Shown: piece after piece, positions 1 through 64,000 of the stretch
Position numbering within the stretch: position 1 is the first letter of the stretch
How the letters are laid out: each line of letters starts with the position of its first letter
From: Inonotus obliquus
Taxonomy: Eukaryota; Basidiomycota; Agaricomycetes; Hymenochaetales; Hymenochaetaceae
Direction: 5' to 3'
Assembly: GCA_032164295.1 (NCBI GenBank)
Contig: JAJHTX010000012.1
Location: 1,178,001 to 1,242,000, forward strand
Length of the DNA stretch: 64,000 bases
Position numbers and translations under genes: made by a program
The notes under the pieces: model-generated
Database searches by the model: none
Seen by the model: only the letters and a program-made list of their open reading frames with translations
What the model was told of the DNA's origin: nothing

Positions 1-3000
1 ATGACCCCTTTGGACAGTCTAGCCAGCAACTCCCTCTCGTGCAAAATGCTTCGCCTTTCATGCGTGCTGACATGTACAATGATGACTATGACGATCGGAG
101 CGATGACATGGACGCCAAGAGCCGCCTTACGAGCAATCGCGAGGACTCTATGTCGAACTTTAATGGTTCGGAATCTTACGCGCCTTCCCGGAATATGTTC
201 CAAAACGACGATGCGAAGGGACTGCTTGGGAAGGAGGCGTTACCAGGGGAAGTGCTTGAAGGAGAGACTACCGAAGATATCAAGGAATCATCTAGCCGTC
301 GGCGATGGGTTGCATTCGTCTGGATGTTGACATGGTGGTGTCCGAACATCTTCCTAATCTGGTGTGGTCGCATGAAACGATTGGACGTCAGACAGGCATG
401 GAGAGAAAAACTCGCTTTGAACATGCTCATTTGGCTCTTCTGCGCTTCAGCGGCGTTTGTTATTGCTGTGCTGGGTAACTTGATCTGTCCGACCGAACAT
501 GTGTACAACTCGAGCGAGCTCGCCGACCACGACAAGGATTCGAACGCTATGTTGACTTCTATCCGTGGCGAGGTTTTCGATCTTAATAACCTCATTTCGT
601 TCCATCAGCGGGTTGTCAGCGTTGTACCCTCGAGGTTGCTCGAAAACTACGCGGGTACATCTGCGGATGACATTTTCCCGGTCCAGGTCTCTGCCGTTTG
701 CAATGGTGTTACGGGTTCTGTCAATCCTCTCGTGGCGCTGAACTCTAAGAATACCACGGACATAAACGCACAATACCACGATTTCCGTGCTTGGACCAAC
801 GACTCGCGTCCGGATTGGTATTTCGAGAGCATGACGTTGATGCGATGGAACTTCCGAGTCGGTTTTATGGGCTATACTTCGAAGCAAGTTAGACAAATGG
901 CACAACAAGGACGATCGGTTGCGATTTATAACGGCCTCGTCTATGATTTGACGGATTACATTAACTTCCCGCCCAGTGTACATGCTCCGTCTGGATTTTC
1001 TCCTCCGACAGGTGTCGATGTGGGTTATATGTCTAGCGCCGTCGTCGATCTGTTCAAATTTGCTGGTGGAGGCGATATCACCAATCAACTCGACGCGCTT
1101 CCAATTGGCTCTGATGTACTTTCTCGACAAAAGACCTGTTTGCGGAACTTGTTCACTATTGGGAAGCAAGATCATCGTAATTCACCGAGATGTCTTTTCG
1201 CGACGTATATCCTCCTCGCGCTATCAATAATGATGGTGTGCGTTATTGGGTTCAAGTTCCTTGCAGCTCTCAGTTTCGGTAGTCCACGCGCTCCAGAGGA
1301 TCACGACAAGTTCATCATTTGTCAAGTACCTTGTTATACGGAAGGCGAGGAATCCATGCGAAAGACCATCGACTCGATAGCGAAATTGAAGTACGACGAT
1401 AAGCGCAAGATAATTTTCGTCATTTGCGATGGTAATATCGTCGGTTCGGGGAACGATCGTCCTACTCCGCGTATCGTTTTGGACATCTTGGGTGCGGATC
1501 CGAATATTGATCCTGAGCCGCTTAGTTTCTTGTCGCTCGGTGAAGGTGCGAAGCAGCATAATATGGGCAAGGTCTATTCGGGTCTGTACGAGTGCGCGGG
1601 TCACGTTGTGCCGTATATTGTTGTCGTGAAGGTTGGAAAGCCGACGGAGAGGTCTAAGCCGGGTAACCGTGGTAAACGTGACACGCAGATGCTTCTTATG
1701 CATTTCTTGAACAAGGTGCGTTGATTTTGCTCTTTTGACAGAGGATTAAGTGTTGACTTTGATTTTCTTGGGATCAGGTTCATTTCAACTCACCGATGAA
1801 CCCTCTTGAGCTTGAAATCTACCATCAAATTAAGAATGTTATCGGAGTTAACCCGTCGTTCTATGAGTATCTTTTCATGGTTGACGCTGATACGGTTGTG
1901 GATCCTTTGTCTTTGAATCGACTTGTCTCAGCGTGAGTTGTCATTACCAGGGCTTACTAGAAGCGTTGTGCTAATAGTCTGGTTGCAGTATGGTGCACGA
2001 CAAGAAGGTTGTTGGTGTTTGTGGTGAGACGGGTCTTGCCAACTCTAAGCAGTCGATTATCACGATGATGCAGGTGCGTGAAGAAAACCTTCACTATCTC
2101 TTATAATGTCTCATTGAGATCATTTCAGGTGTATGAGTATTTCATTTCTCACCATCTTGCGAAAGCGTTTGAAAGTCTATTCGGCTCTGTAACTTGTCTT
2201 CCGGGATGTTTCACCATGTACCGACTGCGTACACCCGACACGCACAAGCCCCTGTTTATCGCCAACTCGATCATTCACGACTACTCGGAAAATCGTGTCG
2301 ATACCTTGCACATGAAGAACTTGTTGCATCTCGGAGAAGATCGCTACCTCACGACGTTGCTTTTGAAACACTTTGGGAACTACAAGACACAGTTTGTAAG
2401 GGATGCGAAGGCGTTCACGACGGCTCCAGATGAATGGAAGGTCTTGCTGTCCCAGCGTCGTCGTTGGATCAATTCGACGATTCATAATTTGGGCGAGCTT
2501 GTGTTCCTCGACAGACTTTGCGGTTTTTGCTGTTTCTCGATGCGTTTCGTGGTCTTTGTGGATTTGATTTCAACGATTATTCAGCCGGTTACTGTCGCCT
2601 ACGTGAGTGATTTCTTCAAATATGTCTGTATTTGAATTGTTAAAAGGCGTCTTTTCATCACAGATTATCTACCTAGTTTATCTCGTCGCTGCGGAGGGTC
2701 GAGCCATCCCAATGTGGTCGATCATCATGTTGGCTGCGATTTATGGTTTGCAAGCTCTCATCTTCCTCTTCCGTCGCAAGTGGGATATGATCGGATGGAT
2801 GGTGTTCTACATCTTGGCTATTCCGGTCTTCTCGTTTGCTCTGCCACTTTACTCGTTCTGGAAGATGGATGACTTCTCATGGGGTGCCACGCGTATAGTG
2901 TTGGGTGAGAAGGGCAAGAAGATGATCGTTCATGTGAGTAAACGATGGTTTTGTCATGCTCGGCCCTTCGACCTGACTTGGATTTTAGGATGAAGGCAAA

Positions 3001-3603
3001 TTCGATCCTCGGGCAATTCCTCTAAAGACATGGACGGACTACGAAAACGAGCTATGGGACAAAGAATCGAACCACAGTATTGGTTCTTGGGTACCTCCAT
3101 CGAAGATGAAGAACGAGGGTTATGCCGAGTCGCGAACTGCGTCGATCTACGGTCGGGAAACGTACTACGAACCTCAGCCAAGGAGCTACTCTCCAGCGCC
3201 ATCACAATTCCAGATGCACCAGATGCATCCGCCACCTGGATATCGATCCGGTAGGAACACACCAGTAGGCGGCGGATACGGGATGCGATCAATGAGTGAG
3301 ATGGGTATGGGAGGTCTTCAACAACCTGTACCGTCACGTCCCGTAACCAATTACCTCGACATGCCAATCCCTACAACACGAAGTCCAGAAGATTCAGACT
3401 TCTTTGGTGGTGGAATGGGTGTTGGACCTAGTGATGCGGAATTGGACGTAGCTGTTGCTTCAGTATTGAAAGATGCGGATCTGAATACGGTTACGAAGAA
3501 GCAGGTTAGACAGAGACTTGAGAGTATGTTTGGGATGGATTTGAGTTCGAGGAAGGCGGTTATCAATGGGGCTATTGATAGAGTTATTTTGGCTCAGTCA
3601 TGA
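1..3603 (+). CDS. Chitin synthase with cytochrome-b5-like and DEK_C domains (class V/VI type), 5' end outside window
   Basis: This membrane enzyme polymerises UDP-GlcNAc into cell-wall chitin. The frame is already open at base 3, so the start lies upstream. Exons end near 1715, 1932, 2073, 2602, 2933 and 3603, with short GT..AG introns. In order the protein shows two hydrophobic segments (about 315-500), a cytochrome-b5-like stretch ([19 protein letters not shown]), another membrane segment, and the GT2 catalytic region with [12 protein letters not shown], a VDADT metal-binding motif, GEDRYLT and the QRRRW product-binding motif. C-terminal membrane helices follow, then a Gly/Pro/Met-rich linker and a DEK_C-like domain ending at 3603. 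A b5-like domain plus a C-terminal DEK_C is typical of class V/VI enzymes, many of which carry an N-terminal myosin motor. Whether this one does cannot be seen here. The catalytic core looks complete. Confidence 0.95.
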
Positions 3604-4461
3604 TTTGCTCTTTATTTCGTGATTTGAGTTGAATGGATTGAACGCTTCTTGTTTTCTCTGCTCTGCTCTATCTCTTTGCTCTCGTATGATGGTCATGCAT
3701 ATGCGGTTTTTTCTTTCGGACTGAAGTGGGACAGTGATGTTGATTCTGTACGGATAGTTTTCTCTCTCTCTCTCACTTCCTTTCTTCCTCTCTTCCCTCC
3801 TTCTCTCCCTCTATCTTTCTATCTCTCTATTTCTATATAGTTGTTCTTCAGTTCTTCGAGATGCTTTCTTCACATCGCTCTATCCCTTCCTTTCCGTCGT
3901 TTAGGATAATTTTTAATTGTCACGCTCATTTTTCTATCGGACGCTACCGCTACACAATACACAATACGCAACCCAATACGCAATACACAATACAGCATTA
4001 CTGCATTACTAGTACTGCTCATCATCCATCATGCACTCTGCACTCTGCACTCTTACTTACACATATACACTACATCTTACTCTTACGTACTTCGTACGCA
4101 TAGTCTACCTGTCTCTCAGTCTCTCAGTCTCTCAGTCTATCAGTCTATCTCGGGCAACAGTCATGTTCGACGCTCAGCATTCAGCACTCGCTTATCGCGG
4201 TGTTGTTCTCTTCCTTTCTAGATCTCTCTCCTAAGTTCGAATGGTATAGATTTTCTTTTTCTTTTATCGTATGGGTTAGATGTCAACGAGTGTTTTGGTT
4301 TTTATGTCTACTTTGAATTTGGTTTCATAAGAGTGTTTAGTGGTCAGTGGATTTAGTGAATGGGAATGAGGGGAACGGGAATGAGGGGAATGAGGGATAT
4401 AGTATTAGTGTATCTGCTGTGCTTGAATGACTTGAAGGTGGGAGGCACCTGCTCCTATATT

Positions 4462-4488
4462 GTAGTAGTAGTAGTAGTAGTAGTAGTA
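4462..4488. repeat. (GTA)n trinucleotide microsatellite
   Basis: About nine tandem GTA/TAG units in the intergenic tract between chitin synthase and LCB1. Confidence 0.9.
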
Positions 4489-4655
4489 CGTGGTGCTTTT
4501 GTTCACGCATTTTTCATTTTCATAAGAAAAGTGGGTAAATGGGATAGGATGGGAACGGGACGTGTCTATTTATTACTAGTTAATAATCAAGATTAAGTAC
4601 TACGGTATAGAGAAACCATCCTCAGGAAGGACAAATTCATTCTCCAAAGAAAAAA

Positions 4656-4681
4656 ACGAAACGAAACGAAACGAAACGAAA
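4656..4681. repeat. (ACGAA)n pentanucleotide repeat
   Basis: About five tandem units of ACGAA/CGAAA, roughly 85 bp past the LCB1 stop codon and so probably in or near its 3' untranslated region. Confidence 0.85.
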
Positions 4682-4766
4682 GTATCCATACCTTCTTCCC
4701 CTACCCCTACCCTCTCTCCCCCTGACCCCTCTCTCCCCCTCCTTCTCCACCCAACTCCCAACTCAA

Positions 4767-6632
4767 TCACCTCCTCTTCCCCAAAACCTTCCCAACAACA
4801 CTCTTAACAACCCCAGCAGCCTTCTCACACTCCTTCTTCGTCAACCCAGCACTAACCGAAATCCTAATACTAGGTCTAGGCTCAAACAACTCTTGATCGG
4901 ATAAATGTTTGGCTTGGGTTAGGAGAACGCCTTGGGAGAGACAGTCTTCGATTATTTGTTGGAGGATTCGGGATTCTTCGTCGTATTGGTTTGTGAGGGT
5001 GAGGGAGGAGTGGGTTTTAGATGCGTGTGAGTGTGAGTGAGAGTGGGGTTTGGAAGATGACGATGACGATGGGGAGGAAGAGAGAGAGGAAGGTGAAGGA
5101 GGGGCGAGAGAATTGGCAGAGGGTAGTTTAACGTATAAATGAATGATTGGACTCGCCGGATGACTAGGTATAACCAATCCATCCACTTTCTCAAGAACGC
5201 TCCTAACAACTCTAACATTCTCTCTCAGCCCTTCCATAACACTCGGACAATCTCTCAATATCCCAATACCTTCACTAGCAGCAACAGCTAAAAGCGGCGG
5301 CATAGCTGCTGAAAATACGAATGATGTACCGTTTATACGTTGATGTTCTGTTATTATACGCGAGGCGGCGCAGAATCCTCCTGAGGATGAGAGAGATTTA
5401 GATATGGAGGAGATTATCATGTCGATTGAAGGTGCAGGGACGTTGTAGAGTTCGGTTAGACCCCGTCCGGTTCGACCGACCGTTCCGAAGGAGAAGGATT
5501 CGTCGAGGATGAGACGGAATTTGTATTTTTCCTTCAATTCGATCTGTATGATAGATTCAAATGAGTAAATGGGTAATTCTGTACCACGCTAAGAGACGAA
5601 AGAAATTGATACATACGACTTTGGGCAAATCCAAAAGCGCACCATCGAATTCAAAAATTCCTTCAGTAACAATAAACCTCCTCGTCAATGGAAGTTTCTT
5701 CTTCCTTCTTTCCTTTTCAACACTCTGAAGAACCTCTTCGAGACTCTTCAAGTCGTTATGGTCGTACCAACGGATAGTAGAACGAGAAATTTGGAGGCCT
5801 TTTTGTAGAGCGAAGTTGATACCTCTATCAGCTACGATGACATCTCCGCGTTTACAGAATGCCCCGATGACAGATGCGGGAGTTGTGAAGTCCTGGGAGT
5901 AGAGAATACAGTCTTCTGTACCCAGAAAATCGGCGATGTCGCGTTCGAGTTGCATGTGGACGTCTAGCGGATCGAATTTTGTAAGAAAAAAACGATAAAA
6001 CTCGGCGGTGATGAGTGGAAAAAGACATACCGAGAGACCCGTAAAAACCAGGCGGACTACAACTTCCAAGGCCATACTTTCTTAGGGTCTCGATAGCGCG
6101 TTCTTTGATATGCTCGTTGCCCGCGAGACCGGCAAAATTGAAGCTAGCAAGGTTGATAACTGTTTTGCCGTTGCTTAGAAGTTTGGGTTTGGGACCGTTG
6201 GGACCTTGGATGACTGGGATAGCGTTGAAATCGCTTTGCTCCACCGTATCGAGTGGGACTGTGAGAGGTTCGGGGTTCCATTCGTCTACGAGTTCGTCGA
6301 TTTCCTATGCAGGAGAAAAAGAGGGGGAAAAACGGCATATGACTCAGTACATCTCTACCACCGAAGCCAAAAGGCCACCACGATTGAAAACATACCTCTT
6401 CAGTATACTTTATGAAATTCTTATCCGCTCTCGTTCTCGACTGAAGCAAAGTCCTCACAGCGAACAAGAACAAGATAAGCTCAAGAACAGTACGACCAGG
6501 GTCGTTTTGGTGGGAAGATTTGACGTAGCGAGCAACTACTGCTGAACCAGGGATTTTGAAGAAGGCATCTTCGATGTATGAGAGGCAGATGGATAGGTAG
6601 AGGAGGATAACTTGGGTTGAGTCGGACTCCAT
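4767..6632 (-). CDS. LCB1: Serine palmitoyltransferase subunit 1 (LCB1 type)
   Basis: This is a subunit of the ER enzyme that condenses serine and palmitoyl-CoA, the first step of sphingolipid synthesis. It is an alpha-oxoamine-synthase-fold protein. I read four exons: 6396-6632, 6031-6304, 5617-5963 and 4767-5543. The ATG at 6632 gives an N-terminus with a hydrophobic stretch, as expected for the membrane-anchored LCB1. Family motifs include NFAGLAG, YGLGSCSPPGFYGS, LGTEDCILYSQDF, EGIFEFDGALLDLPK, DESFSFGTVGRTGRG, SSGGFCAA and FVFSAAMPPLLA. A Ser/His-rich insertion near 5030-5115 interrupts the C-terminal domain. Oddly, a lysine stands six residues before the GGF motif, where the catalytic partner LCB2 has its PLP lysine and LCB1 proteins usually do not. 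Confidence 0.93.
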
Positions 6633-7294
6633 CGTCGTCGCTGTTGTCTCGAGACGTGCAAAGTAAAAGACGGCGTCGGCAAAGTGGAAGGAGGGAGGAT
6701 CCCGCGGGTCAGCCGTGCGTGCCGCAGTCAGCAGCTAACTACGCGGTCACGACACTCGAGAACCAACACAATACATGTTACATTCCTTCGTCGATATCAT
6801 TGACTATGCGTTCGAGGTTACCATCAAAAAGTGCAAAGCACTCGCAGATCACAAATGTCTTCACTGGGAGTATCTACAACAGAAGAATGGAGCATCTATT
6901 CCCAAAGGCCAAAGCTCATGAAATACCTCAAGAATACCACTAATGCATGCCTCGATTCCTCAGTCACACTCTACGAATGACCCTCGAACTAGACTGCACC
7001 TCCTTCTCTCCTATGCATATGCATGTCCTGCGTACTACTTTGCACATTTTTGCCCCTCCTGGCAAATCTCTTATGGGTTTCGTCCCTTCGCGTGCCAACC
7101 TCCTTGCCATTGCTCAAGCGCTCTCCCTTGTTGCCGTTTTCCCTTTCCTTCCTGACTTGGGCATTATATCCTCAGCCGTATGGGTAAGCCTCGCCGCAGA
7201 TTACAGAAGAGGCGACCGGACACAGGTAGGTCTTTCGTATCTTTGATTGGAAGCCGTCGGGCTAAGTACGTACTGTGAAGCGCGACATGTTGGA
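6633..7294. other. Intergenic between divergent LCB1 and metacaspase 1
   Basis: No recognisable gene. Two open frames exist: a 49-codon one starting at the ATG near 6777, and a roughly 99-codon hydrophobic one at 6947-7246. Neither resembles a family I know nor shows clear splice context. Promoters for LCB1 and metacaspase 1 should lie here, but I could not identify specific elements. Confidence 0.5.
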
Positions 7295-10200
7295 ATGGGG
7301 AAGGAGCCATATGAAATCTCATATGATGACGATGTGAGTAAGTCGTGGGAAGAGGTCAAGAAAAATCGAGGAGGTCTGTTTCCAGTCTGAATGCACGTCG
7401 TTTAAATATACTAATGGCTACATTGAAGCAGAGAGAAGGCATAAGGGAAGCTTTTTCAGGTCAAAATTTGACCGAGGAGAAACGGGAAAGGGTGAGCATC
7501 GTAAAGATTCCGATGGAATATAGATTGAACCGCTGACGGACTCGATCAGTCAAGAGAACGAGAAGTCCGCCCATGATGAGTGGTGCAATCGCCGGTAGCG
7601 ACAGTAGTCTTCCTGTTACTACGTTAGGAGAACACCCCCAGGAGAGGCGTAGAGAAAGGGACCATAATGCGTCCCTAAGATCTCAAGACCGTATACGAAA
7701 CATGGATGGTTCGTTAATCTACTATCTCCTTTTTCCAAACAGTCATCGTACAATGAATCTGATCATTGATGCATTCCAGCTTCGAGCGAAGTTCCCTCGA
7801 TTCCTGACTCAGATTCATTACTCACTGGAAAAGAACAAACTTCTCGCAAGCTCTCTCCCTCGACTGGGAACAAGCGCAACTTCACTGGGAGTCCACTTCA
7901 TCGCATAATCGTAGGTAAGACGCTTTCTCGAAATTTGGCAATAATCGTTTACCTGACCACGAACTATGAAATTCCTGTTCACTTGAATGATGAACAGATG
8001 ACGCAGATCGCTCGATAGCAGATGACGATGATGTCAATTCGATTCTAGACACAGACGAAATATTTCCGAACTCCAGAAAGATTAATAGACTTCATAACCA
8101 ACGACTCAACGACTCCGCATCAGGTTTACAACGGAAGAAAAATTCCGATTATCTTACCCTGCCTAGCTTCTCTGAAACCAGACCTGTTGCGGGCGGAACA
8201 GCCGCAGTCGCCACCGAAGACGATGACTGGGCTTCACAACAGTCCTCTGACACCTCTGTGAGGAGTATATTAAAGAAAGGAGGGAAGGATGAAAATTTCG
8301 AGACGAGATCTACTAATTCTAGAAAGTTTGTTTCGTTTAACGACGGAGTGGTTTCTTCGAGGGACAGGGATGATAAGAAAGGAAGGAAGGGTCTATTGCG
8401 GGACGTCATTGATCCAGACTCAACGAAGCGTCGCGAGAGATTACGGAAACATCAGGTTGAACCTAGTGAAAGAGGTGAACATTTGAACCACAGCGACCGG
8501 ACGAAACCGAGGTGGGTGATACAAGCTCTGTTCTCGTCGTATATCCCGACGTTCTTCACTCAGTTTCTCGATCGATCGAGAAAATCTTGAATCGACCAGG
8601 GCCTCCCAAAGACCCCCCGCTCATGGCAACGACAGTCTTGGCTATGATTACGAATACGGTAACGGCAACCCTCAACATAACGTAGAATATGGCACCATCA
8701 GATCGGCTGCCATCCCCCTCCCTCCTGTAACACGATACGTAGAAACCCTTTGCGATAACTGCAATGACTGGATATATGTCGACCCGGACACGCGCGAACC
8801 TGTAGATGACCTACCGTTACCACAGGAGTTTTGTTGCCACTGTGGACAACCGTGGCCAGCTGGGAAGCCATTCACGGAGGGAATGGTAAACTCTATTCGG
8901 GAGAGATTGAATCAGTCAAAGGTTCGAGAGGAGGAGTTGATGGTTAAAGCTGCTCTGTGTGCGAAGTGTAGGAGAAAGAATCCAGACGAGGGATTAGAAG
9001 ATATATCGCTTAGGAACATCGGACGAAATAAAGCAGCACGAATCGATCATTACTGCGAGCCGGTGGATTTCGAGCGAGGTAAAGAAAAGATGGGATCTCT
9101 GAGGTCTCGTATTAATCGAGTCAAGAAACTGGGGAACAAGAAGGCGTTACTCGTATGTTCATTGTCTCCCTCATCAAGCCGTCGCTGAATTATCTGACTG
9201 TTGTTCATTCCCTAGATTGGCATGAATTATTCGGGCCAGAAGGGAGAGCTCCGGGGATGTAGGAAGGACGTAAGGAATATGTACTGGTTCCTAAGTATGC
9301 AGACACTCCTCTTTCTCGAACGTCTCTTTGACGGACTGATCCTATTCTCTTTACTTACGATTCTAAACATCGGCAACGACGACGCGAATGATGATCACAG
9401 AGGAAAATGGATACAAGGATGACGATATCGAGATATTGTTAGATAAGGAGCCTTTCCTGTCTCCTGAAAGAATGGTTATCCTCGAAAGTTTGTCTCAGTT
9501 GATTGGTGATGCTCAACCGGGAGATACCCTGTTCTTGCATTGTACGTCCTCTTTCTCTCTTCCTTCTTTGTCTTCCCGTCCCTTTCAGGGAGTTTTTTTC
9601 CAGCTCACTGACCTATCTTGGCTTTTAACAGTCTCTGGACATGGTCATCAAATTGATGACTTGAGCGGCGATGAGATTGACGGCATGGATGAATGTGCGT
9701 GTGCCGTTTCTTTAGCATCCATTCCCCTGCACGTGTGGCCTGGCTCGTGGCGAACTTATCTCCTCATTACTAGGTATATTCCCCGTTGATCATCAAACCG
9801 AAGGCAAAATAGTAGATGATGTGAGTTAATTCCTCTCCATTTCAATCATTGGATTTGTTTTGACTATTTGATATCGCTTAGCTGTTGCACAAGATCATTG
9901 TAAGCATCATTCTTGACCTTTGGTACAGAGTGATGACTAACAGTATCATCACGATAGATCAAGCTTCCTAAGGGCGCGCAGCTCACCGTACGTGTTCACT
10001 ATAGAACTCTGTAGCGAGAGATGAACTTATGTCCTTGTTATGATTCTCAGGCATTGTTTGACGTACGTGACTCTCGACCTCCTACATTCCACCATGTTCA
10101 ACATTCTGATGCATTCTTTCCTGAATTTCCCAGTCATGTCATTCCGGATCCGTTCTAGGTTAGTCATTCCAATATTACATGACACTCTTCTCACTTTTAC

Positions 10201-11146
10201 TTTTTCAAATTCCTCTTTTGACGAATGTAGACCTACCTTACGAGGTATGTCTAACTCACTCTCTTTGCACGACCTGTAGCAACTTATCCCTCCCGAATAG
10301 TTTAAGGGCGGATCGTTCAGGAGGGTTGACTTGCACCATCGATATACCTTAGAAGAGGATGATGCGCTTGAGAATTGCGGGAATATCGTACGTCCACCTC
10401 GTTTCTCCCTTTCTTTCGACTCTCTTTCTCACTTTTTCTCCACATTGACTTTCCTTCATTCACGCCCCCCACTCCCACATTCGTTTTTTTTACCTCTCGC
10501 TCTATTTGTCCCATACCCGTGGTCCTTTCACCAAAGATTTTATGGAGCGGGTGTAAAGACAAGCAGACGAGTGCGGAGGCTAAGAAGAATGGAACAGTTG
10601 TTGGAGCTATGAGTAAGGTAAGTCTTCTCTTCCCATCATCCCACCCCCGGTCACCAGACATGTCCATCCCACTCTCGAACCCTTTTTTTCTCTCTGTCTC
10701 GGTCGGCCTACCTATGAACTGATTTCGACTCTGACTCGCTTCCTCACTTCACATACAGGCATTCATCGACGCTAATCGTAAGTTATTTCCCAGGTCCACG
10801 TAAAATAATACTAACGAATTCAATTCTTTCAGGCTTACTCCAGCGAAAGAAAAAGAAGACGCTGTTAGGTCTCAGGCGTAATAAAGACTACACATATTCC
10901 GAGTTACTCGACGAGATAAGGTAAAAAAAATCTTTTTTTGATATGTTTTAAAGTCGAAGAATATGGGAACTGATTGGTGTTTTATCAACTTGGGACTCTT
11001 AGAGCGAGACTAACCGAAAGGTCACAAGATGCACAACTGTCGTCTTCATGGGACTTCGTAAGTTCCTTGGGTGTCATCACCATAGTATAATCCGACTGAG
11101 CGTCTGCGCTTTGTAGGTGCCAGGAAAACAATCGTACAAAGTTTAG
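7295..11146 (+). CDS. Type I metacaspase with N-terminal CxxC..CxxC ribbon (metacaspase 1)
   Basis: A cysteine protease of the caspase fold (family C14B), expected to cleave after Arg/Lys. The N-terminus is a disordered charged region. A probable zinc ribbon follows at about 8740-8860, with C-x2-C (LCDNCNDW) and a second CxxC (FCCHCGQPWP). The p20 domain has GMNYSG and KDVRNM, the catalytic His in SGHGHQ (near 9640) and the catalytic Cys in FDSCHSGS (codons split by an intron, 10072 and 10131-10160). The p10 part has ILWSGCKDKQTSAEA, GAMSKAF and a C-terminal QLSSSWDF, ending at TAG 11144-11146. At least a dozen short introns are needed. The start is uncertain: ATG 7295 joins in frame through two plausible introns to the ATG at 7573, which is the alternative start. 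Catalytic residues are intact. Confidence 0.85.
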
Positions 11147-11593
11147 AAAGAAACTCGGACGTGTTTTTGTTTGTTTCTCTAAAGCCTATAATCTATTTTG
11201 TCATGCTTCATTTGTCTTTTCTTGAGTTTGCTTTTTCGTTGCGCCTTCAGAATACATATATTTCTTCCTTTCGCACGCACGAGTACAAACACACTGTGGT
11301 CTCGATTCTGTATGTAGATACAGTATACATGAATCTAATTGAACAGAAGAATGAGTCGAATTCTAATTCTACATCCACCGAACGGGAACGACAATACGAC
11401 TTCTATGTATCTTTGTTTGCATAGCCATCCGTATAGTGAGGTTGGAATACCCCCCCAATCTATCAGTCCAGAAAAAAACTTGGAGTGCAAGCTATATAGG
11501 GAACAAAGAAGCCTAAAAAATAAAAACGGACAGTGGTCAACGACGACGAAAAAGCTCTATATAGTGGCGCCAACTGAGCCGTTGAGACTTTGT
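11147..11593. other. Intergenic between convergent metacaspase 1 and PHO13-like gene
   Basis: AT-rich 3' flank of both genes. I see no further gene or recognisable RNA. The open frames here have no family resemblance. Confidence 0.7.
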
Positions 11594-12902
11594 CTAATTG
11601 TATAGTGTCCCACCCTTTCTCAGATCGTTGATCGAATCGGTGACGTAGTCCGGAATTGCGGGTGGAGAGTTCTCGGGGAGGAGGTCGGATTCTTTCGAGA
11701 TACCTTTAGTAAAGATGGAAGTGGCGAAGTCATCGGTCATCGTTACGAAAGATACATGAGTGCAGTAGGTGAAGGTGAAGGAGGACGAGAACGTTACCTG
11801 TGAGGACGAGAAGCGTGGATAGTCCACCTTGTTTTCCGAATAAGATATCGGTGTTGAGACGGTCTCCGACCATTATTGTACGTTGAGGGTCAAAACCATG
11901 TCTAAATGCCATATCGCGCCACAATCCATCATCAGCCAGGTTATCCACTATACAAACAAACAAAGACACTGACTTTACTTTAATACAGTCCAACATAACT
12001 CTCTCCGGTTTCCCCAAGCACGTCGGGTTCCTCCCTAGCGCGTACCTCAACGGAGAACTAATAGCTCCAGCACCGGGTAACAATACCCCTCCTTGAGCAG
12101 GATAAGTCGAATCTTCATTCGTAGCGAGGAATAAACATGATGGGTCGGTGTTAAGATGGATGAAAGCTTTGCTTAGTTTTGTGTAGTTTATTGATGTATC
12201 GAGTCCGCAGAGGATTGCGCCTATTGATGGATCGGGTGTGTATGTGGTTGGGTTAAAGGGCGTTAAAGTGTTGTCTGAGGGGTCCTATTTGATTGTTGGT
12301 TTGAGCAGGTTGGTATGGCGGGATTCGTGGACATGAAGGTGTGCTTACTGTTCCACCAACGAATTGAATACCTTCGTTGCGTAGTTCTTCTTCGAGACCT
12401 TCCATACCAATGACAAAGACTTTCTTGTCCTTTGGGAAGTTGATCACTGTGGATAAGTACACTGCAGCTGCATACGCCGAACCGAATATCTCATCCTACA
12501 ACAAACAAACTCGGTTATTGGATTCAGTCAAATGGATGCGTTCGAATAGGACGTACGACGTGTGCTTCAATCCCTAATTTGTCAAATTTCTTCTTATACT
12601 GCACTCGGGATGTAGTTGCGTTGTTCGTTACGAATATAACGCTCTTATCTGTCATCACACAAATGCATAGAGTATACGTCAATATCAATCTGAACCTCCA
12701 TGCATAACGAACTCAGAAAAGAGAGATGGACGAACAGACTTTTAGCTCTCAACAACTGTAAAAACTCCTTTGCGCCTTCAATAAGCGTTGTGCCTCTCCA
12801 AAGGACACCATCACAGTCGAATAACCACGTATCGTATTTACTGAGAAGGTCGGCGTAGTCTTGTGTAGATGAGAGTCGAGTTGGGTTTGAGGTGTTGCTC
12901 AT
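11594..12902 (-). CDS. PHO13: HAD-superfamily 4-nitrophenylphosphatase / phosphoglycolate phosphatase (PHO13 type)
   Basis: A cytosolic phosphatase of the HAD IIA subfamily. Fungal Pho13 and mammalian PGP remove phosphorylated side products of glycolysis such as 2-phosphoglycolate. The nucleophile motif [12 protein letters not shown] is near 12825, motif II is in [12 protein letters not shown] (near 12620), motif III lies in the FVGGTDPSDN..LGKPE region and motif IV is [15 protein letters not shown] (near 11850). Several short introns are present. The first is phase 1, joining LLRAKN to KSVIF across about 12650-12740. I chose ATG 12902 because family similarity begins there. The frame stays open to an ATG at 13100, which would add 66 basic, Ser-rich residues, so a longer isoform is possible. 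It shares a roughly 360-bp upstream region with the divergent PFK2/FBPase2 gene. Confidence 0.9.
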
Positions 12903-13264
12903 CGTCGTGTCGTTGCGAGAGTTGTCGTGTTCCTCGCCGTGGATGAGTAACTGCTGCCGGGCTGTTCCGGCTACGAACTTACGAAGTGAGATTCCCGAGG
13001 AGGGCGTGCTCTGCTCAATCCGACTTTGCAGCTTTTCCTCTTCTCTTCTCTTCATCATCATCGGGCTCGAAGCTAGACGACGCGTTCTGCTGAGACTCAT
13101 AGAAGCCTACCTGCGATTAATCATAACGTTGCTAATCGTCGGTTTCATTCCTTTTTCTACTACTATCGACCTTCACGAGTAATCACGTCCTTCCCTCTCT
13201 CATCCCAGAGACACACTCTTCGTACTCCCCTGCTCATTGCTAGACTATTCTACGGTTACAAGAA
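12903..13264. promoter_or_regulatory. Bidirectional promoter region between PHO13-like and PFK2/FBPase2 genes
   Basis: A 362-bp gap separates the two divergent start codons. Both products act around glycolysis: one sets fructose-2,6-bisphosphate and the other clears glycolytic side products. Shared regulation is therefore plausible but inferred. I could not name specific binding sites. Confidence 0.4.
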
Positions 13265-15652
<2,388 letters not shown>

Positions 15653-16125
15653 TCTCGCTAAATTTCACTTTGATTCCTCACGCATCCTCTACTTCCGTTT
15701 TCTTGGTTGCGTGATGATCGGAATCTTTGTATTCTCGTACTCTCACACACAAGGACGTACATATTCAGGATGATTTCAAGTCGGAGATCAGGTGAAAGGG
15801 TATAGGGTATAATGTAGAATTGTAACCTCTCAATATGTATGTACACACATAATTTCTTGTGAAGGATCATGAAATGATACATCACTACTGCTTGGTAAGG
15901 AAAGTAATCCCTCTGCTAGGAAAATAAAACACCGATACAATAAACAACGTAAAGCAACATATATATAAATACTGTACATATGTCCAAAGTCCAGAAACAC
16001 CAGACACTCGCACCCCAGCCCCCGGGATACATGTGAAGCATGCGAAACTCGCTCCGCCATTCATTCTTCCACTTCCCTCCTCCTTCATCCTCCCTCCTTC
16101 CTCCTCCATTCATTCACCGCATAGT
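15653..16125. other. Intergenic between convergent PFK2/FBPase2 and metacaspase 2
   Basis: 3' flanks of both genes. It is AT-rich with a pyrimidine-rich patch at about 16060-16110. No gene or structured RNA recognised. Confidence 0.7.
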
Positions 16126-18663
16126 TCAATATTTGACAGGTTCTCGCATATCCTACAAACACGAGACAAAAATATAATATTACCCAGTCAGATCATCGGA
16201 TCATTCCAAATAGATGAAAGGAAACGAGAGAAAAAAAGGTTCCAAGAAATCCGAATCCGAAACTTACGAATTCTTTATCATTACTCGACAATGCAGGTTT
16301 CTGTCTGTACCCATCACCTCCCAGTATTTTACTAATGATGTTTTTGATAGTTGTTGGTGATTGATAGTGATAGTGATAGTGATAGTGATAGCGAGACAGA
16401 AAGACATCAAAGAACGTCAACTGGAACTGGCCATGTGCTTACTGGACGCGTCCATAAAGGTGCTCATACGTATATGCAGTCCTCTTCTTCTGGTACTTCA
16501 ATTCAAGTTCCGCTGGATATGAAGCGCATTAGATCCCCCCCATGAATAACTAGGACTATTAAGCATAGCAACTCACAGTTCGCTTGAATAAATGCCTATC
16601 AAGAAATCAAGACATAGACAGGTTAGTCAACCTTTCGAAACCGGAAGAGGTCATTTACTTACTCGACTCATAGCACCTCCATCTTTCGTATCTGCACTCG
16701 TCTTACCATCACGACACCCACTCCACAGAATCTTTAGATATTGAATCATAATAATCAGATTTCCTTGATGCATGAATAGTTTAGTTGCTTGTACTTACAA
16801 CCCTTCCCTCGTCCTTCGGATCATATTTGTGCAATTGATTAGCATGTCTCATTTCGCGCTCTTTGTCTTTATACTGAAGAGATGCTCCCGTTAAAACAAT
16901 GATGGGACAAAACTAGGAGTTCGTTGTTAGCAGACATACCTCATACTCGAGATCTGTGTAATGCAAGGGTGAATATTAAGCACTCATTTCCAAAAAAAGC
17001 TAGTGTGTATTTACTTACCAAGGGCTGAACCAGAGTGACAGGACTGTATAGATAGAAAGTTATGCGCACGGGCATGTCATGAGCGAAGAACGGCCACCAA
17101 AGCGAGAAACACTAACATCAAATATCACCTAGGGCACGTATATCAGTCAAATAAAATCAACGTAAACAAAACCAGATGGGCAGCCTTACAGTCAACTGTA
17201 CTCCCGGTGGAACTCGAGTCTTTGAAAAAGAGAAAAGAAAAGAAAAATGAGCGAGGGCTCTAAAGGCAGCAAAATTTCTTAGCAGTAACCCACCAAAATT
17301 CTATGCAAGTCCTATCAGAACCCCAAAGACATGTACACGGCATAAGTATTGTCCTCTGTCTGTATTATAACTGTGATCGAACTCACGTCATCGACTAAGA
17401 GACCATCCCTCTTTCTTGCAAACAATTGATGATCAACCGGAACGATACCTATGTATGATACTCAGTTTCCTTCAAGACCTCTCGAGAGTCTAGATACCAA
17501 CATTCGTCTCTCCCATCTGGTTCGTCTTTTGAGATATCTTGTACCTGAGTTCCATGTCCTGAGACTTCACGCAAAAAAGAAAGGGAACCATCAGTCAGAT
17601 CCAAAGAGTGGCAACGTATCATGGCAGCCTTACAATGTATAAAGAGCATATCGCCTTCCCTTGAACCTTTAATGAGCTTCACCATTTGTCGCTCAATCTC
17701 CTCCTTCGTAGGGTGCCTATACTTTGACCAGTCTTCATAAAGAGTAACTATGTCCTCGTAATCATGTTCACCTAGAAGACAACAAGGTTGATAAGTGTCA
17801 TTGAAGGCTAGTCACCTAAGAGAGTCTGACCTAGAAAGTCCTTCATTTTCCTTATGTCCCGACGACAATTTTTTAGCTGGCCTTCTTGGCCAAGATAGTC
17901 GATACCGATCTGCAATCATTTGAGCTACAATCACAGGATCTATATGTCGCGATAAACAACACCTACGAGTAGCGCTCTCTTCTTTGCTCTGTTATTTGGA
18001 CCATCAATATCACGTCCACCTTCCGGCAAGTCTCGATCCCCGTTAGAATTGCATCCATCATGAAAAACAACAAGTTCATTATACCCAGGCTGCCTTTGAA
18101 TCCTTTCTATAATTTCATTCTCCATTCGTTCCGTGTATAATAAATCCTCGGGCCAAGGCTTCCCACAGCAAAAGCATGGTTCTACCTTGAAATACCTCTT
18201 TGTATATGGTTGGCCTGTGTCAGGGTTAATATAAATGATGTGATAGACGTCGCGGCATTCATTGCACAGCGCTTCTATTGCTTCTTTTGGAGGAGGACCA
18301 TAGTCCTGGTTGTCCATAGTCCCTGGGCCTGGGTCGTGGTATCCGTCTCTTCCACGTCGGTCCCCATACTTTCGACGACCACGATATGAGGTTTCCGACT
18401 TATCGCTACGTTGGCTTGAAGGATGGAGCCGTCCTCTAAACCGCTCAAGCGGACCTTCCCTATTCTTAGGCAGCGGCCTGCCTCGGATGGAATCCTCGCC
18501 CTCGATAGACGAGGCGTCGTTACCCCACCTTCCACTATAAGTAACTGTCCACAGTTACATCAAATTAGCACAAGGACTCATCGAGCTATTTGAACTCCTC
18601 ATCCTTACCTGACTGATCTGGACTAACCGCTCTCCCTTTCTTCTTATGTCCAAAAAGTGACAT
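16126..18663 (-). CDS. Type I metacaspase with N-terminal CxxC..CxxC ribbon (metacaspase 2)
   Basis: A paralog of metacaspase 1 with the same architecture. It starts MSLFGHKKKGRA at 18663. A basic disordered segment follows, then the probable zinc ribbon (LCNECRDVYHIIYINPDTG ... CFCCGKPWP, about 18270-18150). The p20 domain has ALLVGI, the catalytic His in SGHGTQVQD (17565-17540) and the catalytic Cys in the split motif FD|SCHSGSAL (about 17105-17020). The p10 part reads ILWSGCRDGKTSADT, GAMSR, AFIQAN, then KKRTAYTYEHLYGRV, and the protein ends DMREPVKY at TGA 16126-16128. I can trace about fifteen exons with GT..AG borders that keep frame throughout, some only 12-15 nt long. A (GATAGT)n microsatellite sits in one intron. 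It should be a Ca2+-dependent Arg/Lys-specific protease, and catalytic residues are intact. Confidence 0.88.
16362..16392. repeat. (GATAGT)n microsatellite in a metacaspase 2 intron
   Basis: About five tandem hexanucleotide units, inside the penultimate intron of metacaspase 2. Confidence 0.85.
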
Positions 18664-19817
18664 CGCTAAACCTCGTCACCCAACTTCTTCTGTCCCAGAG
18701 TAGTCAGCAGAGTAACGAAGGTACGAGCGTGAAAGTTCGAGCAAAGAATAGTAGCAGTAGTGCAGGCAGGCACTTGGCGCTTTTAATACAAGCAGTCGCC
18801 ACAAAGTTTGCAAAGCTCGCCAAATAGTAGATACCAAGCAAGAGGTAGGTGCAAAGTACCGTACTAGCCAGACTGTCATTGGAAGACCCAGAACGAGTCC
18901 AAAAGGGCGGGTTAAGCTGTAGGTTCCAGATGTTCGAGATAACGAGATACCATGTCTGATCCGAGCTCGTCTAACTCTGCGGTAGTACATGCGGTCCTCA
19001 TTGTTCAAGTCGACATGGGGGACAGTACGTCGACAGTAAGCCAAGAGATTTCAAGGAATTCCGATACGAGGCGACCGTGAATCGCAGGACTCGAATCCGT
19101 TAGGGCATAAATTCAGAGCCAGAGGTGTCGACTCAGCGTTAGAGATGCACCTCGACTTCAGTGGCAGTTTAAAGTTGGTAGATTAGCGTGGAAACGTATT
19201 ATATAATTGCACCATCACGTGATGCTCTTTTAATTTCGGATCAAACCGGCTCGATCCCCCAGCCTTCGACAACGATTATTTGCAACAGCAGATTGAAAAT
19301 CGCATGGGGAAAAGGCATTGCGAAAGAAAGTCTATTCATATCATATCATATCATATCATATCGTTAAATGCAAATGCAAATGCTAGACAACAAGCATACA
19401 CGAAACAAATCCGAGACGAAATAAATCAAAGCAAGTAGTAGTACATGCGAACAACTCTGAGTCTAATGGTAAATACAATGCACATAATACGAATGAAGAA
19501 CTTGGGTCATAACAATGAGAGTAATTGCTGAGCGGTGAGCATCTATTCGAAATAAGGAAACTGCGAAGATTACAATGTGAATATGAAGATAAGGAAGGGA
19601 AGGGGGGATAGAGAAATGGGGTATTATAAAGACGTTGATGTGGTGAATGCATAAAATAGCGAACCCATTATTGAGGTATCTTTTGAAGGGGGAGTTCAAC
19701 CGCCGATAGAATTATTCCGTTCATGGATGAATATGAATGTAAGAAATGGACATAATTTGGTATCTTCCATGTAGCCTGGCGTTCGACCATGGGCGACCAA
19801 TAAAAACGACGACGCAG
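18664..19817. other. Intergenic between metacaspase 2 and an F-box gene
   Basis: Upstream region of metacaspase 2 and 3' flank of the F-box gene. A 122-codon open frame at 18676-19044 (-) has a hydrophobic stretch but no recognisable family. It lies where the metacaspase 2 leader should be, so I do not call it. A (CATAT)n repeat lies at about 19337-19362. Confidence 0.55.
19337..19362. repeat. (CATAT)n pentanucleotide repeat
   Basis: Five tandem CATAT units between metacaspase 2 and the F-box gene. Confidence 0.85.
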
Positions 19818-22081
19818 TCAGAAAGTCAACACTTGATAGTCCCTCGGCGCACGTTGCTACAAAGAACACAAAGAGAAAAAGTTAGTAAAACATCACACCC
19901 ACCAAAACCCAAACAAACAAAAAAACACCCACATTCACCAAAATAACATTATCCTCCGTCATCATAACACCATGAAACCTAGTCTTCTCTTTCAGAACCG
20001 TCTTCCGGTAAGGTAAACTCGTAATCACGTCTTCTTCAAATATCGTACAACGAGAGGCTTCGAGAGTGGTAGGTCCGAGGCAGTCCTCGATAGTTGCTCG
20101 TGATTCGTCCGAAATCTCACTTCCGGTTTCACCATCGTCTTCTGCGGTCCCAGGTTCGATCCTGACTCCTACAGCGTCCGAATCAGCCTTGTATCTCGCC
20201 CCCAAAACATCCCTCCTAATCGCCTCCTCGCCAAAATCCAATACCGCAACATGCCTTGGCGCAAGCGGGACAAGCAAATCCCTCATCTCAAGCGCAAACG
20301 CACACCTCATCCCAAACACATTACACACCGACAATCCATCTCTCATCCCGGGAGTCAACATAACTCTCACACCTTTCCCTTTCCTTCTCCCTCCCTCGCC
20401 CTCGTTCTCCTGCATCCAATCTCTCCAAGGAACACTTATCTGACGGGGAGAAGGCCGACAATGAAAATCATCTCCATAGAAAAGAGACTCGTCGTCTGAA
20501 TTCGCAGGGATAATCACCGGTTCCCTTCTGTTGCCAGGATCCGGAAACATGAATGGGAGGAAAGTCGACAGAGGGATGAATAATCCGAGCGTAATATTCT
20601 CCGTAGCACGGTGATCACCCATATCTTCCAATACCGTCTCAACCTGCAGAGTAACAACGAAAAGCCTATCTCCGGGTGCAGTCTCGAACGCCGGAGACGG
20701 CAGGACACCACCATTCGCTTGATAACACGGACCGTAAACACAACCCCCCTTTACATCCTTGGCATACAAAGCTTCAGTCGGATTCGGACCCGGATCCGAG
20801 CGGATTAGAATATCCACAACGTCTGCGTACTGCTTCAACTCTGGCAAATGAAACTCGCAAATCGCAGCGTACGAGTTAGGGTGACCAGTCGTGCTAAGTG
20901 CAGCTGTATGGTCGATATCGCAAATGACGAAACGAGGCTGATGGTCCCCCTGGCATGCAGGCATCACGTTGAAGGGTTGTACAGCGAAAAGCAGGTGTCG
21001 GGGACTCAAAAACGCAAATGACATGATACCGCAAAACGATATCTCCTACACATACAAAAACACGCAAAGAAAGTCAGTATGGTGTACTTTTCTTTTAATT
21101 ACGCCATGAAGACACGGCCAAGCCTTTAAAATTTAGAAAAAAACTTACAAAAAGTAATTTCCCTATCCTCCAATCATACAGTACAAGCTTCTCTGGCCAA
21201 TGTCCTGCACGCGCTGTATGCATCACCGCTAATCTGTCCTGGCAAATCTGCAAGCTATGCGACCTCGCACGAGTACCACCGTGCAGCGCATGTACCAACA
21301 CCCCAACCTTGGCGCCAGGATGCTTCGTATTCGTCTTGAGACTCCTCAGATATATCTCCGCTGAATTCGCGTTCGTGTCGTCGCCATTGCCATTCCCGCC
21401 ACCATTAGACTCGCGAATAAGAACAAGCAAGTCCTGAATAGGGTCTATCGTGAAATCCCTAATCGCGAACTCGCCATAATACTCATGCGTCCATTCCCGA
21501 GTCTTGCTCTCCACGCGGGAACTCGAAGGTAGCTTTGTGAAGAACAACTTCCTCACACCCGCTCTCCCAATATGTTCCGTGGCGGATGTAGGAACGCCTT
21601 GAGCCAAAACGCCGTGAACCAATTCCCATATACTACCCGTGTGACGGACTGTTTGCACGCGTTGGAAGTTAAAGTGTTTCCATCGGGATTGATAGAGACG
21701 AAGGCGTCCAAGACGGTCGAGGGATGTTAGAGGGTTAGAAGGTGCTGGGGGACCGTCAACCTTCCCTGCTATACCCAACTCGATATGGTACTGTACAGCG
21801 ACGTGCGTCCTTATGATTTCGTCGACTTTCGTATTAACCTATAATAGGACGAGGTGAGATGAGCTGTTAATGTAAGGTCGAGTAGAAGTGTAGTGAGAAC
21901 TGACAAGCTGAAGACTGAGGACGGAACGCCAATCCAACTCCAACATAATCCTCACAAGCAACTCGGGGGGAAAGTCAACAAGGCTCGCACCCACACGAGC
22001 TGTATGCCTACACCCAGCATCATGCGCATACATAGACGTGCTCGTAGAAAGGCTGATGCCCGGCGCAGCCAAAGTGGTCAT
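19818..22081 (-). CDS. F-box protein, Agaricomycete type, with long C-terminal region
   Basis: A likely substrate adaptor of an SCF ubiquitin ligase. The F-box is at the N-terminus: LVDFPPELLVRIMLELDWRS (about residues 34-53), then LSLQLV. It continues with a long mixed alpha/beta region typical of the large F-box families of mushrooms, with ELVHGVLAQGVP, QDRLAVMHTARAGHW and LYDWRIGKLLF. I read about five exons: around 22081-21900, 21838-21780, 21778-21147, 21050-19938 and a last one ending PRDYQVLTF at TGA 19818-19820. The last intron is inferred because TTG joins to CAACGTGCGCCG in frame and gives this plausible terminus; reading through instead adds about 18 residues and ends at 19882. The substrate is unknown. 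Confidence 0.8.
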
Positions 22082-22435
22082 CTTCTATTATCACAAAGAA
22101 GAGTCAAAGCGGATGTGATTAGGGGGGACGAGGGTGCAGTTAGACATTCATGAGAGAATGAAGCTGTATATAAGCAAAAAGGAGGAAGGGCGGGAGAAGT
22201 AAGGTAAAAACATTGTTCACGGCTGTTGATGTGGCGAGGGGAGTCAACGTGTGTGGCACAACTGAGCCGACCATTTCGGTCGCGTGCTCTGGGCTTCCTT
22301 CTTCGGTCTCACAAATATCAAAAAAATCTCAGAAAAATAACCAAAACTTGTACTTTTGTTGCGTAAAAATACACTAATAGTTCTTATCTTGTCTGATACA
22401 TTAACACCTCTAAGCCTAAGCCAAGCCAACAAGCC
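22082..22435. other. Intergenic between F-box gene and PTPA gene
   Basis: 354 bp between two same-strand genes: promoter of the F-box gene and 3' end of PTPA. No further feature seen. Confidence 0.6.
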
Positions 22436-24457
22436 TCAATCAAACGGCACAGGTCTAACAGAGGGCCCCTGTAACCTCGGTCCTTCACGCTTCTCAGCAG
22501 CAGCCGCGGCAAAAGCAGAAGGAACGGGAATCCCGCAACAATCTCCCCACCCTCCAACTTCTCTTTGTCCAGCTGCTCCAGTACCTCTTCCAAGAGCATG
22601 CGCGTGGCCCCAATGTGCATCGTCCACGGTTTCTCCGTTCTCCCCTTCTTTGTCGAGTCCATCATTGTCCTCGGGTCCAGAAGGTCCTTGGTACGGTAGA
22701 ATACTTCCGAAGAAGAAGTGCTGTATCACAGGTAACTTTCCGAGCACCTCCGCGCGGTACATCTTTATCATCCCGGAGTTCACTTTATCCCAGGTTTTCA
22801 CCTATATCCAAGGCAATAAGCGAAAGTACCGAAATGAGAGAACGAAGAAAGACACCGCATTCAGCGTTCGCGTCGACGATCTGTCCCGAAAGAAACGGGT
22901 AAACAAAGAAAAGAATCGACTTACCCCTGAAATATCGTCAAGCATCGGAGAGTGCCATCGTAGCGAAGCCGTTTTGATCTTCGATGAAACGTATCAGTTG
23001 CAATCGGGACGAGTAGAAATGAGATAGAAAACGAGACGGCCACATACGGAATTGATGGATTTTATACACGCAAGATACATATAGTCTTTCGCAAATTCAT
23101 CCACAACGTCTTTATCATGTATTGATTTTGGTCGGATGTACTTGTGTCCTACAAATCACAAAAACGACCAAAAGCGATCAATGCAACAGTCAGTGGGTCA
23201 GTCACCATTCTCAGTCTCAAAGAAATACGCATATAGAAATACTCGCCTCTCAACTGCGCCGACCCAAAGAGAAATGGAAGAAAGTGATAATCATCCAAAC
23301 CCCAAACCCCATGAGACCCAGCCGGTTCTAGCCAATACGTCCTCTGCAACACACGCATGATGGCAATATACCTTCATACACGCGCGCGTGACACAGACAC
23401 ATAGTTGCGGAGTTTGAGCGTAGTGCGAAACGCACGGGAGCACAATGAATAATTGAATGGAAGAACAGGGAAGAAAGCACAAGAACGGAAGGACGGAAAG
23501 CGTATCAGCATATCGACGTGTCATCATGTATGGGAACCATACAGACATACCTCCAAAACACCCGAATGACAAGGGCCTTGTGATCAGACTCCTGGAAGAC
23601 TTTCAACCGTTCCAAGCATAGTCTGTACAAACGGGGGTTGCAAATGAGAGTGTCAGCAAGCGGAGAGGTACACGGGAAGCCGGGATTAAAGAAAATGCGT
23701 CAGGAAGGAAGGTACACCGGAAGAGGACGAAGAGAAGAAGGAATGAGCGGAGACGGAGAAATGAGAGACGGAGAAAACGAATACACAAAGTGAATGAAGA
23801 GAGGGAGGAAGAACGGACGAGAAGAACGGACAAACGTACATCCAACACAAGAAATTCAACTCCATCCCACTTCCATAATCAATCCTCGCTCTATTCCCCC
23901 ATGATTCCTTAAAGTACGTCGAAATTTCTTCGATAGCTTCTTCAGGCAAGCCAGGTATCTTCGCGTGCAGCCTCGGTGCGTTCTATTCGTGAGTTCGTGA
24001 ATGGAGAGTCAACAGCAGTCAATGGTCATATATGCGGCGAAAACAGAGTGCAGCAGCTCACCTCAGCGACTTTATCATAAAATGTCCTAAACGCCGGGTT
24101 CCCAAACCTCGATCCCTTATTATCAACCGGGGGCGTACTATTCGCAAGTTCCTGAACTTCGTCCAAGACATCTAACACTGCTTTCACAGCCTACATTCGT
24201 ACAAACGCAAAGTCATCAGCCCCAATCTCATTTCATTCAACCCGAAACTCTAGGGAAACAAGAAAACACACCTCAGAAACAAGACACTCATCCAAGCTCT
24301 TAATACCAACAATTTCCTCATTCAACATCTCAATATACCCAATGACATCTTGGTATGTTTGTGAAGATTGGAACGCTTCGAGTTGTGGTGCAGTTAGGAT
24401 TCGTTTGCGGAGAGGTTGGAATTGACTTTGAATTTGATTTTGGGGCAGGTCCGTCAT
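22436..24457 (-). CDS. Serine/threonine phosphatase 2A activator (PTPA / RRD family peptidyl-prolyl isomerase)
   Basis: PTPA proteins activate PP2A and have prolyl isomerase activity. The yeast versions are Rrd1 and Rrd2. The start [15 protein letters not shown] at 24457 is followed by [17 protein letters not shown], then [35 protein letters not shown] and [10 protein letters not shown]. Further downstream come [19 protein letters not shown] and [19 protein letters not shown], then [16 protein letters not shown]. These are the family signatures in the expected order. The C-terminus is a long Gly/Ala-rich, probably disordered extension ending VPFD at TGA 22436-22438. About six introns are present. 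One oddity is the conserved YGxGHE motif, which reads YGSGME, with Met where His is usual. Confidence 0.9.
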
Positions 24458-25011
24458 GGTGAGGAGAGTTGAGGGAGATGAAAGTGAAAGAAAGGTGATG
24501 TGGCGGCATACCCGCGTCGAAGAACAACAATTCTGCCTTTTTCCTTTACTCTACAACCATGAACCAAAATTCAAGACAGCAAAAAAAAATCTATTTAATT
24601 ACTTCTCGGTGTAGTTTACGGGGGTGCGGTCCAGGGACTGAGCCCGAGGACCGCACGACAGTAGCAGCTTTGCTAGTGCTACTCGCAACATTGCAGGTAC
24701 TGATCTTCAAAGTCCAAGTACCCCTCATGCTCAACACATCTTGGCTCGTCGAGCTCACCTGCGAACAACTTCGTCTCATGACTCAATTGATATCTGATGT
24801 GCTGGAGCGCAGAAACAGTATGTAAGAATACTGTCCACTAGCAATTCTAATATCGGGTCATTCCATACTGCAAGGCACTTCTCTTTGCAACCTTTGCACC
24901 CTCCAGGTTACCATTGCGTCGTTGCCCGCTTTCCTCCTATAAAACTCTCTAGCATCTGCCGTCTTTACCCTTTCAATCGTGCCTATCCCCTACACTGCAA
25001 ACGATCTATCG
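24458..25011. other. Divergent intergenic region with a perfect short hairpin
   Basis: It lies between the PTPA start and the small orphan gene. A perfect 9-bp inverted repeat (GTGCGGTCC / GGACCGCAC) at 24624-24656 encloses a 15-nt loop that can itself pair GGG with CCC. The function is unknown. A TATA-like box for the right-hand gene is listed separately. Confidence 0.5.
24938..24944 (+). promoter_or_regulatory. TATA-like box upstream of small orphan gene
   Basis: TATAAAA lies 74 bp before the ATG at 25012, at a usable distance for a fungal core promoter. Support is by sequence match and position only. Confidence 0.4.
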
Positions 25012-25593
25012 ATGAATGTCAATATGTATCACTTCAATCCGAAAGAGGTTGAGTATCTGCTTGTGTATAGAAGGGATGACAAAGTCTCATATACTGGAAA
25101 CGACAACTTAGTCGCCCAGTTCTTCAATAGTGAGTCCTCCAATTCTCTCGCCTCTCTTTCCTCTAACCGTCGCTCTATCAGGCAAGAACAGTAAGTTTAT
25201 CGGCCCAAAGAGAGTTGAAGCCCAAGCTCTCAAGGCTTGGAAGATGACTGTGGAAAACGCTCAACAAATATACGTTGCTGCAGGTGAGGATATTGGCTTG
25301 CTGGGACCAGATGACCACTAATTAATGCGAGGCAGTTTTTGATCCAAATGACAATTGCATTACTGGCATTACCGGCCGATGCAAAAGCAACGAGGTCAAA
25401 AGCTTCGAGAGCTCTGACGATGCAATAGCAGGTCTCATAGACATACTGAATACTACCGGAGTAGGTCTCTCTTCTAGCACGTTTACCAGCAGCAGCTTTC
25501 CTACACACCGTTCATTCCATTTAGGGACGGCCTCCCAACAAAGCCAACAAAGAACAAAGTCGTCGTAACCATTTCCCTAAACCTAGCAAGTGA
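25012..25593 (+). CDS. Small orphan protein, unknown function
   Basis: I do not recognise this protein. The proposed model starts MNVNMYHFNPKEVEYLLV at 25012 and is built from four exons: 25012-25129, about 25181-25281, about 25335-25459 and about 25526-25593. Introns with GT..AG borders keep the frame and skip in-frame stops. The protein would be roughly 135 residues, soluble, without signal peptide or membrane segment, and with a basic Asn/Lys-rich C-terminus ending FPKPSK at TGA 25591-25593. The TATA-like box 74 bp upstream and the frame-preserving introns are the evidence. An upstream in-frame GTG cannot be a normal eukaryotic start. It could still be an exon set of something longer. Confidence 0.5.
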
Positions 25594-26009
25594 CTCGTGT
25601 GCCACGGTCTATGCCAGCTTCCCTCAGCATCATGAAATCTCAGAAAATGCATAAGTATCTAATATATGTACTTTATGAGTAGAAATATACAACTTTGACT
25701 GAGATAAAATAAGAAACAATGTCTATAAACCACCACGATCGACTGTCAAATGGGATACTTGTAATAATTGTCATCTTCGGCGTTGAGAGGCTGGCCAGGC
25801 TAGCTTTAGGGTGCAGTAAAGATGGTCTGATAGGGGTTAAAGACTCTGAATTGCACAGTACTAGTACTTGTGATTAAATATTGGGATTCGGCCGAAGACC
25901 ACTCAACGAACATAAACATGTACATTTAGATTACATTTATATATACTTTATATTCATTCCCCATAGTCCACCACTGGCATAAACCAAGACACACCCAGCC
26001 TACTACGAT
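25594..26009. other. Intergenic, convergent 3' flanks
   Basis: AT-rich sequence between the small orphan gene and the transaldolase-like gene. No gene or repeat recognised. Confidence 0.6.
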
Positions 26010-29000
26010 TCAAAATAACACCATAGCGTTCTCAACCTCCCTATTCTCATCCTCTTCTTCATCCCCATCCCCATCCCTATCCCCACCAATGATATCCTCC
26101 GTAGTATCCACAACCTCATCAAAAGTCTCAGCATCAGCATCAGTCCAATAAGGCGAAGGCGGAACACTACTAGCAGCAACACTAGCACTAGTAGGTTCCA
26201 AACTCTCCCCTCGTTCATACTTCCGTACACGTTCGTCAATATCAGCGTCATCTTCAGCGTCACGTTCGAAGTTGTGAAGTTTTAGATCCTCCTCTTCGGG
26301 GGTGTAGGAATCCGTTGTTGAGTTGAATGAGGGTCGATATTTTGAGCTCGGATTCGATTTCGAGGTCGAGGTTGAAGTTGAAGTTGAAGTCGAGGTCGAA
26401 TTTGTGGATGGGTTCGACGGTGAGGTCTTTTGAGGAAACTCGACTCGAACCGGGACGACTTGTCTACTACCACTAGACGTAGACTTTGATCGTTCCCGTA
26501 CATACGGAGTCTGCCTTAACCTCTGCGTTTGAGTCCGAACCTGACCTGTTTGCCCATCCTGGCTCCGATTCCGACTCCCATCTTGACACTGAACCCAACT
26601 CTGACTCTGACTTTGACTCCGACTCTGACTGCGACCCCTCGAAGAATCCTCAGAACCAGAACCACTCGAAGTCGGACGACCCAGCGCCTTATTTCTCTCC
26701 TTTCCCTTCTCAATCCTCTCCAATACGGCCAACACAACCTCTCTCGGATTTCTCGCTCCCTGTGCCATAAGCTCATACTCAAACGCTTTCCACCTCTCTT
26801 CTTCCCTCTCCCCCCTTCTCTCCCCATCCGCATCCGCATTCCCAGTCTCAACCTCCTCAACCTCCGTCATATTCTCGTCCTCCAAAATAGCTTTCGCCCA
26901 TAGCCCCATTTGCTTCTCTACCTCTCTAAGAATCAGGTCTTCCAATTTCGCTGTGGCTTCTTGCCATTGTTTCAATCCGGCGTGTAGGATCCCTGCAACT
27001 TCGTTTCGTTCTTCTGAAGAGGATATTTGTGAGAAGTAACGGAATATTCTTGATCCTTGTTGGTCGCTGGAGGCGGAGGTGGAAGAGGAAGGGGCGGAAG
27101 AAGTTGATTCGGAAGAGGTGGGTTTGGGAGGGTAAGGTACTCCTTTAGCGAGTGACATTATGTACGACTTGGGACCTGGTGGCCGATCTACGCGCATGCG
27201 AGCCCATCGAGTGGGTTTTACTTGGTTATCGTTTAGGCAGATGATATCAACCGCTGAACAATGCTCGATTTCCCCCATCTAAATCCAAGAAGAAAGATAT
27301 CATATTGAGTCGACAGCGCTCATAAGAAGGGCAAACGAAAGATACAACTTACGCGACGCAAACCACAAGCGATAACCTTCGTCTCAAGCTTATGATGCTT
27401 TATAAAGCATGCTGTCGCTTTAATATTTTGTCGACCCGGGTGAGGGTTCAAGTCGGAATAGTAAGCACCTCTTCTCAATTCATGATAAGTGAGCATCTGT
27501 AACCCAAGCAGCACAGTAAGCCAATCATTGTTAATTTCTCATTCGCAGATGAAAGAAAAAAGTTGTTTTGCTCACTTTATCAACTGGCATCGTTATAGCA
27601 GCGGCTCCAGCTGCGGCACAAGCAGCGGCTTGCGTAAGACCCGATACGAAGACTAAGTTTGTCTTTATTCCGTGCACTTCAGTCAGCCTCCTCGCAATCG
27701 CAAGACCAGTTTCTGTCGCGGGGATCTAACAAGGTACCAGGAGGAAAAGTATAGAGATGTGAGTTGAATGATACGGCTCCTATAGACAAAGTGGACTCCA
27801 CATGAAGAACTTACCGAAACGTATATCCTATCCTTCGCAACTCCTTTCTTCTCCAACCCTTCAACGATCGCAAGAGCTTGCTCGATGATAGAGTTCATTC
27901 CATCGGGTAACATGAGTTTGCGAGAATCGATGAAGGTATAATGCGGAAGGTTAGGTCTCAGGCAATCGGTCAAGGCGGTGCCAAGCTCGATTAGCTGTAT
28001 ATTCATGTCATAGAACCACATTCAGCGAACGAATTATCAAAGAAGATTAGATCACGTACAAGCTTCGTGAACGCAAGCTTCACCACTTCATCACTCGCAC
28101 TTGAACGCCGATGTACAGTATTAGCTCAAGATAAATGAATGAAACAAACTGAGCGAGACCACGTACTGTTCTTTAACCGGCACCTCCTCCAACGCCAACC
28201 GCACAGCAACCCACAAGTGATAATAAGTATCACTAACATTCATCTTATCGAGGACCGATTGAGGTGTTAAGAAGGTAGCTCCGAGAATATCTCTATTATC
28301 CATCAAAGCTAGTAAAAAAAATCGCAACGACGTCTTGAGCTTCTAATCTCGTGAAATCAAAGCCGTTCGCAAGAGACTCACTTTCCATACTCGAGCTATC
28401 AGCCATAAGTCCAACACCCGCAACTTCCAACGTCTTGCACAAATACGGTAGTAAGGTCGCACTCGCATTAGCATCCATAGGGACATCCGGAGCGGAATCA
28501 ATTCCCTTCCGCTTTAATCCATGACTCGCACTCGCACTCGGGTGTTGACCTCGACCTTCCTTCCTCCCACCCGCAAACGATGACGACCCTTTCAAGCTAA
28601 TCGACAATCGATTCTGAAGCCCACCCCAAAAAACTTCTTCCTTCTTCTTTCCTGACTCCACCGTCTGCGATTTCGCTTTCGGTCTCGGACTCAACCCTAG
28701 GGAAGAAATGGTTTTGCTTTCCTGTGTCGCGGACCCAGACGAAGGATTATTTTCGTCTTTTACTCCTAAACCCAATCCTGGTATCAAGCCCAATCCTGGA
28801 CCATCGGAAGATAACCGGCGCATTGCCGATGCGTGCCGGAGTTGGGTACGTGATGAGGAAGGTGATGGAGATGGCACGCGTGGACGCGGATTCCCGGATG
28901 AGGACGGAGATGCAGGCGAACTTGAGGGCGAAGATGGCAGATTACCGCATCCGCATGTCGACCCGATATTCTTTCGCGGTGCCGGAGAAGATGGCGAAGG

Positions 29001-29429
29001 CGTAGGTGGGCGCAAAGGTGAAGTCATAGATCCATAGGCAAAGGCACGTTTCATTGAGTCAATAGGGCTCGCCTTCAAACCCAAACTCGCGCCTGCTGGT
29101 CCAGGATCAGAACTAGACGCGTCCAAAGTACCACTATGTTGATGTTGTGGCTGACTCTGAGTCACCTTCGGCTTCGGAATCTTGCTCATGCTGGCGTTAT
29201 TAGAAGGACACGGTGATGGTGGTCGTAAGATCGGTCGAGGAGATGGTGAGCGCGTTAATACAAGTTTTGACGAATTTGTGTTCGTGTTTGTGGTCGAGCT
29301 CGATCTGGGGTTTGAGGTTCCCGCGGGCTTCGTACTCGAAGCGTGGCTTTCCGGGGAGGGATACGAGACGCCAGACGTTCCCATCCCAGACGTAGACATA
29401 GAACTTCGACTGGCCTTTCTCGTTATCAT
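26010..29429 (-). CDS. Transaldolase-fold protein lacking the Schiff-base lysine, with long disordered flanks
   Basis: The central part (about 28310-27180) follows the transaldolase barrel: LGTALTDCLRP, PDGMNSIIEQALAIVEGL, RIYVSIPATETGLAIARRL, then KTNLVFVSGLTQAAACAAAG, AITMPVDKML, GAYYSDLNPHPGRQNIKATA and KVIACGLRRMGEIEHCSAVD. In active transaldolases the strand reads I-K-[IL]-A-S-T. Here the lysine position is Ser (YVS|IPAT, codons on either side of an intron), so Schiff-base catalysis should not work. The N-terminal 340 or so residues are Ser/Pro-rich and disordered. The C-terminal 370 or so are Ser/Arg/Glu-rich with an (ST)n run and an acidic end. I merge the 26010-27278 frame with the barrel because RRMGEIEHCSAVD continues the fold across an intron. 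At least six introns. Probably a pseudoenzyme, conserved or newly evolved. Confidence 0.8.
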
Positions 29430-29962
29430 ATCATCAACACCACGACCTCGTCAACCAATGACCACTTCAACACAAGCAAGAAAACGGATGTAAAGCAAAG
29501 AGTAGAAAGGAAAGACGCCGATTTCATTATTTAGATAGAAAAGCCTTTGTAACAAAGGCAAAATGATTACGAAAATCCGCAGAAAAAATTGACTCGTGGC
29601 GAGCGAGTGAAGCCACCGCGCGTAAGCAAGAACAATAGACGCCCTCACCCGAATGTCGATCTCGGCTTCGGCTGTTGCCCTGCCGGACGGAAACAGAAAA
29701 ATCCATTTTATTCCTTATTTATTTTCTATTTCACAGTGGACCGCCCAGACGTGGCACTCTCAAGAAGTAGCATCTTTTCGCCGCCTTCTAGCATACAGAC
29801 TACTACAGTGTCTCGTCGTGATTTGAAGATTATATTGTAAAATCAAGCTCGTGTCGTTTTACCGTCATTATTCATAACGGCCTCATAGCATCACTGTTAA
29901 ATCAACATCGCTGCTTTATAATCCTCTCTGTTCATACACCCACCCCTTCAGTCCCACCTCTG
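29430..29962. other. Intergenic between transaldolase-like gene and family copy A
   Basis: Promoter side of the transaldolase-like gene and 3' flank of copy A. No acidic-tail or membrane-anchor exon like those of copies C and E could be found here. Confidence 0.5.
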
Positions 29963-32321
29963 TCATACCTTGATACGTGGACCAGCCACTGGATCACCCA
30001 AATGCAATCGCTGAGAACGTTCCCATGTTGGGCAATTGGGATTCGATTCGACTTCGGGAAAGATCTCGGCTTCTGTATAGCCCATCGCGAAAGCCTCCTC
30101 GGTCGTCATGACTCTCCGACGAAACGTTAGGTCCGGTTCGCGATCATGCTGGTAAGGCTTCCACGCAAAAGGACCCGTCGTGAACAGACTTTCAACGTCG
30201 ATGCCTAGCACCTGCGCATACGCTTCAGGTGAATAGCGGAGGACCGGAACGAAGAATGCATTAGGGATCCTCAGCACCTTTGTGTGACGACACTGCACCT
30301 CCACGCGAAGGTCTTCGGGTTTCGTGCCCTCCTTTATGGCGGAATCTACGAACAAGGAGGACCGTGTCCCACAAGGAAAATTTGGAGAACGAATGCACAC
30401 AAGATAGGTTTGATTTCCGTGTTTGTCCCTTCCCGCGAGAAATGGAAAGAGACCGGCCCTCGAAAACGCCTCCCCGCGCTCTACTATACTGCGAGTAGCC
30501 CAGTCCCAATCATACTCCATCATCTCCGTGTAAACTGGCTCGCTAAATGTGCAAGCATAACCTTCACACTGAACACAAATCAGGCCCTGTGCCAACAGTG
30601 ACTAGGCCATGACTCACGTAGGATATATTATTGCTGGAATCGTGATAACGAAACTTCTGATAATTGCACGTGTTTTGTTCTGGGACTAAATTTCTTCTTT
30701 GTATTTCTTCGAATTCATAAAAGCCATCCGAATGCCCAAATGCCGTTTGGGACAAAGCTTCAAGCATCATGTTGCACCGATAGATATCAAGAGCTAGGAA
30801 GCGATCGATATACTTCCAGGCCTGCAGTTGCAGCAGGGAGTCAGACCTATGACTGCCCATGAGCATTATCCATACAGCTAACCAGACCACTCACGAATCA
30901 ATGAAGCGGACTAATTCGCTATACATGCGTTTCTCGTCCTCATTCGGGGTGATATCTGCATGCGGCGTTCGTCCACAGCTTCGTGCCACGGTCCTGACCG
31001 GGCATGAGAGGTTACGCAGGGCTGGCTGCAAAATCTCGTACGGATATTTGTCTTGCAATACTTCCATAGTAGACACATTGCAGCCACTTTCTCTAATTCC
31101 CCGCATAATGTCCTCTTCAACGGCGAATGAGAATCCGAGACAATCGTCCACAAGGAAATTATCCTTCCATTCATCGAATGTATGGGGCATTCTGTGAACA
31201 TTACTATGCACGAGGTTAGCGTATTCCAACACTCATCAATTACAGTCCACTTACCGGAATAGCCAGTCGATTATGTTCGTTATCCATCGATTGGCGGAGT
31301 ATAGCACTTCGAAGCAACAACAGAGAAGTTTCCCGCATTCGTCCCAGTCGAAGTAACTCGGACAACTTGCAACTGCTCCGAGCACGGACGTTGAAAGGAA
31401 CCCGTGAACCGCTAGTTCATGGCTCTGACCAAGTTGGGCGCATGTACCGATGACTCGCATGACAAGGAACGCTCGATCGCGATCCCTTCAAGGACAAAAA
31501 TGTAAGTTCATGCATGGCTATCATATATATATATGGTAGCACGTGGCGTACCAAAGGTATCCCGAGATCTGCTCCCATACTGTATGTAGCACTGATGTAT
31601 CTATTTTCTGCTGTCGCCATATACTGACCCAATCCTTCAGTAGCCCATTGACATTCCCATCATCTAACGACACAAGCGCCCTTCTTGAGCTAGTGAGAAG
31701 AGCTTCATTGACACCGGGGCCATTAAAGCGAAAACGTCGATATACGCCGGCCAGGTCCGAGATGGCTTCACTTGCTCGATGTGCTTTTAGAATGGCCCGA
31801 AGTTCACCATCGTGAACCGATAGGTCGAGGACGGAGTCTACCGCTTGCTTCTGCGTGGAGCACTTATCGGATCTTCGAACAGAGCGTGAGCGATAAGAAG
31901 GGTAGTAGAGGATCAGAACGCACCGGACATAGTTGACCAAACGTCTGCAGTCTGTATTGACGCCTCGAGTAAGCTTCTTCAGCTTAGCGGGCGACCTGCT
32001 CACGACAGTACCACTACCCGGATTCAATCCAAATCGATCCCGAAGACGACAGTCAAGGCAATGACAGGACTCATCATGCCAACTGGTCATAGCAAGAATC
32101 TCCGCACGCTGGCGCAGTATCCGCTCTGCAGTGACAAGAGGTCCCTTCCCCATCTTCACCGCTACCTTGCCTAGAGTGAGCTCGAGGTGCCAACCAAGGT
32201 AGACGAGGGCATTATCGACTAAACGACCTGGGCCAGTCTGGTCGTCCGCGGTAGAGTTGGAGTCCGTAACGGAGCAAGTGTGAGCGTGATGTCGAGCGGG
32301 AAAGGATCCGGATTGGTCCAT
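29963..32321 (-). CDS. Orphan tandem family, copy A (no acidic tail or membrane anchor)
   Basis: Unknown function. It starts MDQSGSFPARHHAHTCSVTD at 32321 (an in-frame ATG at 32357 is the alternative) and keeps the family exon order. Module 1 has the HDESCHCLDC cysteine motif. Module 2 is QKQAVDSVLDLSVHDGELRA to the SLDDGN block, followed by WEQISGYLWYAT. The third block is SYFDWDECGKLL to WLFR. The fourth is MPHTFDEW to ELVRFIDS. The fifth is AWKYIDRFLALDIYRCNMML. The C-terminal domain is RGEAFSRAGLFPFLAGRDKHG, ending VAGPRIKV at 29963. After the conserved EVESNPNC it diverges, so the acidic tail and C-terminal helix of copies C and E are absent. An AAG|GTATGA donor right at the end could allow splicing to a further exon, but I found none. 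I see no premature stop. Confidence 0.7.
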
Positions 32322-32897
32322 TATGCAGGTCGCAGAGATGTGGGTCGAGGGGAGCATCCTGTATCACGATAAGAGAGATGTATTGTGTGGCGCTGCACTC
32401 CAACAGTTCTATAACTGGAGAGATTCCGTAGCTCACCCCAAAATACAAAATACGGAGCGTAAAGCACGGATCGTGACCCGTACTGTGTCTTGTCTTTATG
32501 TGCGTCACATCTGTATACGTACGCTGCGGAACCCTAGCTTTTACGAGACTATGAACACAGGCTTCCGAGTCAAAGCCTCAGCAACGGCAGCGACAGCGAG
32601 TCCTCCCTCCCAACTAGCATAGTACACCTACTTCACTACGCACCTGACACTCTTCTTCCTTTGCCCATCCGTCATATTCCCCGTGTGTCAATTTTGACTC
32701 AGTGACGTAGTCACGTAGTCATGCATTCTCGAGCTCTCACTCAAATCGCTCATCACCAAACTCGATCAATGGGCCGGATTCGGATCACATATTCGTAAGT
32801 GTATTGGCATAACGATCAACCATACTACGTTACTCAGGCTACAGGCTTCAGCACGTTTACATCCAAGAATAAGAACGGCAACATGATTCTCCAAGCT
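32322..32897. other. Intergenic between copy A and F-box gene
   Basis: The roughly 40 bp before the copy A ATG match the same stretch before copies C, E and F. The distal motif shared by the other copies is not present here. Otherwise nothing recognised. Confidence 0.5.
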
Positions 32898-34460
32898 TTA
32901 ATTCCCCGACTCCGACGCCAAGTCCAAGTCCAACTCATCAAGGACCAAACTCAACTCTCTTCTTACATCTTCATCGTCCGATTCAATCTCAACAACATTT
33001 TCGAGTTCCCTTCCCCTTCCCCTTCCCCTTCTTCGGACAATTTGTAGTGCGTATTTAAACCTCTCCATCCTCAAACAACCCAACCACTCTTTTCCAGAAA
33101 GTATAACCCCCTCAAGACCAACAAATCCCGAATTCCTTCCACACAATCCATAAAAATGGGTTTCAAGCATCATCCACCAAGCTTCTTGTCCATATTCATA
33201 TCCTTTTGGTAACCTCGCATTTACATATACTCTCCTAACACTCCGGAATTCTAAAAAGATGTGTGGTATGGTGTTTGGAGGTATAGGTCGAGTTGAGAAT
33301 ATTGGAAAATATAGTGAGGATATGTTTGGACAATAACCTGATGAAGAGGAGAGGAGAGGAGAAAGGACGTCTTGACGTAAGAAACGAAAATCTTGATGGA
33401 TTTCTAGACTAGTTATTTGGGATCCTATTCCTGATGTCGATGTTGATGTTGACGAGGAAAGCCGGAGATTCAGACTATCGTTGAAGAAGTTGAATATTGC
33501 TTCTGGACGTCTAAGTATGATGTGTTGTAAAGAAGGTAGAGAGATCGTGTATCTTCGATTTGGTGATGGTTCACCGAATGTGTCGAGGGATTGGATGGAG
33601 AGTGTGTGGACGTTTGGGAGGGAGATTATCGTTTCTTCTACCATTTCTTCTTCTTCAATGTTTGAAACATTTGAACCATGACCACGAACACCGCGACCAT
33701 TAGGAAAGTTGCCAGCTCCAAGAATCAAAATTCTTAAAGATTCAGAGAACAAGAAAGGTGATGGTATAGAAGAAGTTGAAAATAGCGAGTTGTTAACTGT
33801 GTTATTCCATTCAACTCTTTTCAGATCAGAGAGTTTCAAGTCATCCATTGAAGGATTATCCTCGATGAACTCCAACACCAACTTTTCAAGATCTCCATCT
33901 TCTTCTTCTCCTTCCGAGCCGGCACCAGCACCTGCACCTTCAGAAACTTGAACTTGTGATGGTCGGTTGACAACAAGGACATAAGGACAGTGCGACAATA
34001 TCTCTCGTGCGTTCTCGAGTATTGATTTATGTGACTCGATAGGAGCTGTAGGGGTCAACGAAACACGTTTTACAAACTTTCCATAACCCAAAACACCTTC
34101 ACCAGTAGTATTCTCAGCATTCTTAGACTTCTCCAAAACTTCCCGCAGACCATCCGATCCATACCTAATCCAAATATCCTCGTACAAAAACTCGGGCATC
34201 AACGTCCAAAACAACCGACAAGCCAACGTCAAGGAATATTTCGTCCTCAACGCCTCCCTACACGCTTCAACTCTCTCAGGAACGTATAAGCCCTCGAAAG
34301 GTTTATAGGATATCAGAGAATTGATATCTCGTATTGGGTTGTTTGTTGCTAGACGGAAGATGTTAATGAGTAGTTCGTGAGGGAGATTATGGATATTGGA
34401 TTTGTCATTTGAATTTGAGGTCGGAGACTCGAAAGAAGAAGAGGCAATAGCAGAGGTCAT
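32898..34460 (-). CDS. F-box protein, intronless
   Basis: A probable SCF ubiquitin-ligase adaptor. A single open frame of 520 codons starts MTSAIASSSFESPTSN at 34460. The F-box is near residues 23-45 (HNLPHELLINIFRLATNN), followed by the block SLTLACRLFWTLMPEFLYED, which is common in mushroom F-box proteins. The rest has weak leucine-rich character (SLPNVHTLSIQSL, SLPSLQHIILRRP) interrupted by Ser/Thr and acidic low-complexity runs. The C-terminus is acidic, DELDLDLASESGN. A decayed paralog lies on the opposite strand at 35607-36965. The lack of introns contrasts with most genes here. The substrate is unknown. Confidence 0.85.
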   Translation of the reverse strand: MTSAIASSSFESPTSNSNDKSNIHNLPHELLINIFRLATNNPIRDINSLISYKPFEGLYVPERVEACREALRTKYSLTLACRLFWTLMPEFLYEDIWIRYGSDGLREVLEKSKNAENTTGEGVLGYGKFVKRVSLTPTAPIESHKSILENAREILSHCPYVLVVNRPSQVQVSEGAGAGAGSEGEEEDGDLEKLVLEFIEDNPSMDDLKLSDLKRVEWNNTVNNSLFSTSSIPSPFLFSESLRILILGAGNFPNGRGVRGHGSNVSNIEEEEMVEETIISLPNVHTLSIQSLDTFGEPSPNRRYTISLPSLQHIILRRPEAIFNFFNDSLNLRLSSSTSTSTSGIGSQITSLEIHQDFRFLRQDVLSPLLSSSSGYCPNISSLYFPIFSTRPIPPNTIPHIFLEFRSVRRVYVNARLPKGYEYGQEAWWMMLETHFYGLCGRNSGFVGLEGVILSGKEWLGCLRMERFKYALQIVRRRGRGRGRELENVVEIESDDEDVRRELSLVLDELDLDLASESGN

Positions 34461-35606
34461 AGTAGCATTCCCTGTCTGTATTTCTCGCGGTCGTGGTATG
34501 GTTGATCGAGCCTAGTCTAGTTGCAAAGGTACAGTACGATACACTGACGTGGATCAGTATTAGTGAGGTATTCTGACTCAGAGATTAGATTCGGAGACGA
34601 GAAAAGATAAAAGAGCGACGCGGATGAGTACCAAGTAGTAGTAGTAACCCCTGAGTACGTTACATTTTGGTGATGGGCAATTTGAGGGGAATTGAGAGTT
34701 CAGAAATGCATAATGAGGCTTCACTGAGTCACTGAGTCAATATTGACACGGGGAATATGACGGATGCGCAAAGGAAGCAGAGTGTCCCCGAGCTGCTGAG
34801 CAAATTAAGGTGGACTAGTTGGGAGGGAAGACTCGTCGCTGCCGTTGTTGAGGCTTGAAGCTTGTGCTCGTAGTCTTAAAAAACCGCCAGTTAGCGTGAA
34901 ATTGGCGTGTTGATGTGATGACCGGAGGTTGTCCGCTGAAGTTGCTACAGATTCGACAAAAATCTTGCTAATTTAGGGCTCAGAACTCGCATCGAGACCG
35001 AATAGTCCGGGTCATCCATCTTCCAATTATGTAGATCAAGTTGAAGGTAAGCCAGTTGTACGGTTGAACGTGATGATGGTCGTCGGTAAGATCGCTGTGG
35101 GGGAATGCAATGCACGACAGGTGATAAATTGCACGTGAGAAACTATGGCTATATTTGGCTGAGGTCGAAATTGAAACTCTCGGCTTATGACGGACGATAC
35201 TTAACGGTGTCTTTCCTTCCTCGTCGTGATGAGGGGACATGTCGTTCTGTAGCTCCGACTTAGTTATCCTCATGGACGCGTTGACCTAGCTAGCTCATGC
35301 GTTTCTATCTCACAGTTCATATTGTATCATGGTTGGACGACAATATTCCATTTGCTGGTTGTTTCAACCTTCTTGAGCAAGTCCCATCTCTGTGACGTTC
35401 TTCCCTACCTCTCTAGGAACTCGACAACGTCGGGGTACCGCAGCGAATCCCAATATGCGTGTGAATGTATGTGCGTCTCCCCCTCCCCCCGGCGTGATAC
35501 TTCGCAAAAAATGGGGGCAACTTTGTACGTATTACATAATGCACATATGCAATCGCAATCCTTGTGCTCCCTGAATGCAAGCATCACTTAGGCCGAGTGT
35601 GCGAGC
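34461..35606. other. Intergenic, about 1.1 kb
   Basis: Upstream of the F-box gene. No gene, RNA or clear repeat recognised. The short frames present have no family resemblance. Confidence 0.55.
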
Positions 35607-36965
35607 GTGGACGCGTCGGTCTTATCCCCTTTCATGTCCTCCGGCTGGACATCAGCCCGTGCCATTCCTTTACCCGAAGAACTCCTCACCCACATCTTTG
35701 ATCTTGCTACCCATAATCCTGCTCGGGATATAGACGCGCTCGTTGAGCTCCGGTCATTTGAAAAGGATTATAGTTCGGACGTTGACTTGTTATGTGATGT
35801 TCCGCTTGCGCTATTGCCTTGACGTGCTCACAGTTTCGAAAGCTTGTTGCGAAGTTCTTGTAGGAGGATATTCGAATCCGATATGGATCGGATGGGCTTG
35901 TGGAAGCTTTGGAGAGGCAACCTGAGCTTGGTGATGAGGGTGACGATATCTCCAGAGGGATTCAAAGCGGCTGGTAATTGGATTGTTTCATACCCGTCGG
36001 GAACGCGACACATCCTTGAAGGGTGTCCCAACAGTGAACACTATCATCCCCACTCGACCACAGAATCTACCTATCGACACAGAGGACTCACAAGACGAGT
36101 TCTCCGCGTTGATTCCTCCTACCAGGGATATCAACTTGGATGACATACATCTTCCGCATTTGCGACGAGTGGATTGGTGTAACAGCCCGATAGACACTCT
36201 TCCGTCAACGTTACCAACGCCAAAGTTTATCTGCAAGTCGAGCTCACTGCAAACGCTTACCATTGGACCGGATCATTTCCCATTGCAGTTGAACGTATCC
36301 TCCATTGTAGAGTTGCCGGGTCTACAAACTATCCGTTTGCGTTCAAATCATACTCCGGGGAACGCTGAGGATGGGACTATCAATCCCGAATCTGTCCAGC
36401 TCCCTGCGCTACGGAAACTCATTTCTCACTACCCGATGGCGTATACACGATATTCTTCGAACAGTTCTTGCACTCATGTGGACCTCGCATCGAGGAGATT
36501 TAAATTGCATCAAATGGACGATTCAAGCATGACTATATTAGCATACTCCTACTCAACTGCTCAAACGCTACAAAGCTCAGCTTCCCTGTATTCACCACAA
36601 AACCGACGAGGAAGAACACGAGGAGACAAGCGATAGAAGTTGTGTATTTATTTACGCATATAGGACTCAGCGCCGCGGGTTTCCGAAGGGAGGCAGAATA
36701 TGAAGATTCGCAGTGGGAACGATTAGCATGTCATTTTCTAGCGATCCTAGGCTCAAGAAGCCGATTCTCGAAACTTAGGAAGCTGGTTTTGTACGGCGAG
36801 GAGTGGAAATGGGTAAGTTCTGACTCGCGATGTAAAGGTGGTCTGAGACTTTTGAAATCAATGGATGTGGAGTTCGAGCGCGAGCGCGAATCTGTGGCAT
36901 CTATGCTCAAGACTACCCTTGTATTAGAATGTATCAAAATTCGTTACAAACACAGTGTAGTCTGA
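35607..36965 (+). pseudogene. Decayed F-box paralog
   Basis: Matches the intact F-box protein at 32898-34460 in fragments spread over frames. Fragments are LPEELLTHIFDLATHNPARD (35663 onward; parent LPHELLINIFRLATNNPIRD), EDIRIRYGSDGLVEALE (about 35863), INLDDIHLPHLRRVDWCNSP (about 36130) and a C-terminal LRKLVLYGEEWKW (about 36776). Between them are in-frame stops (for example TGA at about 35820) and frame changes, and the 35983-36636 open frame covers only the middle third. The orientation is opposite to the parent. I infer an old inverted duplicate that has lost function. It could be rescued only by introns that the parent does not have. Confidence 0.8.
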
Positions 36966-37160
36966 ATCGAATTTTACAACAAACAACGCACATGGTTGCG
37001 TTCACTTGAAAAGTCGAATTGCACTGCTTGGCTAGTCCTATGAGTGAGGAGCTCCTTCCCAACCCTGTACCTATAGGACTTGGACGTTCCGCGCAAACAC
37101 AGAAAATCTGAAATTAACATTAGTGCCACAGACTGAAAACGGTGGGCGCGCTGCATGGCC
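36966..37160 (-). pseudogene. Relic of the small membrane-protein gene found at 57622-57967
   Basis: About 170 bp align with 57531-57710, including the shared CTGAATCGA..TTCACAAC flank, the GAATTGCACT stretch and the GCGCAAACACAGAAA stretch. On the minus strand it still reads GTNVNFRFSVFARNVQVL then stop, against GANQKIAFGISVFAWSFLVL in the intact gene. The hydrophobic character is lost and the frame is broken, so it is a decayed copy of the 3' exon. Confidence 0.6.
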
Positions 37161-37288
37161 AGAACACAACGGCAGTTAGATCCGCACGACATCTACGTAT
37201 CAAGTACATGCCATACTTCGTCACCAGAGTCAGACGTATGTGTGGTTTCTCGCCGAAAGCAACGTATCATCGCAACAGGAAGGACGAA

Positions 37289-38190
37289 GGGAGTGGTACC
37301 TCTTCTCAATTCATGATAAGTGAGTATCTGAATCCCAAACCCAAGCAATACAGTAGATCAGTTATTGTGTAATCGCAGATGAAATAGATAAACTATTTTG
37401 CTCATTTTATCGCTATTGCAGCTACTTCAATCGTAGCACAAGCAGCAGCTTGCGTTAGACCACATACGAAGACTAAGTTTGTCTTTAGTCTTTCAATCTC
37501 CTCGCAGTCGCAAGACCGGTAGGGATCTAAGACTGTACTAGAAGAAGATGCGAGTTGAATGATACAGCTCCTTGAACCAAAGAACACCGCATGAAAAACT
37601 TACCGAAACGTACACCCTATCCCTCGCAACTCCTTTCTTCTCCAACCATTCAACATTAGTGAGAGATTGCTCGATGATAGAGTTCATTCCATCCGGTAAC
37701 ATGAGCTTGCGAGAATCGATGAATGTATAATGCGGAAGGTTAGGTCTCAGGCAATCAGTCAAGGCGGTGCCAAGCTCGATTAGCTGGATATTCATGTCAT
37801 AGAACCATATTCAGTTAACACAGCGAACGAATTATCAAAGAGGATTAGATCACGTGCAAGCTTCGTGAATGCAAGCTTCACTACCTCATCAACCGCTTGA
37901 ACGTCAATGTACAATATTAGCTCAAGATAAGCTCGAGATAACCAAATAGAATATCTCTATTAGTCTTCAACTCTAGTAAGAAATCGAAAGTCCAACACCC
38001 CGTAACTTCCAACGTCTTACGCAAATACGGTAGTACAGGATAGTACGGTCGCACTCGCGTTTGTAACCATAGTGACATCTGGAGCGGCATCAATTTCCTT
38101 CCGCTTTAATCCATGACTCGCACTCACACTCGGACGTTAACCTCAACCTTCCTTCCCACCTGCAAACGATTTCGACCCTTTCAAGTTTAG
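37289..38190 (-). pseudogene. Decayed partial duplicate of the transaldolase-like gene
   Basis: The DNA aligns with 27463-28590 of the transaldolase-like gene, including intron positions, so this was a genomic and not an mRNA-mediated duplication. The exon LIELGTALTDCLRP..PDGMNSIIEQSLTNVEWLEKKG (37620-37790) is well kept. NLVFVCGLTQAAACAT is kept but followed by missing sequence, and the upstream Ser-rich exon is broken by indels (about 37970-38190). A stretch of the barrel between the two exons is deleted. The Ser in place of the catalytic Lys is shared with the parent (RVYVS), so the loss preceded the duplication. Confidence 0.85.
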
Positions 38191-38613
38191 ATTGCTAAGT
38201 CTTTTCTTTAATTTCAAGTGTCAAAGCTTGATTCAACCGCAGGTTGTGGTCGAATCGGGGTCTGTTATCCTGTGTATGTTATGCTGATCTCCCGCAACGA
38301 TACCCAAGTTCAGGATGGAACCGTTGTTTCGAACCACCTAAGCAAGCGCAAGAAGAGGACTCGGAATCACAAGCTTAAGCCAATTCATATATTCTTTGTC
38401 ATCTCTCAATTAGATAATTGCACAATTATGTAACTTCGATGCTTTGATCCCTTATCTTATCTTATCATCTTGTCTAGTTCAGCCGGCTACTTCGTTGTGA
38501 TGTGATGTTCCCCGCTTTAGACCGGACAGGGTACATCGCCATACACCACGTCTGTCTCATAAGAACCATGGTGCAGGATACCCCCTTCGACGGACACCCT
38601 CACGGCCTGCACA
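38191..38613. other. Upstream region of family copy B
   Basis: Holds the shared distal motif (TGTGATGTTC at 38501-38510, 104 bp before the ATG) and the GACACCCTCACGGCCTGCACA stretch directly before the start codon, which corresponds to the leader of the other copies. No other gene seen. Confidence 0.5.
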
Positions 38614-41600
38614 ATGGACCAAGCTGGATCTCTTCCCACTCGCTATCAGATGCCCCATGCTCGCACTTGCTCCGTCTCGGACATGAATTCTACTGCTGAT
38701 GACCAGACTGGGCCAGGCCGCGCAGTAGATAACCTGCTTGTTTACCTTGGACGCCACCTCGAGCTCGGTCTAGGAAAGGTTGAGGTTAAGTTGGGGAGGG
38801 GACCGCAGGTCACTGCAGAACGAATACTGCGTCAACGTGCGGCAATCCAGGCAATTACCAATACGCATGAAAAGGACTGTATTTGTCCCAGCTGTCAACT
38901 TCAAAATCGATTCGGATTCGGTCAGAATGGCGATAAAATTGTAGACAGTTCGCCGGCTATATTGAAGAAGCTTATTGAAGGGATGGATGAAGACTGCAGG
39001 CGTCTGGTCAAATACACCAGGTGGGTCCTGTGCCTCTATTAGCCTTCCTGTAAATCAATTTCTGCTTGAAGGTCCGAACAGTACTCAACGCAGAAGCAGG
39101 CCATAGACTCGGTCCACGATTTGTCCATTCTTGATGGCGAAATCCGGGACAGGTTGAAAGTACATGGAGCAAGAGAAGCCATCTCGAAATTAATTGAAGT
39201 GTATGAGCGCTTTCGCATCCGCGGCCGTGGCCTCAACGAGGCGCTTCTCAATAGTTCAAGAAGAGCACTTCAGGCTTTGGACGGTGAGAATCTCAGTGCA
39301 CTACCGGGGGATCGGGTCGGTGAATGGCGGCAGGAGCAAAGACGTGATACCTCAGGGCGACACATTGCAACCTTCATGACCCGCACAATTAACCAAGCCA
39401 GATCTCTTCCGACTTGCCATGAGACGCCCCTTGCCTACACCTGCTCCATGGCGGACTCCAACTCTACTGCGGATGACCAGACTGGCCCAGGTCGTGCAGT
39501 CGATAACCTGTTCGTTTATCTTGGGCGCTACCTCGAGTTCGGTCTTGGTAAAGTTGCGGAGAAAATGGGAAGGGGACCAATCATCACTGCAGTGCGGATA
39601 ATGCGCCAACGCGCGGAGATCCTGGCAATTACCAGTTGGCATGACAAAGACTGTATTTGCCTTGATTGTCGCCTTCAAGATCGATTTGGATTCAGATCTT
39701 TCAGAGGTGAAGCTGCGAAGAGGTCACCGGAAAAGCTGAAGAAGCTGTCTCGAGGCGTAAATACAGACTGCAGACGTTTGGTCAGCTATGTTCGGTGTGT
39801 CCTGAGCCTCTACTTCCTTTCTTTTCGCTCACATCCTGTCCGGAGATCCGAACAGTGCTTAACGCAGAAGCAAGCTATGGACTCTATCCTCAGCGTGTCG
39901 GTTTTCGATGGTGAACTTCGGGCTATTTTAAAGGCACATCGAGCAAGTGAAGCCGTTGAGGATTTAGCCAGAATGTATAGGCACTTTCGCACTCGCGGCC
40001 GTACTACCAACGAGATGCTTCTCAATAGCTCAAGAAAAGTGCTCGTGTCTTTGGACGATGAGAATCTCAATCCGCTGCTGAAGGGCTGGGTCAGTGCATG
40101 GCGGCAGCAGCAAAAGTATGACACCTCAGAATTACACACCGCATGGGAGCGGATCTCGGGATACCTATGGTGCGCCACATACCGTTACTTATGTTTCGCA
40201 TGTAAGAACTTATATTTTCCTATATTTTCGTATGAAGGGATCGCGATCGGGCGTATCTCGTCCTGCGGGTTGTCAGATCATGCGTCTTTCTTTCCGAGTA
40301 TCATTCAGCTGAAGAATCCTTATTGAGTTCCGTGCTTGAAGCAGTGGTAAGATCACCGAGTTACTTCGAATGGGAAGAATGCGACGAGCTTGTCTGCTAT
40401 TGCCTTGACCGATATACTGTCATCGCTTTACAGGAGACATGCATTACGGGCTGGCTATTCCGGTAAGTGGAATTACTTATGGTTGTTGGACTAAACTTTG
40501 AGCTTCGTGCGCATAGAAACGTCTATAGAATGCCTCGAGTGCTCGAAATTCTGCAGTCAAACGTGCTTGGGAAGGACGGTTTCCTCATGGAGCGACAGCA
40601 CTTCCACCAGCTGCACTTTCTGGAGGAAGTACTTATGAAGAATATCGGAGAGCGTGGATACCCCGTGCCGTCTATGGAAGTGTTGCAACACGAAAATACT
40701 TGTCAGGTGTTGGGGCCATTCCTTTGTGATCTCGCATGCCCGGTTAGGAGTGTAGTAAAGAGTTGTAGAGACAGCCTGAAGCTTTCTGACATCCCGAATC
40801 AGGATGAAAGGCGCATGTATGGCGAACTGGTCCGCTTCATTGACTCGTGAGTGAATCCGGTTAACTGTTGGGATATTTCTCATGGCCAGGCACAGGTCTG
40901 ACTCTGTACTGAGAGCAAAGGCCTGGGAGTACATCGATCATTTCATGGCTGCCGATGTCTATCGGTACAATATTATGCTTGACGCTATCTCCCAAACGGA
41001 GTTTGGGCATTCGGAAGGCTTTCCAGTGTTCAAGGAAAGAAAGAGAAAGAGTTTAATCCTAACGCGAGGACAGAACGTAGAACGTTTTCTTCGTCATTAC
41101 GAGCCGGACCATAATTCAGTCTACGTGAGTCAAAACACAAGTTTTCTTCCTGTTGATGCTGGACCTGATTGATATCCAGTGTGATGGCTATTTGTGCTCA
41201 CGTACCGAGTCGGTTTACACGGAGAAGATGGAGTTCCCCGATGACTGGGTTATGGAAAGCAGACTGCAACGTGGGAAAGTGTTCTCAAACGCTAATTATT
41301 TTCCACTGCCCGCGGGGAAGGATAGGCACGGAAATGAGACCTATCTAGTGAACATCCGTTATTCGGATTTCCATTGTGGGGACAGGCTCTCAGAGCACGT
41401 CTATTCTGCCATAAAGGAGGGTACGAGACCTGAAGACCTTCGTGTGGAGGTACAGTGTCGTCGTACGAAGGTGCTGAGGATCCCTCGTAACTTCGACGTA
41501 CCCATTCTTCAAATGGCACCTGAAGCGTATGCACAACTGCTGGGCATCGATGTGGAAAGCCTATTTACAACAGGCCCTTTTGCCTGGAAGTACACACAAA

Positions 41601-41815
41601 GGGATTGTCAGCAAAACCAAAGGTTTCGCCAGAAGGTCCTTACGATCAAGGAGGCTTTCGCGATGGGCTATTCGGAATCCGAGATTTATCCTAAAGTCGA
41701 ATCAAACACCAGTTGCGAGTGTACGATTGAACATAAGGATGGGGATTGGCACGAGTTCACGAGGTCGCTACTTGGTGGGAACAACAGCTTAGCCAGCGGA
41801 GACGAGGCCGCATAA
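38614..41815 (+). CDS. Orphan tandem family, copy B (duplicated N-terminal modules, shortened C-terminus)
   Basis: The only family member on the plus strand. It starts MDQAGSLPTRYQMPHARTCS at 38614. Modules 1 and 2 occur twice in one reading frame. The first pair has HEKDCICPSC and spans about 38614-39380, with an intron at 39021-39071. The second has HDKDCICLDC and spans about 39385-40190. At the second repeat the family start codon ATG-GAC has become ATT-AAC (39388), so the fusion is read through. Then follow SYFEWEECDELV, MPRVLEILQ to ELVRFIDS, AWEYIDHFMAADVYRYN, and the C-terminal domain CDGYLCSRTESVY to ESNTSCECTIEHKDGDWHEF. It stops at TAA 41813-41815, before the acidic tail. The tail survives downstream in another frame (41908-42146). 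This could be a truncated functional gene or an early pseudogene. Confidence 0.7.
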
Positions 41816-42146
41816 GACTTGCGGCTCGGCTACTTCGCCATGCGAAGCTTCTCAGTAATCCTATCTAGACCGGAAATACAAGGGCAAGTAGAATTGGACG
41901 ACGCAGGGGATGATAATGGTCCATCAGGACAGTGCGTGTTCTGATGAAGTAGTCGATAAGTCGGAATACGGTATTGCTGTGGGGTCAATAGGCGATGAAG
42001 AGGATGAAGAGAATACCGGTGGGGAACTGGTCTTTCAACGTGGCACACTAGCCGGCAATGAGGACCTAGACCCCGTACATATGGAAGGCGAAACGAGCGC
42101 AATTGAAGACGAGGAGGAGGAGGAACTACAAGCCATTCCGAGTTAG
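41816..42146 (+). pseudogene. Detached acidic tail of copy B
   Basis: An open frame with DEVVDKSEYGIAVGS, DEEDEENTGGELVFQRG and EGETSAIEDEEEEE matches the acidic tail of copy C (DEEDEEISGEPVVQLG, GDEASVLEEEE) but is out of frame with the body of copy B. No membrane-anchor exon could be found after it, before the MITE. Confidence 0.7.
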
Positions 42147-42554
42147 CCTCACGCCAACGGACGGCCAACCAGTGGGCGTACCCAGCGGAGAGCCTCCTAA
42201 TATCAAGCAATGAATATGTTGAGGCTCGGTGGACGGAGTATGGTTTATTCGATCCACTTATCCTTATTCACTTCGCCTGACAGAATCTATAGACAGATAC
42301 TTACCTCCGTGGCACTCGGCCATTGCAGTGACCTGCTTTGGGAATCATATTGAGGAGATATTTTCTGTAGGAAAGGATATGAACCTATCTGAATTCGTTT
42401 GTCAACTTCGTTGTAGAAAGTTCTCTAGTGCCGTTATTACACTCATGCAGAATAATGTCCAAGTCGGTAGTCTGAAACGAATTTCACGACATATGCGCAA
42501 GACGTCGTGAAGCGCGAATTGAACCGAGCTACACCAGCTTGGAGCGTGCTACTA
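42147..42554. other. Intergenic between copy B remnant and MITE
   Basis: About 400 bp with no gene. A short stretch near 42470-42545 (CTGAAACGAATTTCAC, GCGCGAATTG) resembles the flank repeated at 36960 and 57531. Confidence 0.5.
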
Positions 42555-43206
42555 AGGTAGGGGAAGTATAAACTCGACTAGGTGTCACAGTGTGACTGAT
42601 GACCCTGAGCACCCTGAGCTTACCCGATTTGGAAGGACCCTGCGGCAAAAATCTCGAGGTCGGATTTCAGGACAGTGGCAGCTAGCAGAAGAGCAGCCAG
42701 AATCTCATTTGTACTTCAATAAAACATCAAAACAAAGCAAGTTTCACCATTAGCCAGCTCTCCTGAACCTCTCTTAACAGTCAGGATATGTGCTATAAAT
42801 GTGTATTAGTCAAATATTAGTAATAAAGATGAGTCATACAAAACCTACTATATTTGGATAGTATTTGTCATCTTGTGCCCGCCAAGAGCGGCAAAAATCC
42901 TGCGGTCGAAATTTTCGAAATTTATGAAAAGCTTACCAGAATGCTGGAAAATGAATTCTGAGCCATTTGGCACAAAAAGGGTTCATCCCATAATCGGAAG
43001 GTCAAGGGTCCATATTTTTTGATTTTAAAAACATACATCTGCTTGTAATTTCTATTAGAAGAGATCTATGAGGGCCGAAATCGAGTTTGTGTTGCGTGGA
43101 AGTTGCAGTTAAGAAAGGGTCCAAAGTCACCGGATGAGGCAAGTCAGGCCAAGTCAGGGTCGCATGACGCGCGTCACACCTAGTCGAGTTTATACTTCCC
43201 CTACCT
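42555..43206. mobile_element. Non-autonomous DNA transposon (MITE), TA-flanked, 652 bp
   Basis: The ends are a perfect inverted repeat of at least 30 bp. The left end runs AGGTAGGGGAAGTATAAACT.. from 42555 and its reverse complement ends at 43206. Weaker pairing continues to about 60 bp (a GACCCTGA motif is shared on both sides). A TA dinucleotide flanks each side (42553-42554 and 43207-43208), the target duplication typical of Tc1/mariner-type elements. The inside is AT-rich and has no coding capacity, so it must be moved by a transposase from elsewhere. The near-perfect ends suggest recent insertion, between copies B and C. Confidence 0.85.
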
Positions 43207-43571
43207 TACATAAACCCGCAGGACAGCAACCGACCAATCCGGGGACTGGAAAAGCCTCACCGACGCTAGCCGACAGCAGGTTTCTCTACCACAGTACTGG
43301 TCCTATTTTGGCGAGTACTGGTCTCGGCTTTAAGTACGCATGGTAGACAATTCTTTCTTCTAGATCTTCCAATTTACCGTTCTTCCCCTTCAAGAATCTG
43401 CTTCTTACATGCGACTTTCGTACACCCTCGTACGATGCACTCAGGAGTGATCAAGTCAAGGATTACAAGTCATATATGTGAGTAGGTATGATGACGGATG
43501 CGTCAAGCATGATACCGAAGGATCATCTGAAGAAAATTTGAATCCAATAAAATCATGACCCCTCCTATAAA

Positions 43572-46500
43572 CTACAGCAGACATCTATCCAAAACAGCAC
43601 CCAATACCATTCCGCAGATTATTGAAATAAGAATAGCAATTTTTGGATACCACGGAGCCAATGATTTGTCTTCTTGTAAGCAAAACTGGTCAGTCAGATT
43701 ATGATGAACGGTATGTATGGCGCATACCTTTGTCCATTGCATTGAAAGCAGTTGGCTGAACCACGACAGGCTGACTGCTTGACTCGGAAGGATCCTCTGC
43801 CAATTCGGTTATGAGTGTGTCCGATAGTCTACCCAAATGATCGCTGGCGTGAGGCTGATAAGGGATTGGACGTGGTTCCCCGCTCTCCTCCTCTTCGAGC
43901 ACGCTCGCTTCATCCCCCAGATACATCGAATTAAGGTCCTCATCGTCGACTTGTGCGCCAAGTTGCACAACTGGTTCTCCTGAAATTTCTTCATCCTCTT
44001 CATCACTTGTTGACTCCTCCATAAGAGCACTGATAAACGATTGATAGATAACTTCGTCAACGCGTGCACTTCTTTGAACCACTGAACTGAGTCTGGGAGG
44101 GCCAAAGTCATCGCCCACGTCGTCTGCATATACTTTCCCTAGTGATCCTAAGTCCATATAGGATTGCTCAGGACCTTCACACGATGAATCTGTGGGGCTG
44201 TAAATCTCCTCCCATTCGGTACCGTCTCCATCAAACCCGCGGTTGCGTCCACCATGTGAGGGCTTGTCGAGCTCGTGCCAACCCCCATCATCATGATCGA
44301 TCGTGCACCCGCAATTGCGATTCGATTCAACTTTGGGATAAATCTCTGCTTCTGAATAACCCATCGCGAAAGCCTCCTCGATCGTAATGACCCTCCGCCG
44401 AAACGTCGGGTTCAATTCGCAATCATGCCGGGACGGCTTCCATGCAAAAGGACCCGTTGTGAACAGGCTTTCCACGTCAGTGCCTAGAAGCTGTGCATAC
44501 GCTTCAGGTGCATAACGGAGGACGTGAACACCGAATTCCTTGGGGATCCTCAATACCTTTGTGCGGCGACACTGTAGCTCCACACGAAGGCCTTCAGGTT
44601 TCGTACCCTCCTTTATGGCGGAATAGATTCCCCGAGAGGTCCATCCCATACAATGAAAATACCGATAATAGATAAGCGCAAGATAGGTTTCATTTCCATG
44701 TCTATCCTTCCCCGCGGGTAATGGAAAGAGGCCGTCGCTTGAAAACGACTTCCCGCGCTCTACTTTGCTGAATATATTCCAGTGCCTAGGGTATTCCAAC
44801 TTCCCTGTATTGACCGAATCGGCAAATGAGCACCAACGATGACTACACTGAATATCAATCAGATCTGACACTGGTATCATCAGGAAGAGAGAATGTGACG
44901 AAACTCACGTAATAGGTATTCCCGCCAGAATCGTAATGACGAAGAACAGAGTTATAGCTCTCTCCTTGTACCGGGATCAAATTCGCTCTCTTTCTTTGTT
45001 TGAACTCCGAAAAGTTATCCGAGTGACCAAATGCCGTATAGGACATAGCGTCAAGCATCATGTTACACCGATAGATATCACGCGCTAGGAAGTGATCGAT
45101 GTACTTCCAGGCCTTCGCTTGCAGTGCAGAGTCACACCTATGCCCGGCCGTCAGTAACATCCCCTGCAGTTAAGTGGACTACTCACGATTCGATGAAGCT
45201 GGCCAGTTCGCCGTACATACGTCTCTCATCTTGCCCCGGGGTGTAAGGGAAATCCGGCCTCTCATTGCAGCTCCGTACTACAGTCCTAACTGGACATGAC
45301 AGGGTTCGCAGGAGTGGTTTCAGAAACCGATCCGGATATCTGTCCTGTAACACTTCCATAGTAGGCATGGTGCAGCCACTTTCTTTAATATTCCTAATAA
45401 TACTATCCTCCAAAGTGCATGATTCCCAGAAATCACTGTCCATTGGGGAAGCCTCCTCCCTGACCGTTCCGAACGGCCATACAACGAGGATAAGAGGCAT
45501 TCTATGCAGGTTTCTATGCGTGGGAGGCTTTTAGCGTAGCCCAGCAGTTCTCTTTTATCATTCCACTAACCGGAACAGCCAGTCGCTTATGTCTACCGTC
45601 CATCGTTTTTGGTTCCTTGGCATTAAGAGGTAATTGAAGACAACCTCGTCGCATTCTTCCCATTCGAAGTAACTCGGCGATTTTACAACTGCTCCAAGCA
45701 CGGACTTACAAAGGAAATGGACAGCTATGGAATAGACGCATGATCTAACCGCTCTCATGACGAGGAACGCTCGATCGCGATCCCTTGAGGGATAGAAATG
45801 TGAATGCGTGCGTAGCTAAGATGCAGCATGACGCGTACCAAAGGTATCCCGAGATCCGCTCCCATGCGGCGTGTACCTCTGAGTGCACCTCCTTCGTACT
45901 TAGAAAATCACCACTATGTCGCACTGCGCTAACCCACTCCTTTAGCTGCGCATTGAGGATCTCATCGTCCAAGGATACAAGCGCTTTTCTCGAGCTAGTG
46001 AGGAGTGCCTCCTTCATGTCAGGTCCGCTAAAGCGAAAACGCTGATATACGTCGACTAGGTCCGAGATGGCTTCACTTGCTCGATGTGCTTTCAAAATGG
46101 CCCGAAGTTCACCATCGGAAACCGACAGGTCGAGGACTGAGTCTACAGCTTGCTTCTGCGTGGAGCACTGCTCGGATCTTCGAACAGAGTGTGAGCGATA
46201 AGAAAGGAAATAGAGGCTCAGAACGCACCGGACATAGTTGACCAAACGTCTGCTGTCTATATTGACGCCTCGAGACAGATTCTTCAGCTTTGCCGGTGAC
46301 CTCTTCACAGCTTCACCTCTGAACGATCTGAATCCAAATCGAATTCGAAGTTCGCAGTCAAGGCAGTAACAGTACTTGTCGTGCCAACTGGTAATTGCCA
46401 TGATCTCTGCACGCTGGCGCAGTATCCTCTCTGCGGTGACCAGAGGGCCCCTTCCCATCTTCACTGCAACCTTGCCCAGAGTGACCTCAAGGTGACGACC

Positions 46501-46626
46501 AAGGTAGACGAAAGCGTTATCGACTAAACGACCTGGACCAGTCTGGTTGTCCGCAGTAGAGTTGGAGTCCGTAACGGAGCAAGTGTGAGCGTGATGGCGA
46601 GTGGGAAAGGATCCGGTTTGGTCCAT
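43572..46626 (-). CDS. Orphan tandem family, copy C (apparently intact, tail-anchored)
   Basis: The reference member, roughly 900 residues, with unknown function. It starts MDQTGSFPTRHHAHTCSVTD at 46626. Module 1 ends with HDKYCYCLDC. A 51-nt intron is followed by module 2, SEQCSTQKQAVDSVLDLSVS to SLDDEI. Then come WERISGYLWYAS, SYFEWEECDEVV to WLFR, the block ending GELASFIES, and AWKYIDHFLARDIYRCNMML. The last large exon has RGKSFSSDGLFPLPAGKDRHG, CRRTKVLRIPKEF, YAPEAYAQLLGTDVESLFTT, ITIEEAFAMGYSEAEIYP and CGCTIDHDDGGWHE, then a 180-residue acidic tail. The final exon, joined in frame across 43670-43731, gives a helix YPKIAILISIICGMVLGAVL and the end DRCLL, stop at 43572. This predicts a cytoplasmic, C-terminally tail-anchored protein. 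The PLPAGKDRHG..Y stretch faintly recalls DM9/DUF3421 repeats, which is a guess. Confidence 0.75.
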
Positions 46627-46720
46627 TATGCAGGTCGCAAGAATGTGGGTCGAGAGGAGCACCCTGCGTCTCAATACTTATGGGAAAGATGCAGTACACT
46701 TTGGCTGTCCTGATGGTGAG

Positions 46721-46736
46721 GAGCATCACCGCGAGG
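46721..46736 (-). promoter_or_regulatory. Shared upstream motif, copy C
   Basis: The plus strand reads GAGCATCACCGCGAGG, 95 bp before the copy C ATG. Near-identical sequence stands at similar distance in copies D (51876-51891), E (55678-55693) and F (57049-57064), and in shorter form in copy B (38499-38510). Confidence 0.45.
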
Positions 46737-46797
46737 ACGATCCTAAGATAACTATTGAGTTGGAGTATACTTCTCAGGGTGAGAAATAAACAGGTCT

Positions 46798-46864
46798 TCA
46801 GGCAGAAAGACTGTATATGACATGAACAGGGATGGTTTATGTCGTACACAGTCTTTCTGCCTGA
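46798..46864. repeat. Long near-perfect hairpin
   Basis: A 26-bp arm beginning TCAGGCAGAAAGACTGT is repeated in inverse at the other side with about three mismatches. The loop is about 15 nt. It lies 172 bp upstream of the copy C start. No similar hairpin is seen near the other copies. Confidence 0.8.
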
Positions 46865-47771
46865 TGATACGTCTTTAGTGGGGAGTGGAAAATACGCGTG
46901 AAAGTGTCCCATGATTTTTTCATTCGGAGTTCGAATAATTACTTTATATGCACCATAACGACGATCTTCTTATACCCTACGAGTTCAATTTAGAGCATGC
47001 AGTGATTGACAATATTGAGACTTCTAGAAAGCATTAAATATGTACAGAGGAATATAGTAACTAACAGAAAATATAACTCAGCAGCGCGGGGATGATGGTG
47101 GACTCAGAAGAGAAGCGAAGATGTCGCCGTTCGACACTGAATGGCTGCTTGTATGTCCAAGAACACCTAGTATAAAGAGTGCAAACAACATCTCTCCTAC
47201 TGCTCCCAGGAGAGCGTGCAGATGATAAGGAGATGGAAATGCCGGTACGACTATGAGAGTCCGAAGATGCACGCATTGGTGCGCGGGATCATGTTGCAAT
47301 ACATGACCGCCCGTTGGATAGTTAACAACATAGCCGGTTGCAGTCTCCATGGAGTTCCGCCGGTGAAGATGGCTTCAGAGACTTGCACAATCAGCCCTCA
47401 CTATCGCTTTCTTCTTGACCGCTGTCCGCACTCGCCACCATCCTTGTTGAACTAGTAGGCGGCGACGGCGTGTACCAGGACGACTCATGTTCTGTTGCTC
47501 GTCCAGGATAGGAGACGTCGAAAAATATGGGAGATAGGTATCTTGCACAGGTTAACGATGGAGCACAGCATGGCATTGGAGTTGAAAGCAATCAGAGAGC
47601 TAACCTGTGCTGTGTAGTATATAAACTTGCTGAATAACCATGGACTCGATGCCTTTTTTCACTTCTGTAGCGTCACCATCAGTATCAACACAAACGACTT
47701 GAGTCAAAGCAATCCGGTCCAGTCGCAAAGAGCATGAAGTCTCTTCGAATGCTCCTATAGCTTGGACGCTT

Positions 47772-50700
47772 CTATAGCAAACATTTCCCTAAAACGACTC
47801 CCAAAACAAGTCCAGAGCCACGGCTCTTTCTACCTCAGAGCAGAATTGGTCAGACATTGCGAAGGAAGTAAAGTGAGCTGAGTAATCCACACCTATGTCT
47901 CTTGCATTGAAAACGGCCCGCCGAGCCTCAACGAATTGATCGCCAATATATGGGGAGTCTCAGACAATCTGGCCATGGGACAGTTCAAGTCTTCATCCGG
48001 TTGATCGTCCAAGTTGACGTGCAGCTTAACGAGTTGTAGTTTCTTCCTCTCCTCTTCGAGTGCGCTCGACTCGTCTACCAGATGTATTGTATCAAGGACC
48101 TCGTCGTCGATTTGTGTGCTAGGTTGCACAAGCGGCTCGCCTTCTGCCATCCTTCGTCCTCTACATCGCTTGTCGACTCCTCCACAACGGTACTGATATC
48201 CGACTGATCGACCATTTCGTCGATGCATGGAACTTCTTTGGCTGCTGATTCGATCCCAGATGGGCCATGACAATCCACGACATCCGTGGCAAGAGCCTCC
48301 TCGTCGTCTCGAACGCGAGGATGCCCAACCGGCTCTCCTGTTGCGAGTCCTTCGTTCTCTACATCGCTAGTTGACTCCACATCTTCGCCGCCGTGCGACG
48401 GATCGATAAATCGTCACTGCATGCACTTGCTAGAACCACTGAATCGATTCTGGTTGAGCCAAATCCATCGTCTGGGTCGTCTGTATCTTCTCGCCTTAGT
48501 GCTGAGAACTTTCGCATGATGAGTCGGAGGGAATTACAGGTCGGTGGGCCTGTAATTCCCTCCGACTCGGCACTATCTCCATCAAAGACGCGGTTACGTC
48601 CACCATGTGGGGAGTTGTTGACCTCGTGCCAATCCCCGTCATCATGATCGATCGTGCACTCGCAATAGAGATTTGATTCGACCTCGGGATAAATCTCGGC
48701 TTCTGAATAGCCCATCGCGAAAGCCTCTTCGATCGTAATGACTCTCTGTCTGAACGTCGTATCCGGTTCGCAATCATGCTCGGAAGGCTTCCATGCAACA
48801 GGGCCCGTTGTGAACAGGCTCTCTACATCCAACTCGGTGCCCAGCAGTTGTGCATACGCTTCCGGTGCATAGCGGAGGACGTAAACTACGAATTCCTTAG
48901 GGATCCTCAATACCTTTGTGCGGCGACACTGTACCTCCACACGAAGGTCTTCAGGTCTCCTACCCTCTTTTATGGGGGAGTAGACGTAGTTGGGGGTCCG
49001 GTACCCACAATGGAAATCCGAATAAGAAGTTCTCACAACATTTCCTTGCCTATTCTTTCCCGCGGGTAATGGAAAGATACCGGCACTCGAGAACGCCGTT
49101 CCACGCTCTACTTTGTTGAATAGTGTCCACCAACTAGGGTAATATACCATATCCGTATAAGCCACATCGGCACATGAGCACGAATGTTTGTTACACTGGA
49201 TATCAATCACTTATGGTATCACCATGATCAGGAAGAGAAAGTTGATGAAACTCACGTAATAGGCATTCTCGCAAGAATTGCGAGGAGGAGAATGAGAGTT
49301 ATTGTACATTTCTTGTCTTGGAATCAAATTTCCTCTCTTCCTTTCTTCGAACTCTGAAAAGCCGTCCGAATGTCCGAATGCTGTCTGGGAAATAGCGTCA
49401 AGCATCATGCTGCATCTATATGTATCGTGCGCCAGGAAAAAATCGATATACTTCCAGGCCTTCGCTCGCAGTGCGGACTCGGACCTGCGTCTAACCATGA
49501 GTAATTTCCCTGTAGCTAATCGGACGACTCACGAGTCGACGAAGCGTACCAGTTCGCCGTACATACGTCTCTCGTCTTCATCCGGGGTACAACCGAATAC
49601 CAATGAATGCCTATAGTTCCGCAATACTGCCCTGATTGGGCACGAAAGGGTACGCAGGAGTGGCTGCAAGATCTGGCACGGATATCTGACTTGCAGCGCT
49701 CCCATCGTAGGCACGGTGCAGCCACTTTCTCTAATATTCCGAATAATGTTCTCCTCAATTATGAGTGATTTCGCGTAATATTTATCCATGTCCGTGGGTA
49801 AGCCCTCCTTCCCGAGCGATCTATACGGTTCTGCGTCGAGTATGTGAGGTATCCTATGCGCGTTTCTATGCACTAGACGTTCTTAGCATAGCCCAGCAGT
49901 TCTCTTCCATAAGTCCGCTTACTGGAAAAGCCAGTCACTTATTATGACTGGTAATCGGGCACCCATCACTGGGATGCCAGCGAAAACGGAGATTAGCTTC
50001 TCACATTCCTCCCATTCGAAGTAACTCGGAGATTGTACAACTGTTTCAAGCACCGACTCATATAGTGGAAGCTCTACAGGCATGACGACAGAACTAACGC
50101 AAGATCTAATAGCTCTCATAACGAGGAACGCTCGATCGTAATTCCTTCATGGATAAGAATGTAAGGACGTGCATTGCCATAATGCATACATGGCAGTATG
50201 TGACGTACCAAAGATATTCCGAGATCCGTTCCCATGCGGTGCGCCGCTCTGAGTAACCATGTCCATAAACATTACTCAGCTGCGATAGGCCGACCCACTC
50301 CTTCAGCTGTGCATTGAGATTCTCATCGTCCAAAGATACAAGCGCTTTTCTCGAACTATTGAGGAGCGCCTCCTTGATGTCAGGTCCACTAAAGCGAAAA
50401 CGCTGATATACGTCTGCCAGGTCCGAGATGGCTTTGCTTGCTCGGTGAGCCTTCAAAATGGCCCGAAGTTCGCCATCGGAAGCCGACAGGTCGAGGACGG
50501 AGTCTACAGCTTGCTTCTGCGTGGACCACTGTTCGGATCTTCAAACGGAGCATGAGCGATAAGAAAGGCAATTGAGGCTCAGAACGCACCGGACATAGTT
50601 GACCAAACGCCTGCAGTCTTTACTGACCCTCCAAGTAAGCTTCTTCAGGTTAGCCGGCGACCTGGTCACAACTTTATCGCCCTGGCCGAATTGATGTCGA

Positions 50701-51766
50701 AATTGACAGTCAATGCAAATACAGTCCTTATCATGCCAAGTGGTAATAGCCAGGGCCTCCGCGCGTTTGCACCTTATCCGCTCTGCAGTGATGAGCGGTC
50801 CCCTCCCCATCCTCACCGCAACCTTACCAAGACTGAGCTCGAGATAGCGTCCAAGGTAAATAAGTAGATTATCTACTGCGCGACCTGGACTAGTCTGGTC
50901 ATCCGCGGTAGAGTCGGAGTCCGTCACGGAGCAAGTGTGGGCATGGGGCGTCTGATGGCAAGTCGGAAGAGATCTGGCTTGGTCCATCGTGCAGGTCGTG
51001 AAGGTTGCGGTGTGTCGCCCTGAGGTAACACGTCTTTGCTCCTGCCGCCATTCACCGACCCTATTCCTCAGTAGTGCACTGAAATTCTCTCCATCCAAAG
51101 CCTGAAACGCTCTTCGTGAACTACTAAGTAGCGCCAAAGTTGAGACCACGGCCACGGATGCGAAAACGCTCATACACTTCAACCAATTCCGAGATGGCTT
51201 CTCTTGCTCCATGTGCTTTCAAGCTGTCCCTGATTTCGTCATCAAGGATCGACAAATCGTGGACCGAGTCTACAGCTTGTTTCTGCGATGAACACTGTTC
51301 GGATCTTTGAACAGAACGTGAGCAATAGAGAAAGGCAGTAGAGGCACAGGACACACCTGACGTATTTGACCAGACGCCTGCAGTCTTCACTCATCCCTTC
51401 AATAAGCTTCTTCAGCATAGCCGGCGAATTTTCTACAGTTTTACCGCCATTCGGACCGAATCCGAATCGATTTCGAAGTTGACAGCTGGGACAAACACAG
51501 TCGTTTTCATGCGTACTGGTAATCGACAGGAATATTGCCGCACGTTGACGCAGTATTCGTTCTGCAGTGACCTGAGGTCCCCTCCCAATCTTAACCTCAA
51601 CCTTGCCTATACCGAGCTCGAGGTGGCGTCCAAGGTAAACAAGCAGGTTATCTACTGCGCGGCCTGGACCGGTCTGGTCATCGGCGGTCGAGTTCATGTC
51701 TGAAACGGAGCAAGTACGGGCATGAAGGGTCTGATGGAGAGTGGGAGGAGGGTCGGCTTGGTCCAT
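47772..51766 (-). pseudogene. Orphan tandem family, copy D (duplicated N-terminal modules, frameshifted)
   Basis: Starts MDQADPPPTLHQTLHARTCS at 51766. As in copy B, modules 1 and 2 are duplicated: HENDCVCPSC in the first and HDKDCICIDC in the second. A +1 insertion near 51135 (CTCAAC then TTTGGCGCTA, against GAGGCGCTT in copy B) brings a TAG in frame and breaks the first pair. The second module keeps its own ATG (50987), so a shorter protein could start there. The middle blocks (SYFEWEECEKLI, MPTMGALQVRYP-like, ELVRFVDS, AWKYIDFFLAHDTYRCSMML) and the C-terminal domain (CSCADVAYT to CECTIDHDDGDWHE) are good. The acidic tail is broken by frameshifts near 48400 and 48150. The membrane end LVLGVVLGKCLL, stop 47772, persists. 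I read it as a recent pseudogene, unless the indels are sequencing errors. Confidence 0.7.
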
Positions 51767-52374
51767 CGTGCAGGTCTGTCGCAGAGGTATCCGTCAAGAG
51801 GTGCATCCTGTGCCATGATCCTTGTAAGAAAAGACGGCGTGTATGGCGATACACTCTGGCTGTTCTATAAGCGATGAACATCACCACATGGATAGTCCAA
51901 GTAAGCAAAGAAGCTATCGACCATGGGAATCCGCAGCGGGCGGTGTCCCAGGTAAACAAGACCTCTTTGTTTGGATTCGGCATAGGTAAATTACAAACTC
52001 GACATATGCGTCTGGTATGGCCTTGGGGTAACAGAACTCAAGCAGAGCGCAGTCTAGCGCCAAGTTGGTTTTGCCATTGATAAAGAGCGACTCTAGGGGT
52101 CCAAATCGCAGACTCGAGTTATCGAGATGATGGAACATATTGACAAGAGAAATACAACTTCAGCACTTGTTGGTCGAGGAAGGAGAAAAGAAGTATAATT
52201 ACATAATTTCTAATCATGAGCAGTTACCTAATCAAGCGATGACAAATAAATTATGATACAAAGACAAAGAGGAGAATTCTCGAAGAGTGGAAGAGAGATT
52301 TCAACAGCAATGCCACACACAAGGGCTTCCACAAAGTATTCAAATAGTGGACCCGTAATATGCCGTGCCCGCTC
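51767..52374. other. Intergenic between copies D and E
   Basis: Contains the copy D leader and its shared motif (51876-51891). AT-rich and otherwise without recognisable features. Confidence 0.5.
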
Positions 52375-55300
52375 CTACAGCAGATACTTCCCTAGAACGA
52401 CTCCCAGAAAAAGCAAGATTATTACCTGAAGAACAGAAAGGTTTGAGTGCAACGGAGCCAGGTATCTGCCTATTTCAGAGCAAATCTGGTCAGACATTGC
52501 GAAGGAAATACGTGGGTTGAGTAAGTCATACCTTTGTCTCTTGTATTGAAAGCAGCAGGCTGGCTGCTTGGCGTGGAAGGATTCTCTGCCAATTCGGCTA
52601 TGGGTAAGTCCAAGTGTCTGGCCAATCGACCAAGGACGTGAGGCTGACTCGGGATTGCACTTGGTTCCCCCTCCTCTTCAAACGTGCTCGCTTCATTTTC
52701 CGAATGCATCGAATCAAGGGACCCATCACCGATTTGTGCACCGGTTCGCATCACTGGTCCTCCTGTAATTCCGTCGTCCTCTGCGTCACTTGTTGACACC
52801 TCCATAGAGGCAATAATGTCCGGCTGATTGACCACTTCGTCAATGCGTGGAACGTATTTGGTAGCTGACTCAATTCCGAATGGGCCATAATAATCCACTA
52901 CGTCGTCCATACCAAGGGCCGCATCGTCTTGTACGCCAGGCTGCCCAACTGCTTCTCCTCTTGCGGGTCCTTCGTTCTCTACATCGCTCGTTGACTCCTC
53001 CACAACTTCGACGACGTCCGACGGATCAACAACTTCGTCAGTGCGTGCATCTTCTCGAACCACTGAATCGATTCTGGAAGGGCCAATGCCATCATCTGGG
53101 TTGTCTGTATCCCCTTGCCCTGGTGATTCCGAGTCCATATACGATTGCCGAGAACCTTTGCACGATAAGTCACTGTAAGTCTCCTCCGATCCGGTACCGT
53201 CTCCAAATACGTGGCCGTACCAGCCCTCGTCATCATCATTACCGATCGTGCACTCACAGTGAAGTTCTGATTCGCTTTCAGGATAAATTTCCGCTTCTGA
53301 ATAGTCCATCTCGAAAGCCTCCTCAATCGCAATAACCTTCGCTCGGAATCTTGGATTTGGTGTGCATTCCCGCTGCGAAGGCTTCCACGCAAAAGGACCT
53401 GTTGTGAAGAGGCTTTCCATGTCCGTGCCTAGTAGCTGTGCATACGCTCCAGGTGCATAGCGGAGGACGTAAACTCTGAGTTCCTAAGGGATCCTCAACA
53501 CTTTTGTGCGGCGACACTGTAGCTCCACACGAAGGTCTTCAGGTCTCGTGCCCTCCTTAATGGAGGAATAGGCGTGCTCGGAGTACACGTTCCCACACCG
53601 AAAAACCAGATAATAAACGTCCACGAGATAGGTTTGGTTTCCTTGTCTATCCTTCCCCGCAGGCAGTGGAAAATAATCAGCATTTGAGAACACCTCTCCG
53701 CGTTGTACTTTGTTTTCCATAACCCAGCCATCGGGGTGTCCCATCTTTTCGGTATAAACCGCCTTGGCACATGAGCACAGATACCCATCACACTGAATAT
53801 TAATCAGGTCTGGCATCGACGGAATGTAAAATTGAGTTAAGACTCACGTAGACTGCATTGCTGTTCGAATCGTAATGATGAAGAAAACACTCCATATCCT
53901 GTCCTCGCGTTGGAATCAAAGCCTTTTTCTTTCTTTCTCCGAACTCTGAAAAGCCATCCGAATGTCCAAATGCCGTCTCGGAAATAGCGTCAAGCATCAT
54001 GTCACACCGATATATATCGTGCGCTAGAAAATAATCTATGTACTTCCAGGTCTTTGCTTGCAGTACAGGGTCGCACCTATGCCTAATTGTGAGTAACATC
54101 CCTGCTGTTGAGTATGATACTCACGAGTCGATGGAGCGGACCAGTTTGCCGTACATACGCCTCTCGCCTTCATTCGGGGTGCAACCGAATACCAACGGAT
54201 GGTTATGGCCCCGCAATACTGTCCTGGCCGAGCATGAGGGGGTACGCAGGAGTGGTTGCAAAGTCCGACATGGATATTCGACTTGCAGCGCTCCCTTAGT
54301 AGGAACGGTGTAGCCACTTCTTCTAATATTCCGAATAACGTTCTCCTCAAAAAAGAGTGATTTCGCGTAATATTTGCCCGTGTCCATGGGTAAACCCTCC
54401 TTCCCCAGAGTTCTATACGGTTCTGCATCGAGTATGTGAGGCATCCTATGCACGTTTCTATGTACGAGACGTTCTTAGCATAGCCTAGCAGATCTCATTC
54501 ATAATTCCACTTACTGGAATAGCCAGTCGCTTATGTCTGCTAACCGGGTGCGCATCATTTGGAGGCAAACGAAGATTAACTTCTCACATTCTTCCCATTC
54601 GAAGTAACTCGGTGATTTTACAACAACTCCAAGCACAGACGTCCATAGTTGGAAATCTATCGCAATGGTGAAAATGCTAACGCATGATCTAATAGCTCTC
54701 ATGACGAGGAACGCCCGATCACAATCCCTTCAAGGATAAATAGAGTAAGTGCGTGCAAAGTTATGATACATACATGGTAGCAAGTGGCGTACCAAAGATA
54801 TCCAGAGATCCGCTCCCATGCGGCGTGTACTTCGGGGTGTACCTCTAAGAGACGTCGGAAATGGCACTGCTGCCATAGACTGGCCCACTCCTTTAGCTGT
54901 GTATTGAGATTCACATCGTCCAGAGATACAAGCGCTTTTCTCGAACTATTGAGGAGCACTTCCTTGATGTCAGGGCCACTAAAGCGAAAGTGTCGATATA
55001 TGTCGGCTAGCTCCGCGATAGTTTCGCTTGCTCGATGTGCCTTCAAAATGGCCCGAAGTTCACCATCGGAAGCTGACAAATCGATGACAGAGTCTACAGC
55101 CTGCTTCTGCGTCAAGCAGTGTTCGGATCTTTGAGCAGAGCGTAAACGATAGGGAAAAGAAGTAGAGATCCAAGGACGCACCGAACATAGTTGACCAAAC
55201 GTCTGCAATCTGTCTTAACCCCTCGAGTAAGCTTCTTCAGCTTAGCCGGTGACCTGTTCACGACTTTATCACTACAAGGACGGAATCCGAATCGGTTTCG

Positions 55301-55579
55301 AAGTTCGCAGTCAAGGCAATGACAATACTTGTCATGCCAATTAGTTATAGCAAGAATCTCCGCACGCTGACGCAGTATCCGCTCTGCGGTGACGGGCGGT
55401 CCTTTCCCCATCTTCATCGCAACCTTCCCCAGAGCAAACTCGAGGCGGACTCCAAAGTAGACGAACAGGTTGTCGAGTGTGCGGCCTGGACCAGTCTGGT
55501 CGTCCGCGGTAGAGTTGGAGTCCGTAACGGAGCAAGTGTGGGCATGCTGGCGAGCGGGAAGGGATGAAGCCAGGTCCAT
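52375..55579 (-). pseudogene. Orphan tandem family, copy E (single nonsense codon)
   Basis: Starts MDLASSLPARQHAHTCSVTD at 55579. All family blocks are present: HDKYCHCLDC, QKQAVDSVIDLSASDGELRA, WERISGYLWYAT, SYFEWEECEKLI, MPHILDAEPYRTLG to KLVRSIDS, and AWKYIDYFLAHDIYRCDMML, then CDGYLCSCAKAVY onward. In the last large exon the family IPKEF reads IP-stop: TAG at 53484-53486 where others have AAG. After it the same frame continues undisturbed through YAPGAYAQLLGTDMESLFTT, the acidic tail and the final membrane exon VLQVIILLFLGVVLGKYLL to TAG 52375-52377. One base change thus separates it from an intact gene. It may be a very young pseudogene, a read-through case, a polymorphism or a sequence error. 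Confidence 0.75.
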
Positions 55580-56221
55580 TGTGCAGGTCGCAGCAGAGAT
55601 GTGGGTCGAGGGGAGGATGCCACTCCATGATACTTATAAGTATTTTATTGTAAAGCACACTTGCTGTTCATAATGGTGAATATCACCACGAGGATGGTGC
55701 TATTGAACAAAGATAGCTATTGAACATCGGAAGTTTGGCACTTCGACAGTGTATAACTTGTAGGACGACACGCTTTCATCATTTTGTTCGTCCGGAAACC
55801 GTCTCTACAAATGTAGGATACCAGTGTAGTCCGCACGAGAGTGGCTTGGGGTGTAGCACGGCCTGTGGTGAAACCAGGCTTTGCCACTTGAAATGAAAGA
55901 CTCAGCACGAGGAAGGAGGAAGGAATGAGGGCAGATCAGAGTGATCAGAGTCCGCAGCTGCTTTGTGTATAGCCACATGCTGACTAAGCTTGTACTTCCT
56001 AAAAGTAGGAGGACCTCAGTACAAACGTACGTATGCAAAATAGTCTGCGAAGGACCAATAACTCGAATAGAAAAGTGAAAACTACGACAGACTCAGAGCA
56101 GGCTGAATCGAATTTCACAACGTTAATTCACACATACATACAGTAGACTATGTACAGTCAAACCTGTCTATAAGCATTGACCTTGGTGGACAGGTTATGC
56201 TTTTCCACGTCTGATACCGCA
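55580..56221. other. Intergenic between copies E and F, with a transposon-like terminus
   Basis: Holds the copy E leader and shared motif. The stretch 55720-56130 is related to 57100-57560 beyond copy F (GTGTATAACTT/GTGCATCAAG..ACGACACGCTTTCA and GTATAGCCACATGCT are shared). At 56155 TACAGTCAAACCTGTCTATA resembles the terminal repeat of pogo/Tigger-type transposons, with a partial inverse (GGACAGGTT) close by, next to the point where copy F ends. Confidence 0.45.
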
Positions 56222-56953
56222 TTAGTCACGACACTGCTGCCATCTATTGACCCACTCCTTTAGCTGTGCGTTGAGTTTCTCATCGTCCAAAGACACAAGC
56301 GCTCTTCTCGAACTGTTGAGAAGTGCTTCCTTCATGTCAGGGCCACTAAAGCGAAAATGTCGATATATGCCGGCCAGGTTCGAGATAGCTTCACTCGCCC
56401 GATGTGCTTTCAGTATGGCCCGAAGTTCATCATCGGAAGCCGACAGGTCGAGGACGGAGTCTACTGCTTGCTTCTGCGTGGACCATTGTTCGGATCTTCG
56501 AACAAAGCGTGAGCGATAAGAAGTGTAGTAGAGGATCAGAACGCACCGGACATAGTTGATCAAACGTCTGCAGTCTGTATTGACGCCTCGAGCAAGCTTC
56601 TTCAGCTTAGCCGGCGACCTGTTCACGACAGTACCAGTACCCGGATGCAATCCAAATCGATCCCGAAGACGACAGTCAAGGCAATGACAGTACTCATCAT
56701 GCCAACTGGTCATAGCAAGAATCTCCGCACGCTGGCGCAGTATCCGCTCTGCAGTGACAAGAGGTCCTCTTCCCATCTTCACCGCAACCTTTCCTAGAGT
56801 GACCTCAAGGTGACGACCAAGGTAGACAAGGGCATTATCGACTAAACGACCCGGGCCAGTCTGGTCGTCCGCGGTAGAGTTGGAGTCCGTAACGGAGCAT
56901 GTGCGGGCAGAGGAAGGCCGGTGGTGAGTGGGAAAGGATCCGGTTTGGTCCAT
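56222..56953 (-). pseudogene. Orphan tandem family, copy F (N-terminal modules only)
   Basis: Starts MDQTGSFPTHHRPSSARTCS at 56953 (in-frame ATG at 56998 as alternative). Module 1 with HDEYCHCLDC is followed by a 51-nt intron, then module 2, EQWSTQKQAVDSVLDLSASD to SLDDEKLNAQLKEWV. It ends WQQCRD with a stop at 56222. The homology breaks here and no later exon follows. The short frame has no internal stops, so a small protein of about 225 residues could be made. I call it truncated because the other five copies continue. Confidence 0.65.
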
Positions 56954-57621
56954 TATGCAGGTCGCAGAGATGTGGGTCGAAGGATGCATCCTGACCATGA
57001 ATCATATAAGAAAGGTGTAGTGTGCGGCGATGCTCACTCATAAGTGAGGAGCATCACCACGAGAACGGTCCTAGTAAGCAAAAGTAGCCCGTGAACTTTG
57101 GAAGTTTGATACTTTGGCAGTGCATCAAGACGACACGCTTTCACTGGTATTAATATTGTTCGCCCAGAATCTGTCCATACAAACGCAGAAGATCGGGATA
57201 GTCTGCACAGGATTTATGAACTTGAATGAAGCACAACCTATGGTGAAATCAGGCTTTTCCACTTGTCAGGACTCCGATTGAAAGAAAGAAAGAAATGAAG
57301 ATGTGATGAGCGCTTTGTGTATAGCCACATGCTATCGTAAGCTCCAACTTCGAATCGGAAAAAAACTGTGAAAGGAGTTGGGTTTAGGATATCATTAACA
57401 ACAATTAATTTCTCAATCAGTACAAAAAGCCAGCATGCATATGCACGAGTTCAAAACAGCCCACGAAGGACCAATAACATCAAAAAATTCGAACAAACAA
57501 AGTGAAAACCACGACAGAATCAGAGTAGTCTGAATCGAGTTTCACAACAATAACGCACACATAAAGCGTACACATGAAAAGTTGCGAGCCGCGAATTGCA
57601 CTGAAGGGTGCACCAGTTTAG
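56954..57621. other. Intergenic between copy F and small membrane-protein gene
   Basis: Contains the copy F leader, the shared motif (57049-57064) and a segment related to 55720-56130. No gene recognised. Confidence 0.5.
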
Positions 57622-57967
57622 CTAGTGCGATGTGTGAAGAGCTCTTCTCCAACCCAATATCATCCCCAGGACTAGGAAGCTCCACGCAAACACAGAAATC
57701 CCAAATGCGATTTTCTGGTTGGCGCCACCTAATTGCAGACGCAAGTACTGCTTATACGGTGTATCCCAAGAACAGCGACGTACTTATCATCGCAACAGGA
57801 AGGAGAAAAAGCATACAAAGCACCCAAACCAGTACACCCAATCCTTGAGACGAGTCCCAAACGCTCCATCTACTACTCTCTGCAATGAATCGGTCGCGTC
57901 TTCGAGTTTGTAGTCCAGAGCGTGCATTTCTGGTACGTCTCTCGATGGCGTTTAACATCGGACCCAT
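57622..57967 (-). CDS. Small putative tail-anchored protein
   Basis: Unknown function. Two exons: 57967 to about 57834 (MGPMLNAIERRTRN to WDSSQGLG) and about 57722 to 57622. They are joined over an intron with GTGTAC and ATTAG borders to give GANQKIAFGISVFAWSFLVL, GMILGWRRALHTSH, stop 57622-57624. The predicted product is about 78 residues: a basic N-terminus, one membrane helix near the C-terminus and a basic end. The order of a hydrophilic exon, a small intron and a membrane exon resembles the last exon of family copies C and E (KIAxxIS..GMxLG), so it may be a detached relative of that anchor. A decayed copy lies at 36966-37160. A 46-codon frame at 57787-57927 in another phase is the rival reading. 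Confidence 0.45.
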
Positions 57968-59346
57968 CTAGAGTCGATCGAGGAGGATTAAAATACTCAG
58001 ACCTTAGCCCGCTCGCAAAGGAAGATGAGTATCACCAGAGGTGAGGCATCTGTGAGTAGCGAGCATCGCGGCTTTGAATCTGTCGTGGTGGTTTGTGAAT
58101 GACTAGGAATCTGACTTGGACGGGGACGATCATCTATCTTGCAGATGGGAAAGAGATGCTAATTATAGTAGTAAGAAAAATTCTTTCCTATTTCGAGAGA
58201 TCGGTGCGTTCTGCTTTACTTGAGTTTGATTTTTAAACCTGCCAGTGGCGCAGTAATACTATCTACGATGTACAAAGACCCAAAAGAAAGAGACTCGACC
58301 TCTCTATACTACAAAAATGATATTGATTTGCAGAGAATGGCAATGAAAAGACGCTGTGCGAATGAATGTGCAGGATGAAGTCAATCGACAATATGAACTT
58401 GAACGGGATGATGATGCTACACGAACTGAAACCTAAAGAGTAAACGCGGAATACTATGTATGATGGATCAAACGCTGGATGTCAGTGGTGTGCATAGCGA
58501 TTATTCTTTACTTCGAGACTACTACTGCTCTACCCTATGGGTGATACGTAAAAAGCGATCGGATGAACGTGAAAGCAATGGGGCTTCAATGGAGAAAAAA
58601 GTGGTCAACTATTCGTGCGGTGAATCTGTTCTCTGTAATATGAATGTTTCGTGATGATGATGTTCCAAGAATTAATGTCGAGTGACAATGAACAATTGCA
58701 GATATTGATGTCGACAGGAAACGTAAACGGCAGGTGAGTGAATGGATGAATGAATGGGTTGGACGTGATCAAAGCAGGAATCAACAACGGTAACGATAAC
58801 AATGATGATAATGATGACGGGTAAGAGGATTATAAGAATGAAAAGCGTACGAATGCTAATTGATAGTGGTTACTGATATGCATGAAAGTCAATGTAAGGA
58901 TGGAAAGTGTCTTGAACTGGATTGGATTAATTGCATCAATGGTTAAGGGCGCAACCCGCGTTGCAAAAAGTGAAGAGTCGAAAAGAAGTGTATGACGACA
59001 ATAAGGATATTAAGCAAAGAGTGAAATTAAAAATAAGGATAGAGTAAGATAAGAGAATATGCTTGTGAAATGGTAAGTTAAGGTGGCCTTATCATGCAAC
59101 GAGCGATTTTGAATGGGCAGTCAAGAAATGTGACCAGAGGGTTGGCTCACGGCTATCCGAAGACCTGGTGGCCAGAGCGAATGACCGCGTTCGGGTGAAA
59201 GCAGGACCTGAAGAGAGACGCAACCGTATACTCGCCTATACTCTCCTCATTGCTTAGTCGTGCCACTGCTCAAAGGAGTTTGGATGACAGACGCGTGAAA
59301 GAAACAAAGGCGGTGAAAGCCCAAGTGGCTCAGTTTCTTTTACACG
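57968..59346. other. Intergenic, about 1.4 kb
   Basis: AT-rich, with a short ATGATGATA-type run near 58800. No gene, RNA or mobile element recognised. Confidence 0.55.
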
Positions 59347-61589
59347 CTATCGAAGAACTGCTGTCCGTCGTCTCGCATATAACCTTGCACCCATTGGCAT
59401 CGTTACCTCGGTCACCTCTCCCGCCATCTTATTCCTAGCGTCTGGGACAGGAATTGGTGCAGAGAGAGATGGCTTCTCAAACCCCAGAGGACCTGACACC
59501 GTTGCTGCCCCAAATTCATCGCATGGTAACTCCCCTCCTATTCCAAACATGGGAGAGTCAAGTGCGAATGGTGCAGAGGGTCTCCCGAGCTCCATATCTT
59601 CCAACTCCGTATCACTATCTTCGAAAGTGGAATGCTCAAAGTTGCAAGCGGATTCTGGTGGGGATGGAGATGTCGAAGGTGTAGAAACGAACGAAGACGA
59701 GGTTGGTGTAGAAAGCGATGAGAACAGACTGGGAAGGTCGTCTGACGAGGTCGAGCGCGCAAAAGCTGCCAATTGTTCTTGAGGTTGAGAAGAAATGGAC
59801 TCCGCAGACTCGTCGTCCTCGCCTTCGCCTGCACCGAACAGTGTGCTCGTATCCTGCGGGCCGGTCGAACAGAAATCGTCACCTTCAGACTCGGTTTGTG
59901 GGAACGGCACACAGTTCGCCTGCGAAGGGACATAGAACTCCGGCGCGGGTAACTCCTCTTGCTCACCAAGGTCCGGACGTCTAGCTGGTGGTCCGCTGGG
60001 TCTTCCGAGACCTTGTAGCCTTCCGTGCAACTGAACCCTTTTAGAAGATCTTTCTGCCTCCGCGATCGAACTGACAGTCCATGACCATCTCAGACCCGTA
60101 CTCTTGAGAGGCACAGCCAAGCCTTCCCTCGTACCAACATCCATCCAAGCACCGCCCATCAGTTGCCTGCAGCTCCAAGCTCGTCTCCTGCTCCTCTTCT
60201 CTAGCTGGAGAAGTACAGCGCTTCTTTCTTCCGTCTGCGCATGCACGAACTCGGAGGTTCGGTTGATAAGCGCATGTAAGCGGATGGTAGAGGCGTGTAG
60301 AATCGCGTACTCCTGTTGCTGCGCTTGGTGCTGAGCTAGGCTTGGAGGTTGTGACTGGCGCTTCTTCGGTCGATGAGACTTCACACGCTCTTGCGATTGT
60401 TGAAACGATGTGGAAGGCAAAGGAGAACCAAACTGGGTAATAGGATTGATGATACCACCTTCTGTCCTTATCCTCACATTATCCGCATCCTGTGCAGATC
60501 CAGCACACATCAAGGAATACTCGGGCAGCACATCCTGAGGGGTCTGCACTCCGACAGAGCTCGCGTCTGTGTCCGTGCTTTCGGCGGAACCCTCGCCAGT
60601 GCCGTTTGAAGACTCTTCTTCCTCATCGAATGGCGACTCATAGAGGGCGGAGTTAGCGGTTCCGTACTTCCTCCCTCTTTGCTTGAAACCATACGATTTG
60701 ACAGATGAGGAACGAGAAGGACCAGCAGAGCGAAGCTGTACACTGAGCTCGTGCATCCGCGCATCGATGCGCCTAAGGATACTCTGCAAGTTCCATAGAA
60801 TATAGCCACCGCCAGAACCACCTTCTAGCCCCGTTCGGTTAATTGAATAAACAGACTCGGCAGTAAGCGCGGGGAGAATATATTGGCGGTAGATATCAAC
60901 AAGGCCGGCTCGTGCTTTGCGCCGCAGATGACGCGAGGATACCGGTGGTTCAGGAGGCGGGGGCGCAAGTTCGACGGGCGCGATTGGTCGTGGAGGTACA
61001 AGAGGCATCGGGGTAGGAGTAGCTGACGGGCAAAATGATCTGGGAAAACGAAATAAATGTGTGAATATATGTCACCTTGTTGAGCACGAAACAAAACGAC
61101 GTACGCGACCAGCGACATCAGTAAGCTCCGCGACTTCTTGTGCTTGCCCTTTGATGGTATCGGGGTAGACGGCGCAGCCGGCATACGCTCCTGAGCAGCT
61201 TGGACTTGAGCGGCGGCCTGAATCGCTTGTGCGCGGCGCTGCTCCATTTCGGCAGCCACGGAACTCTCGCTAACATCGTCCATCACCTCCTTCAGAGCCT
61301 TGTTAAGTTTCCCGTCTTCCAAAGGCCACTCCGCGCCGGAACCGTCGATGAACATTACCGATACCCGACGAGCGGGGATGCTAAATGTAACTTCATGTAG
61401 AAGACAAGCGGCCCATGCTGCTTTGTCCAGCGCGTGGATGCACTGCGGCATCTCGAGTTCATCATGTAGGATATGCTGAAGCTGCGCGGTCCAAGCGGGT
61501 GGAAACGGTAGGCCTTCCGGTAAGTTGTTGAATGCGAGAGTGAAGAGGATGGTCGGGTGTGGTTGTTCAGGAACGAGACGGAGCAACAT
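59347..61589 (-). CDS. Large hypothetical protein, disordered C-terminal half
   Basis: Not assigned to a known family. Start MLLRLVPEQPHPTILFTLAF at 61589 (an in-frame ATG at 61622 adds 11 residues). One intron near 61109-61039 joins LLMSLVA to SFCPSATPTPMP with GT..AG borders. The N-terminal 150 residues look folded: FNNLPEGLPFPPAWTAQLQH, ALDKAAWAACLLHEVTFSIP, RRVSVMFIDGSGAEWPLEDG. An Ala/Gln-rich helix follows, then a basic KGKHKKSRSLLMSL segment. The middle has Pro-rich and helical parts (RRKARAGLVDIYRQYILPAL, LQSILRRIDARMHELSVQLR). The rest is Ser/Glu/Pro-rich, ending RLYARRRTAVLR at 59347. Total about 740 residues. No signal peptide or membrane segment is clear. The long frame and well-kept splice sites make it a real gene. 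Confidence 0.75.
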
Positions 61590-64000
61590 CGTGGCAAGGA
61601 AAGACGTAAAGAGGAACGACAACGAGGCAAGTTACGAGACTAATCGAAGGAGCGACGGTCTATGCTCTCTAATTACGCGGAGAGCTCGTCGAGTACAAGC
61701 GCGGCGACAGAACCAACCACGACGCGGCTCTGGGACTGGCTCCAACAGAGCAGTTTTTTTCGCACCTGTACACGTACCGCGATGTCGTGGCTCGTAGGTA
61801 GCTAGCCTCTAGCAAGGATGAAAGAGGCAAGGGAGGAAGGGAGAGAGTGACTAGAGTGAAGAGCGGAAGTATTTATTTTATTTTTCCAAGATAATTTATG
61901 TAACGGATTTCCAACGCTTCTTCTGTCGGTTCTGACAGGCAAGAAATCCGTTCCGTCCAGCGTACTTGTTGGAATTAATGTCAAAGATACGGTGTAAAAG
62001 AGCGTTATTTGGGTATTCAAAAGGAGACAGACTAAACGAGTGTGGGTAACCTGCAGTTGGAGGTAGCTAGCAAGAGAGAGCGTCGTGGCTGATGAGGATG
62101 AGAACTGACTGGTCACACTTGCAATTTTCGGGCCATTTAGCGGTACCATATTAGGTAATAACCATCTTGATCCCATCTGATCGCCAATCTTCCCTTGATT
62201 ACTAATATTATATAGTTTCTCTAATTTTGTTTCCGTCTCCGATCCAATTTGACTCCGTCTCCTGGTCGACCGCTTCTTCATATGCGACAAGTGTGCCACT
62301 CCGCCACTACAGCCTGCAGCTTCCGTTACTCACCCGCACTCCATTTTTCCGCGGAATGTCGTTGCAGTCAAGACTCTGCGCGCGGAAAACCTGGCAACAT
62401 TGCCAACCAGGCATGAAGAACCACTATGAGAAATGGAAGATGGCTCGTAGGTGGTATTGGCAAACGCTCAAAAGTTCCAAATAGCTTTCTATGGTCACAT
62501 GCAGAGCTCGGTAGACCCTACCGGCTCGTGGCCCACCCAACGGATGACCAGGAAGCAACAGACGACTGTTACCTCCCAGTCGTAATAGAAGCCTGCTGTT
62601 TATATCGATACAGCGCAGCTGCACGGATCCACCACAGTACTTGATCCTGCCGCTTCTTCGAGCATTAATCTGTGTTTGAGCGGCGCTCCTTTCTTCTGTG
62701 CACGACTTGGCTTTCGGCATCTCGGTCATTACCTTCGCCTTGCGTTCAACATCCGACATCCAACAAACATCGAACAAGCACCCAGCAAACATCTTTCTTT
62801 GCTTTCGCGACATTTCACGACATACACTTGCTGCAGCAGGCTTATACCCGAGCTTCCGAATAGAAGGCGGTCATTTGGAATAAGCGCCACAGGAAAGACT
62901 GCTCCTATCCCTTCCAATCCGGCGCCGGGGTGTCAAAGTGCTTATTCAAGTGCCTCGATTCCACGGACTGCAAAAGCCGAGTTCATTCTCACCCACACCA
63001 TACCGCACCGTGCCTCTATCGGAAAAGGATATAGTGCATTCATCTTCCTGCGGAGGAGTAAGCCAAATACTTTCGCGGATCAACCCTTCGTCTAATAATA
63101 CGCACAGCCTCACGATGTTTACCCGCTTCCTATCCGACTTCCTATCCGCATCACTGGCACTCTGATTCTTCCAGCTTCCTTTTGGGAGAAGACATGGATC
63201 TAAGGGGAAAGGAGTACACGCTTAGTCCCGCTCCAGCTGCCACGGAAAGGAGGTTTGAAAACTTACTAATCGTTCTGTGGGTAATTTCAAGTTCTATACA
63301 GTGTTCAATTCAATGATTTGAGTAAGCATATGACGGATAAAATCCCTACTCTGTCGTTCTCTGTCGCCCCTTTCGATTCTCGTCCTTGAGGCAGAGCTCT
63401 AGATCATTATCAGATTCCAATGATAAGAATCAGAGTCGGATCTCCGTCACATCTCAATTCCCAAACTCACCATTCCCAGGGGAGTCGGAGAACTTCTACC
63501 AGTTGGCTGGTAATTTCGAGGAACCGGTTTCGAACTCGAACACATTTTGTATCTTGGACGCCCGGGCACCCTGGCGGGATGACGGCAATGACATCGTAGT
63601 GAGGCGAAAAGCGACAATACCGCAGTTCGCACCAGAAATTTCAAATTCCTCATAAGTGGGTGAGATGATTTACTCAATTCAATAAGCGGGGAGATGCTCT
63701 AATGCATTATCGTATAACTGTATAGAAAGTTGGTGCGATTGGTGAGTGGCTGATAAGAGTTAGTGCTGTACCCTGGGAACGCTCATTTTTCCTTCTTTGT
63801 TCAGTTGAATGCCCGGAGCCTGGAAATTCCAGACCAGATTCCAGTCAGTCTCCCGCAAAGTTCTCTTCCTTTGAATTTGCTCGATGAACGTGGTATGAGA
63901 GCCCGCCAACGGACTGGCTCACACGAAAGCAAAGTGAGTAAACTTTATCGCTCTCAATGATCCCGGACCCATCGACCCATTGACCCGGAGAAACAAGAGC
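61590..64000. other. Right end of window, no gene assigned
   Basis: Includes the leader of the gene on the left. Several plus-strand frames occur (62676-63095 of 139 codons; 63386-63655 with SDSNDKNQSRISVTSQFPN; 63763-63960 open to near the edge). A short ATG frame at 63193 (MDLRGKEYTLSPAPAATER) might be the first exon of a gene that continues beyond 64000. I could not find an intron set joining these in one frame, so nothing is called. Confidence 0.4.

Follow-up and report, generated by a model that had tools for sequence, protein, structure and literature searches.

Armadillo-repeat proteins, such as APC and importin-alpha (Pfam PF00514), and tail-anchored membrane proteins, a topology class, are the closest described systems to the gene family reported here. 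A third field that the family may touch is non-self recognition in basidiomycetes, for which, to our knowledge, few genes are known. The family lies on contig C12 of the Inonotus obliquus genome, and six of its copies (A-F) were first recognized in the window, i.e. the whole 64-kb stretch of DNA that was analysed. We propose, with moderate confidence, that the family is restricted to its lineage, encodes tail-anchored, armadillo-like scaffolds that sit at a membrane surface, and has evolved by birth and death.

Copy boundaries were defined by spliced alignment to copy C, and ORF ends were taken from open reading frames (Table 1). Introns 1-5 are common to copies A-E, at identical protein positions and in phases 2, 2, 2, 2 and 0, as the initial annotation had claimed for exon order and intron positions; copy C has six GT-AG introns, the sixth lying beyond the shared five. 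The exon model is supported by the introns themselves, because their lengths differ between copies and some contain stops or shift the frame. Two additional introns drawn by the aligner in each tail of copies D and E were regarded as artefacts of tail-length differences. Block similarity had been estimated by eye at 50-80%; computed exon-level identity to copy C is 41-84% across A, B, D, E and F. Spliced alignment confirmed that five of the six copies are on the minus strand with one (B) inverted, and it bore out the birth and decay described for the cluster: frameshifts or stops occur in D0, E (where exon 6 has an in-frame TAG at 53484-53486), G and H, F is truncated, and copy C is the sole fully intact copy within the window. 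Both B and D have an extra upstream exon-1/2 module, and the second module of B starts with Ile where Met would be expected. The tail of B is decayed beyond 41815 with no anchor seen, and a hydropathy scan of the locus of copy A found no adjoining anchor. In an upstream alignment, the leader directly preceding the ATG is conserved across the first cluster, and a possible GGTGATG element can be seen.

Table 1. Positions of family copies and of copy C protein features within the window.
Feature	Position	Strand	Description
Copy A	32321-29963	-	Six exons, open frame, without acidic tail and anchor
Copy A exons	32321-31924, 31872-31552, 31485-31255, 31203-30895, 30846-30618, 30568-29963	-	Spliced alignment
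Copy B	38614-41815	+	Tandem N-modules, one continuous frame
Copy B N-modules	Module 1 38614-39300; module 2 from 39388	+	Spliced alignment
Copy C	46626-43572	-	Intact, 7 exons, 908 aa
Copy C exons	46626-46229, 46177-45839, 45783-45571, 45513-45187, 45137-44909, 44847-43728, 43672-43572	-	
H-x3-C-x-C-x2-C motif, copy C residues 82-91	46354-46383	-	Candidate metal site
Putative armadillo-like helical region of copy C, residue 110 onwards (end of exon 1, then exon 2)	45839-46299	-	Intron 46228-46178 inside
Conserved exon-6 domain, copy C residues 503-690	44284-44847	-	Alignment A4; 14 genome loci
Acidic tail, copy C residues 691-876	43728-44283	-	45 D/E, 10 K/R
Exon 7, hydrophobic C-terminal anchor of copy C	43572-43672	-	Hydropathy
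Copy D	50987-48359	-	Frame open through exon-6 domain; decay in tail and anchor region, no anchor seen
Extra N-module D0 upstream of copy D	51766-51045	-	Exon 2 frameshift ~51138
Copy E	55579-52375	-	Longer tail, anchor exon retained
Copy F	56953-56222	-	Exons 1-2 only; frame stops shortly after

A whole-genome search with the exon-6 domain returned 17 matches representing 14 loci, every one of them on contig C12 and nine of them outside the window. The local expansion of six copies is therefore real and multi-exon but had been undercounted. The alignment of the domain (A4) holds 14 rows from 13 loci. The C12 copies form four groups; copy G, outside the window, has introns 1-5 at the same protein positions as A-E, and a second subfamily retains the N-terminal motif and the anchor at an exon-wise identity to copy C of 25-53%. 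The cluster probably represents a family that was multiplied, shuffled and partly decayed on one contig. The N-terminal module has two distant relatives elsewhere in the genome, on contigs C11 and C3, which an HMM of the N-terminal motif detected among 6,760 ORFs (E=4.1e-10 and 9.8e-7, respectively).

A link to mating type was considered and rejected: all 12 STE3 matches are on contig C9 and all four Homeobox_KN matches on C1 and C7, which places the cluster away from these genes. Next to copy A are a MITE-like repeat, which has 30 further copies, and an F-box segment accompanied by inverted repeats.

The N-terminal motif had been described as H-D-x2-C-x-C-x2-C. Its His and three Cys residues (H82, C86, C88 and C91 of copy C) are invariant in all 15 aligned modules, with slightly altered spacing in two of the loci (L043 and L050), but the Asp after His is not; the resulting H-x3-C-x-C-x2-C pattern is a probable metal site. 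In the C-terminal half, the exon-6 domain is present at all 14 loci, and copy C has the long tail of the initial description, with an excess of acidic over basic residues and probably disordered, as well as the membrane anchor, which hydropathy confirms. In copy C the strong hydrophobic segment spans residues 880-908, and one weaker window lies at residues 260-279. Hydrophobic C-terminal endings occur in 9 of the 14 loci and are found on either side of the family's deep split.

Scanned exon by exon and at full length, the family matched nothing convincingly in Pfam or NCBIfam; Pfam values were lowest for DUF2769 (0.0058; 2 of 15 exon-1 members), DUF6038 (0.013; 1 of 7) and DUF4129 (0.015; 2 of 7). 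No significant relative was found in a search of 5.8 billion proteins, in which a control gene from the window did find fungal relatives, and the earlier statement that no block matches a known protein family stands on all three collections. A profile of exon 2 built from seven rows, five from C12 and the two distant ones from C11 and C3, matched APC armadillo repeats in the PDB (best E=1.1e-4). APC armadillo structures made up 10 of the 17 chains listed; the remainder were OR329 and OR497, both designed proteins that we take to be armadillo designs, one importin-alpha and four SRP68 chains (E 0.67 or worse). The profile of the five C12 rows by themselves retrieved no armadillo chain; the match requires the distant pair of rows, which counts against the armadillo reading. 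Pfam Arm had no match above its curated cut-off among the scanned family members; its 15 matches in the genome are confined to C1 and C9. The exon-5 profile reached a best E of 0.19 (RAP), with AP-1 gamma in six of the nine chains listed (0.24-0.28). As the exon-2 and exon-5 profiles had no significant mutual match (probability 1.2%), a repeated solenoid is not demonstrated. PDB searches with profiles of exon 6, exon 1 and the full length gave chance-level matches to antibody, mutase, integrase and cryptochrome chains (E>=0.26). The AlphaFold models were poor (pLDDT 53 and 41); that of the N-module is all helical, at a pLDDT of only 53, and Foldseek returned no match at E<=0.001 for either model.

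Pairwise dN/dS was calculated for copies A-E and G (15 pairs; 10 pairs for the tail). Values were 0.22-0.39 for exons 1-2, 0.27-0.56 for exons 3-5 and 0.25-0.49 for the exon-6 domain, and looser for the tail (0.35-0.75). Most of the gene is under purifying selection, and gene-wide diversifying selection is not supported. The only region with dN/dS above 1 is a 30-codon linker (residues 481-510), which reached 1.29-1.51 in three sets of copies with bootstrap intervals that include 1; at most 1 in 2000 random 30-codon sets drawn elsewhere in the protein attained such values. We regard this apparently fast-changing linker as a lead. Segment trees disagree, with D and E grouped in exons 3-5 (support 0.996) and B and E in exon 6 (0.949), a conflict from which we infer gene conversion among the C12 copies.

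In the scaffold reading that we prefer, the N-terminal half would be metal-binding and armadillo-like and, together with the conserved C-terminal domain, would face the cytosol. The acidic tail would act as a flexible stalk carrying this cytosolic part, and the C-terminal transmembrane segment would hold the protein in the membrane, so that partner proteins at one membrane could dock onto the variable linker and the armadillo-like surface. Tandem duplication, inversion and exchange, all on the same contig, would have produced the copies, with the exon-1/2 module as a duplicable unit, and several copies would have lost the anchor or decayed.

The damaged frames of D0, E, G and H (frameshifts or stops), the truncation of F and the lack of a visible anchor in A, B and D would also be expected if the family were a mostly neutral tandem array in decay around a single working gene or a few of them, and played no part in conflict. 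We hold this to be possible but somewhat unlikely, given that dN/dS is well below 1 outside the tail for the compared pairs and that the divergent second subfamily has kept both motif and anchor. A role in non-self recognition of the fungal vegetative-incompatibility or antiviral type, in which the variable linkers or surfaces would detect partners and set off a response at a membrane, would account for clustered birth and decay, conflicting segment trees, a hydrophobic anchor and one linker with a dN/dS set apart from that elsewhere in the protein. It is doubtful, however, since most of the gene is under purifying selection, the linker intervals include 1, the Pfam scans found no HET, NACHT, NB-ARC, TIR or other known domain, and neither STE3 nor homeobox genes are linked to the cluster. 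Were it true, the family would be a new gene class for basidiomycete non-self recognition. A more specific version, in which the proteins are undescribed fungal self/non-self or antiviral sensors, tail-anchored and armadillo-like, with duplicable N-terminal metal modules, diversification on one contig by way of a fast linker, and anchor-less copies as soluble decoys or partners, is speculative and quite improbable. Carriage by, or derivation from, a transposable element or virus, to which the many copies and the repeats beside copy A might point, is highly improbable, with no transposase, integrase or viral domain in the Pfam scans, no relative encoded by any of the 24 stretches of viral contigs that fit the peptide pattern, exon-6 copies on one contig only, and introns and purifying selection retained.

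The scaffold reading aside, the locus offers a well-delimited family under purifying selection with no relative detected in a very large collection that holds proteins of related fungi. It also shows, inside one contig, repeated tandem duplication of a single protein module and segment histories that conflict.

Compared with the C12 family, the C11 gene is similar in that a phase-2 intron interrupts it roughly where exons 1 and 2 meet and its exon 2 is armadillo-like. The C11 and C3 genes differ in being very divergent, the exon-6 domain being found only on C12, and no Cys motif was seen by eye in the C11 frame. With armadillo-repeat proteins the family shares the match of its exon 2, taken with the distant paralogues, to APC repeats; unlike them, it has no Pfam Arm match, and its N-terminal motif, C-terminal domain, acidic tail and anchor match nothing. 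No LGxYL-type targeting signal is known to us. Like tail-anchored membrane proteins, the family has a single strong hydrophobic segment right at the C-terminus, which in copy C comes after the acidic stalk.

Copy C, the reference member of the family, is intact and was modelled from sequence as a protein of 908 aa encoded by seven exons and six GT-AG introns (49-61 nt). Spliced alignment placed introns 1-5 at identical positions and in identical phases (2,2,2,2,0) in window copies A to E, as the initial annotation had proposed for exon order and intron positions, and likewise in locus G, which lies outside the window. C and E also show intron 6 (phase 1), and the more decayed outside locus H kept just some of introns 1-5. 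The exon model is supported by varied intron lengths and by stops or frame changes inside some introns. Identity to C by exon is 41-84% among A, B, D, E and F. The frame of A is open and ends short of the acidic tail (residues 691-876 of C), while B carries an extra N-module (the exon-1/2 unit with the motif H-x3-C-x-C-x2-C) at its start, its two modules lying in one continuous frame, with the start Met of the second replaced by Ile and the tail decayed. Copy D is open as far as the end of the exon-6 domain (residues 503-690 of C), with no anchor seen, and its upstream module, D0, is frameshifted. An in-frame TAG interrupts exon 6 of E, which retains the anchor exon, and F consists of exons 1-2 only. 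Among the N-modules, divergence is lowest between A and F (dN 0.082) and between D0 and the extra module of B (dN 0.090). A GGTGATG element lies 104-134 bases before the ATG of C, D0 and F, and of J (L045) and K (L046) outside the window; a conserved leader is common to the first-cluster copies.

The family was found to extend well along contig JAJHTX010000012.1 (C12) of this 36.07-Mb, 30-contig genome, on which the window occupies positions 1178001-1242000. Whole-genome searches, whose match counts are lower bounds, gave 67 matches to residues 1-696 of C (66 on C12, one on C11 with E=0.076) and 63 to a subfamily-2 protein (61 on C12, one on C11 with E=0.013, one on C1 with E=0.17). The subfamily-2 exon-6 domain gave 17 matches representing 14 loci, all on C12: A-E in the window and G-O at 1.25-1.78 Mb. 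The local expansion noted initially holds, and the family is larger than the six copies listed there. The 14 loci form four groups (1.208-1.260, 1.289, 1.660-1.677 and 1.773-1.778 Mb), and additional fragments lie at 1.156, 1.452 and 1.681-1.683 Mb. Subfamily 2 comprises J-O, with by-exon identity to C of 25-53%.

Distant members on C11 and C3 were detected by scoring 6,760 six-frame ORFs, including 100 shuffled loci, with an HMM derived from the N-terminal motif of 15 C12 modules. C11 scored E=4.1e-10 and C3 E=9.8e-7 (from two motif copies, singly just 0.0063 and 0.28), values that are optimistic because both loci were picked from weaker genome-search matches; the best unrelated and shuffled ORFs scored 1.2 and 1.6. 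C11 has a second motif upstream (E=7.4e-6), and two of the four queries aligned to it (N and I) place a phase-2 intron close to the site of the exon-1/2 junction. As a query, the C3 protein matched itself and C11 only (C11 E=0.051).

The proposed C-terminal membrane anchor of copy C was borne out by hydropathy, which showed a single strong hydrophobic segment, at the C-terminus. Comparable endings occur at nine of the 14 loci (C, E, G, H, J, K, L, M, O), identified by frame scan rather than gene model except in C and E. LGxYL or LGxYV is present in six of these (E, J, K, L, M, O) and MGKYLL in G; the ending of K is six residues longer. No anchor-like ending was found by frame scan within up to 1,600 bases downstream of B, D and I, and A and N showed solely other hydrophobic frame ends; the scanned stretches of K, L and N stop at the locus end.

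Several other elements occur in the window (table). The MITE-like repeat has 30 further copies of 85-94% identity on many contigs, and its inverted ends are imperfect by eye. Imperfect inverted repeats of ~220 bp (74-76%) lie on both sides of the F-box/LRR-like gene, and its segment has a 2.1-kb, 88% identical copy on C10; the segment may be mobile or segmentally duplicated. No second site was found in the genome for the hairpin.

Other elements, in window coordinates
Feature	Position	Strand	Remarks
Metacaspase-like gene	7994-9789	+	ORF recognised by eye; N-terminal part Cys-rich
Metacaspase-like gene	17449-18554	-	ORF recognised by eye; N-terminal part Cys-rich
MITE-like repeat	32424-32537		~110 bp; directly upstream of copy A
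F-box/LRR-like segment	32577-34881		contains the F-box/LRR-like gene
F-box/LRR-like gene	32898-34511	-	intronless; named by eye
Hairpin	46795-46867		upstream of copy C; 79% self-complementary

For the 15 pairs formed by A-E and G (E and G being included despite their disruptions), NG86 dN/dS was 0.22-0.39 in exons 1-2, 0.27-0.56 in exons 3-5 and 0.25-0.49 in the exon-6 domain, and 0.35-0.75 in the tail (10 pairs). Pairs with the decayed H reached 0.63, and dS was saturated in most pairs with I. Only one pooled sliding window exceeded 1 (residues 481-510, dN/dS 1.39). Across three copy sets this segment gave a dN/dS of 1.29-1.51 (bootstrap P(<=1) 0.05-0.16), compared with a dN/dS of 0.35-0.36 elsewhere, and was matched by at most 1 in 2000 random 30-codon sets; as the pairs are non-independent and the alignment there is gapped, it counts as a lead. 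Segment trees conflict, joining D with E in exons 3-5 versus B with E in exon 6, which suggests exchange between copies.

The initial annotation had matched none of the blocks to a known protein family, and database searches agreed. Exon 1, exon 6 and the full-length protein had no significant match in Pfam, NCBIfam, PDB or viral contigs (lowest Pfam E=0.0058, DUF2769). Among 5.8 billion proteins, in a search that depends on shared 5-residue words, residues 1-720 of C had no match at E<=0.01 (6,857 candidates) and a five-paralogue alignment none at E<=0.1 (7,516 candidates). A control query, the F-box gene adjoining copy A, retrieved seven proteins, the five named ones being from Sanghuangporus/Fomitiporia (44-49% identity), so the collection includes proteins of such fungi, which belong to the order Hymenochaetales. 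The family's own proteins from this genome were absent from the results, and close relatives may therefore be absent too. No such family was found in literature listings and abstract openings, which is not proof of its being undescribed.

Neither of two poor AlphaFold models (pLDDT 53 and 41) had a Foldseek match at E<=0.001. An exon-5 profile reached E 0.19 at best, six of its nine chains being AP-1 gamma, and had no significant match with the exon-2 profile. STE3 and homeobox matches lie on contigs other than C12. The family may possibly serve in recognition or incompatibility. A profile covering exon 2 and the end of exon 1 (five C12 rows with C11 and C3) matched APC armadillo structures (E=1.1e-4), the designed proteins OR329 (0.015) and OR497 (0.032), and importin-alpha (0.094); C11 alone matched APC at E=0.03. 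Since the five C12 rows alone retrieved three unrelated chains (E 1.5 or worse) and no armadillo structure, the predicted armadillo assignment of exon 2 is provisional. The family is best read as a predicted tail-anchored scaffold whose binding half would resemble the armadillo proteins.
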